64,000 nt of DNA from the NCBI RefSeq assembly GCF_003332305.1, contig NZ_QOIO01000023.1, forward strand, positions 1 to 64,000, read 5' to 3'. The stretch's first letter is position 1; each line of letters begins with the position of its first letter. The DNA is from Microvirga aerophila. Lineage in GTDB: Bacteria; Pseudomonadota; Alphaproteobacteria; Rhizobiales; Beijerinckiaceae. Below are positions 1 through 64,000 of this stretch, piece after piece. The position numbers and the translations under genes were made by a program. Below the pieces are notes generated by a model, which searched no databases, was not told where the DNA came from, and worked only from the letters and a program-made list of their open reading frames with translations.

Positions 1-1
1 G

Positions 2-118
2 GGCGATCTGGCCCGGGTTCAGGTCGGGCACGACACGATGATCTGGCACAACCAGGATGTGCTGGTGCTCAAGGGCGTCTCCGCCGCCGAGCTGGATCAG
101 TCCGACTTCATCTTCTGA
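2..118 (+). CDS. C-terminal end of an RTX-type secreted calcium-binding protein (partial)
   Basis: Only the last 38 codons are in the window; the gene starts before position 1. The reading frame ends ...LDQSDFIF and then TGA at 116-118. A tail reading VLVLKGV followed by a short acidic stretch and a hydrophobic DFIF end is what is usual at the C-terminus of hemolysin-type (RTX) proteins exported by type I secretion, where the uncleaved C-terminal signal is read by the ABC exporter. The next two genes on the same strand are exactly such an exporter ATPase and its HlyD adaptor, so this is probably their cargo. The repeats themselves are outside the window, so the family call is inference from the tail and the context. 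Confidence 0.6.
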   Translation, partial: GDLARVQVGHDTMIWHNQDVLVLKGVSAAELDQSDFIF

Positions 119-142
119 TCCCCGCGATCTTCTGATCCCCTC

Positions 143-164
143 GATGCGGCCCCCGGGCCGCATC
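143..164 (+). terminator. GC-rich hairpin after the RTX gene (terminator or attenuator)
   Basis: GATGCGGCCC and GGGCCGCATC form a perfect 10-bp stem with a 2-base loop, 25 bases after the RTX stop codon. No T-run follows, so it may act as an mRNA-stabilising or attenuating element between abundant cargo and exporter genes rather than as a full intrinsic terminator. Confidence 0.45.
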
Positions 165-254
165 TCCTCCGCCGGAGGCCCAAGCCCCCCACGGCCCCCG
201 GCGGACGACCCCTTCGAGCCGCATCCCTCGATCGGCATCGTTCGATCGGCATCC

Positions 255-298
255 TTGGACCCTGTGTTCTTTGGACCCTGTGTTCTACCCTGTGTTCT
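255..298 (+). repeat. 16-base tandem repeat, 2.75 copies
   Basis: TTGGACCCTGTGTTCT occurs at 255-270 and 271-286, followed by a truncated 12-base copy at 287-298. It lies in the untranslated region upstream of the type I exporter ATPase. No binding protein is suggested. Confidence 0.8.
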
Positions 299-446
299 TG
301 GCCCCGCCTTCTTCGACCATCGGACCTTGGGCCCATCAGACCTTAGGCCCAGCCCGCATCAGCCCTTCGACGCTATCGGCCCCGGCGGTTCCAGGCCAGG
401 ATGGCTTCCTCCGCGTCCTTCTCACGGCCCCAGCCCCGAGGCACCC

Positions 447-2174
447 ATGAGCGCTCCGTCTTCCCCTCTTCGTCTGCTGGCCTCGTGCCGCGGGGCCGTG
501 CTCGGCGTGGCCCTGCTCAGCGGCCTGATCAACATCCTGTACCTGTCCGGCTCGATCTTCATGATGGAGGTCTACGACCGGGTCCTGCCCAGCCGCTCCA
601 TCCCCACCCTGGTCGGCCTGTCGCTGATCGTGGTGGTGCTCTACCTGTTCCAGGGCCTGTTCGACGCCCTGCGCGGGCGCATCCTGGCCCGCATCGGCGC
701 CGCCGTGGACGAGGACCTGAGCCAGAGCGTGTTCCAGCACCAGCTCGCCGCCCCGCTCAAGGGCCGGTCCGAGGGCGACGGCCAGCAGCCCCTGCGCGAC
801 CTCGACCAGATCCGCGCCTTCCTGTCCGGCGGCGGCCCCTCGGCCCTGTTCGACCTGCCGTGGATGCCGCTCTACCTGTTCATCTGCTTTGCGTTCCACC
901 CGCTCATCGGCCTGGTCACCCTCGCCGGCGCCGCCTGCCTGGTGGTGATCACCCTGCTCACCGAGGTGCTCACCCGCTCCGCCGCCCGCGAGGCGGTGGG
1001 CGCGGCGCTGGTGCGCAACGGCCTGGGTGAGGGCGCGCGGCGCAACGCCGAGGTGGTGCGCGCCCTGGGCATGGCCGGACGCCTCGGCGCCCGCTGGGGC
1101 GAGGCCAACGCCCGCTACCTCGCCTACCAGCAGCGCACCTCCGACGTGGCCGGGGGCCTGGGCGCCCTGTCCAAGGTGCTGCGCATGCTGCTGCAATCGG
1201 CGGTGCTGGGGGTGGGCGCCTATCTGGTCATCGACGGCCAGGCCACGGGCGGCATCATGATCGCCTCCTCGATCCTCACCTCCCGGGCGCTCGCCCCGGT
1301 CGAGCTGGCGATCGCCAACTGGAAGGGCTTCGTGTCCGCCCGCCAGGGCTGGGCCCGGCTCAGGACGCAGCTGGCTTCCGCCCCGGCGGTCACGCCGTTG
1401 CGCCTGCCGGCCCCGCAGGCGATGCTGGTGGTGGACAATGCCGGCGCCGGCGCGCCCGGCACCCAGCGCTTCACCGTGCAGGACGTGAGCTTCCAGCTCG
1501 CCGCCGGAGCCGGCTTAGGCGTCATCGGCCCGAGCGCCTCGGGCAAGTCGTCCCTGGCGCGGCTTCTGGTCGGGGTGTGGCCGGCCTGGCGCGGCAAGGT
1601 GCGGCTCGATGCGGCGGCGCTGGAGCAGTGGCGGCCGGAGGACCTGGGCGAGCACATCGGCTACCTGCCGCAGGACGTGGAGCTGTTTGCCGGCACGGTG
1701 AGCCAGAACATCGCCCGCTTTGCCGAGAACCCGGATCCGCAGGCGGTGATCGCCGCCGCCCAGGCGGCGGGGGTGCACGAGATGATCCTGCACCTGCCCG
1801 ACGGCTACGAGACCGCGGTGGGCGAGGCCGGGGCGGCGCTCTCGGGCGGCCAGCGCCAGCGCCTCGGCCTGGCGCGCGCGCTCTACGGCAACCCGTTCCT
1901 GGTGGTGCTGGACGAGCCCAACTCCAACCTGGACGCGGAGGGCGAGCAGGCGCTCACAGGGGCGATCCTGGGGGTGCGGGCCCGGGGCGGCGTGGTGGTG
2001 GTGATCGCCCACCGGCCGAGCGCGCTCGCCGGCGTCGACCAGGTGCTGGTGATGGCCGACGGGCGCATGCAGAGCTTTGGGCCCAAGGACGAGGTGCTGG
2101 GCCGGGTGCTGCGGCCCACCGCGGTGGGGCCCGAGCCCCGGCTGCCGGCCGCCGCCCCGTTCAAGGTCGCCTGA
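447..2174 (+). CDS. Type I secretion system permease/ATPase (PrtD/HlyB-type)
   Basis: A 575-residue inner-membrane ABC exporter subunit that would energise export of the RTX protein encoded just upstream. The N-terminal half has the ABC transmembrane domain with hydrophobic helices (GVALLSGLINILYLSG near residue 20). The C-terminal half has the nucleotide-binding domain: Walker A GPSASGKSS, signature LSGGQRQR, Walker B VVLDEPNSNLD and an H-loop in IAHRPSA. There is no N-terminal C39 peptidase domain, as in PrtD-type exporters. The start at 447 is chosen because the family begins a few residues before the first helix; the frame is open back to 57 but that part is low complexity. It is followed 68 bases later by its HlyD partner. 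The outer-membrane TolC component is not here. Confidence 0.9.
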   Translation: MSAPSSPLRLLASCRGAVLGVALLSGLINILYLSGSIFMMEVYDRVLPSRSIPTLVGLSLIVVVLYLFQGLFDALRGRILARIGAAVDEDLSQSVFQHQLAAPLKGRSEGDGQQPLRDLDQIRAFLSGGGPSALFDLPWMPLYLFICFAFHPLIGLVTLAGAACLVVITLLTEVLTRSAAREAVGAALVRNGLGEGARRNAEVVRALGMAGRLGARWGEANARYLAYQQRTSDVAGGLGALSKVLRMLLQSAVLGVGAYLVIDGQATGGIMIASSILTSRALAPVELAIANWKGFVSARQGWARLRTQLASAPAVTPLRLPAPQAMLVVDNAGAGAPGTQRFTVQDVSFQLAAGAGLGVIGPSASGKSSLARLLVGVWPAWRGKVRLDAAALEQWRPEDLGEHIGYLPQDVELFAGTVSQNIARFAENPDPQAVIAAAQAAGVHEMILHLPDGYETAVGEAGAALSGGQRQRLGLARALYGNPFLVVLDEPNSNLDAEGEQALTGAILGVRARGGVVVVIAHRPSALAGVDQVLVMADGRMQSFGPKDEVLGRVLRPTAVGPEPRLPAAAPFKVA

Positions 2175-2242
2175 CCCCAAGCTGCCCAACCACAACATCG
2201 CCGTAACCCGCCCATCGCCTGAGCCCGTCAAGGACCGATCCC

Positions 2243-3556
2243 ATGAGCAAGACCCCGCCGCCCGCCAACGCCCGCCGCTCGATCCGCCGCCACACGGCGA
2301 TCGGCCTGGCGTCTGCGGCCTTTCTGGTCGGCGGTCTGGGCGGCTGGGCGGTGGTGACCGAGCTGTCCGGGGCCGTGGTGGCGCCGGGCCAGGTGGTGGT
2401 GGACAGCCACGTCAAGAAGGTGCAGCACCCCACCGGGGGCGTGGTGGGCGAGATCCTGGTGCGCGACGGCGACCGGGTGCGGGCCGGGGACGTGGTGGTG
2501 CGCCTGGACGAGACCGTGGCCAAGGCCAACCTGGCCATGATCGACAAGAGCCTGGACGAGCTCGGCGTGCGCCAGGCGCGGCTGGAGGCGGAGCGGGACG
2601 GGCTGAAAGACATCGCGTTCCCGTCGCGGCTGGTGAGCCGGCTGGTCGAGCCGGAGCTGTTCGGGCTGGTGGCGGGCGAGCGGCGGCTGTTCCAGAGCCG
2701 GCGCGAGGCGCGCGAGGGCCTGAAGGCGCAGCTGCGCGAGCGCATCGCGCAGCTGCAGGAGCAGATCGAGGGCACGCACCTGCAGGCCTCCGCCAAGGCG
2801 GACGAGATCAAGCTGATCCAGGACGAGCTCGTGGGGGTGCAGGAATTGTGGAAGAAGAACCTGGTGCCGATCACCCGGGTGACGGCGCTGCGGCGCGAGG
2901 AGACGCGGCTGCGCGGGGAGCGGGGTCAGCTGATCTCGTCGGTGGCGCAGGCCAAGGGGCGGATCAGCGAAACGGCGCTGCAGATCCTGCAGGTGGACCA
3001 GGAGCTGAGAAGCGAGGTGTCGAAGGAGCTGCGCGAGGCGCAGGCCAAAACGGCGGAGCTGGTGGAGCGCCAAGTGGCGGCGCAGGACCAGCTGCGGCGG
3101 ATCGACATCCGGGCGCCGCAGGACGGGCTGGTGCACCAGTCGGTGGTGCACACGGTGGGCGGCGTGGTCAATGCGGGCGAGGCCTTGATGCTGGTGGTGC
3201 CGGAGACGGAGGCGCTGTCGATCGAGGTGAAGGTGGCGCCGCAGGACATCGACCAGCTGCGGCCGGGGCTGGACACGGTGCTGCGGCTGTCCGCCTTCAA
3301 CCAGCGCACGACGCCGGAGCTCAAAGGGCAGGTGAGCGTGGTGGCGGCGGACCTGGTGACGGACCAGCGCTCGGGGGCGCAGTACTACCCGGTGCGGGTG
3401 ACATTCGGGGAGGGCGAGCGCGAGCGGCTGGGGAGCGCCAAGCTGATGCCCGGCATGCCGGTGGAGGGCTTCATCCAGACCGGATCGCGCACCGTCCTGT
3501 CCTACCTCACCAAACCGCTGGCCGACCACATCACCAGAGCCTTCCGCGAAGAATGA
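2243..3556 (+). CDS. HlyD-family type I secretion periplasmic adaptor
   Basis: A 437-residue membrane fusion protein linking the inner-membrane ABC exporter to an outer-membrane channel. It has a short cytoplasmic N-terminus rich in Arg, one membrane anchor (roughly residues 20-45), a lipoyl-like segment (GQVVVDSHVKKVQHPTGGVV), a long alpha-helical coiled-coil hairpin rich in Glu, Arg and Gln (about residues 100-280), a second lipoyl half (IRAPQDGLVHQSVVHTVGGVV) and a C-terminal beta domain. The start has an AAGGA ribosome site nine bases upstream. It forms an operon with the preceding ATPase. Both genes are strikingly G/C-rich at third positions compared with the rest of the window, which may indicate acquisition from another source. 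Confidence 0.93.
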   Translation: MSKTPPPANARRSIRRHTAIGLASAAFLVGGLGGWAVVTELSGAVVAPGQVVVDSHVKKVQHPTGGVVGEILVRDGDRVRAGDVVVRLDETVAKANLAMIDKSLDELGVRQARLEAERDGLKDIAFPSRLVSRLVEPELFGLVAGERRLFQSRREAREGLKAQLRERIAQLQEQIEGTHLQASAKADEIKLIQDELVGVQELWKKNLVPITRVTALRREETRLRGERGQLISSVAQAKGRISETALQILQVDQELRSEVSKELREAQAKTAELVERQVAAQDQLRRIDIRAPQDGLVHQSVVHTVGGVVNAGEALMLVVPETEALSIEVKVAPQDIDQLRPGLDTVLRLSAFNQRTTPELKGQVSVVAADLVTDQRSGAQYYPVRVTFGEGERERLGSAKLMPGMPVEGFIQTGSRTVLSYLTKPLADHITRAFREE

Positions 3557-3707
3557 CAGGGACGAAACGTTGGGCGTCGTCACGGCGCTCCTCATGAAAG
3601 CCAGGAGCGAAACGACGAAGCACGAGACGGCGTGAATTCCACCTGACGCAAACAAAAGTATTCAGAAAAAGGGTGACGCCTCAGCACCCATAGTGAAAGA
3701 AGTCAGA

Positions 3708-4046
3708 ATGTCGGATCAAAGAAGCAGCCTTGATGGCAATCATGCCCATGCTCGATCGAATCCAGGATTGGACGGCAGCGTCGAGGGTCGTGCGGACTGG
3801 GCCGTCGCTGCGATAACGGCTCACTGCATCATGACAGAAGCCTTGGTGCACACGATCTGCTTCGAACTGGCGGATGTCAGCCGGACCCGACTTCTGAAGG
3901 TTTTGGACATTGTCTATGACCAGCTCGAAGGCGGACTGGGCTGCGACGACAGAACCGTAAGAGCCTTCGGGGAGCAGCGCGACAGCATGAGGTCCCTGCT
4001 CGTCAGCAGTGTCATCCAGGCTGAAATGGGATCCGCCTCCGAATGA
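3708..4046 (+). CDS. Hypothetical protein, 112 residues
   Basis: I do not recognise this family. The protein is soluble and mixed in charge, with a central helical part (AVAAITAHCIMTEALVHTICFELADVSRTRLLKVLDIVYDQL is hydrophobic-amphipathic, read in pieces) and no signal peptide. The start at MSDQRSS is preferred to an in-frame start 15 bases earlier because a purine-rich GAAAGAAG stretch lies just upstream. It is convergent with the split EamA gene and sits alone after the secretion operon. It could be a spurious frame, but its length and non-repetitive composition argue for a real gene. Confidence 0.45.
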   Translation: MSDQRSSLDGNHAHARSNPGLDGSVEGRADWAVAAITAHCIMTEALVHTICFELADVSRTRLLKVLDIVYDQLEGGLGCDDRTVRAFGEQRDSMRSLLVSSVIQAEMGSASE

Positions 4047-4156
4047 TGGAGCAGTTGGGAGCGAAGGTCGAATCCGCGACGCTGAGATCTCTGTCGGTCG
4101 ACAGCTCCATCGAACCTCAAGCGTTCCCGCAGCCTCCTGCCCTGCCGGAATAACGG

Positions 4157-5043
4157 CTATCCGGCGCTTGGGCCTCTCGTCGCGAGCCAAAGACCGCCCA
4201 CGACCCCAAGAAGTCCAAGCAACACCCCGGGAGTGAAGGGCTCTCCGAGGAGCCAGACGCCGAGCAGGGCCGCCGTAATGGGGCTCAAGGAGAGAAACAC
4301 GGTCACTCGGGTCGGCGTGGTGTTCTTGAGCGCCCATAACCACAGGATATAGCCGATGCCGCTCGATCCGCCGATGAAGACGACGGCGGCCCAGCCCGGA
4401 GCGCCGAGGTGCGGCAAGCCGGCAAAGAAACCCTCTGCCCCGGCCAGTCCTGCGAGGAACAGGACGGAGGCCAGCATGGCCCAGGCGCCGATGGGTAGCG
4501 TGGGATAGCGCGCTAGGTAGGGACGATAAAGGACAGAGCAGACGGCCCTGCAAAGGGCTGCCAGGAGCACCATCAGCGCCCCGAGCCACTCGTTCACGGA
4601 GTGTCGGTTATGAGCCTTTCGCCCAACGCGAGTCCCACGCCCACGATGGTCAGGACGACCCCTGCCCCTTTTGCCCTCGTCAAACGTTCGCGCCCCAGAA
4701 CGGCGGCGATGAGCATGGTCAAGAGCGGAAAGGTCGCGAAGAGCAAAGCTGCGCGTGTCGACGAGATGAACAGCAGGCCCACGTTCAGCAGAGCGATCAA
4801 CACTCCGAACTGGACGATGCCGAGAACCATCACAGCGAGCAGGTCGCGAAACGCGAAGCGTGTTCGCGTGCTCAAGAGCACGGCCGGGAGAAGGCACAGG
4901 AGCGCAACGGCATAGCGCAACAGGGCCAGTGAGGCCGGTCCGATGTCGTGGATCACGAAACGGGACGCCACGAGAGCCGCCCCGACCTGAACGCCGGTGG
5001 CGGCGGCCGCCGCCAGCGCCAGCGTCTCCCGGGAGCCTGTCAC
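4157..5043 (-). pseudogene. EamA/DMT-family exporter split into two halves by a frameshift
   Basis: Two adjacent frames together make one ordinary ten-helix drug/metabolite exporter of about 295 residues. The first half (5043 down to 4594, 149 residues, GTG start overlapping the stop of the MarR-GNAT gene) carries EamA domain 1 and ends at LGERLITDTP. The second half (4597 down to 4157, 146 residues) begins VNEWLGALMVLL and carries EamA domain 2. The junction reads CCGTGAACGAG: loss of a single base there would explain the break. Everything else looks intact. Alternatively the two halves are translated separately, since the first stop and a GTG start overlap as GTGA. A recent mutation or a sequencing error is the simplest reading. 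The likely role is export of a small metabolite, under control of the neighbouring MarR regulator. Confidence 0.7.
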
Positions 5044-5978
5044 AGGTCGAGATCCCAATTCTGACCGATGAGGTCCTTTCCGAAGGAATGATGCGCTTCT
5101 TCTTTGACCAAGTAGAAGCCCTCGGCCTTGTAGATGGCACGGGCCGCCAAGAGAACGTCGTTGGTCCAGAGCGTGAGCGTCCTGTAACCCTTCGCCCTTG
5201 CAAACCCGATGCATTCCTCGACGAGCCGTCGTCCGAGGCCGAGTCCTCTTGCGTGCGGCTCCACATAGAGCAGGCGGAGCTTCGCCACTTCGTCCGATTG
5301 ACGCACTAGGAAGACGCTGCCGAGGATCTCACCCTCACGTTCGGCAATCCAGCAGCGCTCGCGCGTGGGATCAAAGCTCCTGACGAAGGAGGCGGCGATC
5401 TCAGCCACGAGCGCCTCGAAAGTCTCGTCCCAACCGTATTCCTGGGCATAGAGCAGACCCTGCCGATGTGCGATCCAGCCGACATCTCCGACCTGGAGCG
5501 AGCGTAGGCGGTAGCAATTGCCGGATGGCGTATTTGGGTCGAGCAGCCGCTCGACCGTTCCCATGGCCTGGACGAGCCGCTCCCGCTCGCCCGGGGACAA
5601 TGCCGTCAGAATAGAAGCGACTTGTGCGTCCGATGCCCGGTTCAACGGGTCGAAGACAGAACGTCCCGTATCGGTAAGGGCAACGAGGACTTGCCGACCA
5701 TCTCCCTCTATGGGAATGCGCTTGATCAACCCACGAGCCTCGAAGCCTTTCAGGAGGCGGCTGAGATAGCCCCGGTCGAGGCCGAGATCCCGCCCGAGTT
5801 CGGTGGCTGTCAGACCGGTACGGTGGGCCAGTTCGTAGAGAACACGAACTTCCGTGAGTGAAAACTCGCTTTCGAGCAGGCCCTCATCGAGCAAGCCGAT
5901 CTGGCGCGTGTAGAAACGGCTGAACCGACGGAATTGCGCGATCTGCTCAGGACTTGGACCTTGGGGCGCATGAGACAT
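5040..5978 (-). CDS. MarR-family regulator fused to a GNAT acetyltransferase
   Basis: A 312-residue two-domain protein. Residues about 1-145 form a MarR winged helix-turn-helix (recognition region TATELGRDLGLDRGYLSRLLKGFEARG read in two parts, then a wing with IEGDGRQVLVALTDTG). Residues about 165-310 are a GNAT acetyltransferase with the acetyl-CoA loop LLYVEPHARGLGLGRRLVEE, read around RGLGLGRR. Such fusions are known in bacteria, usually next to transport or resistance genes; the acetylated substrate is rarely known. The stop codon overlaps the GTG start of the EamA exporter, so the two are one operon. The perfect palindrome at 6005-6037 lies 27 bases upstream of the start and is probably its own operator. 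Confidence 0.9.
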   Translation of the reverse strand: MSHAPQGPSPEQIAQFRRFSRFYTRQIGLLDEGLLESEFSLTEVRVLYELAHRTGLTATELGRDLGLDRGYLSRLLKGFEARGLIKRIPIEGDGRQVLVALTDTGRSVFDPLNRASDAQVASILTALSPGERERLVQAMGTVERLLDPNTPSGNCYRLRSLQVGDVGWIAHRQGLLYAQEYGWDETFEALVAEIAASFVRSFDPTRERCWIAEREGEILGSVFLVRQSDEVAKLRLLYVEPHARGLGLGRRLVEECIGFARAKGYRTLTLWTNDVLLAARAIYKAEGFYLVKEEAHHSFGKDLIGQNWDLDL

Positions 5979-6004
5979 GGCTGCCTCCTCCGCCGAGCAC
6001 AGTC

Positions 6005-6037
6005 CGACATATTGTTGACTGAGTCAACAATATGTCG
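6005..6037. promoter_or_regulatory. Perfect 33-base palindrome, likely MarR operator
   Basis: CGACATATTGTTGAC (6005-6019) is followed by TGA and then its exact reverse complement (6023-6037). The flanking T and A of the spacer also pair, leaving a single central base. It lies between the start of the MarR-GNAT gene and the end of the peptide ABC operon. The TTGAC/GTCAA core is typical of MarR-type sites, so autoregulation is the likely role. It could also fold as a hairpin at the end of the upstream operon, though it is AT-rich and lacks a T-run. Confidence 0.75.
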
Positions 6038-6047
6038 TTGGAGTCGA

Positions 6048-7052
6048 TCAAGCAGCGGCATCGATCCCGAGGCGTCCCTCGTGGATTGCGTGACAGGCCA
6101 CCCCGCCGAGCAAGGGAGGGACTTCCGCCACGCAGCGCTCGTTCGCGAATGGGCAACGGGGATTGAAGGTGCAGCCGGACGGCGGACTGATGGGGTTGGG
6201 AATTTCACCGCTGACCGGAATGCGCTGGCGACCTGTCATGCCCACATCGGGCACCGCATCAAGCAGCATGCGCGTATAGGGGTGCTTCGGCCGGGAGAAA
6301 AGTTCGCGCCCATTGGAGATTTCGACGATGCGGCCGAGATACATCACGCCGATGCGGCTCGCCATATGGCGCACGACCGCCAGGTTGTGGCTGATGAACA
6401 GGTAGGTCAGCCCCAGGCGATCCTGCAGGTCGCGCATGAGGTTCAGGATCTGCGCCTGCACCGACACGTCGAGAGCGGAGGTCGGCTCGTCGCAGACGAT
6501 GAATTCCGCGTTCGAGGCGAGCGCCCTTGCGATGGCGATGCGCTGGCGTTGGCCGCCCGAGAACTCGTGGGGATATTTCTTCCCGTCGGCGGGATGTAGA
6601 CCCACGAAGGACAGGAGTTCGCCCACTCTCCCGGCTATGTCCTTTTCCCCGTCGATCAGACCGAATGCCCGGATCGGCTCGGCGACGATCTGGTCGACCT
6701 GCCAGCGAGGATTGAGGCTCGCATAGGGATCCTGAAAGATCATCTGGATCCGCCGCCTCAGGCGCTGGCGCTCCGCCAATGCGGCGCGGCTCGACATGGA
6801 AATCCCATCGATGATAACCTCCCCGCTCGTCGGCGGCAGGAGCCCGACGACCATGCGGGCCACCGTGGATTTACCGGAGCCCGATTCGCCCACCAGCGCG
6901 AAGGTCTCTCCCTTGGCGATGTTGAAGGAGACGCCGTCGACAGCCTTCAGGTACTGCTTCTCACCGCCTTCCAGAACCCGGTTCAGCCACGGCTTGGACA
7001 CGTCGAAGACGCGACGCAGGTCATTGACTTCGACATAAGAACGCTCTGTCAC
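6048..7052 (-). CDS. Peptide-type ABC transporter ATP-binding protein (DppF/OppF-like)
   Basis: A 334-residue ABC ATPase, second of a pair that powers uptake of di/oligopeptides or similar solutes. Visible motifs are Walker A GESGSGKST, signature FSGGQRQR, Walker B EFIVCDEPTSALD and the C-terminal oligopeptide extension with cysteines (GCTFNPRCPFANERCV) typical of Opp/Dpp ATPases, which in this family can bind an iron-sulfur cluster. The GTG start at 7052 is chosen because it overlaps the preceding ATPase stop as GTGA. It is the last gene of the operon binding protein-permease-permease-ATPase-ATPase. Confidence 0.93.
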   Translation of the reverse strand: MTERSYVEVNDLRRVFDVSKPWLNRVLEGGEKQYLKAVDGVSFNIAKGETFALVGESGSGKSTVARMVVGLLPPTSGEVIIDGISMSSRAALAERQRLRRRIQMIFQDPYASLNPRWQVDQIVAEPIRAFGLIDGEKDIAGRVGELLSFVGLHPADGKKYPHEFSGGQRQRIAIARALASNAEFIVCDEPTSALDVSVQAQILNLMRDLQDRLGLTYLFISHNLAVVRHMASRIGVMYLGRIVEISNGRELFSRPKHPYTRMLLDAVPDVGMTGRQRIPVSGEIPNPISPPSGCTFNPRCPFANERCVAEVPPLLGGVACHAIHEGRLGIDAAA

Positions 7053-8047
7053 GCAACGGCCTCCGACCGGACGGAAGATTGATCGTAAAGATGGCAGGCC
7101 ACCCGATGCTCGCTTTGCTGGATAGGCTCCGGCCTCTCGACCCGGCAGCGGTCGAATACGTAGGGACACCGGGGGTTGAACGGGCAACCAGGCGGAATGG
7201 CCGACAGGCGCGGCATTGAGCCGGGAATCTGTACGAGGCGATCGGCGGCGCTCTCGAGCGACGGGATCGCCCCCATGAGTCCTTTGGCGTAAGGATGCAG
7301 CGGGTTCTGCACTACGTCCCGCACAGGCCCGATTTCCGCAATGCGTCCCGCATACATGACCGCGACCCGATCCGCCGTCTCGGCGATCACGCCCATGTCG
7401 TGGGTCACCAGCATGATGGCCGTCCCGTGCTCGCGACCAAGGCGCTTCAGAAGCGCGATGATCTGCGCCTGCACCGACACGTCGAGGGCCGTAGTAGGCT
7501 CGTCGGCGATGATAAGCTCGGGCTCGACGCAGAGAGCCAGAGCGATCACCACACGCTGACGCATGCCGCCGGAGAATTCGTGAGGGTAGCTGTCGATCCG
7601 CCTCTCGGGAGCAGGAATTCCCACATCGGCCAGAAGATCGATGGCTCGTTTCCTGGCCGCCGACGAAGACAGGTTCGTATGGGTGCGAATGGTCTCGACC
7701 AACTGCTCGCTCACCCGGTAGAGAGGATTGAGGCTCGTGAGCGGGTCCTGGAAGATCATGCCGATCCGTTTGCCGCGGATCCTGCGCATTTCCTCCGGCG
7801 GCAGGTTGTCGATCCGCATGCCGGACAGGAGGATTTCGCCGCCTGCGATCCGCCCCGGTGGATCGATCAGGCCAATCACGGCCGAACCGGTGACGGACTT
7901 GCCAGCGCCGGACTCGCCGACGACGCCGAGGACCTCGCCTTTGGCGATATCGAACGAAATACCATCGATGGCTTTGAGAGCGCCGCGCCGGGTAACGAAT
8001 TCGACGCGAAGGTCGCGGACGGAGAGAACGGGTTGAACCACGGACAT
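7049..8047 (-). CDS. Peptide-type ABC transporter ATP-binding protein (DppD/OppD-like)
   Basis: A 332-residue ABC ATPase with Walker A GESGAGKS, signature FSGGMRQR, Walker B ELIIADEPTTALD and the C-terminal GCPFNPRCPYVFDRC cysteine motif of oligopeptide ATPases. The start at 8047 (MSVVQP) is preferred because GGGAGGAG lies five bases upstream; a second in-frame ATG at 8062 overlaps the permease stop as ATGA. It pairs with the downstream DppF-like subunit to form a heterodimeric motor on the cytoplasmic face. Confidence 0.93.
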   Translation of the reverse strand: MSVVQPVLSVRDLRVEFVTRRGALKAIDGISFDIAKGEVLGVVGESGAGKSVTGSAVIGLIDPPGRIAGGEILLSGMRIDNLPPEEMRRIRGKRIGMIFQDPLTSLNPLYRVSEQLVETIRTHTNLSSSAARKRAIDLLADVGIPAPERRIDSYPHEFSGGMRQRVVIALALCVEPELIIADEPTTALDVSVQAQIIALLKRLGREHGTAIMLVTHDMGVIAETADRVAVMYAGRIAEIGPVRDVVQNPLHPYAKGLMGAIPSLESAADRLVQIPGSMPRLSAIPPGCPFNPRCPYVFDRCRVERPEPIQQSEHRVACHLYDQSSVRSEAVA

Positions 8048-8058
8048 ATTCTCCTCCC

Positions 8059-9012
8059 TCATCGCAGTTTCGGGTTCAGTGCGTCTCTCAGCCAATCTCC
8101 CAGGAGATTGATGGCGAGGACGAGGAGCGCCAGCGCGATGCCCGGAAACGCCACAATCCACCATTCGCCCGAGAACAGGTAATTGTTGCCGATGCGGATC
8201 AGCGTGCCAAGGGACGGCATTGTCTCAGGCATGCCGGTGCCGAGGAACGACAGGGTCGCCTCGGTGATGATCGCCAGCGCGAGGTTGATGGTGGCGATGA
8301 CCAGGACCGGTCCCATGACGTTGGGCAGGATATGCCGGAACATGATGACCGGAGCCGGCAGGCCGATGAGGCGTGCGGCCGCGATGTAATCCTTGTTCTT
8401 CTCCACCATCACCGAGCCGCGAACCGTTCGGGCGTACTGCACCCAGAAGCTCAGGCCGATGGAGAACACCAGGACCGAGAGGGTCGTCGCCGGATCCAGC
8501 TGGCCTCCGAGGACAGCCTTCACGACTCCGTCCACCAGAAGGGCGATCAGAATGGCCGGAAAGGTCAATTGGACATCGGCGACGCGCATGATGATGGCAT
8601 CGACCGTCCCACCCAGGTACCCCGCCACGAGGCCGAGCGCGATGCCGAGGGTCGCCGAGAACGCGACCCCCAGAAAGCCCACGAGCAGCGAGATGCGAAG
8701 CCCGTAGAGGATCGCCGAGAATATATCGCGACCTTGCTCGTCCGAGCCGAGAAGAAATGGGGTTTGGCCTTCCGCGTCCCAGATCGGCGGCAGCCGGCTG
8801 TTCAGGAGATCGAGCTGTGCAGGATCGAAGGGATTTTGAGGCGCCAGCACTCCCGCCAGGATGGCGACAGCCAAAAACAGGAGGGTCAGGAAGGCGGCCG
8901 CCATGGTGAGCTTGGAGCGTTTGAAGCTCGCCCAGACGTCGCTGTCGAGAAAACGGCCGGCCCAGGTGGTTGGTCCAGACGCTGTGGGCGCCGCTTGGAG
9001 TGCATCCGTCAC
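8059..9012 (-). CDS. Peptide-type ABC transporter permease (DppC-like)
   Basis: A 317-residue inner-membrane permease. It begins with a cytoplasmic N-terminal tail, a first membrane helix (about residues 38-58), a periplasmic domain with FLLGSDEQGRD, which is diagnostic of DppC/OppC, and then five helices with the EAA-loop region (AARLIGLPAPVIMFRHILPN around the coupling helix). The GTG start has an AGGAG site upstream. It is co-transcribed with the DppB-like permease, 10 bases apart. Confidence 0.93.
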   Translation of the reverse strand: MTDALQAAPTASGPTTWAGRFLDSDVWASFKRSKLTMAAAFLTLLFLAVAILAGVLAPQNPFDPAQLDLLNSRLPPIWDAEGQTPFLLGSDEQGRDIFSAILYGLRISLLVGFLGVAFSATLGIALGLVAGYLGGTVDAIIMRVADVQLTFPAILIALLVDGVVKAVLGGQLDPATTLSVLVFSIGLSFWVQYARTVRGSVMVEKNKDYIAAARLIGLPAPVIMFRHILPNVMGPVLVIATINLALAIITEATLSFLGTGMPETMPSLGTLIRIGNNYLFSGEWWIVAFPGIALALLVLAINLLGDWLRDALNPKLR

Positions 9013-9022
9013 GGGGATCTCC

Positions 9023-10003
9023 TCACGTTGGCTGCCGGATGGTGGTGCGCAAGCGCGGGTCCACCACCGTATAGAGGATGTCGACGGCCAGATTGATAGC
9101 CACGAAGATTAGCGCGACCAGCATCAGGTAGGCCGCCATGATCGGGATATCCACGTTCTGCACGGCCTGCACGAAGAGCAGGCCCATTCCCGGCCATTGA
9201 AACACCGTCTCGGTGATGATCGCGAAGGCGATGACCGAGCCGAACTGGAGGCCCACGATGGTGATGACCGGCACGAGGGTGTTCTTCAAGGCATGTCCGA
9301 AATGGATGGCGCGGGTCGTCAGCCCCCTGGCCCTGGCGAACTTGATGTAGTCCGTGCGCAGGACTTCCATCATCTCGGCCCGAACGATGCGCATGATCAG
9401 GGTCATCTGGAACAACCCGAGGGTGATCGACGGCATGATGAGGGCTTTGAGGCCGGAGACCGTCAGGAGCCCCGTGGACCACCAGCCGATCTGCACCGTG
9501 TCCCCTCGCCCGTAGGACGGAAGCCAGCCGAGGGTCACGGCGAAAAGATAGATGAGAAGAATGCCGATCAGGAATGTCGGCAGCGATATGCCCACCAGCG
9601 AGACCGTCTGGAAGACTTTCGTCAGAAAGCTGTCCCGCCTCAGGCCGGAATACACCCCCATCAGCACGCCGAACACCGTGGAGAAAATCGTGGCGCAGAT
9701 CGCCAGTTCGAGGGTCGCCGGCATGCGCTCGGCCAGGAGATCGGAGACAGGCTGACGGAACTGATACGAGACCCCGAAATCGCCCTGGATGGATTGGGCC
9801 AGGTACCGCACGAACTGCACCGGAACCGGATCGTCCAGCCCGAGGGAGCGGCGCACCTGTTCCCGCTCCGCCGCAGGCGTATCGAGGGAGACGATCTGGT
9901 TGACCGGATCGCCGGCGAACCGAAACATCGCGAAAGCGATGATCCCGACGGCCAGAAGAACGCCGATGGCCTGCAAGGCTCGTCGGATGGTGAAAGCAAG
10001 CAT
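9023..10003 (-). CDS. Peptide-type ABC transporter permease (DppB-like)
   Basis: A 326-residue inner-membrane permease starting MLAFTIRRALQAIGVLLAVG, the standard DppB/OppB opening helix. Further marks are the LGLDDPVPVQFVRYLAQSIQGDFGVSY segment (read around GDFGVSY), and the EAA-type loop YIKFARARGLTTRAIHFGHALKN (around ARGL). About six helices are visible. It lies 114 bases downstream of the binding-protein gene; that gap holds a 7-bp inverted repeat (CCTCGGG/CCCGAGG), which could lower expression of the permease relative to the binding protein. Confidence 0.93.
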   Translation of the reverse strand: MLAFTIRRALQAIGVLLAVGIIAFAMFRFAGDPVNQIVSLDTPAAEREQVRRSLGLDDPVPVQFVRYLAQSIQGDFGVSYQFRQPVSDLLAERMPATLELAICATIFSTVFGVLMGVYSGLRRDSFLTKVFQTVSLVGISLPTFLIGILLIYLFAVTLGWLPSYGRGDTVQIGWWSTGLLTVSGLKALIMPSITLGLFQMTLIMRIVRAEMMEVLRTDYIKFARARGLTTRAIHFGHALKNTLVPVITIVGLQFGSVIAFAIITETVFQWPGMGLLFVQAVQNVDIPIMAAYLMLVALIFVAINLAVDILYTVVDPRLRTTIRQPT

Positions 10004-10117
10004 TCGCTAATCCACGATCGCGTGACCTCGGGGCCGGAATGGCACCCGAGGGCATCTTCGAGAAGAATGTCCCGAACACCGCATGCGCGACGTCCGGGAC
10101 GAGCGATCCGGCGCAGA

Positions 10118-11713
10118 CTACTCTTTCTTGGCCCAGTAGAGCAGGACGGAGTTGTCGGCCCGCTGGCTGAGCTTCACCTTGTTCGAAACACCCCAGGCCA
10201 AGGCCTGCTGGTGCAGCGGAATGTAGCCGTAGTCGTTGACCGTGATCTGGAACGCTTCCTTGATCATCTGGTCGCGCTTGGCCTTGTCGGTCTCGACGAG
10301 GATCTTGTCGGTCAGCTCGTCGTGCTTCTTGTTGCAGTAGTTGCCGAGGTTGGACTCACCGCGCGAGGATTGCGGATTGTCCCGGCAGCCTTCGATGTCG
10401 TGCAGCACGTTGTGGCTGTCGAAGGTGCCCGGGGTCCATCCCAGGAGGTAGAACGAAGTATTGTAGTTGCCTGCCTTCAGGACCTTTCCGAAGTATTGAG
10501 CCTTCGGCTGCGCCATGAGGTTCACCTTGATGCCGGCGCGGGCCAGCATGCTGACGACGGCCTGACAGATCGCCTCGTCATTGACATAGCGGTCGTTCGG
10601 GCAGTCCATGCCGACTTCGAACCCATTCGGATACCCGGCGTCGGCGAGCAGCTTCTTGGCGCCCTCGAGGTCATACTTCGGACGCTCGAAATCCTTCGAG
10701 AAGGTGAACAGCTCCGGCGCAATCATGAGGGCGGACGGCGTCGCCAGGCCGCGCATGACGCGAGACTTGATGGTCTCGATGTCGATAGCCTTGAAGAAGG
10801 CTTCACGAACCTTGGGGTCCTTGAACGGGTTCTTGCCCTTCACGTTCGAGAACAGCAGTTCGTCGCGGGTCTGGTCCATGCCCAGGAAGATCGTGCGCAG
10901 CTCGGGCCCCGACAGCACCTTTGCGTTTGCGCTGCTGTTGACCCGCTGGATGTCCTGCAGCGGAACCGGCTCGATCACGTCGACCTCGCCGGAGAGCAGC
11001 GCCGCGACGCGGGTGGCGTCCGAGCCGATCGGCGTGAAGACGATCTCATCGAGGTTGTGCTCGGCCTTGTCCCACCATTCCTTGTTGGACTTGAAGACGG
11101 TCTTCACGCCCGGCTGGTGGCTTTCGATCTTGAACGGGCCGGTGCCGTTGGCGTTGAGAGCCGCGTAGCTCGGGGTCGTGGCGGAGGCGGGGGTCGGCCC
11201 CGTCGCATTGTTCGCCTCGGCCCATTCCTTGTCCAGGATATACCAGGTATCCCACTGGGAGTTCAGGATCGGGTTGGGGGATTTGAGCTTCACGTCGATG
11301 GTGTGATCGTCCACCTTCACGAACTCGGCGTTCGTCGGCACACGGGTCTGGAAGTTGGACCCCTGCGCCCTCACCCGGTTCGCCGAGAAGATCACGTCGT
11401 CGGCATTAAAGGCGTTGCCATTGTGGAACTTGACGCCCTTGCGCAGGAAGAAGCGCCAGGTCAGGCCGTCCTCGCTGATTTCCCACCGCTCGGCCAGGCT
11501 TGGCTGAATGGCCAGATCCTTGCCGCGCCTGGTGAGCCCTTCATAGACGTGCCCGAGATGGGCGTTCGTGGTCGTCTCGTTCACCGTATAGGGATCGAGC
11601 GACTTGAGATCGCCTTGGTTGGCGTATCGGAGGGTGACAGCCATGGCTGGCAGGGCCGAGCCCGCCAGAAGAATGGCGGCAGTGGCCGCTAGAAATGTCG
11701 GACGGATCGTCAT
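10118..11713 (-). CDS. Peptide-type ABC transporter substrate-binding protein (SBP family 5, DppA-like)
   Basis: A 531-residue periplasmic binding protein. It has a Sec signal peptide (TFLAATAAILLAGSALPAMA, cleavage after AMA) and the family-5 features: TLRYANQGDLKSLDPYT at the mature N-terminus and the YEGLTRR...LAERWEISEDGLTWRFFLRKGVKFHNG region. Length is normal for the family. The ATG at 11713 is preferred over a GTG at 11731 because GGAGAAAG lies eight bases before it. It heads the five-gene dpp-like operon. An ArgE-like deacylase lies directly upstream on the same strand, so the solute may be an N-acylated amino acid or a peptide; this is inference. Confidence 0.93.
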   Translation of the reverse strand: MTIRPTFLAATAAILLAGSALPAMAVTLRYANQGDLKSLDPYTVNETTTNAHLGHVYEGLTRRGKDLAIQPSLAERWEISEDGLTWRFFLRKGVKFHNGNAFNADDVIFSANRVRAQGSNFQTRVPTNAEFVKVDDHTIDVKLKSPNPILNSQWDTWYILDKEWAEANNATGPTPASATTPSYAALNANGTGPFKIESHQPGVKTVFKSNKEWWDKAEHNLDEIVFTPIGSDATRVAALLSGEVDVIEPVPLQDIQRVNSSANAKVLSGPELRTIFLGMDQTRDELLFSNVKGKNPFKDPKVREAFFKAIDIETIKSRVMRGLATPSALMIAPELFTFSKDFERPKYDLEGAKKLLADAGYPNGFEVGMDCPNDRYVNDEAICQAVVSMLARAGIKVNLMAQPKAQYFGKVLKAGNYNTSFYLLGWTPGTFDSHNVLHDIEGCRDNPQSSRGESNLGNYCNKKHDELTDKILVETDKAKRDQMIKEAFQITVNDYGYIPLHQQALAWGVSNKVKLSQRADNSVLLYWAKKE

Positions 11714-11866
11714 TGATGTGTCTTTCTCCACTGGAAGTCCCGCGTCGTTGCGCGGTTTTTTATTTCGGAAGCCTACACGTTTACCGGCAGTTCCTCCTCG
11801 GACCGGAAGGTTAGGCAGGAAAGGGCCTCAGGGTCTAGTCCCGACGTGAACCTACGTGATCAGCAT

Positions 11867-13021
11867 TTAGGCACAGAGCTCGCCGATCAGGCGGCGCAGC
11901 ACCCGCTCTCCGGCCTCGAATTCGCTGGTTTCGATATATTCGTCCGGCTGATGGGCTTGAGCGATGTCGCCCGGCCCGCAGACCACAGTCGACCAGCCGA
12001 CCCTTTGAAAAATCCCGGCTTCCGTCCCATAGGACACCACGTGGCTTCCATTGTCCCCCGTCAGCCGGCGCATCAGTCTCTCCGCCGCGCCGTCCGTTTC
12101 CGGTCGAAGGCCCGGAACCTCGGCAACGAGCTCGACCGCAATACCCGCCTCGGGGATGACGGCTTTTATGCGAGGCTCGATAACGTCGCGGATATAGGCG
12201 CGGTAGCGCTCCAGGTATTCCTCAGGACTTTCGGTCGGAATGGTCCGGATATCGCTGAAAAACCATGCGGAGGATGAAACGATGTTAGCGGCGCTGCCGC
12301 CCACCATCATTCCGCAATGCAGCGTCGTATAGGGTGGCTCGAAGGGGTTGGAGGAATCGACCCGGCGCTTGTTCTCCTCCATGGCGTCCTCGTGCCAAGT
12401 GATGAGGCGCGCGGCGTTCATGACCGCACTCACCCCCTGGTCGATCCGGCTCGAATGGACCGCATAGCCTGTCACCTCGGTGCGCAGCTGTACGGAAGCC
12501 TTGTGTCCGGTCACCACCGCGTGCCGAGTCGGCTCCCCTACGATGACGGCGGAGGGATTCGGAATTGTCTCGGCCATGGCCCGAACCATCGAGGGCGCAC
12601 CCCGGCACGCGATCTCCTCGTCGTAAGACAAGGCGATATGAACCGGCCGCTGCAGGGGGGCCTGAACCATCTCCGGCACGAGAGCCAGAACAAGGGCATC
12701 AAAGCCCTTCATGTCAGTGGTGCCGCGACCGTAGAGGCGGCCATTCCTCTCCGTGAGGGTCCAGGGGTCGCTGGACCAGGCCTGACCCTCGACCGGTACG
12801 ACGTCGGTATGTCCGGACAGCACGATGCCTCCTTCGACCCGGGGCCCGATCGTGGCATAGAGGTTGGCCTTGTCGCCCTCAGGGTTCATGACCAGATGGC
12901 TCTCGACCCCATGGCTCTTCAGCCCATCCCGGCAGAAGTGAATAAGATCGAGATTGCTGCTCGTGGAGACACTCGGGAAGGCAATCAAACGCGCGAGCAT
13001 TTCGCGAGGCGACAGGGACAT
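11867..13021 (-). CDS. argE: Acetylornithine deacetylase-like M20 metallo-hydrolase (ArgE)
   Basis: A 384-residue cytoplasmic di-zinc amidohydrolase of the M20/ArgE family. Metal-binding and catalytic motifs are visible: SGHTDVVPV with the first His and Asp, GRGTTDMKG with the bridging Asp, and YDEEIACRG with the catalytic Glu-Glu pair. ArgE itself removes acetate from N-acetylornithine, but close paralogues in peptide-transporter clusters act on other N-acylated amino acids. It is read in the same direction as the dpp-like operon, 153 bases upstream of it, and is divergent from ridA. The ATG at 13021 has AAGG upstream. A role in processing an imported N-acyl compound is likely but unproven. 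Confidence 0.85.
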   Translation of the reverse strand: MSLSPREMLARLIAFPSVSTSSNLDLIHFCRDGLKSHGVESHLVMNPEGDKANLYATIGPRVEGGIVLSGHTDVVPVEGQAWSSDPWTLTERNGRLYGRGTTDMKGFDALVLALVPEMVQAPLQRPVHIALSYDEEIACRGAPSMVRAMAETIPNPSAVIVGEPTRHAVVTGHKASVQLRTEVTGYAVHSSRIDQGVSAVMNAARLITWHEDAMEENKRRVDSSNPFEPPYTTLHCGMMVGGSAANIVSSSAWFFSDIRTIPTESPEEYLERYRAYIRDVIEPRIKAVIPEAGIAVELVAEVPGLRPETDGAAERLMRRLTGDNGSHVVSYGTEAGIFQRVGWSTVVCGPGDIAQAHQPDEYIETSEFEAGERVLRRLIGELCA

Positions 13022-13103
13022 GGGACAAACCTTGATTAAGCGGAGGCCAGCATCCAACCCTGGACGGCAAGCGGTCAAGCTGCATTTGTCGTCATGACCT
13101 GCA

Positions 13104-13127
13104 CAAGATCTGTTGCAAGATCTGTTG
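13104..13127. repeat. Exact tandem duplication of a 12-base unit in the argE-ridA divergent promoter region
   Basis: CAAGATCTGTTG occurs twice head to tail (13104-13115 and 13116-13127), midway between two divergent starts. The tandem arrangement could be a slippage product or a pair of direct-repeat binding sites for a regulator of both operons. Confidence 0.8.
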
Positions 13128-13180
13128 ACGGACGCCATCCGCCCAACAATGATCGGCCGCCCTTCACCACGTCCCGCATC

Positions 13181-13576
13181 ATGGCGCGCAAATCAGTTCT
13201 CACGTCCCAGGCTGCTCCTCCGGCGGGCGCATATTCCCAAGCCGTTTCGGCCGGCGATTTTGTCTTCGTATCGGGACAATTGCCGCTCGATCCGAACGGT
13301 GCACTCGTGGGAGCTGGCGACATCAAGGCTCAAACGCGGATAGTGCTGCACAACATGGCGGCTATCCTGCGCGAAGCAGGATCATCCCTAGATGATGTGG
13401 TGAAAACCACTGTTTTCCTGACCAGTCTCGACGACTTTCCGGGAATGAACGAGATCTACGCGGCCACTTTCGCGCCGCCCTACCCTGCGCGCTCGACGGT
13501 CGAGATCGGCCGGCTTCCCCATGGCATGCTCCTTGAGATCGAATGCATCGCAACCGCCCAACGGAAAACCACATGA
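13181..13576 (+). CDS. RidA/YjgF-family enamine/imine deaminase
   Basis: A 131-residue small trimeric protein that hydrolyses reactive enamines such as 2-aminoacrylate to keto acids. Family marks are YSQAV near the N-terminus, VFVSGQLPLDP, the active-site Arg in YPARSTVEIGRLP and the Glu in LEIECIA. The start at 13181 follows the usual family length. Its stop overlaps the start of a threonine/serine dehydratase (ATGA), which generates exactly the enamine intermediates RidA removes, so the pair forms a functional unit. Confidence 0.93.
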   Translation: MARKSVLTSQAAPPAGAYSQAVSAGDFVFVSGQLPLDPNGALVGAGDIKAQTRIVLHNMAAILREAGSSLDDVVKTTVFLTSLDDFPGMNEIYAATFAPPYPARSTVEIGRLPHGMLLEIECIATAQRKTT

Positions 13577-14544
13577 CCGCTTTTGACGTGACCCTGGCCG
13601 ACATCGAAGCCGCTCGCGCCCGCATCGCCGGAAAGGTCCGGCGGACCCCCACCTTCGACAGCCTCGACGTCTCGGCGTGTCTCGGCCGGCGCACCGTTCT
13701 GAAGCTGGAATCCTTGCAGATGGCCGGCTCCTTCAAGGTGCGAGGTGTTTTCAACAAGGTCATGACGATGAGCGACGCGGAGCGCGAGCGAGGCCTTGTA
13801 ACCGTATCAGGCGGCAATCATGCCATTGCGGTGGCGAATGTGGCAGGAACGCTCGGAATCGACGCCCTGGTGCTGATGCCCAAGGTGACGCCCCAGTTCA
13901 ACGTAGACCTGACATTGAAGCTCGGCGCCCGTGTGGAACTGTGTGACGATGCGGCGGAAGCCTTCGCCAAGGCAGAGGCTTACCAGACAGAAGGCAAAGT
14001 TTTCGTCCACCCCTATGACGACCCGGCCATCATCGCGGGGCATGGCACCTTGGGCCTCGAGTTACTGGACGACGTTCCCGATCTCACTCACGTTTTCGTG
14101 TCGATCGGCGGCGGCGGCTTCATGGCCGGTGTGGCGGCTGCTCTAAAGGCGAAGCTGCCCTCCGTTGCGGTCTACGGGGTCGAAACCGTGGGAGCGCCGA
14201 CGATGACCGAAGCGCTCAAGGCAGACCAACCTGTGACGATCCGGGCCACGTCGGTCGCCCGCACCCTCGGGGCCCCATTCGCCACCCCTCGCACCCTATC
14301 GGCCGCGAAGCTCTTCCTGGAAGAGATCGTGCTCGTGGAGGATCCGCCGATGATCGCCGACCTGAATTGGCTCCTCCAGACCGAGAAGGTGCTGACCGAG
14401 CCGGCTGCGGCCTGCGTACTGACCGCAGCCCAGCGCATCGCGCCGTCATTGCCCGAAGACAGCGTGGTCGGCCTCGTCCTCTGTGGCTCCAACGTGTCCC
14501 TCAATGACCTGGACATGTGGCGCCGGGAGTTGGTCAAGGCATAG
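13573..14544 (+). CDS. Threonine/serine dehydratase-like PLP enzyme
   Basis: A 323-residue fold-type II PLP enzyme. The Schiff-base lysine is K55 in GSFKVRG, the substrate loop is SGGNHA (79-84), and a glycine-rich phosphate loop SIGGGGFMAG lies near residue 180. There is no C-terminal ACT regulatory domain, so it resembles catabolic (TdcB-like) or serine racemase-type enzymes more than biosynthetic IlvA. Family chemistry is deamination of threonine or serine to 2-oxobutyrate or pyruvate through enamine intermediates. It is translationally coupled to ridA. Confidence 0.88.
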   Translation: MTAFDVTLADIEAARARIAGKVRRTPTFDSLDVSACLGRRTVLKLESLQMAGSFKVRGVFNKVMTMSDAERERGLVTVSGGNHAIAVANVAGTLGIDALVLMPKVTPQFNVDLTLKLGARVELCDDAAEAFAKAEAYQTEGKVFVHPYDDPAIIAGHGTLGLELLDDVPDLTHVFVSIGGGGFMAGVAAALKAKLPSVAVYGVETVGAPTMTEALKADQPVTIRATSVARTLGAPFATPRTLSAAKLFLEEIVLVEDPPMIADLNWLLQTEKVLTEPAAACVLTAAQRIAPSLPEDSVVGLVLCGSNVSLNDLDMWRRELVKA

Positions 14545-14598
14545 CCCTAGCGGTCCTAGCGGGACAGTGGATCAAAAAGTTTCCTTGAAGAGCCGGAG

Positions 14599-14625
14599 AC
14601 CGGGGTTGGGACGTCACCCGGTTTT
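14599..14625 (+). terminator. Probable weak intrinsic terminator after the dehydratase
   Basis: ACCGGG (14599-14604) pairs with CCCGGT (14617-14622) and is followed by three more T residues. It lies 55 bases after the dehydratase stop in the right orientation. Confidence 0.4.
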
Positions 14626-14646
14626 CCTGCCTTTCCTGAGACGTTC

Positions 14647-15024
14647 CTAAAATTTTCTCCGAAGTCGCTCGATCGCATCACGATGCGCGCGAGGGTCCAC
14701 GTCGAACTCGGCTGCGAGGCGCTGTATCTCGGCCTCCCGCTCCTCCGGAGACAATTTAGGACTAAGGTTGGACACCTGGGCTACGAATGAAGCGCCCGCC
14801 AGAACAGGATCGCGCCGCATTGCGGTTTGTTCCCGTTCCTTTTTCGAGCGTGCCTGACGCTCCTTGTAAGTATCGAACGGACCGAGCGCTCGCAGCGCCC
14901 TGTTTCGCAGAGCAACGGCCGGAAGCTCATGCTCCTGGGCGATGTCGGCAATTGCCTGCTCCGCATCCTCGCCAGCCATGATGGCTTGAGCAACTTCTTC
15001 AATGGCGGGAATAAATGCGTCCAT
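14647..15024 (-). CDS. Hypothetical protein, 125 residues, charged helical
   Basis: I do not recognise a named domain. The protein is soluble and strongly charged, starting MDAFIPAIEEVAQAIMAGED, with a basic central part (YKERQARSKKEREQ) and a C-terminal helix ending RLRRKF. No membrane segment or signal is visible. An AAGAGA stretch lies just upstream of the ATG. It is convergent with the dehydratase gene. The pattern suggests a conserved small cytoplasmic protein of unknown role. Confidence 0.6.
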   Translation of the reverse strand: MDAFIPAIEEVAQAIMAGEDAEQAIADIAQEHELPAVALRNRALRALGPFDTYKERQARSKKEREQTAMRRDPVLAGASFVAQVSNLSPKLSPEEREAEIQRLAAEFDVDPRAHRDAIERLRRKF

Positions 15025-15272
15025 TTCATTCTCTTTCTTATTGACTTCTTTCTATCCAACGAGCATTCGATAGATCGGTTCGCACAGCCCATGCAGCGAC
15101 GTTCCACTGACCGGACAAGCATGTTCAAGTCAAAAACAATCGGCGTGATGGCCGAGGAACTTGCTCCGCCCGACTTCCCTCGCCACACCTGCTAATTTGT
15201 CGCGATGCCATGGCTCCGGCAAAGTGATATCGGCCGATCATATTCTCCGAATCTGGCGCGAAAGGTGCGGTC

Positions 15273-15689
15273 GTGAAGCTAGCGGCCCTTGGACTCGTTT
15301 TGATCACCTTGATCGCGCCTTCGAGCGCTCGCGCTGATGAAAATCTCGTCGCGAAACGCGAGGTGTGCCGTCAGGAAGCGAAGGCGCGCATTGCGCCGAA
15401 GACGAAGATCGCGGTCGATGAGTACCGGCGTATCGTGGAACGGCGGAACGCACATGTCAGCGAGTGCATGACGCGTGCTTTCGTCGTCCGCAAAGACCCA
15501 CCCCCGTCGCCGAAGCCGACCCAACAAGAGCTGAGGCAGGCGCAAAGAAACATTGTCCTTGTCCATGTCAGGAAGAAGGATTCCCGCTGGACGACCGGCA
15601 GCATCAAGCAGCGCGCAGCAACAAAACCCTCCCTGAAATCGTCTGCTCGCACGCGAGTGAAATACCCGGTTCGCCGGAAAAGACGGTAA
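15273..15689 (+). CDS. Small secreted basic protein, hypothetical
   Basis: A 138-residue protein with a clear Sec signal peptide (MKLAALGLVLITLIAPSSARA, cleavage after ARA) and a GTG start. The mature part has two cysteines (CRQEAKARI and SECMTRA) about 35 residues apart, spaced as in small periplasmic disulfide proteins, and a very basic tail (VKYPVRRKRR). No family is recognised. It stands alone between a convergent hypothetical gene upstream on the other strand and serA. Confidence 0.6.
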   Translation: MKLAALGLVLITLIAPSSARADENLVAKREVCRQEAKARIAPKTKIAVDEYRRIVERRNAHVSECMTRAFVVRKDPPPSPKPTQQELRQAQRNIVLVHVRKKDSRWTTGSIKQRAATKPSLKSSARTRVKYPVRRKRR

Positions 15690-15880
15690 AGCGACAGGCG
15701 ACGCAAGCCTGATGTACCTTCGCCTGCGCCACTGTCACCGGGACGGGTCCTGAGGCTGGATCACGCCCTTCGGAGGCAGCGAGGCGGAATCGCTAAGGTC
15801 TGGCACCGCGATGCGAGTTGCCCTAAGACTCCCCGAGTCTGCAACCGGGCACCCTCGCGCCACAGCCTTCATAGAGCATC

Positions 15881-17128
15881 ATGTCCGATCATCTCTCCCT
15901 TCCCAAGGACAAGATTCACATACTGCTCCTTGAAGGAGTGAACGATTCGGCCGTCGACCTCATTCGATCCGCCGGATACACGAACATCACTTATCTCAAG
16001 ACGTCTTTGGACGGCGCTGCCCTGCGGCAGGCGCTTCGCGGCGTACACTTGCTTGGCATCCGGTCCCGAACGCAGATGACAAGGGAGGTCATCGAAGCCG
16101 CTGACCGCCTCATCGCCATCGGGTGCTTCAGCGTAGGGACGAACCAAGTCGACCTCGACGCCGCGCGGCTTGCGGGCATTCCGGTCTTCAACGCCCCCTT
16201 TTCGAACACCCGAAGCGTTGCCGAACTGGTGATCGGCGAAATCGTCATGCTCTTCCGGCGCATCATCCCAAGGTCCAACGCCGCTCATACGGGCGGCTGG
16301 GACAAGTCTGCGGTGGACAGCCACGAGGTGCGCGGCAAGACGCTGGGCATCGTCGGCTACGGCAACATTGGCTCGCAATTGTCCAATCTGGCCGAGGCCA
16401 TGGGCATGCGGGTCATCTTCTTCGATCAGACCGACAAGCTGCGGCACGGCAACACCGAACCTGCCGCCAGCCTTCAGGATCTCCTGAGCCAGAGCGACGT
16501 GGTCAGCCTGCACGTGCCCGAGACGCCCGCCACCCATGGCATGATCGGTAAAGCCGAGATCGCCTCCATGAAAAAGGGCGCTTACCTCATCAACAACAGC
16601 CGGGGCACGGTCGTCGATCTCGATGCCTTGGCGGCGGCTTTGAGAAGCGGGCACCTGCGCGGCGCGGCCGTGGATGTGTTTCCGGTCGAGCCGGCCTCCA
16701 ACAAGGAATCGTTCCAGACCCCACTCCAGGGGATCGAGAATGTCATCCTGACGCCTCATGTCGGAGGCTCGACCGAGGAGGCCCAGGAACGCATCGGAGC
16801 CGAGGTCGCCCGCAAGCTGATCGACTATTCGGATGTGGGCTCGACCTTCGGGGCGGTCAATTTCCCGCAGGCTCAGCTCCCGTCCCGCCCGACAGGAACA
16901 CGCTACATCCATGTGCACCGCAACGTCCCGGGGATGCTCGGACGTCTGAACGAGGTGTTCTCCCGCCGCGGCTTGAACATCGCAGCGCAGTATCTCCAGA
17001 CCGATGGCGAGCTTGGATACGTGGTGATCGAGTCCGAGGGCTCAACGGCGCAAAGCCGGCAGACTCTCAAGGAGATTCGCGCGCTCGAAGGTACCATCCG
17101 GGCGCGGCTGCTCTACGAGCACCAGTAA
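15881..17128 (+). CDS. serA: D-3-phosphoglycerate dehydrogenase
   Basis: A 415-residue cytoplasmic enzyme for the first step of serine biosynthesis, 3-phosphoglycerate to 3-phosphohydroxypyruvate with NAD. The NAD fold has GYGNIG at 159-164. The catalytic set is visible: R241 in NNSRGTVVDL, E270 in PVEPASN and H293 in TPHVGGST. Residues about 342-415 are an ACT domain (IHVHRNVPGMLGRLNEVF), the serine-binding regulatory domain of the E. coli type (410 residues). The gene is monocistronic, with a 191-base GC-rich leader in which I could not recognise a known riboswitch. Confidence 0.95.
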   Translation: MSDHLSLPKDKIHILLLEGVNDSAVDLIRSAGYTNITYLKTSLDGAALRQALRGVHLLGIRSRTQMTREVIEAADRLIAIGCFSVGTNQVDLDAARLAGIPVFNAPFSNTRSVAELVIGEIVMLFRRIIPRSNAAHTGGWDKSAVDSHEVRGKTLGIVGYGNIGSQLSNLAEAMGMRVIFFDQTDKLRHGNTEPAASLQDLLSQSDVVSLHVPETPATHGMIGKAEIASMKKGAYLINNSRGTVVDLDALAAALRSGHLRGAAVDVFPVEPASNKESFQTPLQGIENVILTPHVGGSTEEAQERIGAEVARKLIDYSDVGSTFGAVNFPQAQLPSRPTGTRYIHVHRNVPGMLGRLNEVFSRRGLNIAAQYLQTDGELGYVVIESEGSTAQSRQTLKEIRALEGTIRARLLYEHQ

Positions 17129-17243
17129 CTCGCCCCCTTGAGGCCAACGCCACGGGGATAAACCCACAATCGTCCTGGACCGATCGAGGTCTACGCTTAA
17201 CTTTTGTTTATGGAACGCAGTTGCGACAAGTCTGGAGGACGCC

Positions 17244-17585
17244 GTGACAGACGACCTTGCCACGAAGACATGCACTCCCTGCCGCGGAGGAATTCCTCCT
17301 TTGTCATCAGCGGAGGTCGAGACGTTTCGAACGAAGGTCCCTGAATGGACCGTGGCGGACAGTTCAAGCCGGATTGAAAGAACCTTCCGATTCAGGAATT
17401 TCGCAGAAGCCTTCGCGTTCGTGCAGAAAGTCGCCGAACTTGCGGAGAGCGAGGGTCACCATCCCGATGTCAGCTTCGGCTGGGGCTATGTGACCGTGTC
17501 CCTTCAAACAAAGAAGATCAAAGGCCTGCACGAGAACGACTTCATCATCGCGGCCAAATTGGACGAGATCACCAAGTCCGGCTGA
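17244..17585 (+). CDS. phhB: Pterin-4a-carbinolamine dehydratase
   Basis: A 113-residue protein of the PCD/DCoH family, which dehydrates 4a-hydroxytetrahydrobiopterin after aromatic amino acid hydroxylation or related pterin chemistry. The signature EGHHPDVS followed by GWGYVTVSL is complete, and the tail GLHENDFIIAAKLD is typical. The N-terminus has a CTPC pair that could bind metal, which is common in bacterial members. The GTG start has a GGAGG site six bases upstream. No phenylalanine hydroxylase gene is nearby. Confidence 0.93.
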   Translation: MTDDLATKTCTPCRGGIPPLSSAEVETFRTKVPEWTVADSSSRIERTFRFRNFAEAFAFVQKVAELAESEGHHPDVSFGWGYVTVSLQTKKIKGLHENDFIIAAKLDEITKSG

Positions 17586-17603
17586 TGGAGCTTTTAACGA
17601 GGT

Positions 17604-17873
17604 CTAGGCGAACGAAGCTGCAAAGGCCTCCTCGAGACCTGCCGGACCATCGAGCCATTCCACCCAGACCCACACGACGAGATCGGCCTCGGCCGACCGG
17701 CGCGCCTGCCAGTAGCCTTCGTCTCCGCAGCGACACACCTCGGGATAGGGATGCAGGAAATCGCTGATCGCCGTAACTGCATCGCCATAATGCGGAAAGC
17801 ACTCGCGGATGCAGCCGCTGTCGAGCGGACGCCCTGATCGGCCGACGAGTTGCCACCGGACGAGGTAGGCCAT
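17604..17873 (-). CDS. Hypothetical protein, 89 residues
   Basis: No named family is recognised. The protein has four cysteines, two of them in CRCGDEGYW, and is rich in Trp and Tyr, with a hydrophobic-acidic C-terminal segment (ADLVVWVWVEWLDGPAGLEE, in parts). The composition is that of a folded soluble domain rather than a chance frame. It is convergent with the pterin dehydratase gene, 18 bases apart. Confidence 0.5.
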   Translation of the reverse strand: MAYLVRWQLVGRSGRPLDSGCIRECFPHYGDAVTAISDFLHPYPEVCRCGDEGYWQARRSAEADLVVWVWVEWLDGPAGLEEAFAASFA

Positions 17874-18090
17874 CAGCGGCCTCCAATCTCAGATCCTTGA
17901 AACGGCTCGTGTTCCTACGGCTTTATGAGAAGCTGAAACTCCGTTTCAAGATCAATGGTGCTGTGTTGCGGCCGAGCGCCAGCGCTCGATGTCGAGGATA
18001 ACTGAAAAGAAATGGCTTCGGGAGCAGGCCGGATATCAATTTCTGCCAATCCTGTCCTTTCGCCACCCGGCGGCATGGGCTGCCCACCTT

Positions 18091-18115
18091 GGAACGAGAA
18101 GAGAAATACGACGTT
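18091..18115 (+). promoter_or_regulatory. EcfG-type general-stress promoter candidate
   Basis: GGAAC (18091-18095), 16-base spacer, CGTT (18112-18115), matching the alphaproteobacterial EcfG consensus GGAAC-N16/17-CGTT. It ends 27 bases before the preferred ATG of the hydrolase gene at 18143, and supports that start over an earlier in-frame one at 18089. Confidence 0.65.
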
Positions 18116-18142
18116 GCCGGTCGTGCAAAACGAGCAAAGATC

Positions 18143-18835
18143 ATGTCCAGCAGCCAGGAGCCTGCCGCAGAATTGGGAATTCTCCGGTCGCGGCCGGAAA
18201 CCATCGCCAAACCGTCCAGCTCCCCGCTCGGCTCCCGACCCTTGGATCTGAGCGCCACTCGAGACGGAGCGCTGTACATACCGAACCGGCAAGATGCCAC
18301 CAAACCTGCGCCGCTGATCGTCGCCTTACACGGAGCCGGTGGCGTCGCCTCGCAGCTTATCGATCTCCTGGTCGGGCCAGCGGACGCTCATGGCATCATC
18401 ATCCTCGCGCCGGAATCCCGCAGTTCCACCTGGGACGTGATCAGGGGCGGCTACGGCCCCGATGTCCTGTTCATTGACCGGGCGCTCCAAAAGGTTTTCG
18501 ACCTCCATGTGATCAATCCGCAGCGAATTGCCGTCGCGGGTTTCTCGGACGGGGCGTCCTATGCGCTTTCCATCGGCCTCATCAACGGCTCGCTGTTCGG
18601 CAATATCGTGGCCTTCTCGCCCGGTTTCATGGCTCCAACCCAGCAAAGTGACACCCCTCGGATTTTCATTTCACATGGGGTCACGGACGAGGTGCTGCCG
18701 ATCGATCGTTGCAGTCGCCGTCTCGTGCCAAACCTGAAAAAAGCTGGCTACGACGTGGATTATCAGGAATTCGAGGGTGGCCATGTGGTGCCGGCCGACA
18801 TAGTCGAGCGCGCCATCCGGCGGTTTCTCGGTTAA
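18143..18835 (+). CDS. Alpha/beta hydrolase (phospholipase/carboxylesterase or PHB depolymerase-like)
   Basis: A 230-residue serine hydrolase. The catalytic triad can be read: nucleophile Ser in GFSDGAS, Asp in HGVTDEVLPID and His in EGGHVVP. An oxyanion-hole motif HGAGG follows the first strand. No convincing signal peptide is visible, so it is likely cytoplasmic. The ATG at 18143 is chosen because an EcfG-type promoter lies just upstream and inside the longer alternative frame. It probably hydrolyses a small ester; the substrate cannot be told. It may be induced by general stress. Confidence 0.8.
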   Translation: MSSSQEPAAELGILRSRPETIAKPSSSPLGSRPLDLSATRDGALYIPNRQDATKPAPLIVALHGAGGVASQLIDLLVGPADAHGIIILAPESRSSTWDVIRGGYGPDVLFIDRALQKVFDLHVINPQRIAVAGFSDGASYALSIGLINGSLFGNIVAFSPGFMAPTQQSDTPRIFISHGVTDEVLPIDRCSRRLVPNLKKAGYDVDYQEFEGGHVVPADIVERAIRRFLG

Positions 18836-18871
18836 CCGAGGGATTCACCTGATAGGCCCAGGACGTGACTG

Positions 18872-19717
18872 GTGTCATCCTTCGATTCAATGGCCTCGAT
18901 CCACATTCCCGCCGACTGGTCCGACGCAGCCGAATATATACTGTCGGGCGATTTCCAGCGCATCCTGGTCATCGGATCTGCCGATGCGGGCAAAAGCACC
19001 TTCTGTCGCTTTCTTCGGGAGCACGCGCTCCAGGCCGGAAGAACGGTTGCTCTTCTCGACGCGGATGTGGGCCAGAAGATGCTCGGACCGCCCGCATGCC
19101 TCACCACGGCCGAACCCACGCGGAGCAGGCTCCTCTTCGTAGGCACGACCAATCCCATCCTCGGTTGGAGCCGCTTGGTGGAAGGCGTGCGCTTCCTCGC
19201 AGACACGACCGCTGCAGACCTTCTTATTGCAAATACGAGCGGGCTGTTGGCGGGCCCCGGCAGGCGTCTGAAGGCCGCCAAAATCACCGCCCTCGCGCCA
19301 GACCTCCTGGTGGCGCTCGGTGACGATCCGAAGCTGGACGAGATCATGAGGGACTACCCCGGCCTCTCTGCCCTTCGTCTAACCCGGTCGCCCGAGGCGA
19401 AGCGCAAAACGAACGGTGAGCGGCGAGCTTCGAGACGCGAGGCATTCCAGCGCTATTTTACCGAGGCGTCTGTCGTGGAGTTCGAGCACCATGACCTGCT
19501 ATCCATCAACGCAGGAAGTTATCCGACCGGTCTCTTGGTTGGATTCCCGGACGGGCAAGGAGGCGATGCCGGCCTCGGCATCCTGGCTGAACCTTCGAGC
19601 ATGGGGACAGTCCGCATCCTGACCCCTGTCGCACCGCACCTGATCCGCGCAATCACGCCGGGATCGATTTGCATTGACCAGAATTTTGCCGATTCCCCTG
19701 TACAACCCGCGACCTAA
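18872..19717 (+). CDS. Clp1/Grc3-like polynucleotide 5'-kinase family protein
   Basis: A 281-residue P-loop protein. The Walker A motif GSADAGKST is at 35-43, and LLDADVGQK (61-69) matches the Walker B/substrate region of the Clp1/Grc3 polynucleotide kinase family, whose members phosphorylate RNA 5'-hydroxyl ends in archaea and eukaryotes. A C-terminal beta-rich region (GLLVGFPDGQGGDAGLGIL) follows, consistent with the family's trailing domain. The GTG at 18872 has AGGA upstream; an ATG at 18890 is an alternative. It follows the stress-promoter hydrolase by 36 bases and may be co-transcribed. A bacterial function is not established. Confidence 0.75.
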   Translation: MSSFDSMASIHIPADWSDAAEYILSGDFQRILVIGSADAGKSTFCRFLREHALQAGRTVALLDADVGQKMLGPPACLTTAEPTRSRLLFVGTTNPILGWSRLVEGVRFLADTTAADLLIANTSGLLAGPGRRLKAAKITALAPDLLVALGDDPKLDEIMRDYPGLSALRLTRSPEAKRKTNGERRASRREAFQRYFTEASVVEFEHHDLLSINAGSYPTGLLVGFPDGQGGDAGLGILAEPSSMGTVRILTPVAPHLIRAITPGSICIDQNFADSPVQPAT

Positions 19718-19763
19718 GGCAAAGCCTTAAACCTCGCTAGGATGGTTCGGTGCTGCCCCTGTT

Positions 19764-20348
19764 TCAGATTTCACATTCCTTGGGCCGCTTATCATCGCTC
19801 CAGTCGGCCAGCCTGATCTGCTTGACAGCGGCTTTGAGGGCTTTGCCGTCTCGGATGCCCTGCCCTGTCAGGAGGTTCAGGTCGCAGTGTCTGCCCGCCT
19901 TCGGTTCCAGCGTGTCACGGCTGTCGAACGTCACGCCGGCGACCAGGAATTCGCCATTCCGGTATACGATCGTGAGAGTCTGGCTCCAGCGGCTGCGGCC
20001 TATGGCGTCGTTCCCGGATTTGAGCAGCAGGGATCCCTTGGGGTTGAGATCGAGGCTGGGCTGGGTTCCCCACATGGCGCCCTTCCAGGCAGCGCCCGTT
20101 TTGGCCAGTGCAAGGTTCCGCCGCTCGCCTCCGTTCGGATCGTCTGCGGAAACATAGATATAAAGGTCCGCCTGGTCCTCCTGGCCCTCGACCAAGACTG
20201 CGCGATCCATCCTCCCGTCGCCATTCCAGTCGGACGTGACGGCGCTGAGCACGGCATCCGGACGGATGTTGACCGGGGATTGCGAAGCCGACTGCGCCTG
20301 CGCGCCGGCCGCAAGAACGGATAACGCCATTGCGAAAACGGTTCTCAT
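19764..20348 (-). CDS. Secreted protein with an FG-GAP/VCBS-like calcium loop, hypothetical
   Basis: A 194-residue exported protein with a Sec signal (MRTVFAMALSVLAAGAQAQ, cleavage after AQA). The segment VTSDWNGDGRMDRAVLV has the D-x-N-x-D-G-x-x-D spacing of calcium-binding VCBS/FG-GAP or dockerin-like loops. The rest is beta-rich with two C-terminal cysteines (HCDLNLL and KECEI). The ATG at 20348 has GGAG nine bases upstream; 20354 is an alternative. No partner gene is evident nearby. Confidence 0.65.
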   Translation of the reverse strand: MRTVFAMALSVLAAGAQAQSASQSPVNIRPDAVLSAVTSDWNGDGRMDRAVLVEGQEDQADLYIYVSADDPNGGERRNLALAKTGAAWKGAMWGTQPSLDLNPKGSLLLKSGNDAIGRSRWSQTLTIVYRNGEFLVAGVTFDSRDTLEPKAGRHCDLNLLTGQGIRDGKALKAAVKQIRLADWSDDKRPKECEI

Positions 20349-20396
20349 ATTCATACGCTCCAGCCGCGCGGGAAGTAGCACGGAGCCGATCCGCGG

Positions 20397-20660
20397 TCAG
20401 CGGCTGCCTGCGCGGGCAGGCCTTTGCCGGAGTCTTGAATGGGACTTCGCCGATGTGAACCCTTCCGATTGAATAGTCCGGCAGAAGTTCAAGGCCGCTT
20501 TCATGAAGGCCTGCTGAGCTTCACTGTGGGCGCTGACCGCTTTGATCCACGGACCATCGGCCTTCATGGTCTTAAGTCTTTCCGGCGCAAGGTGCTTCTT
20601 GGCCTCCTCCGCCTTGAGGCAGAGTTCATAGGCATGCAGAAGATCCCTCTGGTTGGTCAT
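20397..20660 (-). CDS. Hypothetical protein, 87 residues, helical
   Basis: Not recognised. The protein is mostly helical and amphipathic (RDLLHAYELCLKAEEAKKHL, then MKAALNFCRTIQSEG) with a basic C-terminus (RLRQRPARAGSR). It has no signal peptide. It is followed on the same strand by the secreted calcium-loop protein. The ribosome site is weak (GAG), so the exact start is uncertain. Confidence 0.45.
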   Translation of the reverse strand: MTNQRDLLHAYELCLKAEEAKKHLAPERLKTMKADGPWIKAVSAHSEAQQAFMKAALNFCRTIQSEGFTSAKSHSRLRQRPARAGSR

Positions 20661-20932
20661 GGAAGGTCTCGTTCAAGCGTCGCAGCCATTATCGGCTCAG
20701 CCTACACCATCAAGAGTGAACGATTGCCTTCCGGCGGGAGCGATCCCGCAACCAAAAACTCCTACCCCCTCGCGGCCTCCGCCTGAACCGGCGAGGCCTC
20801 CCGAGGTGTGCCTTTAGCAGGCGGCGCGGCCTCCAGCCGCATCCTGCCGCGCCGCACAAACGACAGCGCTTAACCGACTGTTAACCATAATGTTTGCAGT
20901 TTCTATGCATGAAGAACAAGGAGGCAACAAAC

Positions 20933-21118
20933 ATGGGTCAAGGCCATAGCGAGACCGAAGGAGCAAAGCTCGATTCGGTCGCCCGGCATCGTATCGGCAG
21001 AAGACTGCGTGCGCAGTACCGCTCTGTCACGGGGGCTCCCATTCCCAATGAGCACGTCGACCTTCTGCTCACTCTGCGTCAGGTCGAGCGCGAGCGTAAC
21101 CGGAACACCAACCCGTAG
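20933..21118 (+). CDS. NepR-family anti-sigma factor
   Basis: A 61-residue protein whose core, IGRRLRAQYRSVTGAPIPNEHVDLLLTL (read around IGRRLRAQY and PIPNEHVDLL), matches the NepR pattern of helix, short linker with PxP and second helix. NepR proteins bind the EcfG sigma factor and release it when phosphorylated PhyR takes NepR away, so they control the alphaproteobacterial general stress response. The start is fixed by a strong AAGGAGG nine bases upstream. No ecfG or phyR gene is beside it, so this is a stand-alone paralogue. Such extra copies are known in Methylobacteriaceae and their relatives. Confidence 0.75.
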   Translation: MGQGHSETEGAKLDSVARHRIGRRLRAQYRSVTGAPIPNEHVDLLLTLRQVERERNRNTNP

Positions 21119-21142
21119 TCTCACTATCTTATCCTAGTGCAT

Positions 21143-21166
21143 CTGCGCGGCGGGTCCGCCGCGCAG
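21143..21166 (+). terminator. Very stable hairpin after nepR
   Basis: CTGCGCGGCGG and CCGCCGCGCAG form a perfect 11-bp stem with a 2-base loop, 25 bases after the NepR stop. There is no T-run, so it may block or stabilise transcripts rather than terminate alone. Confidence 0.5.
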
Positions 21167-21250
21167 ACGGCCTATGGGATGGCGCGCGCCCTTCCAAACC
21201 ACGACCCGGCGTCGATGGGCGCGACAATCCTTGGCTTGAATGCCCGGCGT

Positions 21251-21288
21251 CTGACGGTGTAGGCATAGATTACTCCCAACACCGTCAG
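21251..21288 (+). promoter_or_regulatory. Long-looped inverted repeat directly before ilvD
   Basis: CTGACGGTGT (21251-21260) and ACACCGTCAG (21279-21288) are exact reverse complements with an 18-base spacer, ending 10 bases before the ilvD ATG. The only purine-rich stretch available for ribosome binding (CAGG) lies at the end of the right arm. If transcribed it would sequester the ribosome site; if transcription starts inside it, it is more likely a DNA operator. Confidence 0.5.
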
Positions 21289-21298
21289 GTTTACCCCC

Positions 21299-23143
21299 AT
21301 GCCTCAGTATCGCTCCCGCACGTCCACCCATGGCCGCAACATGGCCGGCGCCCGAGGACTTTGGCGCGCTACAGGCATGAAGGACGAGGATTTCGGCAAG
21401 CCCATCATCGCGGTGGTCAATTCCTTCACCCAGTTCGTGCCTGGCCACGTGCACCTGAAGGATCTCGGCCAGATGGTGGCGCGGGAGATCGAGAAGGCCG
21501 GCGGCGTCGCCAAGGAATTCAACACCATCGCGGTGGATGACGGCATCGCCATGGGGCATGACGGCATGCTCTACAGCCTGCCGTCGCGCGAAATCATTGC
21601 GGATTCGGTCGAATACATGGCCAACGCCCATTGCGTGGATGGCCTCGTGTGCATTTCGAACTGTGACAAGATCACACCCGGGATGCTGATGGCGTCCCTG
21701 CGCCTCAACATTCCCACCGTGTTCGTTTCCGGCGGGCCGATGGAGGCCGGCAAGGCCAACCTGCGCGGCAAGCTCAAGAAGCTCGATCTCGTCGATGCCA
21801 TGGTGGCGGCGGCCGACGAGTCCATCACCGACGAAGAGGTCAAGGTCATCGAGCGCTCGGCATGCCCGACCTGCGGCTCCTGCTCCGGCATGTTCACGGC
21901 CAACTCCATGAACTGCCTCACCGAGGCGCTGGGCCTTGCGCTGCCGGGGAACGGCACGGTTCTGGCGACGCATGCGGATCGCCAACGGCTGTTCGTCGAA
22001 GCCGGTCACCTCATCGTCGATCTCGTGCGCCGCCACTATGAGCAGGACGACGCCTCCGTCCTTCCGCGTAACATCGCCACCTTCCAGGCGTTCGAGAACG
22101 CAATGACCCTCGATATCGCCATGGGCGGCTCCACCAACACGGTGCTGCACCTCCTCGCCGCCGCCCGCGAGGCGGAGGTCGATTTCACCATGGAGCACAT
22201 CGACCGGCTCTCCCGCCGCGTGCCCGTGCTGTGCAAGGTCGCGCCTGCCATCGCCGATGTCCACATCGAGGACGTTCACCGGGCCGGCGGGATCATGGGC
22301 ATTCTGGGCGAGCTCGACCGGGCGGGCCTCCTGCACCGTGACGCGGGAAGCGTTCACGCCGAAAGCCTCGGCCATGCGCTTGACCGATGGGACGTGAAGC
22401 GCACGAACAGCGAGGCGGTGCGGACCTTCTATCAGGCTGCGCCTGGGGGTGTCCCGACGACGGTCGCCTTCAGCCAGGAGCGTCGCTTCGAAGAGTTGGA
22501 CCTTGACCGGCAGAAGGGTGTGATCCGCAATGCCGACTACGCCTTCTCAAAGGATGGCGGGTTGGCGGTATTGTCCGGAAACCTCGCAGTGGATGGCTGC
22601 ATCGTCAAAACCGCCGGGGTGGACGAAAGCATCCTGGTCTTCAATGGCCCGGCGCGGGTCTTCGAGAGCCAGGACGCCGCCGTTCAGGGCATCCTCGGGG
22701 GCGCGGTGAAAGCCGGCGACGTGGTGGTCATCCGGTATGAGGGCCCGCGAGGCGGACCGGGCATGCAGGAGATGCTCTATCCAACCAGCTATCTGAAATC
22801 GAAGGGTCTCGGAAAGGCCTGCGCGCTTATCACGGATGGCCGCTTTTCGGGCGGCACCTCGGGTCTTTCCATCGGACACGTCTCGCCGGAAGCGGCGGAA
22901 GGCGGGATCATCGGCCTTGTTCAGGAAGGCGACCGCATCGAGATCGACATCCCGAACCGCACCATCCGCCTCGCGGTGCCGGACGAGGAACTGGCCCAGC
23001 GCCGCGCCGCCATGCAGGCGCGCGGAGACAAGGCCTGGAAGCCGGCAGCCGACCGCAAGCGGAAAGTCTCGACCGCGCTGCGGGCATATGCGTCCATGAC
23101 CACAAGCGCCGCCAAGGGCGCCGTGCGGGTCGTGCCGGAGTGA
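21299..23143 (+). CDS. ilvD: Dihydroxy-acid dehydratase
   Basis: A 614-residue iron-sulfur enzyme of branched-chain amino acid biosynthesis, converting 2,3-dihydroxy acids to 2-keto acids for valine, isoleucine and pantothenate. Cluster-binding cysteines are visible in [10 protein letters not shown] and [19 protein letters not shown] (read around CPTCGSCSG), and the start [19 protein letters not shown] is the canonical IlvD N-terminus. Length equals the E. coli enzyme (616). It is monocistronic here, with an inverted repeat immediately before the start that may control translation or transcription. Confidence 0.96.
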
Positions 23144-23206
23144 TCCCCAACAGGGATCAACTCCAGCCCAAGATCTAAAGCGCTCTGCACGGGCGCTCCC
23201 TGCCTC

Positions 23207-23500
23207 TCAGGAGGCTCCAGGTGGCGCGAAGAAGCAAATGATCGCCTTGGTCGTCGCTTCCTCGCAGAGATGAAATTTGGCGTCCGGGGATGGCTTGGCG
23301 GTCTTCCTCCGGACGATCCGCCCATCCCAGAGCCTCCATCCCTCCGGGACTTCGGAGACGACCTCACCCCGTTCTTCCGCGAGCTCACGGCAATCCTTCT
23401 CGCTACAACACCAGGCCGGGTACCAATCGTGCGCCACAGCCTCGGGCGCGTTTGCAAAGCAAGCCAGCAAGAGAATGGAGGCGGCACTCCGCCGTGTCAT
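23207..23500 (-). CDS. Small periplasmic cysteine-rich protein, hypothetical
   Basis: A 97-residue exported protein. The signal peptide is RRSAASILLLACFANAPEAVA, with cleavage after AVA. The mature chain begins HDWYPAWCCSEKDC and has further cysteines in FHLCEE and AIICFFAPP, giving several likely disulfides. The HDWYP...CCS..DC pattern recurs in small rhizobial exported proteins of unknown function. The ATG at 23500 has a GAGG ribosome site five bases upstream. It is convergent with ilvD. Confidence 0.6.
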   Translation of the reverse strand: MTRRSAASILLLACFANAPEAVAHDWYPAWCCSEKDCRELAEERGEVVSEVPEGWRLWDGRIVRRKTAKPSPDAKFHLCEEATTKAIICFFAPPGAS

Positions 23501-23673
23501 GCATGCCTCGAGCCGGAGGAGCAACGGCGACTACCACGCATACGGCCTGTCTCCTAAGAATCGGGCGGACCCATCGGTCGCTTGGCGAGCGTGCTCCAGC
23601 CCACGAAAAGAAGGAAATAGATCGCGAGGGCTGGTTTGACGACTGGCTCAAGGCCCTGTGCAAGCAGGCTACA

Positions 23674-23847
23674 CTAGGCTCGCTCGATCTCGGAATGCCG
23701 AGCGACCGCTTCCGCTCCGTGGGTGCTCCTGATCACATACAGGGTCGTTCCGCCATCCTCGAGGGGAAGGATGCGGACGATCTCGTAGATGCGCCCCGTC
23801 ACTTTTCGGAACCGCACGAACTGCCCGACTGAAAAACTGGACTGCAT
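23674..23847 (-). CDS. Small hypothetical protein, 57 residues
   Basis: A compact beta-rich protein starting MQSSFSVGQFVRFRKVTGRIYEIVRILP (read in parts), which resembles small SH3-like or KOW-like barrels. The start is chosen because GGAGG lies four bases upstream; the longer frame back to 23955 has no such site. Proteins of this size and pattern are frequent in rhizobia but have no assigned role. Confidence 0.55.
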   Translation of the reverse strand: MQSSFSVGQFVRFRKVTGRIYEIVRILPLEDGGTTLYVIRSTHGAEAVARHSEIERA

Positions 23848-24183
23848 GAGGCCTCCACCAGCGAAATAACCTGCTGTAGGGCATTTTATGGTGCACTGCA
23901 CAAAATCAGCAACCCTCCGACTGGTCAATTTTGTTGCAATCGCGTGCCTCATCACTTCGCTCTGCCCGGGATAGCAGGCCCAGTTTACGGCTACTGCTCA
24001 GCAATCGGCATTCTCGCCCTATTTTTCGGCAACGGTTTAGGTTCCGTGCCGGTGGTGCATAGGTCATATGCCCTGACCAATATCCCGCAATGCAGCAAAG
24101 TGCTCCAGATTCCCCTCAACAGCAAGAACAGGGAAGCGCCCGGGATCGTGGGTGTTCACCGCCACCGGAAAGGCAACAGACTC
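23848..24183. other. 336-base divergent intergenic region
   Basis: It lies between the start of the 57-residue gene (minus) and the DUF1127 gene (plus) and must hold promoters for both. A 7-bp inverted repeat ACAAAAT/ATTTTGT lies near 23900-23936. I see no further gene, RNA or clear sigma-70 hexamers. Confidence 0.4.
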
Positions 24184-24336
24184 ATGATCATTTCACTCGT
24201 CCTCAAAAAGCTTCGGGAATGGCTCGATTATCAGGCGACGGTTCGAGAGCTCGAAGGTCTCGACGACCGTGACCTGTCCGATCTTGGAATTGGCCGCAGC
24301 GACATCAGAAGCATCGCCCGCGGATCGACGCGGTAA
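24184..24336 (+). CDS. DUF1127 small protein
   Basis: A 50-residue protein with an amphipathic N-terminal helix followed by RELEGLDDRDLSDLGIGRSDI (around LDDRDLSDLGIGRSDI), the hallmark of the DUF1127/YjiS family. In alphaproteobacteria small DUF1127 proteins bind RNA or influence phosphate and carbon metabolism and growth transitions. The ATG follows an AAAGG stretch about 11 bases upstream. The gene is too short for many gene finders but the motif is complete. Confidence 0.85.
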   Translation: MIISLVLKKLREWLDYQATVRELEGLDDRDLSDLGIGRSDIRSIARGSTR

Positions 24337-24383
24337 CGCCTCGCCACCCCAACCGAACGACATCGCCGGCGTGAGCCGCAGAC

Positions 24384-25079
24384 CTAGATTTGCGTCACCA
24401 GATCAATCAACTCGCCCAGATGGGCGAGCCGCTTGTACCGCGGCTCGTCCGAAGGCTCGTCGCAATGCTCCAAGGCCCAGGTGAGGGCATGGGGCACATA
24501 GACGCCCCAGCTTCCGGCCTGAATTGCCGGCACCACGTCCGACTTTAAGGAATTACCGACCATCATGCTGCGGTTCGGCCCATCGCCGTAGCGGTTGAAA
24601 ATCCTCTCATAGGTCGCAGCATTTTTGTCGCTGACGATTTCGACCGCATCGAACAGCTCACCGAGGCCTGATTGGGCAAGCTTGCGCTCCTGATCGAAGA
24701 GATCACCCTTCGTGATCAGGATTATGCGATAGGAGCCCGCCAGTTGCTCAAGCGTTTCCCGCGCATGGGGGAGCGTTTCGATGGGATGGGCGAGCATCTC
24801 CCGCCCGGCGGCTAGAATTTCGCCGATCGTCGCGGCAGAAACCCGCCCCTCCGTCACATCAATGGCCGTCTCGATCATCGAGAGCGTGAACCCCTTGATG
24901 CCAAAGCCGTAGAATTGAAGATTTCTCCTCTCCGCCTCGAGCAGACGGCTGGAGATCGTGTGCGCATCTCCATGCTCCGTCAGCAGGGACGTGAAGCGTT
25001 CTTCCGTCAGCCGGTAGAATGTCTCGTTCTGCCAAAGGGTGTCGTCGGCGTCGAAACCGATGGTGGAAAGGCTGGACAT
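24384..25079 (-). CDS. HAD-superfamily hydrolase
   Basis: A 231-residue cytoplasmic phosphatase-type protein. HAD motif I is DADDTLW (nucleophile and acid/base Asp, near residue 10), motif II ITKGD, motif III the Lys in SDKNAATY and motif IV MVGNSLKSDVVPA. A helical cap (residues about 20-95) sits between motifs I and II, as in the phosphoglycolate phosphatase and haloacid dehalogenase groups. The substrate cannot be told from sequence. It is convergent with the DUF1127 gene. Confidence 0.88.
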   Translation of the reverse strand: MSSLSTIGFDADDTLWQNETFYRLTEERFTSLLTEHGDAHTISSRLLEAERRNLQFYGFGIKGFTLSMIETAIDVTEGRVSAATIGEILAAGREMLAHPIETLPHARETLEQLAGSYRIILITKGDLFDQERKLAQSGLGELFDAVEIVSDKNAATYERIFNRYGDGPNRSMMVGNSLKSDVVPAIQAGSWGVYVPHALTWALEHCDEPSDEPRYKRLAHLGELIDLVTQI

Positions 25080-25263
25080 CAGGCGCTTGTTCCCGGGAGA
25101 TCGTTCATGCGCAGCACATTAGCTCATCGTGCGGAAAAGCAAGTCGGGTCTTCCGTACCGGACGATGCGCTGCTTCTTGAAGAGAGGATGGAGCCGATGC
25201 ACGTTTCAACGGCCCTTCCCCGCCCTAGATGATGTGCTGATGACTTTCAGCCTTGAGGAACGG

Positions 25264-25515
25264 ATGAGCCAGATCGCGTGGCGACAGGATAGCGTCGCGG
25301 GTGTGCCGCTGAACCGGTATGTCGGATATGTGGGACCTGTCGAAGTCGGCTCCGTGCAATACGACGGCAGCAACAGGTTCTGGGTCTGGGCCAGCCCGCT
25401 TCAGGAGGACGCCTGGGGTTATGGACCGACGGAAGGCGCCGCCAAGACCGCCATGGAGCTGTGGCTGAGGTCATGGCTCGACAACTTCCGACCGTTCCTC
25501 AAACCGGAGACCTGA
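25264..25515 (+). CDS. Hypothetical protein, 83 residues
   Basis: Not recognised. The protein is soluble and rich in aromatic residues (RFWVWASPLQEDAWGYGP, then WLRSWLDNFRPFL) with alternating beta-type segments and a C-terminal helix. The start at 25264 has a GAGGAA site close upstream; in-frame ATGs at 25240 and earlier lack one. The aromatic-rich short domain suggests a small conserved rhizobial protein. Confidence 0.5.
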   Translation: MSQIAWRQDSVAGVPLNRYVGYVGPVEVGSVQYDGSNRFWVWASPLQEDAWGYGPTEGAAKTAMELWLRSWLDNFRPFLKPET

Positions 25516-25550
25516 TCCGCAAGCTGAATCAGGCCGGCTGTCGGTACGGC

Positions 25551-25841
25551 TTAACGATCGGCTTTTTTCGGATTCACGAAGTCCGTCAGCGCGGCCTCGA
25601 CGGCTTGACGTCCGGCCTCCTCGATCTTCGCTGTCCTGCGAGCCCGATCCTTCTTCTCGATCTTCTCGATGATCGGATCGAACTCCCGAGGAACCATCGG
25701 GTCGCCAAGATATTTGGGCTTCTCGCCAAGTTCGTGCAGCTGGGCGCGCAGCTTTTGCCCCAGATGCTCTTGAACCGGCCTCGGCAGCGGAGGCTGGTTA
25801 CTCCTCGGCCTTGGTGTTTTGTCGCCCTTCCCCGCCATCAT
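25551..25841 (-). CDS. Hypothetical charged protein, 96 residues, probably stress-induced
   Basis: A soluble, strongly charged protein with no known domain: a Pro/Arg-rich N-terminus, a helix around VQEHLGQKLRAQLHELGEK and a second helix KIEKKDRARRTAKIEEAG. The ATG follows AGGGACC. An EcfG-type promoter lies 32 bases upstream (25873-25898), so it is probably part of the general stress regulon, like many small unannotated proteins in this group. Confidence 0.6.
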   Translation of the reverse strand: MMAGKGDKTPRPRSNQPPLPRPVQEHLGQKLRAQLHELGEKPKYLGDPMVPREFDPIIEKIEKKDRARRTAKIEEAGRQAVEAALTDFVNPKKADR

Positions 25842-25872
25842 GGTCCCTGCCTCGCATCAGCCCGCAAGCATT

Positions 25873-25898
25873 AACGAAAGCGTAACCGTTCGGGTTCC
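25873..25898 (-). promoter_or_regulatory. EcfG-type general-stress promoter candidate
   Basis: On the minus strand GGAAC (25898-25894), a 17-base spacer and CGTT (25876-25873). The match to the EcfG consensus is complete and the distance of 31 bases to the ATG at 25841 is suitable. Confidence 0.65.
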
Positions 25899-25952
25899 AG
25901 CCGAACAAGCTGAAACCCTTAGTTTTCTAGGAAAGAGCGACAGGACAGGCGC

Positions 25953-26414
25953 TCACTGCCCTGTCTTGGCATCCGGCTCGTATCCGGGATCGTAATGGGG
26001 GCCCGCCATGGTCCCGTCGGCGGCCATGCCGATGATGCCATGGGAGAGATCCTTGATCGCCAGGAACATCACATCCTCCTCCGGCAGCGCCACAGTGGAG
26101 TGCACCTTGTTGGCCGGGAAGTAGATCAGAGTGCCAGGACCGACGATCTTCTCCTCTTCGCCTTCGATGTTCACGCGCAGCTTGCCCTGAAGCACATAAT
26201 TCCACTGCTCATTGGGGTGCTTGTGCGGCCGTGCGCCGGTGCCTCGCGGCTTGAGCATCAGCCCCACCTGGATCCGGTCACCTTCGATCACGGGTCCGTG
26301 GGCCGTCGAATAGCCAGTGCCCGCATCGATCTTGTTCATGTCGGCAAGCGCAAACAGGAAAGCCCCGTCGCCCGCCTTCACGGCTCCTGCGTTCTTGGTT
26401 GTTGCGTCAGTCAT
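25953..26414 (-). CDS. Cupin-domain protein
   Basis: A 153-residue single-domain cupin. Cupin motif 1 is visible as ARPHKHPNEQWNYVLQGKLRV (around PHKHPNEQWNYV) with metal ligands His, His and Glu/Gln, and motif 2 as FPANKVHSTVALP with the last His. Such proteins bind a metal and either act as small dioxygenases or isomerases or sense ligands. It follows a CobW-family metallochaperone gene by 60 bases on the same strand, so metal delivery to this cupin is a reasonable guess. Confidence 0.8.
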   Translation of the reverse strand: MTDATTKNAGAVKAGDGAFLFALADMNKIDAGTGYSTAHGPVIEGDRIQVGLMLKPRGTGARPHKHPNEQWNYVLQGKLRVNIEGEEEKIVGPGTLIYFPANKVHSTVALPEEDVMFLAIKDLSHGIIGMAADGTMAGPHYDPGYEPDAKTGQ

Positions 26415-26474
26415 GGTGTCAGTCCTCCCAGTCAGGTTTTTGGAGATTGGTCTTGTGGGGATTACGCCCCATTT

Positions 26475-27545
26475 TCAGGAATGCGCGGTTTCTTCCGAAT
26501 CCTCCGCCATGGCGAGGACGGCCGCGAGAAGGCCTTCGACCCTTTCGCGAGTGAGCTGGCGGGTGATGAAAACCAGCCGCGTCCGATGGTCCGGGCTCGG
26601 CCAGGACGTCAGCTCTTCGGGCTGGTGCGCCAGGTGCTGCACGAAATGCACCACCACAGGCCCCGCCCGCCCGGCCACGTTCACGAACCCTTTCACCCGC
26701 AGCAAATCCGGACCGCGCAAGCTTGCAAGCGTATCCAGCGCATGGGCAAAGACCGACCACGGCAAGGGGCGATCGATCGTGATCACGAATGTCTTATAAG
26801 GTTGCCGGTGCGCGCCTGGATCGACAGCCGGAGCCTCGCACAGGAACGCCGAACGCCTCTGCGCCTCCTGACGCGCCTCCCCTTCGCCCAGTATGAAGGC
26901 CGGATCGGCCACACCCTGTGCGGCTTCCGTTACGGGCGCCAGGGGCGCAAGCTCCGTCAGCAGCGCACGTACCTGAGCAAGCTGTTCAGGCGTCGCCAGG
27001 TCGGTTTTGGTCAGGACGATCCGGTCGGCCAGCGCAACCTGCTTGGTCCATTCGGGCGAATGTTCGACGCTGGCCAGGGCGGTCGCGGTATCGACCACGG
27101 TCACCAAGCCTTCGAGCCCATAATGCACATCGAGGGTCCGGTCAGTTGCAAGGGTCTGGAGGATTGGGCTGGGATCCGCAAGACCGGAAGTCTCGATGAT
27201 CACGCGCCGGAAATCCGGAATGGCTCCGCGCAGGCGCTCGGCGAACAGATCGCGCAGGGTCAGCTGGAGGTCGGTGCCGCTCAGGCAGCACAGGCAGCCG
27301 TTGCCAAGCAGCATCGTCTTTTCGCTGCTTTCCCGCAAGAGCGCATCGTCAATACCGACCTCTCCGAACTCGTTGATGATCAGAGCGGTCCCGGAGCCTT
27401 CGGGTGACGCAAGCAGGGCCTTGATCAAGGTGCTCTTGCCGGCTCCGAGAAAGCCCGTGATCACCGTCACCGGCAGCTTGCCGGCCCCGGGCCGGGAAAG
27501 CTGACGCCCGAACGGCTGCGCACTGGTGCCAAACAGACGGTCCAC
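26475..27545 (-). CDS. CobW/COG0523-family GTPase (metallochaperone)
   Basis: A 356-residue G3E-family GTPase. Walker A is GFLGAGKST (about residues 31-39), the family's metal-binding CxCC motif is GCLCC, and the base-recognition segment is VLTKTDL. A C-terminal CobW_C domain with several His residues (VVVHFVQHLAHQ) follows. COG0523 proteins deliver zinc, cobalt or iron to client enzymes. The GTG start lies 119 bases after the tctA stop, with a hairpin between them. I see no Zur box or B12 riboswitch, so which metal is unknown. Confidence 0.88.
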   Translation of the reverse strand: MDRLFGTSAQPFGRQLSRPGAGKLPVTVITGFLGAGKSTLIKALLASPEGSGTALIINEFGEVGIDDALLRESSEKTMLLGNGCLCCLSGTDLQLTLRDLFAERLRGAIPDFRRVIIETSGLADPSPILQTLATDRTLDVHYGLEGLVTVVDTATALASVEHSPEWTKQVALADRIVLTKTDLATPEQLAQVRALLTELAPLAPVTEAAQGVADPAFILGEGEARQEAQRRSAFLCEAPAVDPGAHRQPYKTFVITIDRPLPWSVFAHALDTLASLRGPDLLRVKGFVNVAGRAGPVVVHFVQHLAHQPEELTSWPSPDHRTRLVFITRQLTRERVEGLLAAVLAMAEDSEETAHS

Positions 27546-27633
27546 GCCTCAGAAACCCGTCTCGAGCAATTCAAGAAATGTCGTCATGGTTTACTCTCAC
27601 TTCCTTGTTCAGTCGGTTCGCGTCTGCACAGAC

Positions 27634-27665
27634 AGGCGTGACGGCAGCTGCTGGCCGTCACGCCT
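27634..27665 (-). terminator. Strong hairpin at the end of tctA
   Basis: AGGCGTGACGGC (27634-27645) and its exact reverse complement (27654-27665) form a 12-bp stem with an 8-base loop, touching the tctA stop codon. There is no T-run on the minus strand; it probably ends or attenuates the tctCBA transcript before cobW. Confidence 0.55.
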
Positions 27666-29170
27666 CAAGCCTCCTCCTGGAATGCGATCTCGCGTTTCGT
27701 CCGGATTGCTGGGGCGATCATGATCGCCAAAAGCAGAACCGAGAGGATCAGGAACGTCAGGCTGATCGAGCGGTCGAAAAAGACCGTGGGACTTCCATGG
27801 GAGATGAGTAGCGCCCGACGCAGGTTCTCTTCGATCATCGGTCCAAGAATGAAACCGAGGAGCAGCGGAGCCGGTTCACATCTCAGTCGAACGAAGACAT
27901 ATCCCATGAACCCGAAGAAGGTTGCAACGATCACGTCGAGCGCGCTGGCATTGAGGCTGTACACCCCGATGCAGCAGATCAGCAGGATCGCCGGATAGAG
28001 CAGCCGATACGGAACGGACAGCAGCTTCACCCAGATCCCGATCAACGGCAGGTTCAGGATGACCAGCATGGCGTTGCCGATCCACATGCTGGCGATCAGG
28101 CCCCAGAACAGCTCGGCATTGCTGTTCAGAAGTTGAGGACCCGGCGCGATCCCCTGCATCATCAGGGCGCCGATCATCAGCGCCATGACGGCGCTCGACG
28201 GCAGACCCAGGGTCAGCATGGGGATGAAGGCGGTCTGCGCTGCTGCGTTGTTGGCAGCCTCAGGTCCCGCCACACCCTCGATCGCACCCTTTCCGAACTC
28301 GCCAGGCTTGCGTGAGATCTTCTTCTCCAAGGCATAGGCCGAGAATGACGCAAGGACTGGTCCACCTCCAGGAAGCATGCCGAGGCAGGACCCGAGAGCC
28401 GTCCCACGCAGGGCCGGAGCCAGGAAGGACTTGATCTCTTTCCACGTGGGCCATAGCCCCCGGACCTCGCCCATCACATCGCTTTGACTTTCCTTCCGGC
28501 TGAGGTTGGAAATCGTTTCCCCCAGACCGAACATACCCATTGCGATGACGGCGAAGTCGAGGCCGTCGCCGAATTCGGCGACCCCGAAGGTAAAGCGCTG
28601 AGCGCCGGTGCTGACATCAGTGCCCATCGTGCCGAGGAGCACGCCCAGCATGATCATGCCGATTGCTTTGACGACCGAGCCATTGGCCAGGATGACCGCC
28701 GCGATCAAGCCGAAGAGCATCAGGGAAAAGTAGTCCGCAGGACCGAACTGCAACGCCACTTCCGCAAGGGCCGGGGCCATGACGGCAATCAGGATGGTGG
28801 CCAGCGTGCCGGCGATGAAGGACGAGAGGGCCGCAGTCGCAAGCGCCAGTCCGGCCTTGCCGCGACGCGCCATCTGGTTTCCGTCGATAGCGGTGACCAC
28901 CGAGGAGCTTTCGCCCGGTAGATTGACGAGAATTGCCGTCGTCGACCCGCCATAGGCCGCGCCGTAATAAATTCCCGCCAGCATGATGAGGGCTGCTTCA
29001 GGCTGAAGCGTGAACGTGATCGGAAGCAGGATCGAGATTGTGGCCACCGGCCCCAGGCCCGGAAGCACTCCAATCATCGTGCCGAGAAAGACGCCGAGAA
29101 AACCATACATGAGGTTTTCAGGCGACATGGCAGTCGAGAACCCGAGAACGATGTTGTTGAACAGTTCCAT
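27665..29170 (-). CDS. tctA: Tripartite tricarboxylate transporter large permease (TctA family), copy 1
   Basis: A 501-residue inner-membrane protein with about 12 helices, the large channel subunit of a TTT uptake system driven by ion gradient. The canonical TctA motif LPGLGPVATISILLPITF (around GVLPGLGP) is near residue 40 and the mirrored GMLPGGGPVLASF in the second half. The ATG at 29170 (MELFNN) matches the family start; a GTG at 29185 overlaps the tctB stop as GTGA. Third gene of tctC-tctB-tctA. Confidence 0.93.
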   Translation of the reverse strand: MELFNNIVLGFSTAMSPENLMYGFLGVFLGTMIGVLPGLGPVATISILLPITFTLQPEAALIMLAGIYYGAAYGGSTTAILVNLPGESSSVVTAIDGNQMARRGKAGLALATAALSSFIAGTLATILIAVMAPALAEVALQFGPADYFSLMLFGLIAAVILANGSVVKAIGMIMLGVLLGTMGTDVSTGAQRFTFGVAEFGDGLDFAVIAMGMFGLGETISNLSRKESQSDVMGEVRGLWPTWKEIKSFLAPALRGTALGSCLGMLPGGGPVLASFSAYALEKKISRKPGEFGKGAIEGVAGPEAANNAAAQTAFIPMLTLGLPSSAVMALMIGALMMQGIAPGPQLLNSNAELFWGLIASMWIGNAMLVILNLPLIGIWVKLLSVPYRLLYPAILLICCIGVYSLNASALDVIVATFFGFMGYVFVRLRCEPAPLLLGFILGPMIEENLRRALLISHGSPTVFFDRSISLTFLILSVLLLAIMIAPAIRTKREIAFQEEA

Positions 29171-29181
29171 CTCGATCGCTC

Positions 29182-29631
29182 TCACCAGAACCGTGTGTGA
29201 GGCAGGTTGAGCCCCAGCGCATAGGCGAACAGGAAGATGCTCGCGGCCACGAGGGCCACGGCCAGAATGGTCACTTCGATGAACTTGAACTCGTCCCCGG
29301 CCAAGCGGGCGGCGAAGACCAGAACGATGCCGGCGACCGCAAGACCCAGGTCCTCAATGGCAAGCCCGAAGAATAGCGTACCCGCGAGAATGAGCAGCAC
29401 AGGCCTCAGATTCACAGTGCCGACAATCTCGGTCTCGATGAAGAACGAGCGCACCAGGAGGATGGCCCCGAGCAGCCCCAGAAGACCGCTGACGATCAAC
29501 GGAAAGAAACCCGGCCCCATGCGGGATGCGGTGCCTAAAGGATAGTTGGATCCAATGATCGCCATTGCGGCGAGGCTGATGCCGAGGAAAAGAATTCCCG
29601 TGAGGATATCAACCGATACACGGATGTTCAT
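29182..29631 (-). CDS. tctB: Tripartite tricarboxylate transporter small permease (TctB family), copy 1
   Basis: A 149-residue protein with four predicted helices: a hydrophobic first helix (ILTGILFLGISLAAMAII), the PLGTASRMGPGFFPLIV loop that defines TctB, and three more helices. It forms the membrane part with TctA. It lies 93 bases after tctC, separated by a 15-bp hairpin, and is coupled to tctA. Confidence 0.92.
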   Translation of the reverse strand: MNIRVSVDILTGILFLGISLAAMAIIGSNYPLGTASRMGPGFFPLIVSGLLGLLGAILLVRSFFIETEIVGTVNLRPVLLILAGTLFFGLAIEDLGLAVAGIVLVFAARLAGDEFKFIEVTILAVALVAASIFLFAYALGLNLPHTRFW

Positions 29632-29684
29632 GGACAGTCCTTCGATCTACGAAAGTGCTGGGGACGTCATGTGGGCAGAGGCAA

Positions 29685-29719
29685 CGCAAATGGCGGGCGC
29701 ATAACGCCCGCCATTTGCG
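29685..29719 (-). promoter_or_regulatory. 15-bp perfect hairpin between tctC and tctB
   Basis: CGCAAATGGCGGGCG (29685-29699) and its exact reverse complement (29705-29719) with a 5-base loop, starting a few bases after the tctC stop. Such hairpins after binding-protein genes usually stabilise the 5' message or partly terminate it, giving more binding protein than permease. Confidence 0.65.
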
Positions 29720-29724
29720 CAGGA

Positions 29725-30732
29725 TCAGTCAGCTTTGATATTGCCTTTCTGGATGACACTCGACCATTGCTGGCTGTCCGCCTTGATGTAATCGGTGAAC
29801 GCCGCCGGCGACGGGCTCGAGACCGCAAGGACGCCTGATGCCGCCATGCGCTCATGAATGGTCTTGTCCTTCATGGTCTCCACCACCGCCGAGTGGATCT
29901 TGTCGACGATCGGCTTCGGCGTTCCGGCCGGAACCAGAATTCCCTGCCATGAGGAACTCGGACGGGTGGTGAGGCCCTGCTCCATCATGGTCGGCAGGTC
30001 GGGGAGCGAAGGCACGCGTTCCTTGGTGGTGACGGCGAGAGCTTTGAGGCGTCCCGCCTTTACGTTGTTGATGGCCGTCGCGATCGTCACGAACATCACA
30101 TCCACGTGGCCGCCCATCACGTCCGCCGCAGCCGGACCCGCACCGCCCTTGTACGGGATGTGAGTCATCTTCAGACCCTGCTCCAGAGCCAGCGATTCCA
30201 TCTCGAGACGATTCACGCTGCCGGTGCCCGGGGAGGCGAAATTGACCTTGCCGGGGTTCTGTTTGACGTATTCGACGAATTCCTTCGCGTCCTTCGCCGG
30301 GAAATCAGGACGGGAAATGAGCAGGCCGGGCGTGTCGGCCACGATGGAGATCGGAATGAAGTCTTCGAGCGGCTTGACCTTCAGGTCTGAGAACAGGTGG
30401 GGGTTGATCGAAACCGTGCCGACATTCCCGAGAAAGAGCGTGTAGCCATCGGGCTTGGCGCGGGCCGCGAGACCCATGCCGATATTGCCGGCTGCGCCGT
30501 CCCGGTTGACGATGACAACCTGCTGCCCAAGAATCTCCGCCAGCCTGTTCTGCAGAAGGCGCGCGGCAAAATCGGACGCGCCGCCGGGCGCGAACGGAAC
30601 GATGATCTGAATCGGCTGATTAGGATAGTTGGACGCATCCTGCGCGAGAACGACTTTGGGCGCCGCGATCCCGGCCGCCAGCGCAAAGACGCCTCCGAGC
30701 AGACCTGCTGTAAACGTACGCTTAGTGATCAT
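29725..30732 (-). CDS. tctC: TTT-family periplasmic substrate-binding protein (Bug/TctC), copy 1
   Basis: A 335-residue exported protein. The signal peptide TFTAGLLGGVFALAAGIAAPKVVLA is followed by NYPNQPIQIIVPFAPGGASDFAAR (around IVPFAPGGASD), the usual Bug-family opening with the carboxylate-binding glycine-rich loop. The second ligand loop, ASPGTGSVNRLEME, is also typical. These proteins catch carboxylic acids in the periplasm for TctAB. The gene heads tctCBA, and the next upstream gene (aldehyde dehydrogenase) is divergent. The solute cannot be predicted from sequence. Confidence 0.92.
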   Translation of the reverse strand: MITKRTFTAGLLGGVFALAAGIAAPKVVLAQDASNYPNQPIQIIVPFAPGGASDFAARLLQNRLAEILGQQVVIVNRDGAAGNIGMGLAARAKPDGYTLFLGNVGTVSINPHLFSDLKVKPLEDFIPISIVADTPGLLISRPDFPAKDAKEFVEYVKQNPGKVNFASPGTGSVNRLEMESLALEQGLKMTHIPYKGGAGPAAADVMGGHVDVMFVTIATAINNVKAGRLKALAVTTKERVPSLPDLPTMMEQGLTTRPSSSWQGILVPAGTPKPIVDKIHSAVVETMKDKTIHERMAASGVLAVSSPSPAAFTDYIKADSQQWSSVIQKGNIKAD

Positions 30733-31074
30733 TCGTCTCTTCCTCCCTGGAATGAGCCCCGCCGGTATTGTTTCTGTTCGCGCGGGTTGTGTTGGCGTTA
30801 CTACATATCGAAATTGCTATTGCGTCTCCGCAGCGCGTCCAACGGCCAGCGTCGGCATGCTTTTTGAAAGAAGGGTCGTAGGCGAAGCGTGAGGCGCGCA
30901 TCGACGATGTTCAGTCGTCGGCTGTTCAGCAAAACCATCAAGCGGTTCAGCCATCGCTTGAACCCATCTCGTTTTGGACGCTTCGGCGAAGCATCGGAAA
31001 AGATGACGATCAGACGACGCTAGCAGCGGGGATTCAGTAGGTAAAATAATATGTCGTACTGCCGCGCATCACGA

Positions 31075-31088
31075 AACCTGATCAGGTT
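31075..31088. promoter_or_regulatory. 14-base perfect palindrome
   Basis: AACCTGATCAGGTT, fully symmetric, about 85 bases upstream of the -35 box of the aldehyde dehydrogenase promoter. It resembles a regulator half-site pair, but no cognate protein can be named. Confidence 0.4.
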
Positions 31089-31171
31089 GCACCACACTCG
31101 TCTGCTTTGGAAACAACATTCGCTTTTACGAAGAGGCCTCCGTCTATCCACGCCGTGAGCTTGCTAGGCGC

Positions 31172-31200
31172 TTGACACGGAGATGACGCGCTCTCTAAGT
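31172..31200 (+). promoter_or_regulatory. Sigma-70-type promoter for the aldehyde dehydrogenase operon
   Basis: TTGACA (31172-31177), a 17-base spacer and CTAAGT (31195-31200). The -35 context TTGACACGGA is the same as in the promoter at 47349-47377. Confidence 0.55.
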
Positions 31201-31205
31201 TTATG

Positions 31206-31219
31206 ATGTCTTATGACGT
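31206..31219. promoter_or_regulatory. Probable GntR operator, site 1
   Basis: ATGTC-TTAT-GACGT, an inverted repeat with one mismatch, five bases after the -10 box. Within 31201-31222 it is nearly identical to 47325-47346 in front of the second TTT operon and its GntR gene (18 of 22 bases match by eye). Confidence 0.6.
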
Positions 31220-31345
31220 TTTATCCGCAAAGGCTTCAAGCCTGACCTCTTGAAGGGGGTCGGAGGCGCGTCAGCGGGCAGACCCGCGCGTTATGAGCGA
31301 GAGTTTGAAGACTCATTCGCCAGCACAGCTCTTCGGAAGGCAAGC

Positions 31346-32743
31346 ATGATCCACTCAATCAACCCCTCAACCGGCGACACCCTCGCCAGTTTCGACGAGC
31401 ACACACCGGACGCCATCGAGCAGGCTCTCGCGCAAGCGGTGCAAGCGCAACGGGATTGGGCCAAGAGACCGATCCCGGAGCGGGTCCAGCTTCTCACGAA
31501 AGCGGCTGAAGTTCTGCGGGCCAAAAAGGCGGATTATGCCGCTTTGATCACGGCTGAGATGGGCAAGCCGATCGTCGAGGCCGAAGCCGAGATCGAGAAA
31601 TGCGCCTGGAATTGCGACTTCTATGCCGAGAAGGCGGAGGAGTTCTTGGCGCCCGAGATCGTCGTAAGCAATGCGGCGGAAAGCTCCGTCGTGTTCGATC
31701 CGTTGGGCGTCGTGCTGGCGATCATGCCGTGGAATTATCCCTTCTGGCAGCTCTTCCGATTCCTGGCCCCGGCGCTTGCCGCCGGCAACGGCGCGGTTCT
31801 GAAACACGCCAGTAACGTGCCGCAATGCGCTCTCGCCATCGAGGACGTGCTGCGGGAGGCGGGAGCGCCCGATGGGCTGTTCCGCACGCTCCTGATCGGC
31901 CCCTCGGCTGTTGAGGCCGTCATCGCGGATCCCCGCATCGCCGCCGTGACCCTGACCGGCTCGACGGAAGTCGGCAGTCTGGTGGCGAGCCAGGCGGGCC
32001 GTCAGCTCAAGAAACAGGTGTTGGAGCTCGGAGGCTCCGATCCATTCATCGTGCTGGCGGATGCCGACGTAAAGGAGGCGGCAGCCGTCGCCACCCGCGC
32101 CCGGTTCCTCAATGTCGGGCAGAGCTGCATCGCGGCCAAGCGCTTCATCGTCGAGGAGAGCGTTGCCGACGAGTTCGTGGCGGCCCTCTGCGCCCGTGTG
32201 GAAGCCCTGGTCGTCGATGACCCCATGAACCGTGAATCCAATATCGGCCCGATGGCGCGCGCCAATCTGCGTGACGATCTCAAGTCGCAGATCGAGCGCT
32301 CCATCGGAGCAGGCGCCGAGCTGAGGCTTGGAGGCAAGCCACTCGACCGGCCAGGCTTTTACTATGCGCCGACGGTTCTTGACCGGGTGACTCCGGACAT
32401 GGCGGCGTTTGCCGAGGAAACCTTCGGGCCAGCAGCCGCCGTGATCCGGGTTCGGGATGCGGAGGAAGCGATCACCCTTGCCAATGCGACGGAATTCGGC
32501 CTAGGCGCAGCGCTTTGGACCCGCGATATCGACCGGGCTCGCCAGCTGGCCCGGCGCATTGAAGCTGGCGCTGTCTTCATCAACGGCATGGTGGCGTCCG
32601 ATCCCCGGCTTCCGTTCGGCGGCATCAAGAAATCAGGCTATGGGCGCGAGCTTGGCGAGTTCGGCATCCGCGAGTTCACCAATATCAAGACCGTGTGGAT
32701 CGGTCCTGCCAAGGATGCAAACAAAGTGACCTTGTCCGAGTAA
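31346..32743 (+). CDS. NAD(P)-dependent aldehyde dehydrogenase (succinate-semialdehyde type)
   Basis: A 465-residue ALDH-superfamily enzyme. The catalytic Cys is in NVGQSCIAAKRF, the general-base Glu in LELGGSDPF, and the cofactor loop is LTGSTEVGSLV. IMPWNYPFWQ and a C-terminal LPFGGIKKSGYGRELG complete the pattern. Shortness (465) and the N-terminal INPSTGDTL fit the Sad/GabD succinate-semialdehyde dehydrogenase group, though other semialdehydes are possible. The start has GGAAGG five bases upstream. It is first in an operon with a cupin, an Ldh2-type dehydrogenase and an ABM protein, under a probable GntR operator. Confidence 0.9.
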   Translation: MIHSINPSTGDTLASFDEHTPDAIEQALAQAVQAQRDWAKRPIPERVQLLTKAAEVLRAKKADYAALITAEMGKPIVEAEAEIEKCAWNCDFYAEKAEEFLAPEIVVSNAAESSVVFDPLGVVLAIMPWNYPFWQLFRFLAPALAAGNGAVLKHASNVPQCALAIEDVLREAGAPDGLFRTLLIGPSAVEAVIADPRIAAVTLTGSTEVGSLVASQAGRQLKKQVLELGGSDPFIVLADADVKEAAAVATRARFLNVGQSCIAAKRFIVEESVADEFVAALCARVEALVVDDPMNRESNIGPMARANLRDDLKSQIERSIGAGAELRLGGKPLDRPGFYYAPTVLDRVTPDMAAFAEETFGPAAAVIRVRDAEEAITLANATEFGLGAALWTRDIDRARQLARRIEAGAVFINGMVASDPRLPFGGIKKSGYGRELGEFGIREFTNIKTVWIGPAKDANKVTLSE

Positions 32744-32765
32744 GGCGCCAAGGCACGAGAGGACA

Positions 32766-33200
32766 ATGACGATGAGTGACATGAAAGAACCCGTAGGGGC
32801 GGTGCTTCGCCCATCCGAGATCACGCCGGCCGAGCGCGGCGGCGGAGCGCGAACCATTCCTCTCGTGACCAAGAAGATCGGGTCGACGAGCATGTTGAAC
32901 GGCATCACGTCCTTCGAGCCGGGTGCGGCCATTCCGCTTCACAGCCACAATTGCGAGGAGAGCGTCATGATCCTCGAGGGGCGCGCCGTTGCCGAAATCG
33001 ACGGCGTGGAGCACGAGCTCGGCCCCCACGACACGACCTGGATCCCCTCCGACGTGCCGCATCGTTTTCGCAATGCGTCCGACACCGAGCCGATGCGCAT
33101 CTTTTGGACCTACGCCTCCGTCGACGCCACGAGGACTCTGATCGCCACCGGAGAAACCCGTGCGGTCTCAGCCGAGCACGCGAAGGGGGCGGGCCAGTGA
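32766..33200 (+). CDS. Cupin-domain protein
   Basis: A 144-residue single cupin. Motif 1 is IPLHSHNCEESVMILEG (His, His, Glu ligands) and motif 2 is WIPSDVPHRFRN with the last His, so a metal site is likely. An ATG six bases in (32772) has slightly better spacing from the GAGAGGA site. The stop overlaps the GTG of the next gene. In catabolic operons such cupins often act as small dioxygenases, isomerases or lactone-handling enzymes; the exact reaction is unknown. Confidence 0.82.
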   Translation: MTMSDMKEPVGAVLRPSEITPAERGGGARTIPLVTKKIGSTSMLNGITSFEPGAAIPLHSHNCEESVMILEGRAVAEIDGVEHELGPHDTTWIPSDVPHRFRNASDTEPMRIFWTYASVDATRTLIATGETRAVSAEHAKGAGQ

Positions 33201-34279
33201 AGCCTCTCGAGACGTCCTCGCCGACCAGCGATCGCGTGCCCGCCGCGGCCATTCACGCCTTCATCGAGACCTCCTTCAGAAAAGTCGGCCTCCCCGACGC
33301 CGACGCCGCCAAGGTTGCGCGCCTCATGACCGAGGCCGACCTGTCGGGCGCCGACGCTCATGGGGTCTTCCGCCTGCCGCAATATGTGCAGCGCATCCAA
33401 ACCGGGGGCATCAACCCCAAGCCTGCAATCCGGGTCGACCGCAGGGCTCCCGCGACCGCCCTTGTCGACGGAGACAATGGGATGGGCCATCTCGTCATGG
33501 CCCGCGCGGCTGAGACCGCGATCGAACTCGCGCGCGAAACCGGCGTCGCTTGGGTTGGCGCACATCATTCCAACCATGCGGGTCCGGCCGCCCTCTATGC
33601 CTCCATGCCGGTCGAGCACGGCATGATCGGCTTGTATTCGGCGGTTGCGAGCGCCAACCATATGGCGATCTGGGGCGGCGTCGAGGCCCTGCTTGGGACG
33701 AACCCGCTGGCGGTGGGTATTCCGGCAGGCGAGGAGCCGCCGGTCATTCTCGACATCGCCACCACCATGGTGTCGTACGGCACGATCAAGAACTATGCGC
33801 TGCAAGGTAAGAGCATTCCCGAAGGCTGGATCATCAAGCGCGCGGACGGGGAACCCCTGACGGACCCGAAACGCAGCAGCGAAGGCCTTCTGCTGCCCAT
33901 CGGCGGCTACAAGGGCAGCGGCCTTGCGTTGATCCTGGGTCTGCTCGCTGGAACGTTGAATGGCGCAGCCTTTGGCCGGGACGTGGTGGACTTCAATGCC
34001 GATACGGTGACCGAGACCAATACTGGTCACTTCATCGTCGCCGTCGACGTATCGCGTTTCGCTCCCCTCGACACTTTCAAGGCCGAAGTCGACCGGCATA
34101 TGCGCGACATGCGGGATTCTGAGCGCCTGCCCGGCTTCGACGCGATCCGGATTCCGGGCGAGCAGCGGGAAGCGCGCATCAGAAGCCGCTCGCGCGACGG
34201 GGTTCCCCTGTCGGCCGAGCTTCGCAAGAAGCTCGATGACCTTGCGGCCCAACTCGGAATCGATCCAATCAGAACCTGA
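33197..34279 (+). CDS. Malate/L-lactate dehydrogenase family (Ldh2) oxidoreductase
   Basis: A 360-residue NAD(P)-dependent dehydrogenase of the Ldh_2 family, unrelated to classical lactate dehydrogenase. Marks are GADAHGVFRLPQYV with the His and Arg, the catalytic WVGAHHSNHAGPAA segment and GTNPLAVGIPAG. Known members oxidise or reduce malate, sulfolactate, ureidoglycolate or delta-1-piperideine-type substrates. The GTG start overlaps the cupin stop (GTGA). In this operon it may handle a 2-hydroxy acid formed by the pathway. Confidence 0.88.
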   Translation: MKPLETSSPTSDRVPAAAIHAFIETSFRKVGLPDADAAKVARLMTEADLSGADAHGVFRLPQYVQRIQTGGINPKPAIRVDRRAPATALVDGDNGMGHLVMARAAETAIELARETGVAWVGAHHSNHAGPAALYASMPVEHGMIGLYSAVASANHMAIWGGVEALLGTNPLAVGIPAGEEPPVILDIATTMVSYGTIKNYALQGKSIPEGWIIKRADGEPLTDPKRSSEGLLLPIGGYKGSGLALILGLLAGTLNGAAFGRDVVDFNADTVTETNTGHFIVAVDVSRFAPLDTFKAEVDRHMRDMRDSERLPGFDAIRIPGEQREARIRSRSRDGVPLSAELRKKLDDLAAQLGIDPIRT

Positions 34280-34353
34280 AGGCGCGGCTAGACGAGCCGC
34301 CTTTCGCTGAGATCAGAGGCTCGTGCTTTGCGAGCCGACAAGGAGCTGTACCC

Positions 34354-34653
34354 ATGATCCTCGAGATCGCCCAGATCGACGTAAAGCCAGGCATGGAGGC
34401 CGAATTCGAGGCCGGAGTGGCCAAGGCCGCACCCCTGTTCCAGCGGGCGAAGGGCTGCATCACCATGGAGCTGCAGCGCTCGATCGAGAAGCCGAGCCGC
34501 TATCGCCTCTTCGTTCGCTGGGAGACCCTGGAGAACCACATGGAGGATTTCCGCAACTCCGCGGACTTCCAGGAGTGGCGCAATCTCGTGGGACCCTTCT
34601 TCGAGAAGCCGCCCGAGGTCGAACATACGCACCAAGCCTTCCACGGTTTTTGA
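34354..34653 (+). CDS. Antibiotic biosynthesis monooxygenase (ABM) domain protein
   Basis: A 99-residue ferredoxin-like dimeric protein. The ABM pattern is clear: MILEIAQIDVKPGMEAEFE, then AKGCITMELQRSIEKPSRYRLFVRWE (around YRLFVRWE) and FRNSADFQEW. Family members are cofactor-free quinol monooxygenases or heme-degrading enzymes, or accessory proteins. It closes the aldehyde dehydrogenase operon, followed by a strong terminator. Confidence 0.85.
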   Translation: MILEIAQIDVKPGMEAEFEAGVAKAAPLFQRAKGCITMELQRSIEKPSRYRLFVRWETLENHMEDFRNSADFQEWRNLVGPFFEKPPEVEHTHQAFHGF

Positions 34654-34669
34654 TTTCGTAACGCACAAG

Positions 34670-34706
34670 AAAAAGCCTGCCGCGGATCGCTCCGGGCAGG
34701 CTTTTT
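34670..34706. terminator. Bidirectional intrinsic terminator
   Basis: AAAAAGCCTGCC (34670-34681), a 13-base loop and GGCAGGCTTTTT (34695-34706). T-runs lie at both ends on the respective strands, between two convergent operons. Confidence 0.92.
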
Positions 34707-34720
34707 GGTTTCGTGGCGGC

Positions 34721-35839
34721 TCAGGCCGCCAGTTCGCCCACAACTTCCGGCGCAAGCGGAAGCTGAACCGGCTTCTTGAGCTTGGCCGAGAGATCGAGCG
34801 CCTTGGTGAGCATGAGGTTCCGGTGCGCCTCGGCGGCGGTGGCCGCCTGTGTGGGCAGGCCCAAGGACACACGGTTGAGCCAGGAATCCGTCTCTTCCCG
34901 CATGGGGCCGCGCAGCTCGCCAAGGGCCATGTCGCCAGGTGGGTAGCTGCCGAGGAAGTCCACGAGACGTCTCGTGTCCGGCGCATAGCCTTCCGCCTGC
35001 GGAGCGGACACGGCCATCACGATGTCCCGGTGCGTGTCGTCGATGGTGATCACCCCATCGGTGCCGTTGATGCCGACCTCGAGGCTGTAGACTGCACCCG
35101 GCCAGGTGACCGGCAGAGCCCACGAGATGTTGAGGTGGTACACGCTGCCGTCGGAGAACATGATCATTCCGGCGGTTGCATCGATGCCGCCGTATTCCGG
35201 ACCGAGCACCTTGTCGACCGAGCGGGCATAGACCTCCACCGGCGTCTTCTGCTCCATGTACCACATGACGATATCGAGCGCGTGGGTGCCCGAGATCACC
35301 ATGGGCGAGATGGTCGACGGATCGTCCGTGCGCTTGTAGTTGTCGATGGCCACGAGCCTGTTCATGAAGGCCCGCGAGGTAACCATCGTCACGTCGCCGA
35401 GGGCGCCGTTGCGCACCTTCTCCTTGGCCGAGAGCCATTTCCGGCGGAAGCGCTGGGTATAGCCTACTACCGCGTCCACGCCTGCGGCTTCGATAGCGCG
35501 CAAAACCTGAGCGGAGGCCGCAAGATCGGTGGCTAGCGGCTTCTCGATTAGCATCGGAAAGCCGCGCTCGACCGAGGCCATCACCGGGTCCACGTGAAGG
35601 TGTTCGTCCGTCGCGATGATGACCGCGTTCACCTCAGGGCGGGCCAAGAGCTCCCGGTAATCGGACGTGACGAAATCCGCCCCGACCTTGTCGGCCACCA
35701 TCTTCGCCCGGTCCGGGTTGATCTCGGCGAGACCGATCCATTCCACGGCCGGATGCCTGGCCGCAACTTCACCCCGGAACAGGCCGACGCGCCCTGCCCC
35801 GATGATCGCAAGGCCAATTCCTTTAGCTGACTTTTTCAA
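34721..35839 (-). CDS. Gfo/Idh/MocA-family oxidoreductase (paralogue 1)
   Basis: A 372-residue NAD(P)-dependent oxidoreductase. The Rossmann motif is AIIGAGRVG near residue 12, the family's EKPLATD motif carries the catalytic Lys, and a DxxxH-type pair sits in SGTHALDIVMWYM. The TTG start is accepted because GGGAGGA lies seven bases upstream; it overlaps the previous gene by 17 bases. Family members oxidise or reduce sugars, inositols, cyclic diols and, in some cases, aromatic dihydrodiols. It is the last gene of the six-gene operon led by a flavin reductase. Confidence 0.9.
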   Translation of the reverse strand: MKKSAKGIGLAIIGAGRVGLFRGEVAARHPAVEWIGLAEINPDRAKMVADKVGADFVTSDYRELLARPEVNAVIIATDEHLHVDPVMASVERGFPMLIEKPLATDLAASAQVLRAIEAAGVDAVVGYTQRFRRKWLSAKEKVRNGALGDVTMVTSRAFMNRLVAIDNYKRTDDPSTISPMVISGTHALDIVMWYMEQKTPVEVYARSVDKVLGPEYGGIDATAGMIMFSDGSVYHLNISWALPVTWPGAVYSLEVGINGTDGVITIDDTHRDIVMAVSAPQAEGYAPDTRRLVDFLGSYPPGDMALGELRGPMREETDSWLNRVSLGLPTQAATAAEAHRNLMLTKALDLSAKLKKPVQLPLAPEVVGELAA

Positions 35840-36914
35840 GCTTCTTTCCTCCCTTTAGGTCCGCAATGGCTGCAATCGACCTGTTCGAAAGCGGTAGATC
35901 GACCGGCTCGTTGATTTCGGCCGAGAGATCCGCGGCCGTATAGGTTTCCATCACCATGCGCGCATGCTCCGGCGCGACCATGACGGGCCGGTCCAGAAGA
36001 ATGGATTCGATGAAATGGATCGTCTCGGGCCCCATCTGACCTGCGAACACGTGGTCGACCTGCTCGCCCGGCATGGTCGACATGGGAAAGCGCGTCCCGT
36101 CCGAGACGGTGTTCAGCCAATGGTCGCGGTGGGTGTCGTCGAGGATGAGCGCCCCCTCGGTTCCGGTGATCTCGATCCAGGTGGACGAGAAGTTCGGATA
36201 GCTCGGCGGAAGGTTCCAACCGCCGCCGATCACGACCAGCATCCCGTTGTCCATGGTGACCGTGGTCCACATGCAGTCATAGGAGCCGTTGATGTGCTCC
36301 ATGTAGCCATAGGCGCCCTGGGAATAGACCCGCACGGGCTTCGCCGGCTCGAGAAGCCAGAAAACGAAATCGAGGTCGTGGGTGGATTCCATCGCGGCCG
36401 GCGACAGCTTGACCCTGGACGCGATCTTCTTGCCCAGGCTGCGCGACAGATGGCGGCTCACCATCACGTTCACCACACGGCCCAGGGTGCCGTCGGTGAT
36501 CTTTTTCTTGGCATAGGCAATCTTGGGGTTGAAGCGCTGCGAATAACCGATCGTGAACTTGAGATTGTTGCGCTTCGAAATGGCGATCAGCTCGTCCGCC
36601 TCCCAGATCTCCAGGGCGATCGGCTTTTCCAGCATCACGTGCTTGCCGGCCCGCAGGCAATCGCGAGCGATGGGGAAGTGGCTGTTTTCCGGTGTGGTCG
36701 AGATGAAGACGATCTCGATCTTGTCGTTGTTGATGATGTCCTGATAATCCAGCGTCGCCGTCGCCGGATTGGTCAGGGCCTTGACCTCCGCCAGCCGCTC
36801 GGGACGGATCTCGCAGATATGCAGCTTGTCCACGAGAGCCGAGCGCGCCAATGTCTCGGCGCGGATCCCCCCGACCCAGCCGGTTCCGATCACGCCGACT
36901 TCAACCTGCTTCAT
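35823..36914 (-). CDS. Gfo/Idh/MocA-family oxidoreductase (paralogue 2)
   Basis: A 363-residue oxidoreductase with GVIGTGWVG near residue 8, the EKPIALE catalytic-Lys motif near 95 and MESTHDLDFVFWLL holding the Asp/His region. It is clearly related to, but diverged from, its two neighbours. The ATG has GGGAG upstream. The stop overlaps the TTG start of paralogue 1, so the two are coupled and may form a heteromer or act on successive intermediates. Confidence 0.9.
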   Translation of the reverse strand: MKQVEVGVIGTGWVGGIRAETLARSALVDKLHICEIRPERLAEVKALTNPATATLDYQDIINNDKIEIVFISTTPENSHFPIARDCLRAGKHVMLEKPIALEIWEADELIAISKRNNLKFTIGYSQRFNPKIAYAKKKITDGTLGRVVNVMVSRHLSRSLGKKIASRVKLSPAAMESTHDLDFVFWLLEPAKPVRVYSQGAYGYMEHINGSYDCMWTTVTMDNGMLVVIGGGWNLPPSYPNFSSTWIEITGTEGALILDDTHRDHWLNTVSDGTRFPMSTMPGEQVDHVFAGQMGPETIHFIESILLDRPVMVAPEHARMVMETYTAADLSAEINEPVDLPLSNRSIAAIADLKGGKKLEKVS

Positions 36915-37028
36915 TGACGTCTATCTCCCTGAATTTCCTTCCCGACGAGCGCCGATAGCGGATCGCCGAAAACCCCGGACATGAATGCCGGGCTTGCACT
37001 GTTCATTGTATGACCGATCTTCCAGTTC

Positions 37029-38060
37029 TCATGCGGAGACGGCGATCGGTCGCGGCCGGATCTCGATGTTCTCGACACGGACCAGGATGTTCTTGATTGC
37101 CGACTGGCAGATGGCCTCGAGAACTGCGATGTTGCCCATCTTCTGCGCATCGGTAAACGGATACTCGGTGCCAGCCTCGATTGTGTCCGCAAAGGCTTCG
37201 AGGTTTCGGCGTACCGCGTCTTCCCAGGGGAACTCGATGATCTCCCGGTGGCCGTTGCGGTGCTGGTAGGTCAGTGTCGTCATTCCGGGCGTGTCCGGAT
37301 GGGTGTGATTGCGGATCTCCACCCAGGCATCCGAGCCGAATACGATCATGCCGATATAAAGCGGCGTGACCAAAATCGCATTGAGATACCCTGTCGCGCC
37401 CGACGCAAAGCGGAAATGCGCCGACACTACGTCGCCGTTCGGCCGCTTCGAGACCCTTTGCGCGGTCTGGGCGTAGACTTCAGTGATGGGACCGAACAGA
37501 TCGAGGTAGAGATCCGTCAGATGAATGCCCATGGCGGTCATGCCGGCGGCAGGCGCATCGACGGGCGAAGCGCGCCAATCGCCCTCAGGCACAGCGGCCA
37601 GCTTATCGTGACTGAAATTCGCCTCGACATGCATGATGGTGCCCAGCACCCCTTCCCTCACCATGCGCCGCAACTCGATGGCGGCTGGCTCGAACCGCCG
37701 TTCATGGCCGATGCCGAGCAGCACGTTCGCCGCCCGGCAGGCTTCGATGGAGCATTCGGCGTCCGCGCGCGTAAGGGCCAGAGGCTTCTCGCAGAAAACG
37801 TGCTTGCCGGCGGCAGCCGCGGCCAGAACCTGCCGCGTGTGCATGGAATGAGGCGTGCAGAGGATGACCGCGTCGATGCCCGGATCGCTCAAAACGTCAT
37901 CCCAATCCGTCGTGAGGCGAAGCCCATGCTCCGCCGCGAAGGCGGCCTGAGCGTTCGAGGTTTCGAGCGCGGTCACGATCTCGAGTTTCCTCGAGTCCTG
38001 CATGCGACGGACCAGATGCTTGCCCCACCATCCCAAACCGGCAATCGCTGCCCGAACCAT
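37029..38060 (-). CDS. Gfo/Idh/MocA-family oxidoreductase (paralogue 3)
   Basis: A 343-residue oxidoreductase. It has AIAGLGWWGKH at the N-terminus, EKPLALT with the catalytic Lys and GIHLTDLYLDLFG as the Asp/His helix. The ATG follows AGGAGG by a few bases, 27 bases after the hydrolase gene. A 114-base gap separates it from paralogue 2. Three different Gfo/Idh proteins in one operon suggest several redox steps on a polyol-like or cyclic intermediate. Confidence 0.9.
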   Translation of the reverse strand: MVRAAIAGLGWWGKHLVRRMQDSRKLEIVTALETSNAQAAFAAEHGLRLTTDWDDVLSDPGIDAVILCTPHSMHTRQVLAAAAAGKHVFCEKPLALTRADAECSIEACRAANVLLGIGHERRFEPAAIELRRMVREGVLGTIMHVEANFSHDKLAAVPEGDWRASPVDAPAAGMTAMGIHLTDLYLDLFGPITEVYAQTAQRVSKRPNGDVVSAHFRFASGATGYLNAILVTPLYIGMIVFGSDAWVEIRNHTHPDTPGMTTLTYQHRNGHREIIEFPWEDAVRRNLEAFADTIEAGTEYPFTDAQKMGNIAVLEAICQSAIKNILVRVENIEIRPRPIAVSA

Positions 38061-38087
38061 CGTTTCCTCCTGCTTCCTGTCTGACGC

Positions 38088-38891
38088 TCACCCCGCGAGG
38101 AATGCGCAGACCGCTTCGTTGAAGGCTTTAGGGTTCTCAAGGTTGGCAAGGTGCGCCGCCGCTGGGATCTCCGCGAATTTAACCCCCGGGATCTGGTCGG
38201 CCATCGAGCGCATCTCTGCCGGATGGACTCCATCGGCCGACCCCACGACCAGACAGGCGGGACACTTGATCTCGCTCAGGCGGCTTTTGTAGTTCAGCCC
38301 GCGCAAGGCTTCAGTCGCGCCAACATAGCCCTCGCGGGATGTGTCGAGGATCATGCGGCGCACCCTTTCGACCTTGTCGGGATGCTGGTTTCGCGTCTCT
38401 TCCGTAAGCCATGTGGGAATCGTGACTTCGGCGATGGCTTCTATGCCTTTTTCCTCCAGGACTTTCTGGCGATCCGCCCACATGTTGCGGAAGAAGTCAG
38501 GCGCATCGGATCGGCAGTCGGCCGCAACGATCCGGGTCACCCGGGAGCCATGGTCGAGGGCCAGTCCGAAGGCGGTCATGCCGCCCATGGACAGGCCCAG
38601 AACGGCCGACTTCTCGATGCCAAGATGATCCCAGATCGCCACCACGTCCTTTGCAAGCTGATCGAAGCTGTAGGGCCCCTGCACGGGAGCAGACCCGCCG
38701 TGCCCGCGCGCGTCGATGCGCAGGACCCGGAAGCTTTTCGTCAACTCCTCGACCTGATCGTCCCAGAGCTCCGCCCGGGTAGCGAGCGAGTGCAGGCACG
38801 TCAGCCAAGGCTTGTCCTCGGGCCCGTCGATGAGAACCCGGAACTCGGTTCCGTTAGCGGCGATCGTCAATTCCTGCGACATCGAGCTCAT
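38088..38891 (-). CDS. Alpha/beta hydrolase (3-oxoadipate enol-lactonase-like)
   Basis: A 267-residue hydrolase of the PcaD group by its pattern. The nucleophile Ser is in LGLSMGGMTA, Asp in VVGSADGVHP and His in PAAAHLANLENP; the oxyanion region is TCLHSLATRAELW. PcaD-like enzymes open enol-lactones in ring-cleavage pathways, but the group also hydrolyses esters and C-C bonds. The ATG overlaps the stop of the LLM monooxygenase as ATGA, so it probably acts directly on the oxygenated product. Confidence 0.88.
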   Translation of the reverse strand: MSSMSQELTIAANGTEFRVLIDGPEDKPWLTCLHSLATRAELWDDQVEELTKSFRVLRIDARGHGGSAPVQGPYSFDQLAKDVVAIWDHLGIEKSAVLGLSMGGMTAFGLALDHGSRVTRIVAADCRSDAPDFFRNMWADRQKVLEEKGIEAIAEVTIPTWLTEETRNQHPDKVERVRRMILDTSREGYVGATEALRGLNYKSRLSEIKCPACLVVGSADGVHPAEMRSMADQIPGVKFAEIPAAAHLANLENPKAFNEAVCAFLAG

Positions 38892-39991
38892 GCCGCCTCG
38901 GTTGCGGTCACGGTTGCGCTGTCGACGGCAGGCATAACCTTCTCGGCCATTAGCTCCATCGACCGGATCGCAAGGCCGCGATCGGCCCAGTCGTGCCCGG
39001 CATAGAGAAGCGTTCCGAAATCGCCGACTTCCTCACGGAAGGCCAGCAGATCGTCCGTCACCTTCTCGGGCGTACCCCAGATCACAAGCTGGTCCACGAC
39101 GCTTTCCACCGTGACGGAGGAATCCGGTGCATTCTGGTCGCTCTTGAAAAGGTTCGCCCGGCCGTTCTTGATCAGCTTCGTGGCGAGAGAACGATAGTAG
39201 AAGTAGTAGGGGCTGTCCGGCTCCGTCGCGTAACGGCGTGCCGTATCCATGTCTTCGGCGACGAAGATGCTCTTTGCGACGCGCCAGTTTGCCGGATCGG
39301 CCCGGCGTCCGCCCTTTTCGCAGCCCTCGACATATTTCGGCCAATGGGTCTTGACCCATTTCGGCAGGAGGAAGTTCGCGGAAATCGGATCCCAACCCCG
39401 AGCGGCCGCCTCGGAAACGCCCTTCGAGAATGGCGCGACTGCAGTCACCACGATGGGCGGATGCGGATTCTGGTACGGCTTATGGATATACCCCTGGCCG
39501 AGTTCCGGGATATGGGTCCGCTCCGTGGTGATGTTCCAGAACTGGCCTTTGAGATTGTACGGAGGCTCACCCGCCCAGATGTTCAGGATATGATCGATCG
39601 CCTCCACGAACATGGCCGTGCGATCCTTGTCGAGATTGCCGAAGACCTCCGCGTCGGACAGCAATCCGCCCGGGCTGATGCCCATGATGAAGCGGCCTTC
39701 GGCCATATGGTCGATCATTGCGACCTCACCGGCCACCATGGCAGGATGATGGCTTGGCAGATTGATCGTGCCGGTTCCGAGCTTGATGTTCTTCGTCTCG
39801 TTGAGCAGCCAGGCCACGAAGAGCAGGGAATTCGTGATAGTCTCCGCCGCATCCGTCACATGCTCGCCGAAATAGCCCTCGGTGAAGCCGAGGCGGTCGG
39901 CAATGAGAGCAAGCTCACGATCTTCCTTGAGCGTCTCAGTGAGATTGCGGCCGACCGGATGGATCGGCATGGTGAAGAAGCCAAGCTTCAT
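38888..39991 (-). CDS. LLM-class flavin-dependent monooxygenase
   Basis: A 367-residue bacterial-luciferase-like protein. It begins MKLGFFTMPIHP, continues with GFTEGYFGEHVTD, KLGTGTINLPSHHPAMVAGE (around LPSHHPAMVA) and GRFIMGISPGG, all typical of the LLM barrel that binds reduced FMN and oxygen. The pattern is closest to limonene-monooxygenase/alkanal-monooxygenase-like members. It overlaps the flavin reductase upstream (ATGA), giving a two-component oxygenase. The first ring or Baeyer-Villiger type oxygenation of the pathway is a likely role; the substrate is unknown. Confidence 0.9.
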   Translation of the reverse strand: MKLGFFTMPIHPVGRNLTETLKEDRELALIADRLGFTEGYFGEHVTDAAETITNSLLFVAWLLNETKNIKLGTGTINLPSHHPAMVAGEVAMIDHMAEGRFIMGISPGGLLSDAEVFGNLDKDRTAMFVEAIDHILNIWAGEPPYNLKGQFWNITTERTHIPELGQGYIHKPYQNPHPPIVVTAVAPFSKGVSEAAARGWDPISANFLLPKWVKTHWPKYVEGCEKGGRRADPANWRVAKSIFVAEDMDTARRYATEPDSPYYFYYRSLATKLIKNGRANLFKSDQNAPDSSVTVESVVDQLVIWGTPEKVTDDLLAFREEVGDFGTLLYAGHDWADRGLAIRSMELMAEKVMPAVDSATVTATEAA

Positions 39992-40566
39992 GAGCAGCAC
40001 TCTCTTTGGATGGCGGCGGGCTGAACTATTGTCGACGCTTCGCGGACAGATTCAGGTTTCGGGAAAAGAGCCGGCACACAGAAGGAGCCGGCGCTGAAAA
40101 TCAGTGGCTCGCCGTCGGCATAGACGGCTCTTTCGACGCGGCCAATGAAGATCAAATGATCGCCACCCTCAACAACGCTGTGCGTGGAGCACTCGAACGT
40201 CGCGAGGCTATCGGTCAGAAGCGGGCAACCGCCGAAGCCGATCTCATGCGCAATATCGGCGAACTTGTCCTGGGCAGGGGTCGCAAAATGCTTGCAATGG
40301 GAATGCTGGTGCGTTCCCAGAACATTGACCGCAAAGGATCCCGACGAGCGGAAGCTCTCGAGAGAAGGAGCGCGCTTCTGCAGGCTCCACAAGACCAGTG
40401 GCGGATCAAGGGAAACGGACGAGAAGGAGTTGGCCGTCAATCCTTCGAGCTTGCCGTCCGGCCCGCGGGTCGTGACCACCGTCACGCCGGTCGCGTAGCG
40501 GCCGAGGGCTTGGCGGAGATGCATCGGGTCTTCGACCGTTTTGAAACTCATGCGCGGCTGATTCAT
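39988..40566 (-). CDS. Flavin reductase (FMN-binding split-barrel)
   Basis: A 192-residue HpaC/flavin-reductase-like protein. The family marks are ALGRYATGVTVVTT, LEGLTANSFSSVSLDPPLVLWSL (around TANSFSSVSLDPPL) and FAVNVLGTHQ. It should supply reduced FMN or FAD to the LLM monooxygenase encoded by the next gene, which it overlaps by four bases. It is first in the operon and divergent from the LysR regulator. Confidence 0.92.
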   Translation of the reverse strand: MNQPRMSFKTVEDPMHLRQALGRYATGVTVVTTRGPDGKLEGLTANSFSSVSLDPPLVLWSLQKRAPSLESFRSSGSFAVNVLGTHQHSHCKHFATPAQDKFADIAHEIGFGGCPLLTDSLATFECSTHSVVEGGDHLIFIGRVERAVYADGEPLIFSAGSFCVPALFPKPESVREASTIVQPAAIQRECCS

Positions 40567-40652
40567 CTGATGGGGTCATCCTGTCTTTCGCAGCCCATGG
40601 CCGCACGATGGGAGGATGTGATTGACCGGAAGATACCCTCGACGCCTCAGCG

Positions 40653-40693
40653 CATAAAATGATATGATCTGCTCGCGTCCATTATGTTTTATG
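40653..40693. promoter_or_regulatory. Candidate LysR operator between the flavin reductase and LysR genes
   Basis: CATAAAA (40653-40659) and TTTTATG (40687-40693) form an inverted repeat with a 27-base spacer in an AT-rich stretch, next to the LysR start. LysR proteins usually bind such symmetric AT-rich sites and control the divergent operon as well as themselves. Confidence 0.45.
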
Positions 40694-40701
40694 ATAACTC
40701 T

Positions 40702-41625
40702 ATGCTGGAAAGCCTGCGCGACATCCGACTGTTTGTGGCCGTTTACGAGGAACGGTCATTTACGGCTGCGGCCACCCGTGAAAACGCCACGCAATCCGGC
40801 GTATCCCAGCATATCCGCAAGATCGAGAACCGCTTCGGCGTGAAGCTCTTCGGGCGGGGAAGCGGAGCCGTCATTCCGACGCCGGCCGGTGACAGCTACT
40901 ACCGACACTGCATCGACGTCCTGCGCAGCAACGAAGCGGCGACCCGGGCGCTGATGGGATTCAGCAGCGGGCTCGAGGGCGAGATCACCGTTGGGTTGAT
41001 GCCCACCATGACACGCTGTGCCATGGCGCCCGCGCTCGCGAAATTCATGGATGCCCATCCCAATGTCATGGTGCGCATCGTCGAGGCCTATTCGGCGCTC
41101 CTGACCCAGCAGGTGCGCGCAGGGGAGCTCGATTTCGCGGTGGTTCCCGCCTTCGACGACGCTGTCGGGTTGAAAAGCCGCCTTTTGGCGCGAACGCCGG
41201 AGGTGCTAGTCTCGGATGGGCGGCTAAACCTCCAGCACATGGCGCCCGTTCGCCTGGCCGATCTTGGTCCGCTCAAATTCGTCGTTCCGGGAGGTCAGAA
41301 TACCCGGCGGCGCAATCTCGAAACCTATTTCTCATCGAACGGCGTTCATGTCGGGCGCGTGCTAGAGCTCGACGCCATGCTAGGGACCCTCGATCTCGTG
41401 TCCCATTCGGACTGGGTGACAATCCTGCCCGGCGTGATGATGGCCAGCGATATCGAGAGTCGGCACTATGTCATCAATCCTCTGGCTCAGCCGTCCCTCA
41501 AGACCGATCTCGTGCTTATCGAACCAGCCCGTAGGCCGCTGTCGCTCGCGGCGGAAACCTTTCTGGAGGCTCTTGAGCAGGAGACGAAACGGCTCAACAC
41601 CCTTTGGGGCTCGACACTCGATTGA
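40702..41625 (+). CDS. LysR-family transcriptional regulator
   Basis: A 307-residue regulator. The N-terminal winged helix reads LRDIRLFVAVYEERSFTAAA followed by SGVSQHIRKIENRFGVKLFGR (around SQHIRKIENRFG), then a linker helix and a periplasmic-binding-like effector domain starting GEITVGLMPT. The ATG at 40702 gives the usual family start; an earlier in-frame ATG at 40684 is possible. It is divergent from the six-gene monooxygenase operon and probably activates it with a pathway intermediate as effector. Confidence 0.92.
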   Translation: MLESLRDIRLFVAVYEERSFTAAATRENATQSGVSQHIRKIENRFGVKLFGRGSGAVIPTPAGDSYYRHCIDVLRSNEAATRALMGFSSGLEGEITVGLMPTMTRCAMAPALAKFMDAHPNVMVRIVEAYSALLTQQVRAGELDFAVVPAFDDAVGLKSRLLARTPEVLVSDGRLNLQHMAPVRLADLGPLKFVVPGGQNTRRRNLETYFSSNGVHVGRVLELDAMLGTLDLVSHSDWVTILPGVMMASDIESRHYVINPLAQPSLKTDLVLIEPARRPLSLAAETFLEALEQETKRLNTLWGSTLD

Positions 41626-41771
41626 TCTGTCAGTCTTTACAGCAATTTAACTCGTTATAATGACCTTTGCCGATACTGCATAGCTGTGCTGCAATGCGGG
41701 AGATTGTGCGCTGCGGCGCACAAAGTAAAAGGGGCGCAACGAAACTCTGTTGTGTCTTCTGGAGCATTCCC

Positions 41772-41927
41772 GTGTCTACCGCTGTCGCCATTCTTCGTTC
41801 GACTCCCAATGTCTTCGCTGGAATCTTGGCCCTTCGTCGGATCCTACGGATCGTCTCGGAAGCGATCGCGGAGGGCAAGGAAATGCGCGAGCATTACCGC
41901 CGCCAGTACCCGTCCCTCGACTGGTAA
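41772..41927 (+). CDS. Small hypothetical protein, 51 residues
   Basis: Starts with GTG after a TGGAG site and reads VSTAVAILRSTPNVFAGIL, then a basic helix (RRILRIVSEAIAEGKEMREH) and YRRQYPSLDW. The hydrophobic start and amphipathic basic helix suggest a membrane-associated or DNA/RNA-associated small protein of rhizobial type. It ends nine bases before the convergent MFS gene. Confidence 0.5.
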   Translation: MSTAVAILRSTPNVFAGILALRRILRIVSEAIAEGKEMREHYRRQYPSLDW

Positions 41928-41935
41928 GCTGCCGT

Positions 41936-43213
41936 CTAAGATTGGGACTGAGTTGCGGCTCTGGCCGCGGAAGGGAGGAGCCGACGCTCCTCCTCCTTGG
42001 TGAGTGGCGTCAGCAGTGCGAAGCTTGCCAGCGGCAAAATTGCCAACAGGAAAAAAGCCACACTCCACGAGCCGCTTTGCTCCACGGCGAGCCCGAACAC
42101 CACACCGGCCCCGGCACTGACGACCCGAATGATAGTGCCTTGCAGGCCGATTGCCATTCCGGCCCGGGCATGACCGGCCATTTCGGCCGCAGCCGTAAAG
42201 GCTAGGCCGTTCCAAGCCAGGCCCAGCACCCCTGCGATCAAAAGCGCGGCGATCAGCAATGGAAGCGGCGCATCGACGACAAGCGCTGACCCCATGAGCG
42301 CCAAGGACAGCCAGAGCGCCTGTCTGCGGATCGGCGGCACGCGCCTCCCGGAGCGATCCGACCAGCGCCCTGCCAAAACGCGCATCGTGCCTCCACCGAT
42401 ATTGATGAACGCAAGGACGAGGGCCGCAAGGGTGACGGGAAGGCCCCGATGTTCGGTCAGGAAGATCACCATGAAACCGTTCATGGCCACCTGACTGCAC
42501 ACGAGGAGCCCCGCGCAAAACGCTAAACGCCAGAGCGCCGGATCACGCACGGGCGACGGCAGATCGGTGTGGCCCGAGTCTTCGCGAGCGACGCGGGGAG
42601 ACGCCAGCCAAATGGCCGCGCAGACGGCTCCGAGCGCAGCCGCGCCGGCGATGACCGTAAAAGCCGCACCAAGCCCCGCAGCCGCAGCAGTCAGGGGTAG
42701 AACGAGGGCCGCGATAGCGCTTCCGAGCGGAATCGACATCTGGCGAATGCCAAGGGCGAAACCACGCTCCGAACGTGAGAACCAATGCATGACCGCGCGT
42801 CCCGACGCCGCCGAAGACGCGGAGCCGAGGGCTCCCGCAAGGGCAAGCCAAGCGACGAGTGCGCCAAGTCCATCCGCTCGTGACGCGATCAGCACCGCAA
42901 CGGCGGAGCCGCCGAGGCCGATGGCGATGATCAAGCGCTCGCCATACCGGTCCGCGAGCATGCCCCAGATCAGGAGGGTGCTCATGATCCCCCAATTGGC
43001 GGAGGCGAGAACCAGCCCTACCTCGGGAAGGCTCAGGTCGAAATGAGAGCGCAGCACGGGTCCGAGGGCCGGGAGCCCGTGCTGAAGGGCGGCGAGCGCC
43101 GCTTGAGCAACGACTCCCACGGCAAGAATAACCCACCGATACCGGTGTTGGTCGGGAGCTCCCCCGTGCTGATGCTCCCGGTCGGCTTCCTGCTCCTGCC
43201 GAGGCGCAGGCAT
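41936..43213 (-). CDS. MFS transporter
   Basis: A 425-residue membrane protein with twelve predicted helices. The loop 2-3 motif GMLADRYGERLIIAIG matches the MFS signature, repeated as AGRWSDRSGRRVPPI in the second half. The cytoplasmic N-terminus is charged and His/Gln-rich. It lies 8 bases after the amidohydrolase gene as the last member of the tctCBA-amidohydrolase operon. An aromatic acid or carboxylate permease would fit, but exporters are equally possible by sequence. Confidence 0.88.
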   Translation of the reverse strand: MPAPRQEQEADREHQHGGAPDQHRYRWVILAVGVVAQAALAALQHGLPALGPVLRSHFDLSLPEVGLVLASANWGIMSTLLIWGMLADRYGERLIIAIGLGGSAVAVLIASRADGLGALVAWLALAGALGSASSAASGRAVMHWFSRSERGFALGIRQMSIPLGSAIAALVLPLTAAAAGLGAAFTVIAGAAALGAVCAAIWLASPRVAREDSGHTDLPSPVRDPALWRLAFCAGLLVCSQVAMNGFMVIFLTEHRGLPVTLAALVLAFINIGGGTMRVLAGRWSDRSGRRVPPIRRQALWLSLALMGSALVVDAPLPLLIAALLIAGVLGLAWNGLAFTAAAEMAGHARAGMAIGLQGTIIRVVSAGAGVVFGLAVEQSGSWSVAFFLLAILPLASFALLTPLTKEEERRLLPSAARAATQSQS

Positions 43214-43221
43214 CGCGCCGA

Positions 43222-44256
43222 TCAGCCGGCCTGTGCGGCCCGCTTGGCAGGAGACTGCACATCACCCAGAAGGCCGGCGGCGGCCGTTCCGAGGATCAGG
43301 TTTCTGTCCTCGATGGATGCCTTGAGGGCACGCACCTGCTTGACGCAGTCCAGCAGGCCCATGTCGAACGGATAATCGCTTCCAAGCAGCACATGATCGG
43401 CCCCGAACGTTTCGACCAGATAGCGCAGGGCGGGCTCGAAATGCAGGATGCAATCGAAATAGAGCCGGCGGATCGATGCTTCCGGCGCTTCCTTCAGGTT
43501 CACCTTGCCCTCAGGCCGCACGTCGTAGCCGTGGTTCATGCGGCCGGTCTGGTAGGGCATGAAGCCGCCGCCATGGGCGAAGCAGAACTTGAGATCCGGG
43601 TACCGCTCAAGCACGCCGCCGAACACGAGAGATGCGGCCGCGATGGTGGTGTCGAGCGGGTTACCGATCAGGTTCTTGAGATAGTAGGACTTGAGGCGGT
43701 CATTGGCGGCGGTCTTCTGGGGGTGGACCAGAATGAAGGCGCCGAGTTCCGCTGCAGCCGCCCAGAGCGGTTCGAGCGCCGGGTCGTCGAGGTTGCGCCC
43801 CTCCACGTGGGAGCCGATCTGCGCGCCGCGAAGTCCGAGTTCCGTCATCGAGCGGCGAAGCTCCGCAACGGCGCGCTCCGGGTCCTGCATCGGCAGCGTG
43901 GCGATGCCGAGGAACCGGTCGGGATGTTGGCTGACGACTTTTGCGATTTCCTCATTCTGGATCGCCGAGAGCGTGGCGGTCAGCGCGGGATCGCGATCAT
44001 ACAGGAAGGTCTGCGGGCAGACCGACAGCACCTGCACGTCGACTTCCGCCGCGTCCATGTCGCGAAGCCTGAGCTCCAGGTCCCATGCGCCTCGCGGGAA
44101 AGGCCGCTGGACGATGCTGCCCACGGTCAGCACGCCGCCCTCCTGATCGACCTCGCTCAATGTCGGACCGATGTCGGGCGCTTCCGCGCGCATGCGGCGC
44201 ATCGTTTCCTCGGTGAGGATATGTGCGTGAACGTCGATGGTTCGAACGGTGGTCAT
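43222..44256 (-). CDS. Amidohydrolase (ACMSD/decarboxylase-like)
   Basis: A 344-residue TIM-barrel metal enzyme of the amidohydrolase-2 family. Metal ligands are visible as TIDVHAHIL (His-x-His), FILVHPQK (His) and LLGSDYPFDMG (Asp), with the family HGGGFMPYQ loop. Its relatives include 2-amino-3-carboxymuconate-6-semialdehyde decarboxylase and gamma-resorcylate or 5-carboxyvanillate decarboxylases, so non-oxidative decarboxylation of an aromatic or muconate-type acid is the likely activity. It is between tctA copy 2 and the MFS gene. Confidence 0.88.
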   Translation of the reverse strand: MTTVRTIDVHAHILTEETMRRMRAEAPDIGPTLSEVDQEGGVLTVGSIVQRPFPRGAWDLELRLRDMDAAEVDVQVLSVCPQTFLYDRDPALTATLSAIQNEEIAKVVSQHPDRFLGIATLPMQDPERAVAELRRSMTELGLRGAQIGSHVEGRNLDDPALEPLWAAAAELGAFILVHPQKTAANDRLKSYYLKNLIGNPLDTTIAAASLVFGGVLERYPDLKFCFAHGGGFMPYQTGRMNHGYDVRPEGKVNLKEAPEASIRRLYFDCILHFEPALRYLVETFGADHVLLGSDYPFDMGLLDCVKQVRALKASIEDRNLILGTAAAGLLGDVQSPAKRAAQAG

Positions 44257-44264
44257 ATCAGGTC

Positions 44265-45797
44265 CTATTTGGTTGCGATGGAGATTTGCTGCTCATTGCG
44301 GCTCCGGCGCCTGGCCCGGTGACGCGTGAACATGCTCATCAGAGGAAGAAGCAGGGAGGCGATGACGAGGAGAAGAAGGATGGCCGAGAGCGGGCGCTGC
44401 ACGAAGATCGAAAGGCTGCCCTCCGAGAGCATCAGCGACTGCCTCAGGGAACTCTCCATCAAACTCGCCAAAACCACGGCGAGCACGACCGGCGCTCTGG
44501 GAAGGTCGGCCTTCATCATGAGATAGCCGACCATGCCGAAGAAGAGTGTAAGGCCTACGCTGAACAGGCTGAGCGTCGTCGCGTAGGCGCCCACGAGCGA
44601 GATCACCAGGATGCCCGGCGCCAGATACTCGTAGGGAATCCTCAGAAGCGCCGCGAACAGAGGCGCCAGCGGGAGATTAAGCACCAGCAGGATGACGTTG
44701 CCGATGAACATGCTGGCGATCAGGCCCCATACGAGATCGGCCTGCTCAACGAGGAGCGTGGGGCCGGGGCGAATGCCCTGCAGAACCAGCGCCGCGAGCA
44801 GCACCGCCGTGGAGGCCGATCCCGGGATGCCGAGCGCGAGCATCGGAATGAGCGCGCCGTGAGCCGCGGAGTTGTTGGCGGATTCAGCCGCGGCCACGCC
44901 GTCGAGCGCGCCATTGCCGAAACGCTCGGGATGGCGGCTGAACCGCTTTTCCGTCACATAAGCCAGGATCGCCGCAACCGTGGGCCCTGCCCCGGGCATG
45001 AGCCCGATCAAAAAGCCCAGGACTCCGCCGCGTAGGATGGCGATGCGGCACTCGGCCCAGTCCTTGCCGCTGAGCCACATGTCCTTGAGCCGGGTCTTGA
45101 TCGGTTCGGAATCGTAACTCTGCTCGAGCGAGGCCAGGACCTCGGCGATGCCGAAGATGCCGATGGCAACCGGCAGGAAGTCGATGCCGTCGAGAAGCTC
45201 GGTGCTCCCGAAGGTGAGTCGTGCGCTGCCGAGGATCGGGTCCGTGCCGACGAGCGCGATCATGAGGCCGAACACGGCCATCAGGATCGCCTTGATGGGC
45301 GAACCCGATCCGATGCTCGCGGTCGCCGTGATGCCGAGGGTGGCAAGCAGGAAGTATTCCGGCGACGAGAAGCTGAGCGCGAATTCCGCCAGCGGCGGCG
45401 TGACGAACACCAATGCGATGACCGCGCCGACGCCGGCAAGGAACGATCCGATTGCTGAGACGCTGAGCGCCGCCCCCGCCCTGCCCTGCTTGGCGAGCCT
45501 GTGGCCGTCCACAGCGGTCATAACGCTTGCGGCCTCACCCGGCACGTTGACGAGAACAGAGGTAAGGGTGCCGCCATACATGCCGCCATACATGATGCCG
45601 GCCAGCATCATGATGGCGGTCGCAGGAGGAATGCCGAAGGTGATTGGCAGGAGAAGGGCCATGCCGGCCGATGGGCCAAGACCCGGCAGGGCGCCGATCA
45701 GCTGGCCCAGGCACACGCCGACGAAGATGAACAGGAGGTTCATCGGCGTTAGGGCGATCGCGAACCCTTGCCCGAGAGAGACTAAAGAATCGATCAT
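44265..45797 (-). CDS. tctA: Tripartite tricarboxylate transporter large permease (TctA family), copy 2
   Basis: A 510-residue membrane protein with the TctA signature GALPGLGPSAGMALLLPITF (around ALPGLGPSAGM) near residue 38 and the second GLMPGAGPTVAAIL. About twelve helices. It is distinct in sequence from copy 1, so the two uptake systems probably have different solutes. It is coupled within tctC-tctB-tctA-amidohydrolase-MFS. Confidence 0.93.
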   Translation of the reverse strand: MIDSLVSLGQGFAIALTPMNLLFIFVGVCLGQLIGALPGLGPSAGMALLLPITFGIPPATAIMMLAGIMYGGMYGGTLTSVLVNVPGEAASVMTAVDGHRLAKQGRAGAALSVSAIGSFLAGVGAVIALVFVTPPLAEFALSFSSPEYFLLATLGITATASIGSGSPIKAILMAVFGLMIALVGTDPILGSARLTFGSTELLDGIDFLPVAIGIFGIAEVLASLEQSYDSEPIKTRLKDMWLSGKDWAECRIAILRGGVLGFLIGLMPGAGPTVAAILAYVTEKRFSRHPERFGNGALDGVAAAESANNSAAHGALIPMLALGIPGSASTAVLLAALVLQGIRPGPTLLVEQADLVWGLIASMFIGNVILLVLNLPLAPLFAALLRIPYEYLAPGILVISLVGAYATTLSLFSVGLTLFFGMVGYLMMKADLPRAPVVLAVVLASLMESSLRQSLMLSEGSLSIFVQRPLSAILLLLVIASLLLPLMSMFTRHRARRRSRNEQQISIATK

Positions 45798-45818
45798 GAA
45801 CTTGATCCTTGGAGAGCG

Positions 45819-46271
45819 TCAGATGCCGAGCACGCCCTTGGGAAAAGCAATCCCGAGCCAGGCAGAGAACACGCCATACACGAGCGCCATCGTGAGAGCG
45901 GTTGTGAACAGGCTGGGCACGAGGCGGCGGCGCTCAACGAAAATGAGCAAGAACAACATGAACAGAAGAGCGGTCGCCATCAGCCCGATGATGGGCGCAA
46001 GGACGATGACCGCCCACAGGCCTGCAGCAGTGAGGATCACCCGCTGCAGGCCTGTGCGATCTGGCCAGTCGACGGGCGGATTGGTTTGCCGGCGCAGGGC
46101 GCCGACAAAGAGAGCGATGGAAAGGACAGCGCCCGTCGCGGCGACCCAGAATGGCGCAAAGGCCGATCCGGGTGCGAAATCCGCCCAGTATGGCAAGTCG
46201 CGGGTGGTCGCGAAGACCACCCCCGACAGGACGAGCATGACTACCGCGCTGACGATATCCGCAGTCTTCAT
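45819..46271 (-). CDS. tctB: Tripartite tricarboxylate transporter small permease (TctB family), copy 2
   Basis: A 150-residue protein with four hydrophobic helices and a loop PYWADFAPGSAFAPFWVA in the place of the TctB SRMGPGFFP motif. The last part, GVFSAWLGIAFPKGVLG, is typical for TctB C-termini. It lies 21 bases upstream of tctA and 15 bases after tctC. Confidence 0.9.
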   Translation of the reverse strand: MKTADIVSAVVMLVLSGVVFATTRDLPYWADFAPGSAFAPFWVAATGAVLSIALFVGALRRQTNPPVDWPDRTGLQRVILTAAGLWAVIVLAPIIGLMATALLFMLFLLIFVERRRLVPSLFTTALTMALVYGVFSAWLGIAFPKGVLGI

Positions 46272-46286
46272 GACGGTTCCAATGAC

Positions 46287-47297
46287 CTACTTGGCAAGTC
46301 CGAGGTCTTTGAGAACGGCAAGGTGCTGGTTGTGCAGCTCGACGAAATGCGCCTTAGCCTGGCTGGCCGGCACCACCTCGCTGCGCAGGAACATCTCCTT
46401 GACCATCGCCTTCCAGGCATCGGTGGCGACGAGCTTCTGGATCGCATCGTCCCAGAACTTTACGAGCGCAGGATCCATGTCCGGCGGTCCGGCAAGGCCC
46501 CAGGACTGACCCCAGAGAATGTCGTAGCCCTGCTCTTTGGCGGTCGGGATGTCCTTGAACTCCGGCTCGGTGCGGCGCTTCTCGCTCAAGACAGCCAGAA
46601 CCTTGGCCTTGTTGCTCTTGATGAGCGGAAGGGCTTCGCTCGGGGGCAGCACGATCATGTCGACGTTGCCGCCGAGGAACGCCGTCGCGGCTGCGCCGCC
46701 GCCGTCGAACGGCACGTAGTTGAGTTTTGCGCCGCTGGCCTTCTCGATCAGTCCCGTCACCATGTGATCGGTCGAGCCGGCCTGGGCGCCGGCCACCTTG
46801 ATGCCGCGCTCGCGCTGCTTGGCCAAGTCGATGAAGCCCTTGAAGTCCTTCGCCGGAGAATTCGGCTGCACGGCGATCAGGAGATCGCCCTGGATGAACA
46901 TGCTGATCGGCGTGAGCTTGTCGTAGAGCGTCGGCTGACCGGTGGTGATCGGCGTGGTAAGGATCGGCTGGGCGACCGTCAGGACGGTGTTTGCATCGCC
47001 CTTCTTGTTGAGAACCCAGTTGGCCGCCACCATCCATGAGCCGCCGGTGCGGTTCTGCACCACGAGCGGGTTCGTGATGATCTTCTCGTCGTTGAGGATC
47101 TTTGCGGCGCGGCGCATGAGAACGTCAGGAGTACCGCCAGGGCTGGTGCCGGAGGTGATCTCAATGGGGCCGGTCGGAGCCTTGCCCTGGGCAAAGCCAG
47201 GTTGGACGCCCAGCATCAATGCCGCCGTCGTCACGGCAGCTCCCATCATCATGAGACGGCGATTGCATCGGGACGAGATACTTCCAGTGGTATGCAT
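46287..47297 (-). CDS. tctC: TTT-family periplasmic substrate-binding protein (Bug/TctC), copy 2
   Basis: A 336-residue exported protein. A basic N-terminus (SSRCNRRLMMMG) is followed by a hydrophobic signal and cleavage near GFAQ. The mature part starts PIEITSGTSPGGTPDVLMRR (around TSPGGTPD), the ligand loop of Bug proteins, and has GAQAGSTDHMVT as the second loop. It is first in its operon, facing the GntR gene across a promoter with an operator. Confidence 0.92.
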   Translation of the reverse strand: MHTTGSISSRCNRRLMMMGAAVTTAALMLGVQPGFAQGKAPTGPIEITSGTSPGGTPDVLMRRAAKILNDEKIITNPLVVQNRTGGSWMVAANWVLNKKGDANTVLTVAQPILTTPITTGQPTLYDKLTPISMFIQGDLLIAVQPNSPAKDFKGFIDLAKQRERGIKVAGAQAGSTDHMVTGLIEKASGAKLNYVPFDGGGAAATAFLGGNVDMIVLPPSEALPLIKSNKAKVLAVLSEKRRTEPEFKDIPTAKEQGYDILWGQSWGLAGPPDMDPALVKFWDDAIQKLVATDAWKAMVKEMFLRSEVVPASQAKAHFVELHNQHLAVLKDLGLAK

Positions 47298-47324
47298 GGT
47301 TGGCTTCCTCCGTATCCTGGCTTA

Positions 47325-47346
47325 TTATGACGTCCTAAGACGTTTT
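47325..47346. promoter_or_regulatory. Probable GntR operator, site 2
   Basis: The core ACGTC-CTAA-GACGT (47330-47343) is a perfect inverted repeat. It lies between the tctC promoter and start and beside the GntR gene, so it can repress the operon and the regulator. It is the match of the operator at 31201-31222. Confidence 0.65.
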
Positions 47347-47348
47347 GA

Positions 47349-47377
47349 GACTAGGTCTTGCTTTCCTTCCGTGTCAA
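47349..47377 (-). promoter_or_regulatory. Sigma-70-type promoter for tctC copy 2
   Basis: On the minus strand TTGACA (47377-47372), a 17-base spacer and CTAGTC (47354-47349). The -35 region shares TTGACACGGA with the promoter at 31172, and the operator follows the -10 by a few bases in both. Confidence 0.5.
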
Positions 47378-47442
47378 GCTCGATAAAAAGACATCTCAAG
47401 ATGAGTTGATGCCGGCCCCGGCCTGCAGAAAAGGCGCTTTTG

Positions 47443-48258
47443 ATGACGAACCCAGGCCCGAGTCTTCATCCTCTACGGGGAACAGGCAGCACGCCGCTGT
47501 GGCTACAGTTGAAACATGCCTTGCGGGATTACGTGTCGTTCGATCTGCAGCCCGGCGACAAGATTCCCTCGGAGACCGAACTCTGCGATCATTATGATCT
47601 CTCGCGCATCACGGTCCGGCAAGCCATATCGGCTCTGGTCGATGAAGGCTTTCTTCAGAAGCAGCAGGGTCGTGGCACGTTCGTTCTGGCGCCCCGCCTG
47701 GCCGAGCCGCTCACCGATCCGGAGCACTTCCTCTTATCGGGTTTCGACGCGGCCGATCCCGATCATATCCGTGTCTACAGCGCCGAGACCGTTCCCGCGC
47801 CTGACTGGATTACGGCGAAGCTTGGATTGCGCTCGGCGGAGAACGTGCACAAGATCCGCAAGGTGCTGTCGGCCGATGGGGAGCCAGTGGCCTTCCGCAC
47901 GACCTTCGTGCCCGTGCGCATCGCCCCGAGGTTACCCCAGGCCGAACTCTCGCAGCCTGTCTACGCGCTCATCGAAAAGCTCTACGACATCGAAGCGATC
48001 GAAGCGGACGAGGTTATCGAGTTCATCGTGGCTGACGAGTTTCGCGCCGATATGTTGAGCGTGCCTGTCGGACATCCGCTCATTCTTGTCGAACGCATCA
48101 TCTATTCCGACAACGGCGATGCGCTTGAGTGCTCGCGGGCCTATTACCGCGCCGACCGCTTCCGCCTGCGGCATCGGCTGCGCCGCACGGGTGCGGAAGC
48201 CGGCGATCTGCATCGCCAAGTCGCGACCGAAATCGCGAGCGTGAACGCAGGCGTCTGA
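47443..48258 (+). CDS. GntR-family transcriptional regulator with UTRA domain
   Basis: A 271-residue HutC-type regulator. The winged helix spans about residues 15-85 (PLWLQLKHALRDYV, then the recognition part ELCDHYDLSRITVRQAISALVDEG and the wing GRGTFV). The C-terminal UTRA ligand domain follows (residues about 100-255: RKVLSADGEPVAFRTTFVP, then YSDNGDALECSRAYYRADRF). The ATG at 47443 has AAGG upstream. It is divergent from tctCBA copy 2, and its probable operator recurs before the aldehyde dehydrogenase operon 16 kb away, so it likely represses both until the pathway compound appears. Confidence 0.93.
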   Translation: MTNPGPSLHPLRGTGSTPLWLQLKHALRDYVSFDLQPGDKIPSETELCDHYDLSRITVRQAISALVDEGFLQKQQGRGTFVLAPRLAEPLTDPEHFLLSGFDAADPDHIRVYSAETVPAPDWITAKLGLRSAENVHKIRKVLSADGEPVAFRTTFVPVRIAPRLPQAELSQPVYALIEKLYDIEAIEADEVIEFIVADEFRADMLSVPVGHPLILVERIIYSDNGDALECSRAYYRADRFRLRHRLRRTGAEAGDLHRQVATEIASVNAGV

Positions 48259-48268
48259 CCCGCCACTG

Positions 48269-48490
48269 TCAGCGCTTCGTCTCGATCCTCTTGAGGGCCA
48301 GCAGCCGCCGCGCGGCCACTCCTCCCGGCTGCTGAGTATAAAGCCTGTCGGTGAGCGTCTCGATCTGCCATTGCTGGAGCTCCAGAAGCTTCTTCAGCCC
48401 CTTGATCTGGGCATGAAGCACACGAGCATTCTGCAAGGGATCGTCACGAGGATTCTCATCCTCGTCCTTGGCGCGGACGGAGTTTCTCAT
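48269..48490 (-). CDS. Hypothetical coiled-coil protein, 73 residues
   Basis: A short, highly charged chain whose middle part (ARVLHAQIKGLKKLLELQQW followed by QIETLTDRLY) has heptad leucines compatible with a coiled coil. No domain is recognised and no ribosome site is evident. It is convergent with the GntR gene, 10 bases apart. Confidence 0.4.
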   Translation of the reverse strand: MRNSVRAKDEDENPRDDPLQNARVLHAQIKGLKKLLELQQWQIETLTDRLYTQQPGGVAARRLLALKRIETKR

Positions 48491-48738
48491 AGGGCAAAGC
48501 AGGATTTGGGATGCGTCTGGAATGGCCCCAGAGGTGTAACCGAAATACGGTAATTTGGCGGCCTCCCCTTATGGGTTAGCAACTATGTTCCGTCACGTTT
48601 TATTGACGGTTGGGAGGCGGACCATCGTCGCATCGCTTCGCTCGCACCGGCACGACTTAACTGAGCAGTCTGGTCGTTCGCTCTCTGCCGCCTAGATGTC
48701 CTCTCAGGTCTCCTTAGCGTATCTGGAGGAAAAGAATC

Positions 48739-49434
48739 ATGGATCTCGACCGCCGCGCCTTCGTGTTTGGAGCCGCAGCCGCTTCCGGACTTCTCGGCAC
48801 CCGGAGTTTCGCCCAACCGCTCAGGGCTCGATCGGGCTATGACGCGATCTACGGCCCGGTGACCAGCGACATCTATCCGATCCCGGGCGTCGACCTTTCT
48901 CGGATCAACCCCGCCTACCTGCGCAGGGAAGTTCCCTATGAGACGGCGGAGCCGCCGGGAACCATCGTGGTCGATCCGCGCGCCCGCTATCTCTACCATG
49001 TGCAGGATGGCGGAACGGCTATGCGCTATGGCGTCGGGGTCGGACGCCAGGGATTCAGCTGGTCCGGGTCCGCGACCATCGAGAACAAGCAGGAATGGCC
49101 GGACTGGTATCCGCCGAAGGAGATGTTCCAGAGGCAGCCGGAGCTCATGGAGCAGATGGCAGAACTGCCGGGAGGGACCGGCATGCCGGGCGGCCCCGGA
49201 AATCCCTTAGGGGCACGCGCGCTTTATCTCTGGCAGGGGAAGAAGGATACTTTGTACCGCATCCACGGCACCTTCGAACCTTGGACGATTGGCACGAGCG
49301 TGTCGTCAGGTTGCATCCGCATGATCAATCAGGACGCAATGGACCTCTATGAGCGGACACCGGTGGGAACGAGAGTCGTGGTGCTGTCGGGCCCATCCAA
49401 CCGGTCACGGCGGACGACCACCAGCCGGCTCTGA
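48739..49434 (+). CDS. L,D-transpeptidase (YkuD domain), exported
   Basis: A 231-residue periplasmic enzyme that forms 3-3 peptidoglycan crosslinks or attaches proteins to peptidoglycan. The N-terminus has a twin-arginine-like signal (LDRRAFVFGAAAASGLLG). The catalytic motif HGTFEPWTIGTSVSSGCIRM (with the His, and Ser-x-Gly-Cys-x-Arg) is complete at about residues 174-193. Rigid Pro/Tyr-rich linker segments precede the domain. The start has GGAGG upstream. Confidence 0.93.
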   Translation: MDLDRRAFVFGAAAASGLLGTRSFAQPLRARSGYDAIYGPVTSDIYPIPGVDLSRINPAYLRREVPYETAEPPGTIVVDPRARYLYHVQDGGTAMRYGVGVGRQGFSWSGSATIENKQEWPDWYPPKEMFQRQPELMEQMAELPGGTGMPGGPGNPLGARALYLWQGKKDTLYRIHGTFEPWTIGTSVSSGCIRMINQDAMDLYERTPVGTRVVVLSGPSNRSRRTTTSRL

Positions 49435-49644
49435 GCCGTCAAGCAAAAAAGGTTTCGCGACGACCAAAAATTACGGTCGTCGCTAACGCTCGGTTAAAGC
49501 CTCGGCGGCAGACTGCTTGTCATGTCCGCTGCGATCAAGCCACTTTTTGGTTCTTCTCTCCGCCTGAGAATGCGGCTTGCTCCAATTTTGCCATGGTTTG
49601 TCCCCAGAAAACCCTCTGACAAAGGGAGCGGACGAAGGGATATC

Positions 49645-50913
49645 GTGACGACCTCGTTACGATACGTCCAAGCTCAAAGGGGACGCACTGTGGAATCTGC
49701 GTCGATCGACCGTCGCCGGAGTGCGGGGGAGCGACTCTTCCGTTTTGTTTCATGCTCGAGTGTGGCGGGCGCGGCTCTTCTGGCTGCGACAGCCGGAACT
49801 CAGGATGCCGCCGCCAACGGCGACCGCAGCCTGACCATCTTCCACACGCACACGCGAGAAAGCGCCACGATCACGTTCCGCCGGAATGGCCAGTATGACG
49901 AACGCGGCCTTGAACAGCTGAACTGGATCCTGCGCGACTGGCGGGTGGAAAAATCGACCAAGATGGATCCGCGTCTCTTCGACATCCTCTGGGAGGTCCA
50001 GCGCGAGGCCGGTTCCACGGGTCCGATCCACATCGTCTCCGCCTACCGCTCGCCGGAAACCAATGGCGCATTGCGACGCCGGTCCAGCGGCGTCTCCGAA
50101 CACAGCCAGCACATGCTCGGCAAGGCCATGGACGTCCGTCTGCCCGATGTGGACACGGCGCGCCTGCGGGCGGTCGCCATGAAGATGCAGTATGGCGGCG
50201 TCGGCTACTACTCCTCCTCGCAATTCGTGCACATCGACACCGGCAGCGTTCGTGCCTGGCCGCGCATGTCGGAGGACCAACTCGTGCGCCTTTTCCCGGA
50301 TGGGAAGACCCTTCACCTTCCCCCGAGCGGCAAGCCCCTGCCCGGCTATGAGGTGGCCAAGGCTGAAATCCTTTCGCGCAACGCAAACCTCGCCACATAC
50401 GCCTCGGCCGGTGGTGGCTCTGTGGGGAACATCCTGACCGCCCTGTTCGGACGCAGGGATCCGACCCCACCCGCACAGGCGGAGCGTCCGGCGGAGGCCG
50501 CACCAATCCAGGTTGCCTCAGCATCGCCTGACGCCATGGAGGCGGCCATCGCATCCGCGCCTCTTCCTCCGCGACGCCCAAGGGATGCGGCGGCCCCGGA
50601 AGCACCGGCCATGGCGGTCGTAGCGTCCCTGCCTACCACCACCGCCCCGGTCGTCTCCACTCCTGCGCCGGAGCCTGTTCTGGGGCATGACGTGAAAGGG
50701 GCCGTGCGGGCCCTGTTCGATCCCCGGATCGTTGTCGCCGATATTGGCTTCTCGTCCCAATTCAAGCAGGAACTGAGCGTCGCCCATTTCAGCGGACCGG
50801 CCGTGAAGCCGCTTCCCATCCCGCAGCTTCCTCCCGTGCAGGAAGCCAAGATCGATCCTCTGCAAAAGGCTCGAGACCCAGCCGTCAGGACTTCGGTTTC
50901 GGCCGCATGGTGA
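49645..50913 (+). CDS. DUF882 (peptidase M15-like) cell-wall protein
   Basis: A 422-residue protein with a membrane signal-anchor (around FRFVSCSSVAGAALLAATAG), then a DUF882/YcbK-type domain with metal-ligand motifs SEHSQHMLGKAMDVRL (His...Asp) and FVHIDTG (His). The zinc-peptidase fold of this family is related to D-Ala-D-Ala carboxypeptidases. A long Pro/Ala-rich tail follows (about residues 240-422). The GTG at 49645 has GAAGGGA just upstream; earlier starts exist in frame. It ends overlapping the convergent gene by 29 bases. Confidence 0.8.
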   Translation: MTTSLRYVQAQRGRTVESASIDRRRSAGERLFRFVSCSSVAGAALLAATAGTQDAAANGDRSLTIFHTHTRESATITFRRNGQYDERGLEQLNWILRDWRVEKSTKMDPRLFDILWEVQREAGSTGPIHIVSAYRSPETNGALRRRSSGVSEHSQHMLGKAMDVRLPDVDTARLRAVAMKMQYGGVGYYSSSQFVHIDTGSVRAWPRMSEDQLVRLFPDGKTLHLPPSGKPLPGYEVAKAEILSRNANLATYASAGGGSVGNILTALFGRRDPTPPAQAERPAEAAPIQVASASPDAMEAAIASAPLPPRRPRDAAAPEAPAMAVVASLPTTTAPVVSTPAPEPVLGHDVKGAVRALFDPRIVVADIGFSSQFKQELSVAHFSGPAVKPLPIPQLPPVQEAKIDPLQKARDPAVRTSVSAAW

Positions 50914-51418
50914 TCACGAGCAGCGCCGTGGACTTTTGCTCCAGGGCGATGACGTAGTCCGCGGCGACTCCGCTGCCTGCTCCCTGCCCTATGCTATGCA
51001 CCGACTCCGCCAGGGTCGCCACTAGTCCGTCACGCCGGTCGTCCGGAAGGTCCGGATCGAAAACGACCATTGTGGCCGTCAACGTGATGAGCGCATCGAT
51101 GACCGGAATGTGGGGCAAGGTCGCCGGATGGTCCCGAAGCAGGTCGGCTGCGATGACGATCCTGCCGATGCCGGACCTGTCCTCGGTTGCCTCCACGATG
51201 ACTGCGAGGCGCTGACTCGAAAACCGGCATGTCGCCTGTTGCGCGGTGCTGCACAAGTCGAGCTCCAGCCGAAGATCGGATCCCGTCCGCCGGAAAACCT
51301 CGTTGAGCGCCGCGGCATAGGTGTCGGGAGTCCTGTCGAAGGGGCTCGCGAAGGCAGCACCGGCAATGCCGAGCATCATTGCCGAGACGACCAGAAGGCC
51401 TTTGATCCGCTTCTGCAT
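50885..51418 (-). CDS. Exported hypothetical protein, 177 residues
   Basis: A signal peptide (KGLLVVSAMMLGIAGAAFA, cleavage after AFA) is followed by a mature chain with two cysteines (LDLCSTAQQATCRFSS) likely to form a disulfide and a beta-rich fold (LAVIVEATEDRSGIGRIVIAADLL). No family recognised. The ATG at 51418 has GGAGG eight bases upstream. Its 3' end overlaps the DUF882 gene, an antiparallel overlap of 29 bases. Confidence 0.6.
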   Translation of the reverse strand: MQKRIKGLLVVSAMMLGIAGAAFASPFDRTPDTYAAALNEVFRRTGSDLRLELDLCSTAQQATCRFSSQRLAVIVEATEDRSGIGRIVIAADLLRDHPATLPHIPVIDALITLTATMVVFDPDLPDDRRDGLVATLAESVHSIGQGAGSGVAADYVIALEQKSTALLVITMRPKPKS

Positions 51419-51579
51419 CGCGCGGACCTCCACCTTATTCCAGTATCGGCGAAAATGGCCTAGCTGGATAGAATATTCGCTGGAATTACCAGGACATACC
51501 CCCTCTGAGCACAGCTCCTGACTATGGTCCTAGCACGGCAATGGGAGCATGCTGGTCCTCTCGAGGAGGAACGAGCCCC

Positions 51580-52023
51580 ATGCGAAAGACAATAGTTGCT
51601 CTCGTAGGCGTCGCACTCATGGCTGGTACTGCGGTCGTGGCTCAGCAAACTGATCCGATCCGGCAGCGCCAGGCCTTGATGAAGAACAATCAGGAACAGC
51701 TGCGCACATTGACCGGCATCGCCAGAGGGCAGGCAGCCTTCGACGCCGCCGTCGTTCGAACGGCCTTGCAGCGGCTCGAGCAGAACGGCGCCCAGACCCC
51801 ACCCCTGTTTCCGCCAAACTCGCAGACCGGCGAAACCAACGCCCTGCCGGTGATCTGGCAACAGAAAACGGATTTCGACGCACGGGCCATGAAGCTCTCG
51901 CAGGACGCCAGAGCGGCGCAGTCGCGGGTCACGAACCCGGCAACGCTACAGGCCGAACTTCAGGTGATCGGCCAGAACTGCGGCGGCTGCCATCAGGTCT
52001 ATCGTAAACCGCAGCCCCAATAG
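51580..52023 (+). CDS. Cytochrome c'/c556-like protein
   Basis: A 147-residue periplasmic heme protein. The signal peptide is TIVALVGVALMAGTAVVAQ (cleavage near VVA). The chain is mostly helical, starting with RQALMKNNQEQLRTLTGIARGQ (around MKNNQEQLRTL), and ends with the heme motif NCGGCHQVYR, the C-terminal CxxCH position that is usual in the four-helix c'/c556 family. These proteins bind NO or CO or transfer electrons. The start follows GAGGAACG. A strong terminator comes next. Confidence 0.9.
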   Translation: MRKTIVALVGVALMAGTAVVAQQTDPIRQRQALMKNNQEQLRTLTGIARGQAAFDAAVVRTALQRLEQNGAQTPPLFPPNSQTGETNALPVIWQQKTDFDARAMKLSQDARAAQSRVTNPATLQAELQVIGQNCGGCHQVYRKPQPQ

Positions 52024-52045
52024 GACGACCAGCCTGGAGCATGAA

Positions 52046-52075
52046 GAAGAGCCCAACCAGGCGGTTGGGCTCTTC
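52046..52075. terminator. Strong terminator hairpin
   Basis: GAAGAGCCCAACC (52046-52058), loop AGGC and GGTTGGGCTCTTC (52063-52075), a perfect 13-bp stem between convergent genes. It serves the cytochrome gene and probably the collagen-like gene on the other strand. Confidence 0.85.
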
Positions 52076-52098
52076 CTCGTTTGGCGGTGTAAACCCGC

Positions 52099-53322
52099 CT
52101 ATTTCTTTGCGCAGATCGCCCTGGCCATCATGACCTTGGGGGTTTCGTTGGTGGAGAAGCAGTACACGCCGACTTCATCCATATCGAGGCGATCGCCGCG
52201 ATTGCAGGTGCCGTTGACTGGATATTCGTCTGCGTCACACCGGGCCATGCACCGACCTTGAGAGGTGCATTCCTGAACAAAGACTCGAAGAAGCGTTCCG
52301 GCAATTCCGGGCTTTCCTTCAGGACCCATCGGGCCGGGCGGGCCGACAGGACCGGTCAATCCGGCAGGCCCGATCTGTCCTGTAAGACCTGGAGGCCCAA
52401 TCGGTCCGATCTCTCCGGCGGGTCCGGCGATGCCCTGCGGTCCGGGAGGGCCCGGAGGTCCTGCCGGCCCAGTCGGCCCTTCGGCTCCCACTGGTCCGGC
52501 TGGGCCGGCAGGGCCAGACGGGCCGACGGCGCCGGGCTCGCCCCGCGGACCGGGCGTCCCTTGTGGGCCTTGGGGACCCTGATGACCGGCGAGCCCCTGC
52601 GGACCTTGCGGACCGGGCGGCCCTGCGGGACCTTCAGGACCTGTCGGGCCAGGCGGACCGGGCAGACCAGGTTGGCTCTCAGCGGATTGAGTCGCTGCGC
52701 CGGGAGGTCCAGGCGGCCCTGGAGGCCCGGGTGGTCCAGATGGCCCCTCCGGTCCGGCGAGCCCCTGAGCGCCATCCCGACCCGGCTCACCCGGGGGTCC
52801 GGCAGGCCCCACGAGACCCTGCGGGCCTTGGGGGCCTTGAGGGCCGGGAACGCCCTGGGGACCTTGAGGGCCCGCAGGCCCTTCCGGGCCGGCGGCACCT
52901 TGTGGTCCGGGCGCGCCATCGCGTCCCGGCTCGCCCTGAGGCCCTGGAGGTCCTGGCGGACCAACGGGTCCGGGCTCTCCGGGCGGCGGGTTCGCGACCG
53001 CGACTGCCGGTTCGGCTGGTGCCCCCGGACCTCGCTGGCCGCAGAAGCCCACGACCGCCTGCCGCTGTTCGTCCTCGGCCTGAAGATTTACCACGCAGGT
53101 GGCCGGATGGTAGGCCAGCCGGAAGGTGAAGCGGCCACTGGAGTCTGTTCTTGTCTGGTGCCGTTCGTCGAGAGTCACGGGCACTTGGCGCGGCCTGCTC
53201 AAGCGGCCTACGACCCGCAGTTCGCCTCCGGTGATCATGGCCTGATCGACGATGATATCCGCCATGGCGGGCGCGCTGCTGTAGATGAATAGGAATCCAG
53301 CCAACAGCCGCTTGATCATCAT
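52099..53322 (-). CDS. Collagen-like secreted protein
   Basis: A 407-residue exported protein. After a short signal peptide ([17 protein letters not shown]) comes a globular domain (about residues 21-105) with beta structure and two cysteines. Uninterrupted Gly-X-Y triplets run over residues 115-208 and 219-341, broken once by about ten residues (ATQSAESQ). They are rich in GPP, GPQ and GPA, as in bacterial collagen-like triple helices. A 66-residue C-terminal domain carries six cysteines (352, 358, 362, 373, 388, 404) likely to form disulfides. Start chosen at MMIKRLL after AGGGTGGG. It probably makes a surface or secreted triple-helical protein. Confidence 0.92.
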
Positions 53323-53440
53323 GCCCACCCTGCGAATGATGGAGCGAGCGTCGCCTAGCCCTGGCGATGACGTCAATTAATCCGAAAGGATATTGCGAGC
53401 TTCGACGCCTTCTGCATCGACGGAATTGCCATTTTAGCCC

Positions 53441-53665
53441 TTAATCCCTGGCGTGTACGAAAAACACCTCGTAGCCCGCGCCGTTTAGAACGCGCACGGC
53501 CTCCACCTCGGGCCCCTTCGCCTGCGGAACCCGGGCGCGGGAAAGCACCCTCAAGGCGCGCTCCTTGACCACTTCGAGCGAGTCGGCTCGGACGAATGTT
53601 CGGCGAACGACGCCGCCGCCCTCATCCTCGGGTGCGATCGTCTCGATGCGATAGGTTTCAAACAC
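53441..53665 (-). CDS. Hypothetical protein, 74 residues
   Basis: A GTG-started small protein reading FETYRIETIAPEDEGGGVVRR, then a helix (SLEVVKERALRVLSRARVP) and a beta strand end (AGYEVFFVHARD). The beta-alpha-beta layout suggests a small ferredoxin-like or DUF fold that is conserved in related rhizobia. No function can be assigned. Confidence 0.55.
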   Translation of the reverse strand: MFETYRIETIAPEDEGGGVVRRTFVRADSLEVVKERALRVLSRARVPQAKGPEVEAVRVLNGAGYEVFFVHARD

Positions 53666-53775
53666 TCGTCCGTCACTCCAAGCTCAAACTTCCGGCGATC
53701 CGTATCGCGGCGGAACCGCGGCCAATACATAACGAAGTGGAAAAGCACAACGCCGGAAGGCACGACAACGCGCCA

Positions 53776-54621
53776 TTACAGCATTTCGAGCGCCCGCTTG
53801 CGGCGAGGCGGCGGAAAGGCGGCGTCCAGAGCCGCAAAATCCTCGGCCGAGAGCACGATGTCTAGCGCGGCGCGGTTCTCATCGACATGGACGAGGCGGC
53901 CGGCTTTCGGAATCGCGATCACATCCGGATGCCTCATGACCCACGCAAGAGCGATCTGAGCCTCCGTTGCGCCATGCCGGTCCGCGACCGCCGTCAGGGT
54001 CGGATGCCCAAGCAAGCGGCCCTGTTCGATCGGCGAATAGGCCATGGTCGCCATACCATGGCGGCGGCACCAGGGCAGAAGATCGAACTCGATTCCGCGA
54101 CGGGTCAGATTGTAGAGCACTTGGTTGGCCGCGATCCCGTTGCCATCGGCCAGGGCCACCCACTCCTCCAGGTCGTCCACATCCAAGTTGCTGACGCCCC
54201 AGGCGCGGATCTTCCCGTCTCGCACGAGGGCATGGAATGCCTCCAGCGTCTCCGAGAACGGAACCCCGCCACGCCAGTGCAGAAGATAGAGGTCGATCCG
54301 GTCGGTGCCGAGACGCCGAAGGCTGTCCTCGCAGGCCTTGATCGCACGCTTGCGCGAGGCATTGCCGGGAAGGACCTTGCTGACGAGGAAGACCTCCTCC
54401 CGCCGCCCGCTCATGGCCTCGCCAACCACCTCTTCGGCGCCGCCATCCGCGTACATCTCGGCGGTGTCGATCAACGTCATGCCGAGATCCAGGCCACGTC
54501 GCAGGGCCGCCACCTCCGCCGCCCGGGCGCTGCGCTTCTCCCCCATGAACCACGTCCCCTGCCCGAGGGCCGGGACCATCGTTCCGTCAGGAAGGCGGAT
54601 CTGTCGAATATCGCGAGCCAT
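53776..54621 (-). CDS. Aldo/keto reductase
   Basis: A 281-residue NADPH-dependent oxidoreductase. The AKR pattern is complete: [10 protein letters not shown], the catalytic Asp and Tyr in [20 protein letters not shown], the Lys in FLVSKVLP and the His in LYLLHWRGG. The C-terminal [18 protein letters not shown] is the NADP-binding end. The ATG at 54621 follows AAGGAAG. It stands downstream of an orphan TRAP binding-protein gene, separated by a terminator. Confidence 0.93.
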
Positions 54622-54641
54622 GGAATTGTGCTTCCTTAGAC

Positions 54642-54674
54642 AAAAATGGGGAGCAGACCCCAGGCCTGCTCCCC
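54642..54674 (-). terminator. Intrinsic terminator of the TRAP binding-protein gene
   Basis: On the minus strand GGGGAGCAG (54674-54666), a 9-base loop and CTGCTCCCC (54656-54648), followed by ATTTTTG. Classic stem plus T-run. Confidence 0.9.
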
Positions 54675-54696
54675 GCATCGGTTCATTCTGGGAGAC

Positions 54697-55878
<1,182 letters not shown>

Positions 55879-55985
55879 TTAGTCGGCCGTTACACCATTT
55901 TCGCCAGACGCGCGAGGGCGAGTTCCGCCACCTTGTTGCAGATGCTCGCGGAAAGTCGGCGCAGGGTTAGGCTGCCTCGGCGTGC

Positions 55986-56180
55986 CTACACGGATGGCGA
56001 GCCGTCCTTGATCACACCTCTCAGCTGCTCCCGCAGTTCGGGCGTATCCTGATGATGATGCACGGTAACGGCATGCAGGACAGCTGCTTCGAGGACCTCG
56101 TCTTCCGTATCGGCCACGAGGGCTAGCGTGCATTTGACATCGCTGGGGATCTGGCGGCAATCGACAAACTTTCGTCCCAT
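55986..56180 (-). CDS. DUF1059 small protein
   Basis: A 64-residue protein starting MGRKFVDCRQIPSDVKCTLALVADTEDEVLEAAVLHAVTVHHHQ (read in parts), which matches the DUF1059 layout: Cys, helix with DTEDEVLE, then a His-rich HAVTVHHHQ. Function is not established. The start is fixed by GGAGGAAACC directly upstream. It is a genuine small gene that automatic callers may extend too far upstream. Confidence 0.85.
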   Translation of the reverse strand: MGRKFVDCRQIPSDVKCTLALVADTEDEVLEAAVLHAVTVHHHQDTPELREQLRGVIKDGSPSV

Positions 56181-56331
56181 GGTTTCCTCCGCATGCGGAT
56201 GTTTCGACCAGACGACAGTGCCAAGACCCCCGCATAGTAAAATCGAAGTGAACCTGTTGCAATCGAAGCCACGTCCGGGCCCTGCCCGCACCATCGGCGC
56301 AAAAGAAGCATGCTTCCTGCAAAGCTTGATT

Positions 56332-56356
56332 GGAACCGCTCAAGCTTTACCGCGTT
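56332..56356 (+). promoter_or_regulatory. EcfG-type general-stress promoter
   Basis: GGAAC (56332-56336), a 16-base spacer and CGTT (56353-56356), 30 bases before the ATG at 56387. A full consensus match, the best candidate in the window. Confidence 0.75.
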
Positions 56357-56386
56357 CGCCCCGAGCAACTTGGAAAGGAAGCCGCC

Positions 56387-56794
56387 ATGCGCAGCCATGT
56401 CCTCAGCTCTGCCCTTCTCCTGACCCTCGCCGCAATTCCTCTAGCCGGCTGCCAAACGGGAGCCGCGACAGGCGCGGCCGGCGGCGCGGTCGCAGGCGCC
56501 GTCGTGGGTGGTCCGATCGGCGCCGCGGTGGGCGGCGTTGCGGGCGCGGCCGCCGGGGGAATTCTTACCGCCGAAGAATCGACGCGCGTTCGCACCTATG
56601 TGGTGTCACAGCGCCGTCCTTCCATGCAGGTTACGGAAGAGGTCGTCGTCGGACGTCCCCTCCCGGGCCGCGTGAGGGCGTACCCGATCCCGTCCAATGT
56701 CGGCCTGCAGAATTCCTATCATTACACGGTCGTGAACGACCAGACGGTCCTGGTCGATCCTCAGACACGGCAAGTCGTCGAGATCATCGACTAA
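56387..56794 (+). CDS. Glycine-zipper lipoprotein with DUF1236-like C-terminus
   Basis: A 135-residue envelope protein. The lipobox LAAIPLAGC gives a lipidated Cys at residue about 22. A glycine/alanine zipper (about residues 26-62: GAAGGAVAGAVVGGPIGAAV and so on, read in parts) follows, as in outer-membrane lipoproteins of the 17-kDa/OsmB type. The C-terminal part (PIPSNVGLQNSYHYTVVNDQ, then VLVDPQTRQVVEIID) matches the DUF1236 fold found in rhizobia. An EcfG-type promoter lies just upstream, in keeping with a stress-induced envelope role. Start after AAGGAAG. Confidence 0.85.
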   Translation: MRSHVLSSALLLTLAAIPLAGCQTGAATGAAGGAVAGAVVGGPIGAAVGGVAGAAAGGILTAEESTRVRTYVVSQRRPSMQVTEEVVVGRPLPGRVRAYPIPSNVGLQNSYHYTVVNDQTVLVDPQTRQVVEIID

Positions 56795-56815
56795 TCGACG
56801 CTGAGGTGTTGAACC

Positions 56816-56842
56816 AAAGGCGGTCCGTGCGGACCGCCTTTT
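56816..56842. terminator. Bidirectional intrinsic terminator
   Basis: AAAGGCGGTCC (56816-56826), loop GTGC, GGACCGCCTTT (56831-56841), T-run continuing. It separates the convergent lipoprotein and ICMT genes. Confidence 0.9.
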
Positions 56843-56861
56843 CTTTGGCCGGTTGAGTTTG

Positions 56862-57377
56862 TCATGAGTCTCCCGGCGATCGAGCCATACGCGCCACTTC
56901 CGCCAAGGCGGCGTTTTCCGCTCGGATGCGCACCGCAAGCACGGCGCCATTCATAATAGTGAAGACGAGCGCATACCAAGGGAGGCCAAGCGCGAGAGGA
57001 AGCACCGCGATTTCGCCAACCACAACCGCATAGTTCGGGTGAGACATCAGCCGATACGGCCCCCTGCGCACAAGCGCCTTGCCGGGAACGACGATGATGC
57101 GCGTTGTCCAACGGCTTCCCAAGGTCAGAAGAACCCAAATGCGCAGGATCTGAAGGAGTGCAAAGATCGCAAGCCAGCCAGGATTGACCGGGCAGTCCCA
57201 GGCGATGAACCAGAGGCCTCCAAGCCATGCGGCGTGAAGGGCGACGATCAACGGATAATGGTGTGGGGCCGCCTCGAAAGCTCCGCCCTCCAGCAACCTC
57301 CGGGTATTGCGCTTGGCGATCAACAGCTCCGCCAAGCGCTCGACCGTCACAATGGCGAGAACGAGGATCGCCGCCAT
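56862..57377 (-). CDS. Isoprenylcysteine carboxyl methyltransferase-family membrane methyltransferase
   Basis: A 171-residue integral membrane protein with five hydrophobic helices. The C-terminal part carries the ICMT/PEMT-like SAM region RGPYRLMSHPNYAVVVGEIAVLPL (around GPYRLMSHPNY). It is translationally coupled to the type III polyketide synthase (the two overlap by one base at the TGATG junction). Bacillus bpsA-bpsB pairs show the same partnership, in which the ICMT-like protein methylates the alkylpyrone product. That role is inferred for this gene. Confidence 0.88.
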   Translation of the reverse strand: MAAILVLAIVTVERLAELLIAKRNTRRLLEGGAFEAAPHHYPLIVALHAAWLGGLWFIAWDCPVNPGWLAIFALLQILRIWVLLTLGSRWTTRIIVVPGKALVRRGPYRLMSHPNYAVVVGEIAVLPLALGLPWYALVFTIMNGAVLAVRIRAENAALAEVARMARSPGDS

Positions 57378-58429
57378 CACGTCACCCGTCTGAGAGCCAC
57401 GCAGCTTGCGGTAAATCCCGGCCCCAGAGCCGCAAGGACGGAGCGGTTGGGGAGGCCCGCGCCAATCACTTGCTCGAGGACGAACAGCGCCGTGGGGGCG
57501 GACATGTTCCCGTACTCGGACAGGACCGACCTTTCGTGATCAAGGGAGCCCTGATCCAGCGCGAGCGCCCGCTCAAGCGCCGTCACGACCTTCTTGCCGC
57601 CCGGGTGACAGATAAATCGGTCGATATCCTGCCGATGCAACCCGGCCCGGTCGAGAATTCCCATGACGGCCGAACCCATATGGGCTTCGGCGAAGGGCGG
57701 GATGGAACGGGCGAAGATCACGCCGAATCCTTCGGGATCGACATTCCAGCCCATGATATCGAGTGTATCGGGCCAGATATGCTCGCCGGACGCATCGATT
57801 TCAGCAATCCCGCCTTCCCCTGCCCTCAGGATGCAGGCGCCCGCCCCATCCCCGAACAACGCCGTCGCAACGATGTTGGCCTTGGTAAGCTCGTCCAACC
57901 GGAACGCCAACGTGCAGAGTTCCACGGCCACGAAGAGTACCACCGACCCAGGTTGCGCCTTCGCCAGCTTCGCGGCGATCGACAAGCCGGTGACGCCGCC
58001 TGCGCATCCAAGGCCGAAAACGGGCACCCGGTGCACGTCGCCGCGAAAGCCCATGATGCCACATGCGCGCGCCTCGAGGCTCGGCGTCGCTATCCCGGTG
58101 GATGAAACCGTCACGATGGTGTCCACATCGCGGGCCTGTAGCCCTGCACCGTCCAGGGCCTTTGTTGCAGCCTGCACGAAAAGCTTCAGAGCGCCTTCCA
58201 GATAGGCCGCCGTCCGCTCCGGCCACCCATGCGACTCGAAAAACCACTCCAGAGGGCGAACGGCGTGACGCTTATGAATGCCCGCAGTGGTGAAGACAGG
58301 GGAAACGCGATCGAAAGCGCTGTAGCGTTTGGAGAAGATCGTGGAAGCGGCTTTTGCAACGTCGCTTTGAAGGAGCACGTGCTCGGGAACAGCCGTGGCA
58401 ACGGACACAAGCCTGGGGGTGTAACGCAA
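57377..58429 (-). CDS. Type III polyketide synthase (chalcone/stilbene synthase family)
   Basis: A 350-residue homodimeric condensing enzyme. The catalytic triad is complete: Cys142 in GLGCAGGVTGL, His275 in FICHPGGKK and Asn308 in SEYGNMSAPT. It also has the GFGVIF segment and the C-terminal GPGFTASCVAL. Such enzymes extend acyl-CoA starters with malonyl-CoA to make alkylresorcinols or alkylpyrones. The TTG start has GGAGG seven bases upstream. It is in an operon with brkB before it and an ICMT methyltransferase after it, so a methylated phenolic or pyrone lipid is the likely product. Confidence 0.93.
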   Translation of the reverse strand: MRYTPRLVSVATAVPEHVLLQSDVAKAASTIFSKRYSAFDRVSPVFTTAGIHKRHAVRPLEWFFESHGWPERTAAYLEGALKLFVQAATKALDGAGLQARDVDTIVTVSSTGIATPSLEARACGIMGFRGDVHRVPVFGLGCAGGVTGLSIAAKLAKAQPGSVVLFVAVELCTLAFRLDELTKANIVATALFGDGAGACILRAGEGGIAEIDASGEHIWPDTLDIMGWNVDPEGFGVIFARSIPPFAEAHMGSAVMGILDRAGLHRQDIDRFICHPGGKKVVTALERALALDQGSLDHERSVLSEYGNMSAPTALFVLEQVIGAGLPNRSVLAALGPGFTASCVALRRVT

Positions 58430-58458
58430 AGGCTGACCTCCTCGAAGCTGGCGCTTCG

Positions 58459-59340
58459 TCAGGTTTTCGTTTCGGCCATGGCGACCTGACGTACCCTGCC
58501 CCTCCGGCTTCCGCGGCTTTCCGCGTAGGCCTTGGTGAATTCCGCACCGAACAGAAGGATCAGCGAGGAATAATAGATCCAGAGCAGGATCGTGATGATG
58601 GACCCGGCCGCTCCATAGCTCGACGTGATGCCGCTACTGCCGAGGTAGAGTCCAATCAGAATTTTGCCGAACGTGAACAACAGGCTCGTCACCAAAGCGC
58701 CGGCCCAGACATCGTGCCAATCGAGATTTACAGTCGGCAAAATCTTGAAGATCATGGCGAACAGGAGGAACGCTATGGTGAAGGCGACCGCGCTGTTCAG
58801 GAGCGTCAGAAGGACGGTCGCCCCGGAGAAACTAGCCTCAAGGTACGATCCGAGCGCTGTCAGGCCCGCATCGATGATGAGCGAGACGAGAAGCAGGAAT
58901 CCGATGCCGATCACCAGCGCCATGCTCAAAAGGCGCGTCTTGATGAAAGACCACACGCCGAAGCTCTGGGACGGAGTCGCCTTCCAGATAATGTTAAGAT
59001 CGTCCTGCAGCTCGACGATGGCGCCCGTCACGAGCAGCAGAAACGTCACGAGCCCAATCGTCATGCCCACGATGCCGGAGCCCACATTGCTCGCGCTCAG
59101 GATCATGGCCTCCAGGGCAGCCGACGCTTCCTTGCCGAGCAGACCTCCGAGTTCACCCACGATGGCGCCTTGAGCGGCCTCCCGGCTGAATGCGAGACCC
59201 GCGACCGCGATGGCGGCAAGCAGCATCGGTGCAAGGGAGAAGACAGTGAAGAACGCAATGGACGCGCCCAGGCTCATGGCGCGATCGTTCCACCAGCCAT
59301 TGAACGCGACCTTGAGCAATCGCCAAGTCTCTGAAAGCAT
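58459..59340 (-). CDS. YihY/BrkB-family membrane protein
   Basis: A 293-residue inner-membrane protein with six helices. It begins with a short cytoplasmic part and the family motif RAMSLGASIAFFTVFSLAPMLL (around SIAFFTVFSLAPML), then several conserved Gly/Pro-rich helices and a C-terminal GSIITILLWIYYSSLILLFGAEFTKAYAE (around LLWIYYSSLILLFGAEF). The family was once called RNase BN but is a membrane protein probably involved in transport. It is first in the brkB-PKS-ICMT operon, so export or insertion of the polyketide lipid is conceivable. Confidence 0.9.
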   Translation of the reverse strand: MLSETWRLLKVAFNGWWNDRAMSLGASIAFFTVFSLAPMLLAAIAVAGLAFSREAAQGAIVGELGGLLGKEASAALEAMILSASNVGSGIVGMTIGLVTFLLLVTGAIVELQDDLNIIWKATPSQSFGVWSFIKTRLLSMALVIGIGFLLLVSLIIDAGLTALGSYLEASFSGATVLLTLLNSAVAFTIAFLLFAMIFKILPTVNLDWHDVWAGALVTSLLFTFGKILIGLYLGSSGITSSYGAAGSIITILLWIYYSSLILLFGAEFTKAYAESRGSRRGRVRQVAMAETKT

Positions 59341-59391
59341 GCGTGGACCGGTCCTCGCCTGGCGAGTGCAACTGTGTTTTCCCGTGGGATC

Positions 59392-59416
59392 AACCGGATG
59401 GTGCTCTGTCGGTTCC
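59392..59416 (-). promoter_or_regulatory. EcfG-like promoter candidate for the brkB-PKS-ICMT operon
   Basis: On the minus strand GGAAC (59416-59412), a 16-base spacer and GGTT (59395-59392). One base differs from the full consensus (CGTT). It lies 51 bases before the brkB start. Confidence 0.45.
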
Positions 59417-59515
59417 TCCCCTATGCGCCTGCTTGCCTCATCCCGATGAACTTAAAGCAGTCACACTCGTCGCCCTAGATACGTTCTCAATGAAACGAAG
59501 GACGGAGTTTCGCGA

Positions 59516-59932
59516 ATGTCGGATTCGAGCACGTTGATTTCCCTGGCACTTGAATGGGGCCCGGCGATTCTCATCGTCCTGCTGGCCGCCTGGGTGATCA
59601 TGGCTGTCTCGCGCTTTTTCAAGCGCCTGTTCGCCGGTGGGCGATCCGAGAGCGCTCCCGTTACGCCGCAGCCTTATCCCGCTCAGGAAAGGCGGGAACC
59701 GATGCTTGGGACGGTCGCGCCCAAAGTCTCCACCATCCCGGACGCGGCCGATGTGCTCGCCCTCAAGGCCAGCATCGACGCCCTCACGCGCCAGATCGCA
59801 GCGCTTGAGCGACGTCTCGCTCCGGCAAGCTCGGCACAGACCGATGCTGGGGAGCCGCCCGCCGTGAAAGGCGCAGAGGTCATTCCCATGGCCATAGACC
59901 CGGCATCGCCTTCGGGACGCCGGAAGGGCTGA
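59516..59932 (+). CDS. Single-pass membrane protein, hypothetical
   Basis: A 138-residue protein with a hydrophobic helix near the N-terminus (WGPAILIVLLAAWVIMAVS), a basic stop-transfer segment (RFFKRLFAGGR), a proline-rich linker and a coiled-coil-like region (LALKASIDALTRQIAALERRL). No family name is recognised. The N-terminus is probably periplasmic and the coiled coil cytoplasmic by the positive-inside rule. It is divergent from brkB. Confidence 0.6.
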   Translation: MSDSSTLISLALEWGPAILIVLLAAWVIMAVSRFFKRLFAGGRSESAPVTPQPYPAQERREPMLGTVAPKVSTIPDAADVLALKASIDALTRQIAALERRLAPASSAQTDAGEPPAVKGAEVIPMAIDPASPSGRRKG

Positions 59933-59942
59933 CGCGAGAGCC

Positions 59943-60701
59943 TCAGCCTCGCCCGACGAAGGGCATCTTGGTCGCCATGACGGTCATGTTGAGCACGTTG
60001 GCCGTCAGAGGCAGGCTCGCCATATAGACGACGGCGTCGGCTACGTTCTTCGGGTCGATCGTCGGCTCAGCCTCCACCGATCCGTTGGCCTGGAGCGCCC
60101 CTGTGGAGATCCTGGCGGTCATTTCCGTCGCAGCGTTGCCGATATCGATCTGGCCGCACGCAATGTCGTATGGTCGCCCGTCGAGGGACGTGGACTTGGT
60201 CAGGCCCAGAATCGCATGCTTGGTGGCGGTGTACGGTGCCGACAAGGGACGCGGCGCATAGGCTGAGACAGACCCGTTGTTGATGATGCGACCGCCGCGG
60301 GGATCCTGCGCCTTCATGATCCGGAACGCTTCCTGCGTACACAGGAACGCGCCCGTCAGATTGGTGTCCACCACATTCTTCCACTGGTCGAATGAAAGAT
60401 CCTCGAGGGGAATCGCCGGTGCGCCGATGCCCGCATTGTTGACCAGGAGGTCAAGCCTTCCGAATTCAGCCTTTGTTCTGGCAAAAAGGGCCGCCACCGA
60501 AGCGGCGTCGGTGATGTCCGTCGGAACCGCCAGGGCGGTGACGCCCGGCGTCACGATATCCAGCAGGGCCGATTCCAGGGCCTCCTGCCGCCGGCCCGCC
60601 ATGACCACCGTGAACCCGGCATGCAGGAGGGCTTTGGCGATTGCCTTTCCCACCCCGCTTCCCGCACCCGTAACGATGGCGATCTTGGACGTCTGCGGCA
60701 T
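59943..60701 (-). CDS. Short-chain dehydrogenase/reductase (SDR)
   Basis: A 252-residue NAD(P)-dependent oxidoreductase. The cofactor loop is TGAGSGVG, the NNAG motif is VNNAGIGAP, and the catalytic Tyr and Lys are in YTATKHA preceded by NGSVSAYAP (Ser). The ATG at 60701 has AAGGG about seven bases upstream; one at 60707 is an alternative. It is last in an operon with another SDR and a D-erythronate dehydrogenase-like gene, so a sugar-acid substrate is likely. Confidence 0.92.
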
Positions 60702-60731
60702 TTCCATTCCCTTTTTGAACTGGCAGGTGAA

Positions 60732-61478
60732 TCAGTAAGTGGCCCGTCCGCCGGAGATGTCGAAGACCCCTCCGGTGGTGAAGGAGCATTCGTCGCTTGC
60801 GAGCCAGCAGATCAGCGACGTCACCTCGTCGACGGTTCCGAATCGTCCGATGGGGATCTTCGAGAGCATGAAGTCGATATGGGTCTGGCTCATCTGGTCG
60901 AAGATCGGCGTGCGCACCGCGGCCGGCGTCACGCAGTTGACCGTGATGTTGTTCTTGGCCAGTTCCTTCCCCAGGGACTTGGTGAGGCCGATCACGGCCG
61001 CTTTCGATGCGCTGTAGGCGGACGCGTTCGGATTCCCCTCCTTGCCCGCGATGGATGCCACGTTGACGATGCGCCCGTAGCCGCCCTCCAGCATCGCCGG
61101 AACAACCTCCCGGTTGCAGTAGAAGACCCCGTTGAGGTTGACGTCGATGACCTGACGCCAGGCATCGACGGGATAGTCCCAGAGGGTCGTGTTCGGCCCC
61201 GTAATCCCGGCGCTCGCGACGAGAATGTCGATTCCGCCGACGAGTGAGAGCGTTTCCTTGCAGGCTTGGCTCACGATGTTGGGGTCGGCGACATTCACCT
61301 GTACGCCCATCACGTTCGCGCCGATTTCCTTCTTGGCTGCCGCAATGGTGTCCTGGTTCACGTCCCAGACCACCACCTGAGCCCCCTCGGACGCGAGCCG
61401 TTTGCTGACCGCCAGGCCAATGCCGGACGCGCCGCCGGTAACGATGGCCCGCCGGCCCTCAAACCGTTTGGCATTCAT
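60732..61478 (-). CDS. Short-chain dehydrogenase/reductase (SDR)
   Basis: A 248-residue SDR of the FabG/glucose-dehydrogenase type. It shows TGGASGIG, VASAGITGP, and the catalytic Ser, Tyr and Lys in NVASIAGKEGNPNASAYSASKAA (around AYSASKAA). The C-terminal ISGGRATY is typical. The start is fixed by AGGAAGGG upstream. It lies 30 bases before the next SDR gene and 28 bases after denD. Confidence 0.92.
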   Translation of the reverse strand: MNAKRFEGRRAIVTGGASGIGLAVSKRLASEGAQVVVWDVNQDTIAAAKKEIGANVMGVQVNVADPNIVSQACKETLSLVGGIDILVASAGITGPNTTLWDYPVDAWRQVIDVNLNGVFYCNREVVPAMLEGGYGRIVNVASIAGKEGNPNASAYSASKAAVIGLTKSLGKELAKNNITVNCVTPAAVRTPIFDQMSQTHIDFMLSKIPIGRFGTVDEVTSLICWLASDECSFTTGGVFDISGGRATY

Positions 61479-61506
61479 GGTTTTGATCCCTTCCTGACAG
61501 CCGCCG

Positions 61507-62490
61507 CTACTCCACGAACTTGCCGCCGAGCTCTTCGTCGATATGGATGCGGATGATCTCGTCGAAGCTGTTCTCGGCCTGGAAGCCCAGGCTCCTGGCG
61601 CGCTGCGCATCGAAGCGGCGCGGCCACCCCTCGACGATGCTCATGATGGTCGGGTCCGGCTCAAGGCGGATCCGCGCGGCCACGCCCTCACCTGCAATCC
61701 GGCGCAGGGAATCGATCTGCTCGGCAACGGTGACCGACACTCCGGGCATCGTGAGATTGCGCCGGGCGCCGAGTTTTCCACCGTCCAGCGTCGCCGCATG
61801 CATGAGGAAATTGACGGCCGAGCGGGGAGACGCATGGGTGTGGCGTACGTCCTCGGGCACAGGCAGCACTGCCTCCTGACCGTTCAACGGCTCGCGGATG
61901 ATGCCGGAGAAGAACCCGGATGCGGCCTTGTTCGGCTTGCCCGGCCGCACGCAGATCGTCGGGAGCCGGATGCCGATTCCGTCAAAGAATCCGCGCCGGG
62001 TATAATCGGCCAGCAGCAGCTCGCCGATCGCCTTCTGGGTTCCGTAGCTAGTCAGGGGCGTGAGGAAGAACTCGTCGCCGATCGCCTCCGGGAATGGCGC
62101 GCCGAAGACGGCTATGGAGGATGTGAAGACGACCCGGGGCTGGTAGCCGTCGCCGATGAGGCGAATCGCGTCGAACAGGCGGCGCGTGCCGTCGAGATTG
62201 ATCCGGTCGCCCTTATCGAAATCCGCCTCGGCCTCTCCGGACACGATGGCGGCCAGATGAAATATGACGTCTGGCCGGCTCGCCACCAGCTTTTCCGCGT
62301 CGCCCGGGGCGGAAAAGTCGGATGCATGTGTCGTAATGGTGAAGGGAGCACCTTGGGGAGCCTGAGGCTCGACCACGTCGTGTAGAATCGCCTTGGTGAT
62401 CTCGCGTCCGCCGAGATGCCCTTCCTGGACAAGGCGCTCGACGAGTTTTCGCCCGACCATGCCGGCCGCGCCGAATATCAGAACTTCCAT
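61507..62490 (-). CDS. denD: D-erythronate dehydrogenase-like (DenD) NAD-dependent epimerase/dehydratase family protein
   Basis: A 327-residue extended SDR. It starts MEVLIFGAAGMVGRKL (Gly-rich NAD loop), has the catalytic Tyr-x-x-x-Lys in TSYGTQKAIGELL and a C-terminal GWPRRFDAQRA segment that is characteristic of DenD. DenD oxidises D-erythronate at C2 as the first step of four-carbon acid sugar catabolism. The kinase (OtnK) and isomerase (OtnI/OtnC) genes are not in this window. The start has AAGGAAG upstream. It heads an operon with two SDRs, divergent from a sugar-type ABC transporter. Confidence 0.82.
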   Translation of the reverse strand: MEVLIFGAAGMVGRKLVERLVQEGHLGGREITKAILHDVVEPQAPQGAPFTITTHASDFSAPGDAEKLVASRPDVIFHLAAIVSGEAEADFDKGDRINLDGTRRLFDAIRLIGDGYQPRVVFTSSIAVFGAPFPEAIGDEFFLTPLTSYGTQKAIGELLLADYTRRGFFDGIGIRLPTICVRPGKPNKAASGFFSGIIREPLNGQEAVLPVPEDVRHTHASPRSAVNFLMHAATLDGGKLGARRNLTMPGVSVTVAEQIDSLRRIAGEGVAARIRLEPDPTIMSIVEGWPRRFDAQRARSLGFQAENSFDEIIRIHIDEELGGKFVE

Positions 62491-62753
62491 CCCAAAACTT
62501 CCTTTTTGTTTCATCTTAATGTGACTGGCAGTCCCCTCCTTGGCAACAACGCTTGATCTTCTGTCGATCCTGCTGAACTATTGTCCCCAGCCATCGCTAT
62601 AAGCTCGCACAGACGGGCGATGACAAAGCGGGGGGCTTGGGAGGAAGAGCATGCTTCAACGCCGTCCAGCGGCTTTGACGCGCCGGGCATCGGCTCGTCT
62701 GCCGTCTCACATACAATCTTCCTCTCAGGTCCATCGGACGGATCGGGCGCCCC

Positions 62754-63806
62754 ATGGCCTCCGTTGATATCCGGGATGTGAGAAAGGCCTATGGGGCCAC
62801 GCGGGTGATCCACGGCGTGTCGGTGGACATTCAGGACGGTGAGTTCGTCATCCTGGTGGGGCCATCCGGCTGCGGGAAGTCGACGCTCCTGCGCATGATC
62901 GCCGGACTGGAGAACATCACCGGGGGCGAGATCCGTATCGGCTCCCGGGTTGTCAACAACGTTCCGCCGAAAGAGCGGGACATTGCGATGGTGTTCCAGA
63001 ATTACGCGCTCTACCCCCATATGACGGTGGCGGACAACATGGCGTTTTCGCTCAAGCTGAAGAGCGCGCCGAAGTCCGAGATCGCCGCCAAGGTCAACCG
63101 GGCAGCGGAAATCCTGGGTCTTACGCCCCTTCTCGACCGCTATCCGCGCCAGCTCTCGGGCGGACAGCGCCAGCGCGTGGCCATGGGCCGTGCCATCGTG
63201 CGCGATCCTCAGGTGTTCCTGTTCGACGAACCGCTCTCCAACCTCGACGCCAAGCTACGCGTGTCCATGCGGGGCGAGATCAAGGCCCTGCACCAGCGGC
63301 TGAAGACCACCACGGTCTATGTCACTCACGACCAGATCGAGGCCATGACCATGGCGGATAAGATCGTGGTCATGCACGACGGGGTCGTGGAGCAGATCGG
63401 TGCGCCGCTCGACCTCTACGACCGCCCGGTCAACCTCTTCGTGGCGGGCTTCATCGGCTCGCCGGCCATGAACGTGCTTGAAGGACGCCTGGGATCCTCC
63501 GGTGTCACCGTCGGCGGCCTGACCCTGCCGGTCCAGAACGCGCCGGCGGCCTCCGATGGGCGTCCTGTCCATTATGGCATCCGCCCCGAGCATTTCAGGC
63601 TCACCGGAGACGGAATGCCCGCCGAAGTGATCGTGGTCGAGCCTACGGGGTCCGAAACCCAGGTTGTCGCGAAGGCGGGCGGACAGGAAATCACCTGCGT
63701 ATTCCGCGAGCGCGTCAGCGCGAGGCCCGGCGAGCTCATTCACATTCTGCCCGATCCCGCCCTCGTGCATCTCTTCGACAAGGAAACGGGACGGCGCATG
63801 AACTGA
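62754..63806 (+). CDS. Sugar-type ABC transporter ATP-binding protein (UgpC/MalK family)
   Basis: A 350-residue ABC ATPase. Walker A is GPSGCGKST, the signature LSGGQRQRV, Walker B FLFDEPLSNLDAKLR and the H-loop TVYVTHDQ. A C-terminal TOBE-like domain (about residues 235-350, GIRPEHFRL) is present, as in MalK/UgpC proteins that energise uptake of sugars, polyols or glycerol phosphate. The binding-protein gene starts 76 bases later, and the permeases are probably beyond the window. It is divergent from denD, so import of a tetronate or related sugar acid is plausible. Confidence 0.93.
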   Translation: MASVDIRDVRKAYGATRVIHGVSVDIQDGEFVILVGPSGCGKSTLLRMIAGLENITGGEIRIGSRVVNNVPPKERDIAMVFQNYALYPHMTVADNMAFSLKLKSAPKSEIAAKVNRAAEILGLTPLLDRYPRQLSGGQRQRVAMGRAIVRDPQVFLFDEPLSNLDAKLRVSMRGEIKALHQRLKTTTVYVTHDQIEAMTMADKIVVMHDGVVEQIGAPLDLYDRPVNLFVAGFIGSPAMNVLEGRLGSSGVTVGGLTLPVQNAPAASDGRPVHYGIRPEHFRLTGDGMPAEVIVVEPTGSETQVVAKAGGQEITCVFRERVSARPGELIHILPDPALVHLFDKETGRRMN

Positions 63807-63882
63807 GTTGAAGCGGGCGGTCCCACCGGGAGGGTCGCACCGCTCGTTCAAAACATATCCCGGGCTGCGGAGGAAAACGACG

Positions 63883-64000
63883 ATGACCCTGTCTAGACGT
63901 GATCTGCTTCTCGGGAGTGCCAGCCTTGCGGCAGGCGCAGCAGGAGCCCAGTTGCTGGGATCTGTGCCCGCCTTTGCGCAAGGCGCGTCCCCCACATTCA
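63883..64000 (+). CDS. Solute-binding protein of the sugar ABC transporter (partial)
   Basis: Only the first 39 codons are in the window. MTLSRRDLLLGSASLAAGAA is a twin-arginine signal (SRRDLL) followed by a hydrophobic stretch and a likely cleavage site at AFAQ. GGAGGAAA lies eight bases upstream of the ATG. Position behind a UgpC-type ATPase makes an extracellular solute-binding protein the expected product; the body of the protein is outside the window. Confidence 0.75.
   Translation, partial: MTLSRRDLLLGSASLAAGAAGAQLLGSVPAFAQGASPTF

Follow-up and report, generated by a model that had tools for sequence, protein, structure and literature searches.

We begin by considering the closest described systems, the repressors of the GntR/HutC group and the operators that they read. 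The usual HutC operator, NyGTMTAKACNy, carries GT and AC 4 nt apart, and this applies to most, not all, HutC sites according to PMC4494728. NagR (YvoA) of Bacillus subtilis represses a small catabolic regulon from operators in front of nagAB-nagR and of nagP; its Arg38 and Arg48 read two adjacent guanines, and its half-sites lie 6 nt apart (PMC4333415). The same source gives half-site spacings of six or eight for AraR of B. subtilis, which has a GntR DNA-binding domain, places the protein in a subfamily of its own and terms its operators non-palindromic.

The DNA considered here (the window) is a stretch of 64,000 nt from Microvirga aerophila. It contains the gene of a GntR/UTRA regulator (gntR, 47443..48258, + strand), whose product matches the GntR winged helix-turn-helix at the N-terminus (PF00392, 56.6 bits, cut-off 27) and the UTRA domain at the C-terminus (PF07702, 110.9 bits, cut-off 23.8). 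Only the second of the two base-reading arginines expected in an orthologue of NagR or DasR is kept: the position of NagR Arg38 holds T, S, V or P, while Arg48 is retained as R55. The AlphaFold model of the protein is mediocre (mean pLDDT 73). Plasmid relatives of gntR were sought at E 1e-30 and none appeared, and a literature search for Microvirga with GntR returned, to judge by its title, only a paper on Pantoea plasmids. With high confidence we predict that a local regulon of two operons is repressed by this protein, which would bind as a dimer to a shared palindrome and be released by a metabolite.

The two operons, with limits as we infer them, face different ways. The aldehyde dehydrogenase operon runs on the + strand through the genes for an aldehyde dehydrogenase (Aldedh, 31346..32743), a cupin (Cupin_2, 32766..33200), an Ldh_2 family dehydrogenase (33230..34279, start uncertain) and an ABM-domain protein (34354..34653), the likely last gene. 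A preliminary description of this DNA had correctly put the ABM gene on the + strand after ldh2; the overlapping minus-strand frame at 34288-34986 is an antisense artefact and was discarded as a candidate for it. The tct operon runs on the - strand, beginning with the second copies of tctC (46287..47297), tctB (45819..46271) and tctA (44265..45797, with orthologues of 83-94% in four Microvirga loci), and continuing with the genes for an Amidohydro_2 protein (43222..44256) and an MFS transporter (41936..43213), the likely last gene. The relatives of the pathway enzymes in the PDB are ACMSD-type decarboxylases (nearest to the amidohydrolase), succinate-semialdehyde dehydrogenases (the nearest solved chains for the aldehyde dehydrogenase) and malate or sulfolactate dehydrogenases. 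For ten proteins compared with NCBIfam, no family reached its cut-off among the matches listed, the amidohydrolase and TctC having no match at all, and our literature search found no paper that unites most of this gene combination. Between the operons lie three GFO/IDH genes and the genes for a hydrolase, a luciferase-like monooxygenase, a flavin reductase and a LysR protein (40684-41625), among which a matrix scan finds no site above the background of the window.

Each operon is preceded by a promoter and an operator of the same layout. The 22-base stretches at 31201-31222 (operator 1, + strand) and 47325-47346 (operator 2, in the tctC/gntR divergon, with no strand assigned) read as first described, with the cores ATGTC-TTAT-GACGT and ACGTC-CTAA-GACGT, although the number of differing positions is 3 of 22 and not, as first estimated, about four. 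Ahead of both operators stands the common -35 region TTGACACGGA, at 31172-31181 (+) and 47377-47368 (-), and the best readings of the -10 element, each 18 nt after TTGACA, are TAAGTT and TAGTCT, so that both promoters fit TTGACA-N18-TANNNT. The promoter of the aldehyde dehydrogenase operon thus occupies 31172..31201 (+ strand; TTGACA 31172-31177, TAAGTT 31196-31201) and that of the tct operon 47348..47377 (- strand; TTGACA 47377-47372, TAGTCT 47353-47348), and at both the operator centre is exactly 41 nt from the start of the -35 element. Operator 1 likely lies over the transcription start of its operon. TTGACA is present before the aldehyde dehydrogenase operon in all four Microvirga relatives, and at the tct promoter both TTGACA and CTAGTCTCA are identical in the window and the same four. 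The CGGA that follows TTGACA, part of the common design as first proposed, occurs at both window promoters and otherwise only at the tct promoter of M. subterranea (the M. lenta sequence is TTGACATGGA); it is therefore not a conserved design, and we rejected it as a promoter element.

To score the sites we use a weight matrix of 12 sites from relatives, from which both window sites are excluded; it is held out yet not wholly independent, because the relatives' sites were found with patterns modelled on the window pair. Operator 1 scores 32.4 bits and operator 2 29.8 bits, against 9.7 bits for the next-best position in the window (40681-40700, overlapping the start of lysR) and 11.2 bits for the best score over 30 random windows (first-order Markov). 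The window pair is far beyond chance. Candidate sites ahead of tctC copy 1, gfo2, gfo3 and the flavin reductase gene were rejected, since within the gaps as delimited no score exceeded about -2 bits. A scan of the 6.0-Mb genome, proposed in the preliminary description as a check, finds the motif within one mismatch at two places, both of them the window sites (reversed control, none); with up to two mismatches it finds ten places versus seven for the control, and a looser first pattern with up to three gives 31 forward and 38 reverse matches versus 11 and 12. A weaker genome place (C129, 19.2 bits; this scoring covered nine loci taken from pattern lists) coincides in part with a ribosome-binding site and a start codon, and was set aside as probably due to chance.

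We turn to the relatives of gntR, found at 14 loci, of which six (62-87% identity) were analysed fully and L028-L030 were checked for the site (L031-L035 were left out). At least one site occurs in 8/8 examined genomes with a gntR orthologue, a count over related and hence not independent genomes. Comparison of orthologous loci, again as first suggested, shows the site kept ahead of each operon in all four Microvirga relatives (gntR orthologue 77-87%) and before both aldh and tctC in Ancylobacter. The laboratory strain M. subterranea DSM 14364 shares the arrangement of the window. The gene order differs in Ancylobacter: MFS, cupin and a first ldh2 lie upstream of both sites, which front only aldh and a series of tct, amidohydrolase and second ldh2 genes, and ahead of its gntR the matrix finds nothing better than 9.0 bits, which is not a good site. 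A Hyphomicrobiales MAG has a single site, in its amidohydrolase/gntR divergon; its cupin-ldh2 genes have no site in front, and its 20.7 kb of locus give no aldh match. In another genome (G395), tctCBA, aldh, cupin, ldh2 and amidohydrolase form one series that diverges from gntR and is headed by a single site. This single series supports one pathway, as the preliminary description had held for both gene sets; the MFS and ABM genes, which it had included, have no match at that locus. L028-L030 show no site within four mismatches. Separately, L028 and L029 contain GTC-N4-GAC inside coding sequence.

Among Microvirga loci with aldh and cupin that lack a gntR orthologue, 0/4 have a site within three mismatches; these are imperfect controls, because their Ldh2 (33-36%) and TTT genes (below 50%) diverge and in one locus, L102, the gene set is reduced to aldh (54%), cupin (66%) and a hydrolase. 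Conservation in the tct region is 0.89 for the operator versus 0.67 for the spacer and 0.53 downstream (four sequences), and in the aldh region 0.75 versus 0.47 and 0.25 (three sequences), the window being included in both; the comparison is biased towards the operator because an operator match at 41 nt was the criterion by which the sequences were chosen.

That the GntR protein coordinates both operons, as first proposed, is thus supported by the conservation of the sites and by the scan, its binding being a prediction. Repression of both is the most likely reading, and we infer it because the sites accompany gntR in all eight examined genomes with an orthologue and are absent from the four loci without one; one repressor is proposed for two gene groups because the same site heads both, and relatives either share this layout or carry the genes joined together after one site. 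Comparison brings out the site and where it stands after the promoter, how it is conserved and linked to gntR and, in one other genome, a series with most of both gene sets. A GntR dimer would bind the palindrome ACGTC-NTAN-GACGT where transcription presumably starts, both at the aldehyde dehydrogenase-cupin-Ldh2-ABM operon and at the divergent tctCBA-amidohydrolase-MFS operon, keeping RNA polymerase off the promoter or stuck there, and may regulate its own gene as well. A pathway metabolite in the UTRA domain would then release it, and uptake and breakdown would therefore be induced together. The model gives a GntR/UTRA protein that had not been characterised an operator and a regulon of two operons. 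It also joins a TTT importer, the amidohydrolase, aldehyde dehydrogenase, cupin and Ldh2 dehydrogenase in a single pathway that is probably inducible, so that inducer screening can now be used to look for the substrate.

Could the site belong to another regulator, with gntR a mere neighbor? The LysR gene lies between the operons, is kept in the four Microvirga relatives, and has the third-best window match at its start, though random windows reach such scores too; the Ancylobacter, MAG and G395 loci, all of which have gntR, gave no match to lysR, and the site is missing from the four loci without a gntR orthologue. We therefore reject LysR as the reader, and consider LysR or an unlinked regulator very unlikely. 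About equally improbable is that GntR controls only the tct operon and itself, the aldh-side site being a relic or weak secondary site. The aldh-side sites are indeed weaker and more variable than those on the tct side, needing more than one mismatch in 3/4 Microvirga relatives and having one outer arm degraded in M. subterranea and M. lenta; yet they persist in all four and in Ancylobacter, stand 39 or 41 nt from TTGACA in Microvirga, and in the window the aldh site outscores its partner.

Chance or trivial promoter similarity of the 22-mers might be suspected, since TTGACA is a consensus hexamer and 44 of 150 genomes have matches within one mismatch, but the matrix score, conservation and association with gntR lead us to reject it as having next to no probability. 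Activation is known for some GntR proteins. One FrlR report interpreted in this way is cited in PMC12632257. Here the operator directly follows the -10 element and should cover the transcription start, a repressor's position, and activation is very unlikely.

A tentative reading, plausible though not one we favor, is that the regulator represents a distinct DNA-reading class of UTRA proteins, in which the first of the reading arginines is missing and the recognition helix mostly has SRIT, and which would bind GACGT-armed GT-N6-AC palindromes, able to continue in a 10-bp rhythm, and serve unrelated pathways. Outside the genomes with gntR, seven places from the list within one mismatch (L078-L084) were examined: four have another GntR gene no more than about 1.2 kb away, whereas the other three coincide with long ORFs and 20 kb of sequence there gave no match to GntR. 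Three further Microvirga genomes carry the same palindrome about 1.2 kb from a GntR with an identity of only 27%, and in L078, the sole one typed, the palindrome occupies a divergon of SIS-domain and PfkB kinase genes that looks frl-like. The link between residue and operator is weak because SRVT occurs both in the MAG orthologue and in a core paralogue without the site; 30 UTRA loci are likewise a weak control, because neither the wide nor the usual spacing was seen there. If the reading is right, one palindrome type would serve a carboxylate-type regulon here and other pathways elsewhere.

Returning to the known systems, the layout does not conform to the established GntR/HutC-type architecture named in the preliminary description: both window sites and 12/12 matrix sites of relatives are GT-N6-AC, not the usual GT-N4-AC, and GACGTC is absent from the papers found under GntR operator terms. 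NagR, the best solved relative (E 2.8e-35), has the same wHTH-UTRA architecture; unlike NagR, the window regulator has no Arg38 equivalent, and it has a palindrome wider by two bases. Streptomyces coelicolor DasR, also GntR/HutC, shares the wHTH-UTRA arrangement (E 3e-33), but it is a global regulator, whereas the window regulator has two sites in the genome, both GT-N6-AC. The DasR operator has the usual GT-N4-AC core. The effector domain of AraR differs from that of a UTRA regulator. AraR likewise has only one of the two reading arginines (PMC4333415). SdhR of the HutC subfamily, set against the window site by operator alone, is likewise listed, for its site TCTTATGTCTTATATAAGACATAAGA, among the exceptions to the 4-nt rule (PMC4494728), though its palindrome is longer, with extra symmetry and no GACGT arms. 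As a local catabolic regulon this is an ordinary case, and what sets it apart is the geometry of the operator, which is unusual. It offers a HutC-type repressor whose operator is widened, against which the known rules of arginine-guanine reading can be checked.

We begin by considering the two 22-mers, one (31201-31222) ahead of the predicted aldh operon (aldh-cupin-ldh2-ABM) and the other (47325-47346) in the divergon between the predicted tct operon (tctCBA copy 2-amidohydrolase-MFS) and gntR (47443-48258, plus strand), the gene of the GntR/UTRA regulator. Both exist as the preliminary description had them, and the likeness that it saw stands, with three differing positions on comparison rather than about four. 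TTGACA precedes both operators, and its start lies exactly 41 nt from the operator centre in both window promoters; the best -10 readings, 18 nt past TTGACA, are TAAGTT (aldh) and TAGTCT (tct). From this distance and the -10 position we infer that the operator covers the likely transcription start. Among 14 promoters compared (the two of the window and 12 from relatives), TTGACA is exact in 12 and TANNNT stands at the equivalent -10 place in 11. Seven promoters share the 41-nt distance, namely the two of the window, the tct promoters of three relatives and the aldh promoters of two. The remaining distances are 39, 39, 42, 43, 46 and 51, the last of which fits an additional half-site 10 bp upstream in the M. 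roseola tct site, and 32 for the Ancylobacter aldh promoter, both -35 assignments in Ancylobacter (TTGACG and TTGACT) being weak.

A symmetric weight matrix, built from the 12 relatives' sites with the window pair excluded, scores the two operators at 32.4 and 29.8 bits, while the next place in the 64 kb reaches 9.7 and the highest score in thirty Markov windows is 11.2; the matrix is held out yet not wholly independent, as the relatives' sites came from patterns modelled on the window's. The whole-genome scan that the preliminary description had proposed, using RWNACGTCNTANGACGTNWY with at most one mismatch, returns the two operators only in the 6.0 Mb genome (control 0); with at most two mismatches there are 10 places against 7 in the control. 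At one mismatch or fewer, matches turn up in 44 of 150 relatives' genomes, so outside this genome the pattern by itself proves nothing.

The regulator's closest named relatives are in M. subterranea, M. lenta, M. roseola and M. pakistanensis (77-87% identity), followed by a Hyphomicrobiales MAG (71%) and Ancylobacter koreensis (62%). Conservation at orthologous loci, the other proposed check, holds in all four of these Microvirga, where one site lies in the tctC/gntR divergon and one ahead of aldh-cupin-ldh2. With the promoters aligned at 41 nt, conservation in operator, spacer and downstream region is 0.89, 0.67 and 0.53 for tct (4 sequences) and 0.75, 0.47 and 0.25 for aldh (3 sequences); the sequences, those of the window among them, were chosen for an operator match at 41 nt, which biases the comparison towards the operator and omits M. 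roseola tct, M. lenta aldh and M. pakistanensis aldh (other spacing). Ancylobacter has a site at 2914 ahead of aldh (2952) and a second at 4400 ahead of tctC, which opens the series tctCBA-amidohydrolase-ldh2-gntR; its MFS and cupin genes, with a further ldh2, are located upstream of the two sites. The MAG has a single site, between the amidohydrolase gene and gntR; its cupin-ldh2 genes have none in front, and the 20.7 kb of the locus contain no match for aldh. In G395, a genome of the same order whose gntR product is 60% identical, tctC-tctB-tctA-aldh-cupin-ldh2-amidohydrolase-hydrolase run on one strand, divergent from gntR, with one site in between and no match for MFS or ABM in the locus. 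This series, holding most of both gene sets, supports the earlier linking of the two operons and is the strongest single argument, from gene order, that they would serve one pathway. Judged by family membership, our guess at that pathway is TTT carboxylate import, 2-hydroxy acid oxidation (Ldh2), decarboxylation (amidohydrolase) and aldehyde oxidation.

The next question is whether the site accompanies gntR. The cupin occurs in 9 of 48 Microvirga genomes, five with the gntR orthologue (the window's included) and four without. The four loci without it all have aldh and cupin, and three also have TTT, distant Ldh2 and ABM genes; none has a site at up to 3 mismatches in 19-20 kb, a useful but imperfect control, given that the Ldh2 and TTT genes differ and one locus (L102) is more distant throughout. 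The orthologue itself is rare: besides the window, it is found in 4 of 47 other Microvirga genomes; a sample of 397 genomes from the order adds one (E up to 1e-40), and a sample of 385 from the class adds none (E up to 1e-45). At 47300-47328 a candidate gntR promoter extends into the operator (weak, as the region has 6 such matches and shuffles have 3.2), and autoregulation is plausible on this reading; matrix scoring finds no good site in front of the Ancylobacter gntR.

A second TTT set, tctCBA copy 1 (27665-30732), is divergent from the aldh operon and without an operator; at 40% identity or above, the aldh surroundings compared in M. subterranea, M. lenta and M. pakistanensis contain no match for it, and related tctCBA genes in the MAG come after gntR and two GFO genes. 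Between the operons (34724-40566) are three GFO/IDH oxidoreductases, a hydrolase resembling PcaD (its score is under the NCBIfam cut-off), a luciferase-like monooxygenase whose closest solved structure is 3,6-diketocamphane 1,6-monooxygenase, and a flavin reductase. A LysR gene stands divergent from the flavin reductase gene. Matrix scoring gives no operator above background among these genes, and the LysR protein may govern them. Further along, an ORF on the minus strand (52102-53376) contains five stretches of collagen-like triple helix repeats (PF01391).

We turn our attention to the regulator and its operator geometry. The protein combines a GntR wHTH with UTRA, and its nearest solved structures are NagR and DasR. 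ACGTC-NTAN-GACGT separates GT from AC by 6 nt, a spacing shared by the two window sites and all 12 relatives' sites. An alternative reading of the palindrome is as 10-bp direct repeats of TAWGACGTNN, so more than one binding mode is possible. Additional half-sites extend the operator in this 10-bp rhythm at L024:9879-9908 and L036:12980-13009, two relatives' loci, a hint that the site could take more than one dimer. The same palindrome, as ATGACGTCATATGACGTCAT, is found at L078:9737-9756 and, with one base different, at L079:9915-9934 and L080:9904-9923. These loci come from three other Microvirga genomes, and a different UTRA-type GntR gene lies about 1.2 kb away in each; its product (27% identity to the window's) also lacks the first arginine of the reading pair and has SRIT. 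In thirty further UTRA loci, for the most part a single core paralogue (GER and SRVT), GTC-N-TA-N-GAC is absent from the 3.4 kb covered, but the usual spacing is absent too, so they say little; a paralogue encoded in the window's own genome shows the usual spacing, with TTGTCTAGACAA, and the numbers in this comparison across UTRA regulators are small.

The L078 palindrome, the only one of the three typed, is flanked by a SIS-domain gene and a PfkB kinase gene, an arrangement like that of the frl operons (gene content of the B. subtilis one in PMC12632257). HutC sites mostly have GT and AC 4 nt apart, with exceptions listed (PMC4494728). According to PMC4333415, Arg38 and Arg48 of NagR read adjacent guanines, with half-sites 6 nt apart, while AraR keeps one of the two reading arginines and has a half-site spacing of 6 or 8. 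In the window regulator and its orthologues the first arginine is replaced by T, S, V or P and the second (R55) is invariant; with this single arginine and the wider operator, the window regulator would resemble AraR.
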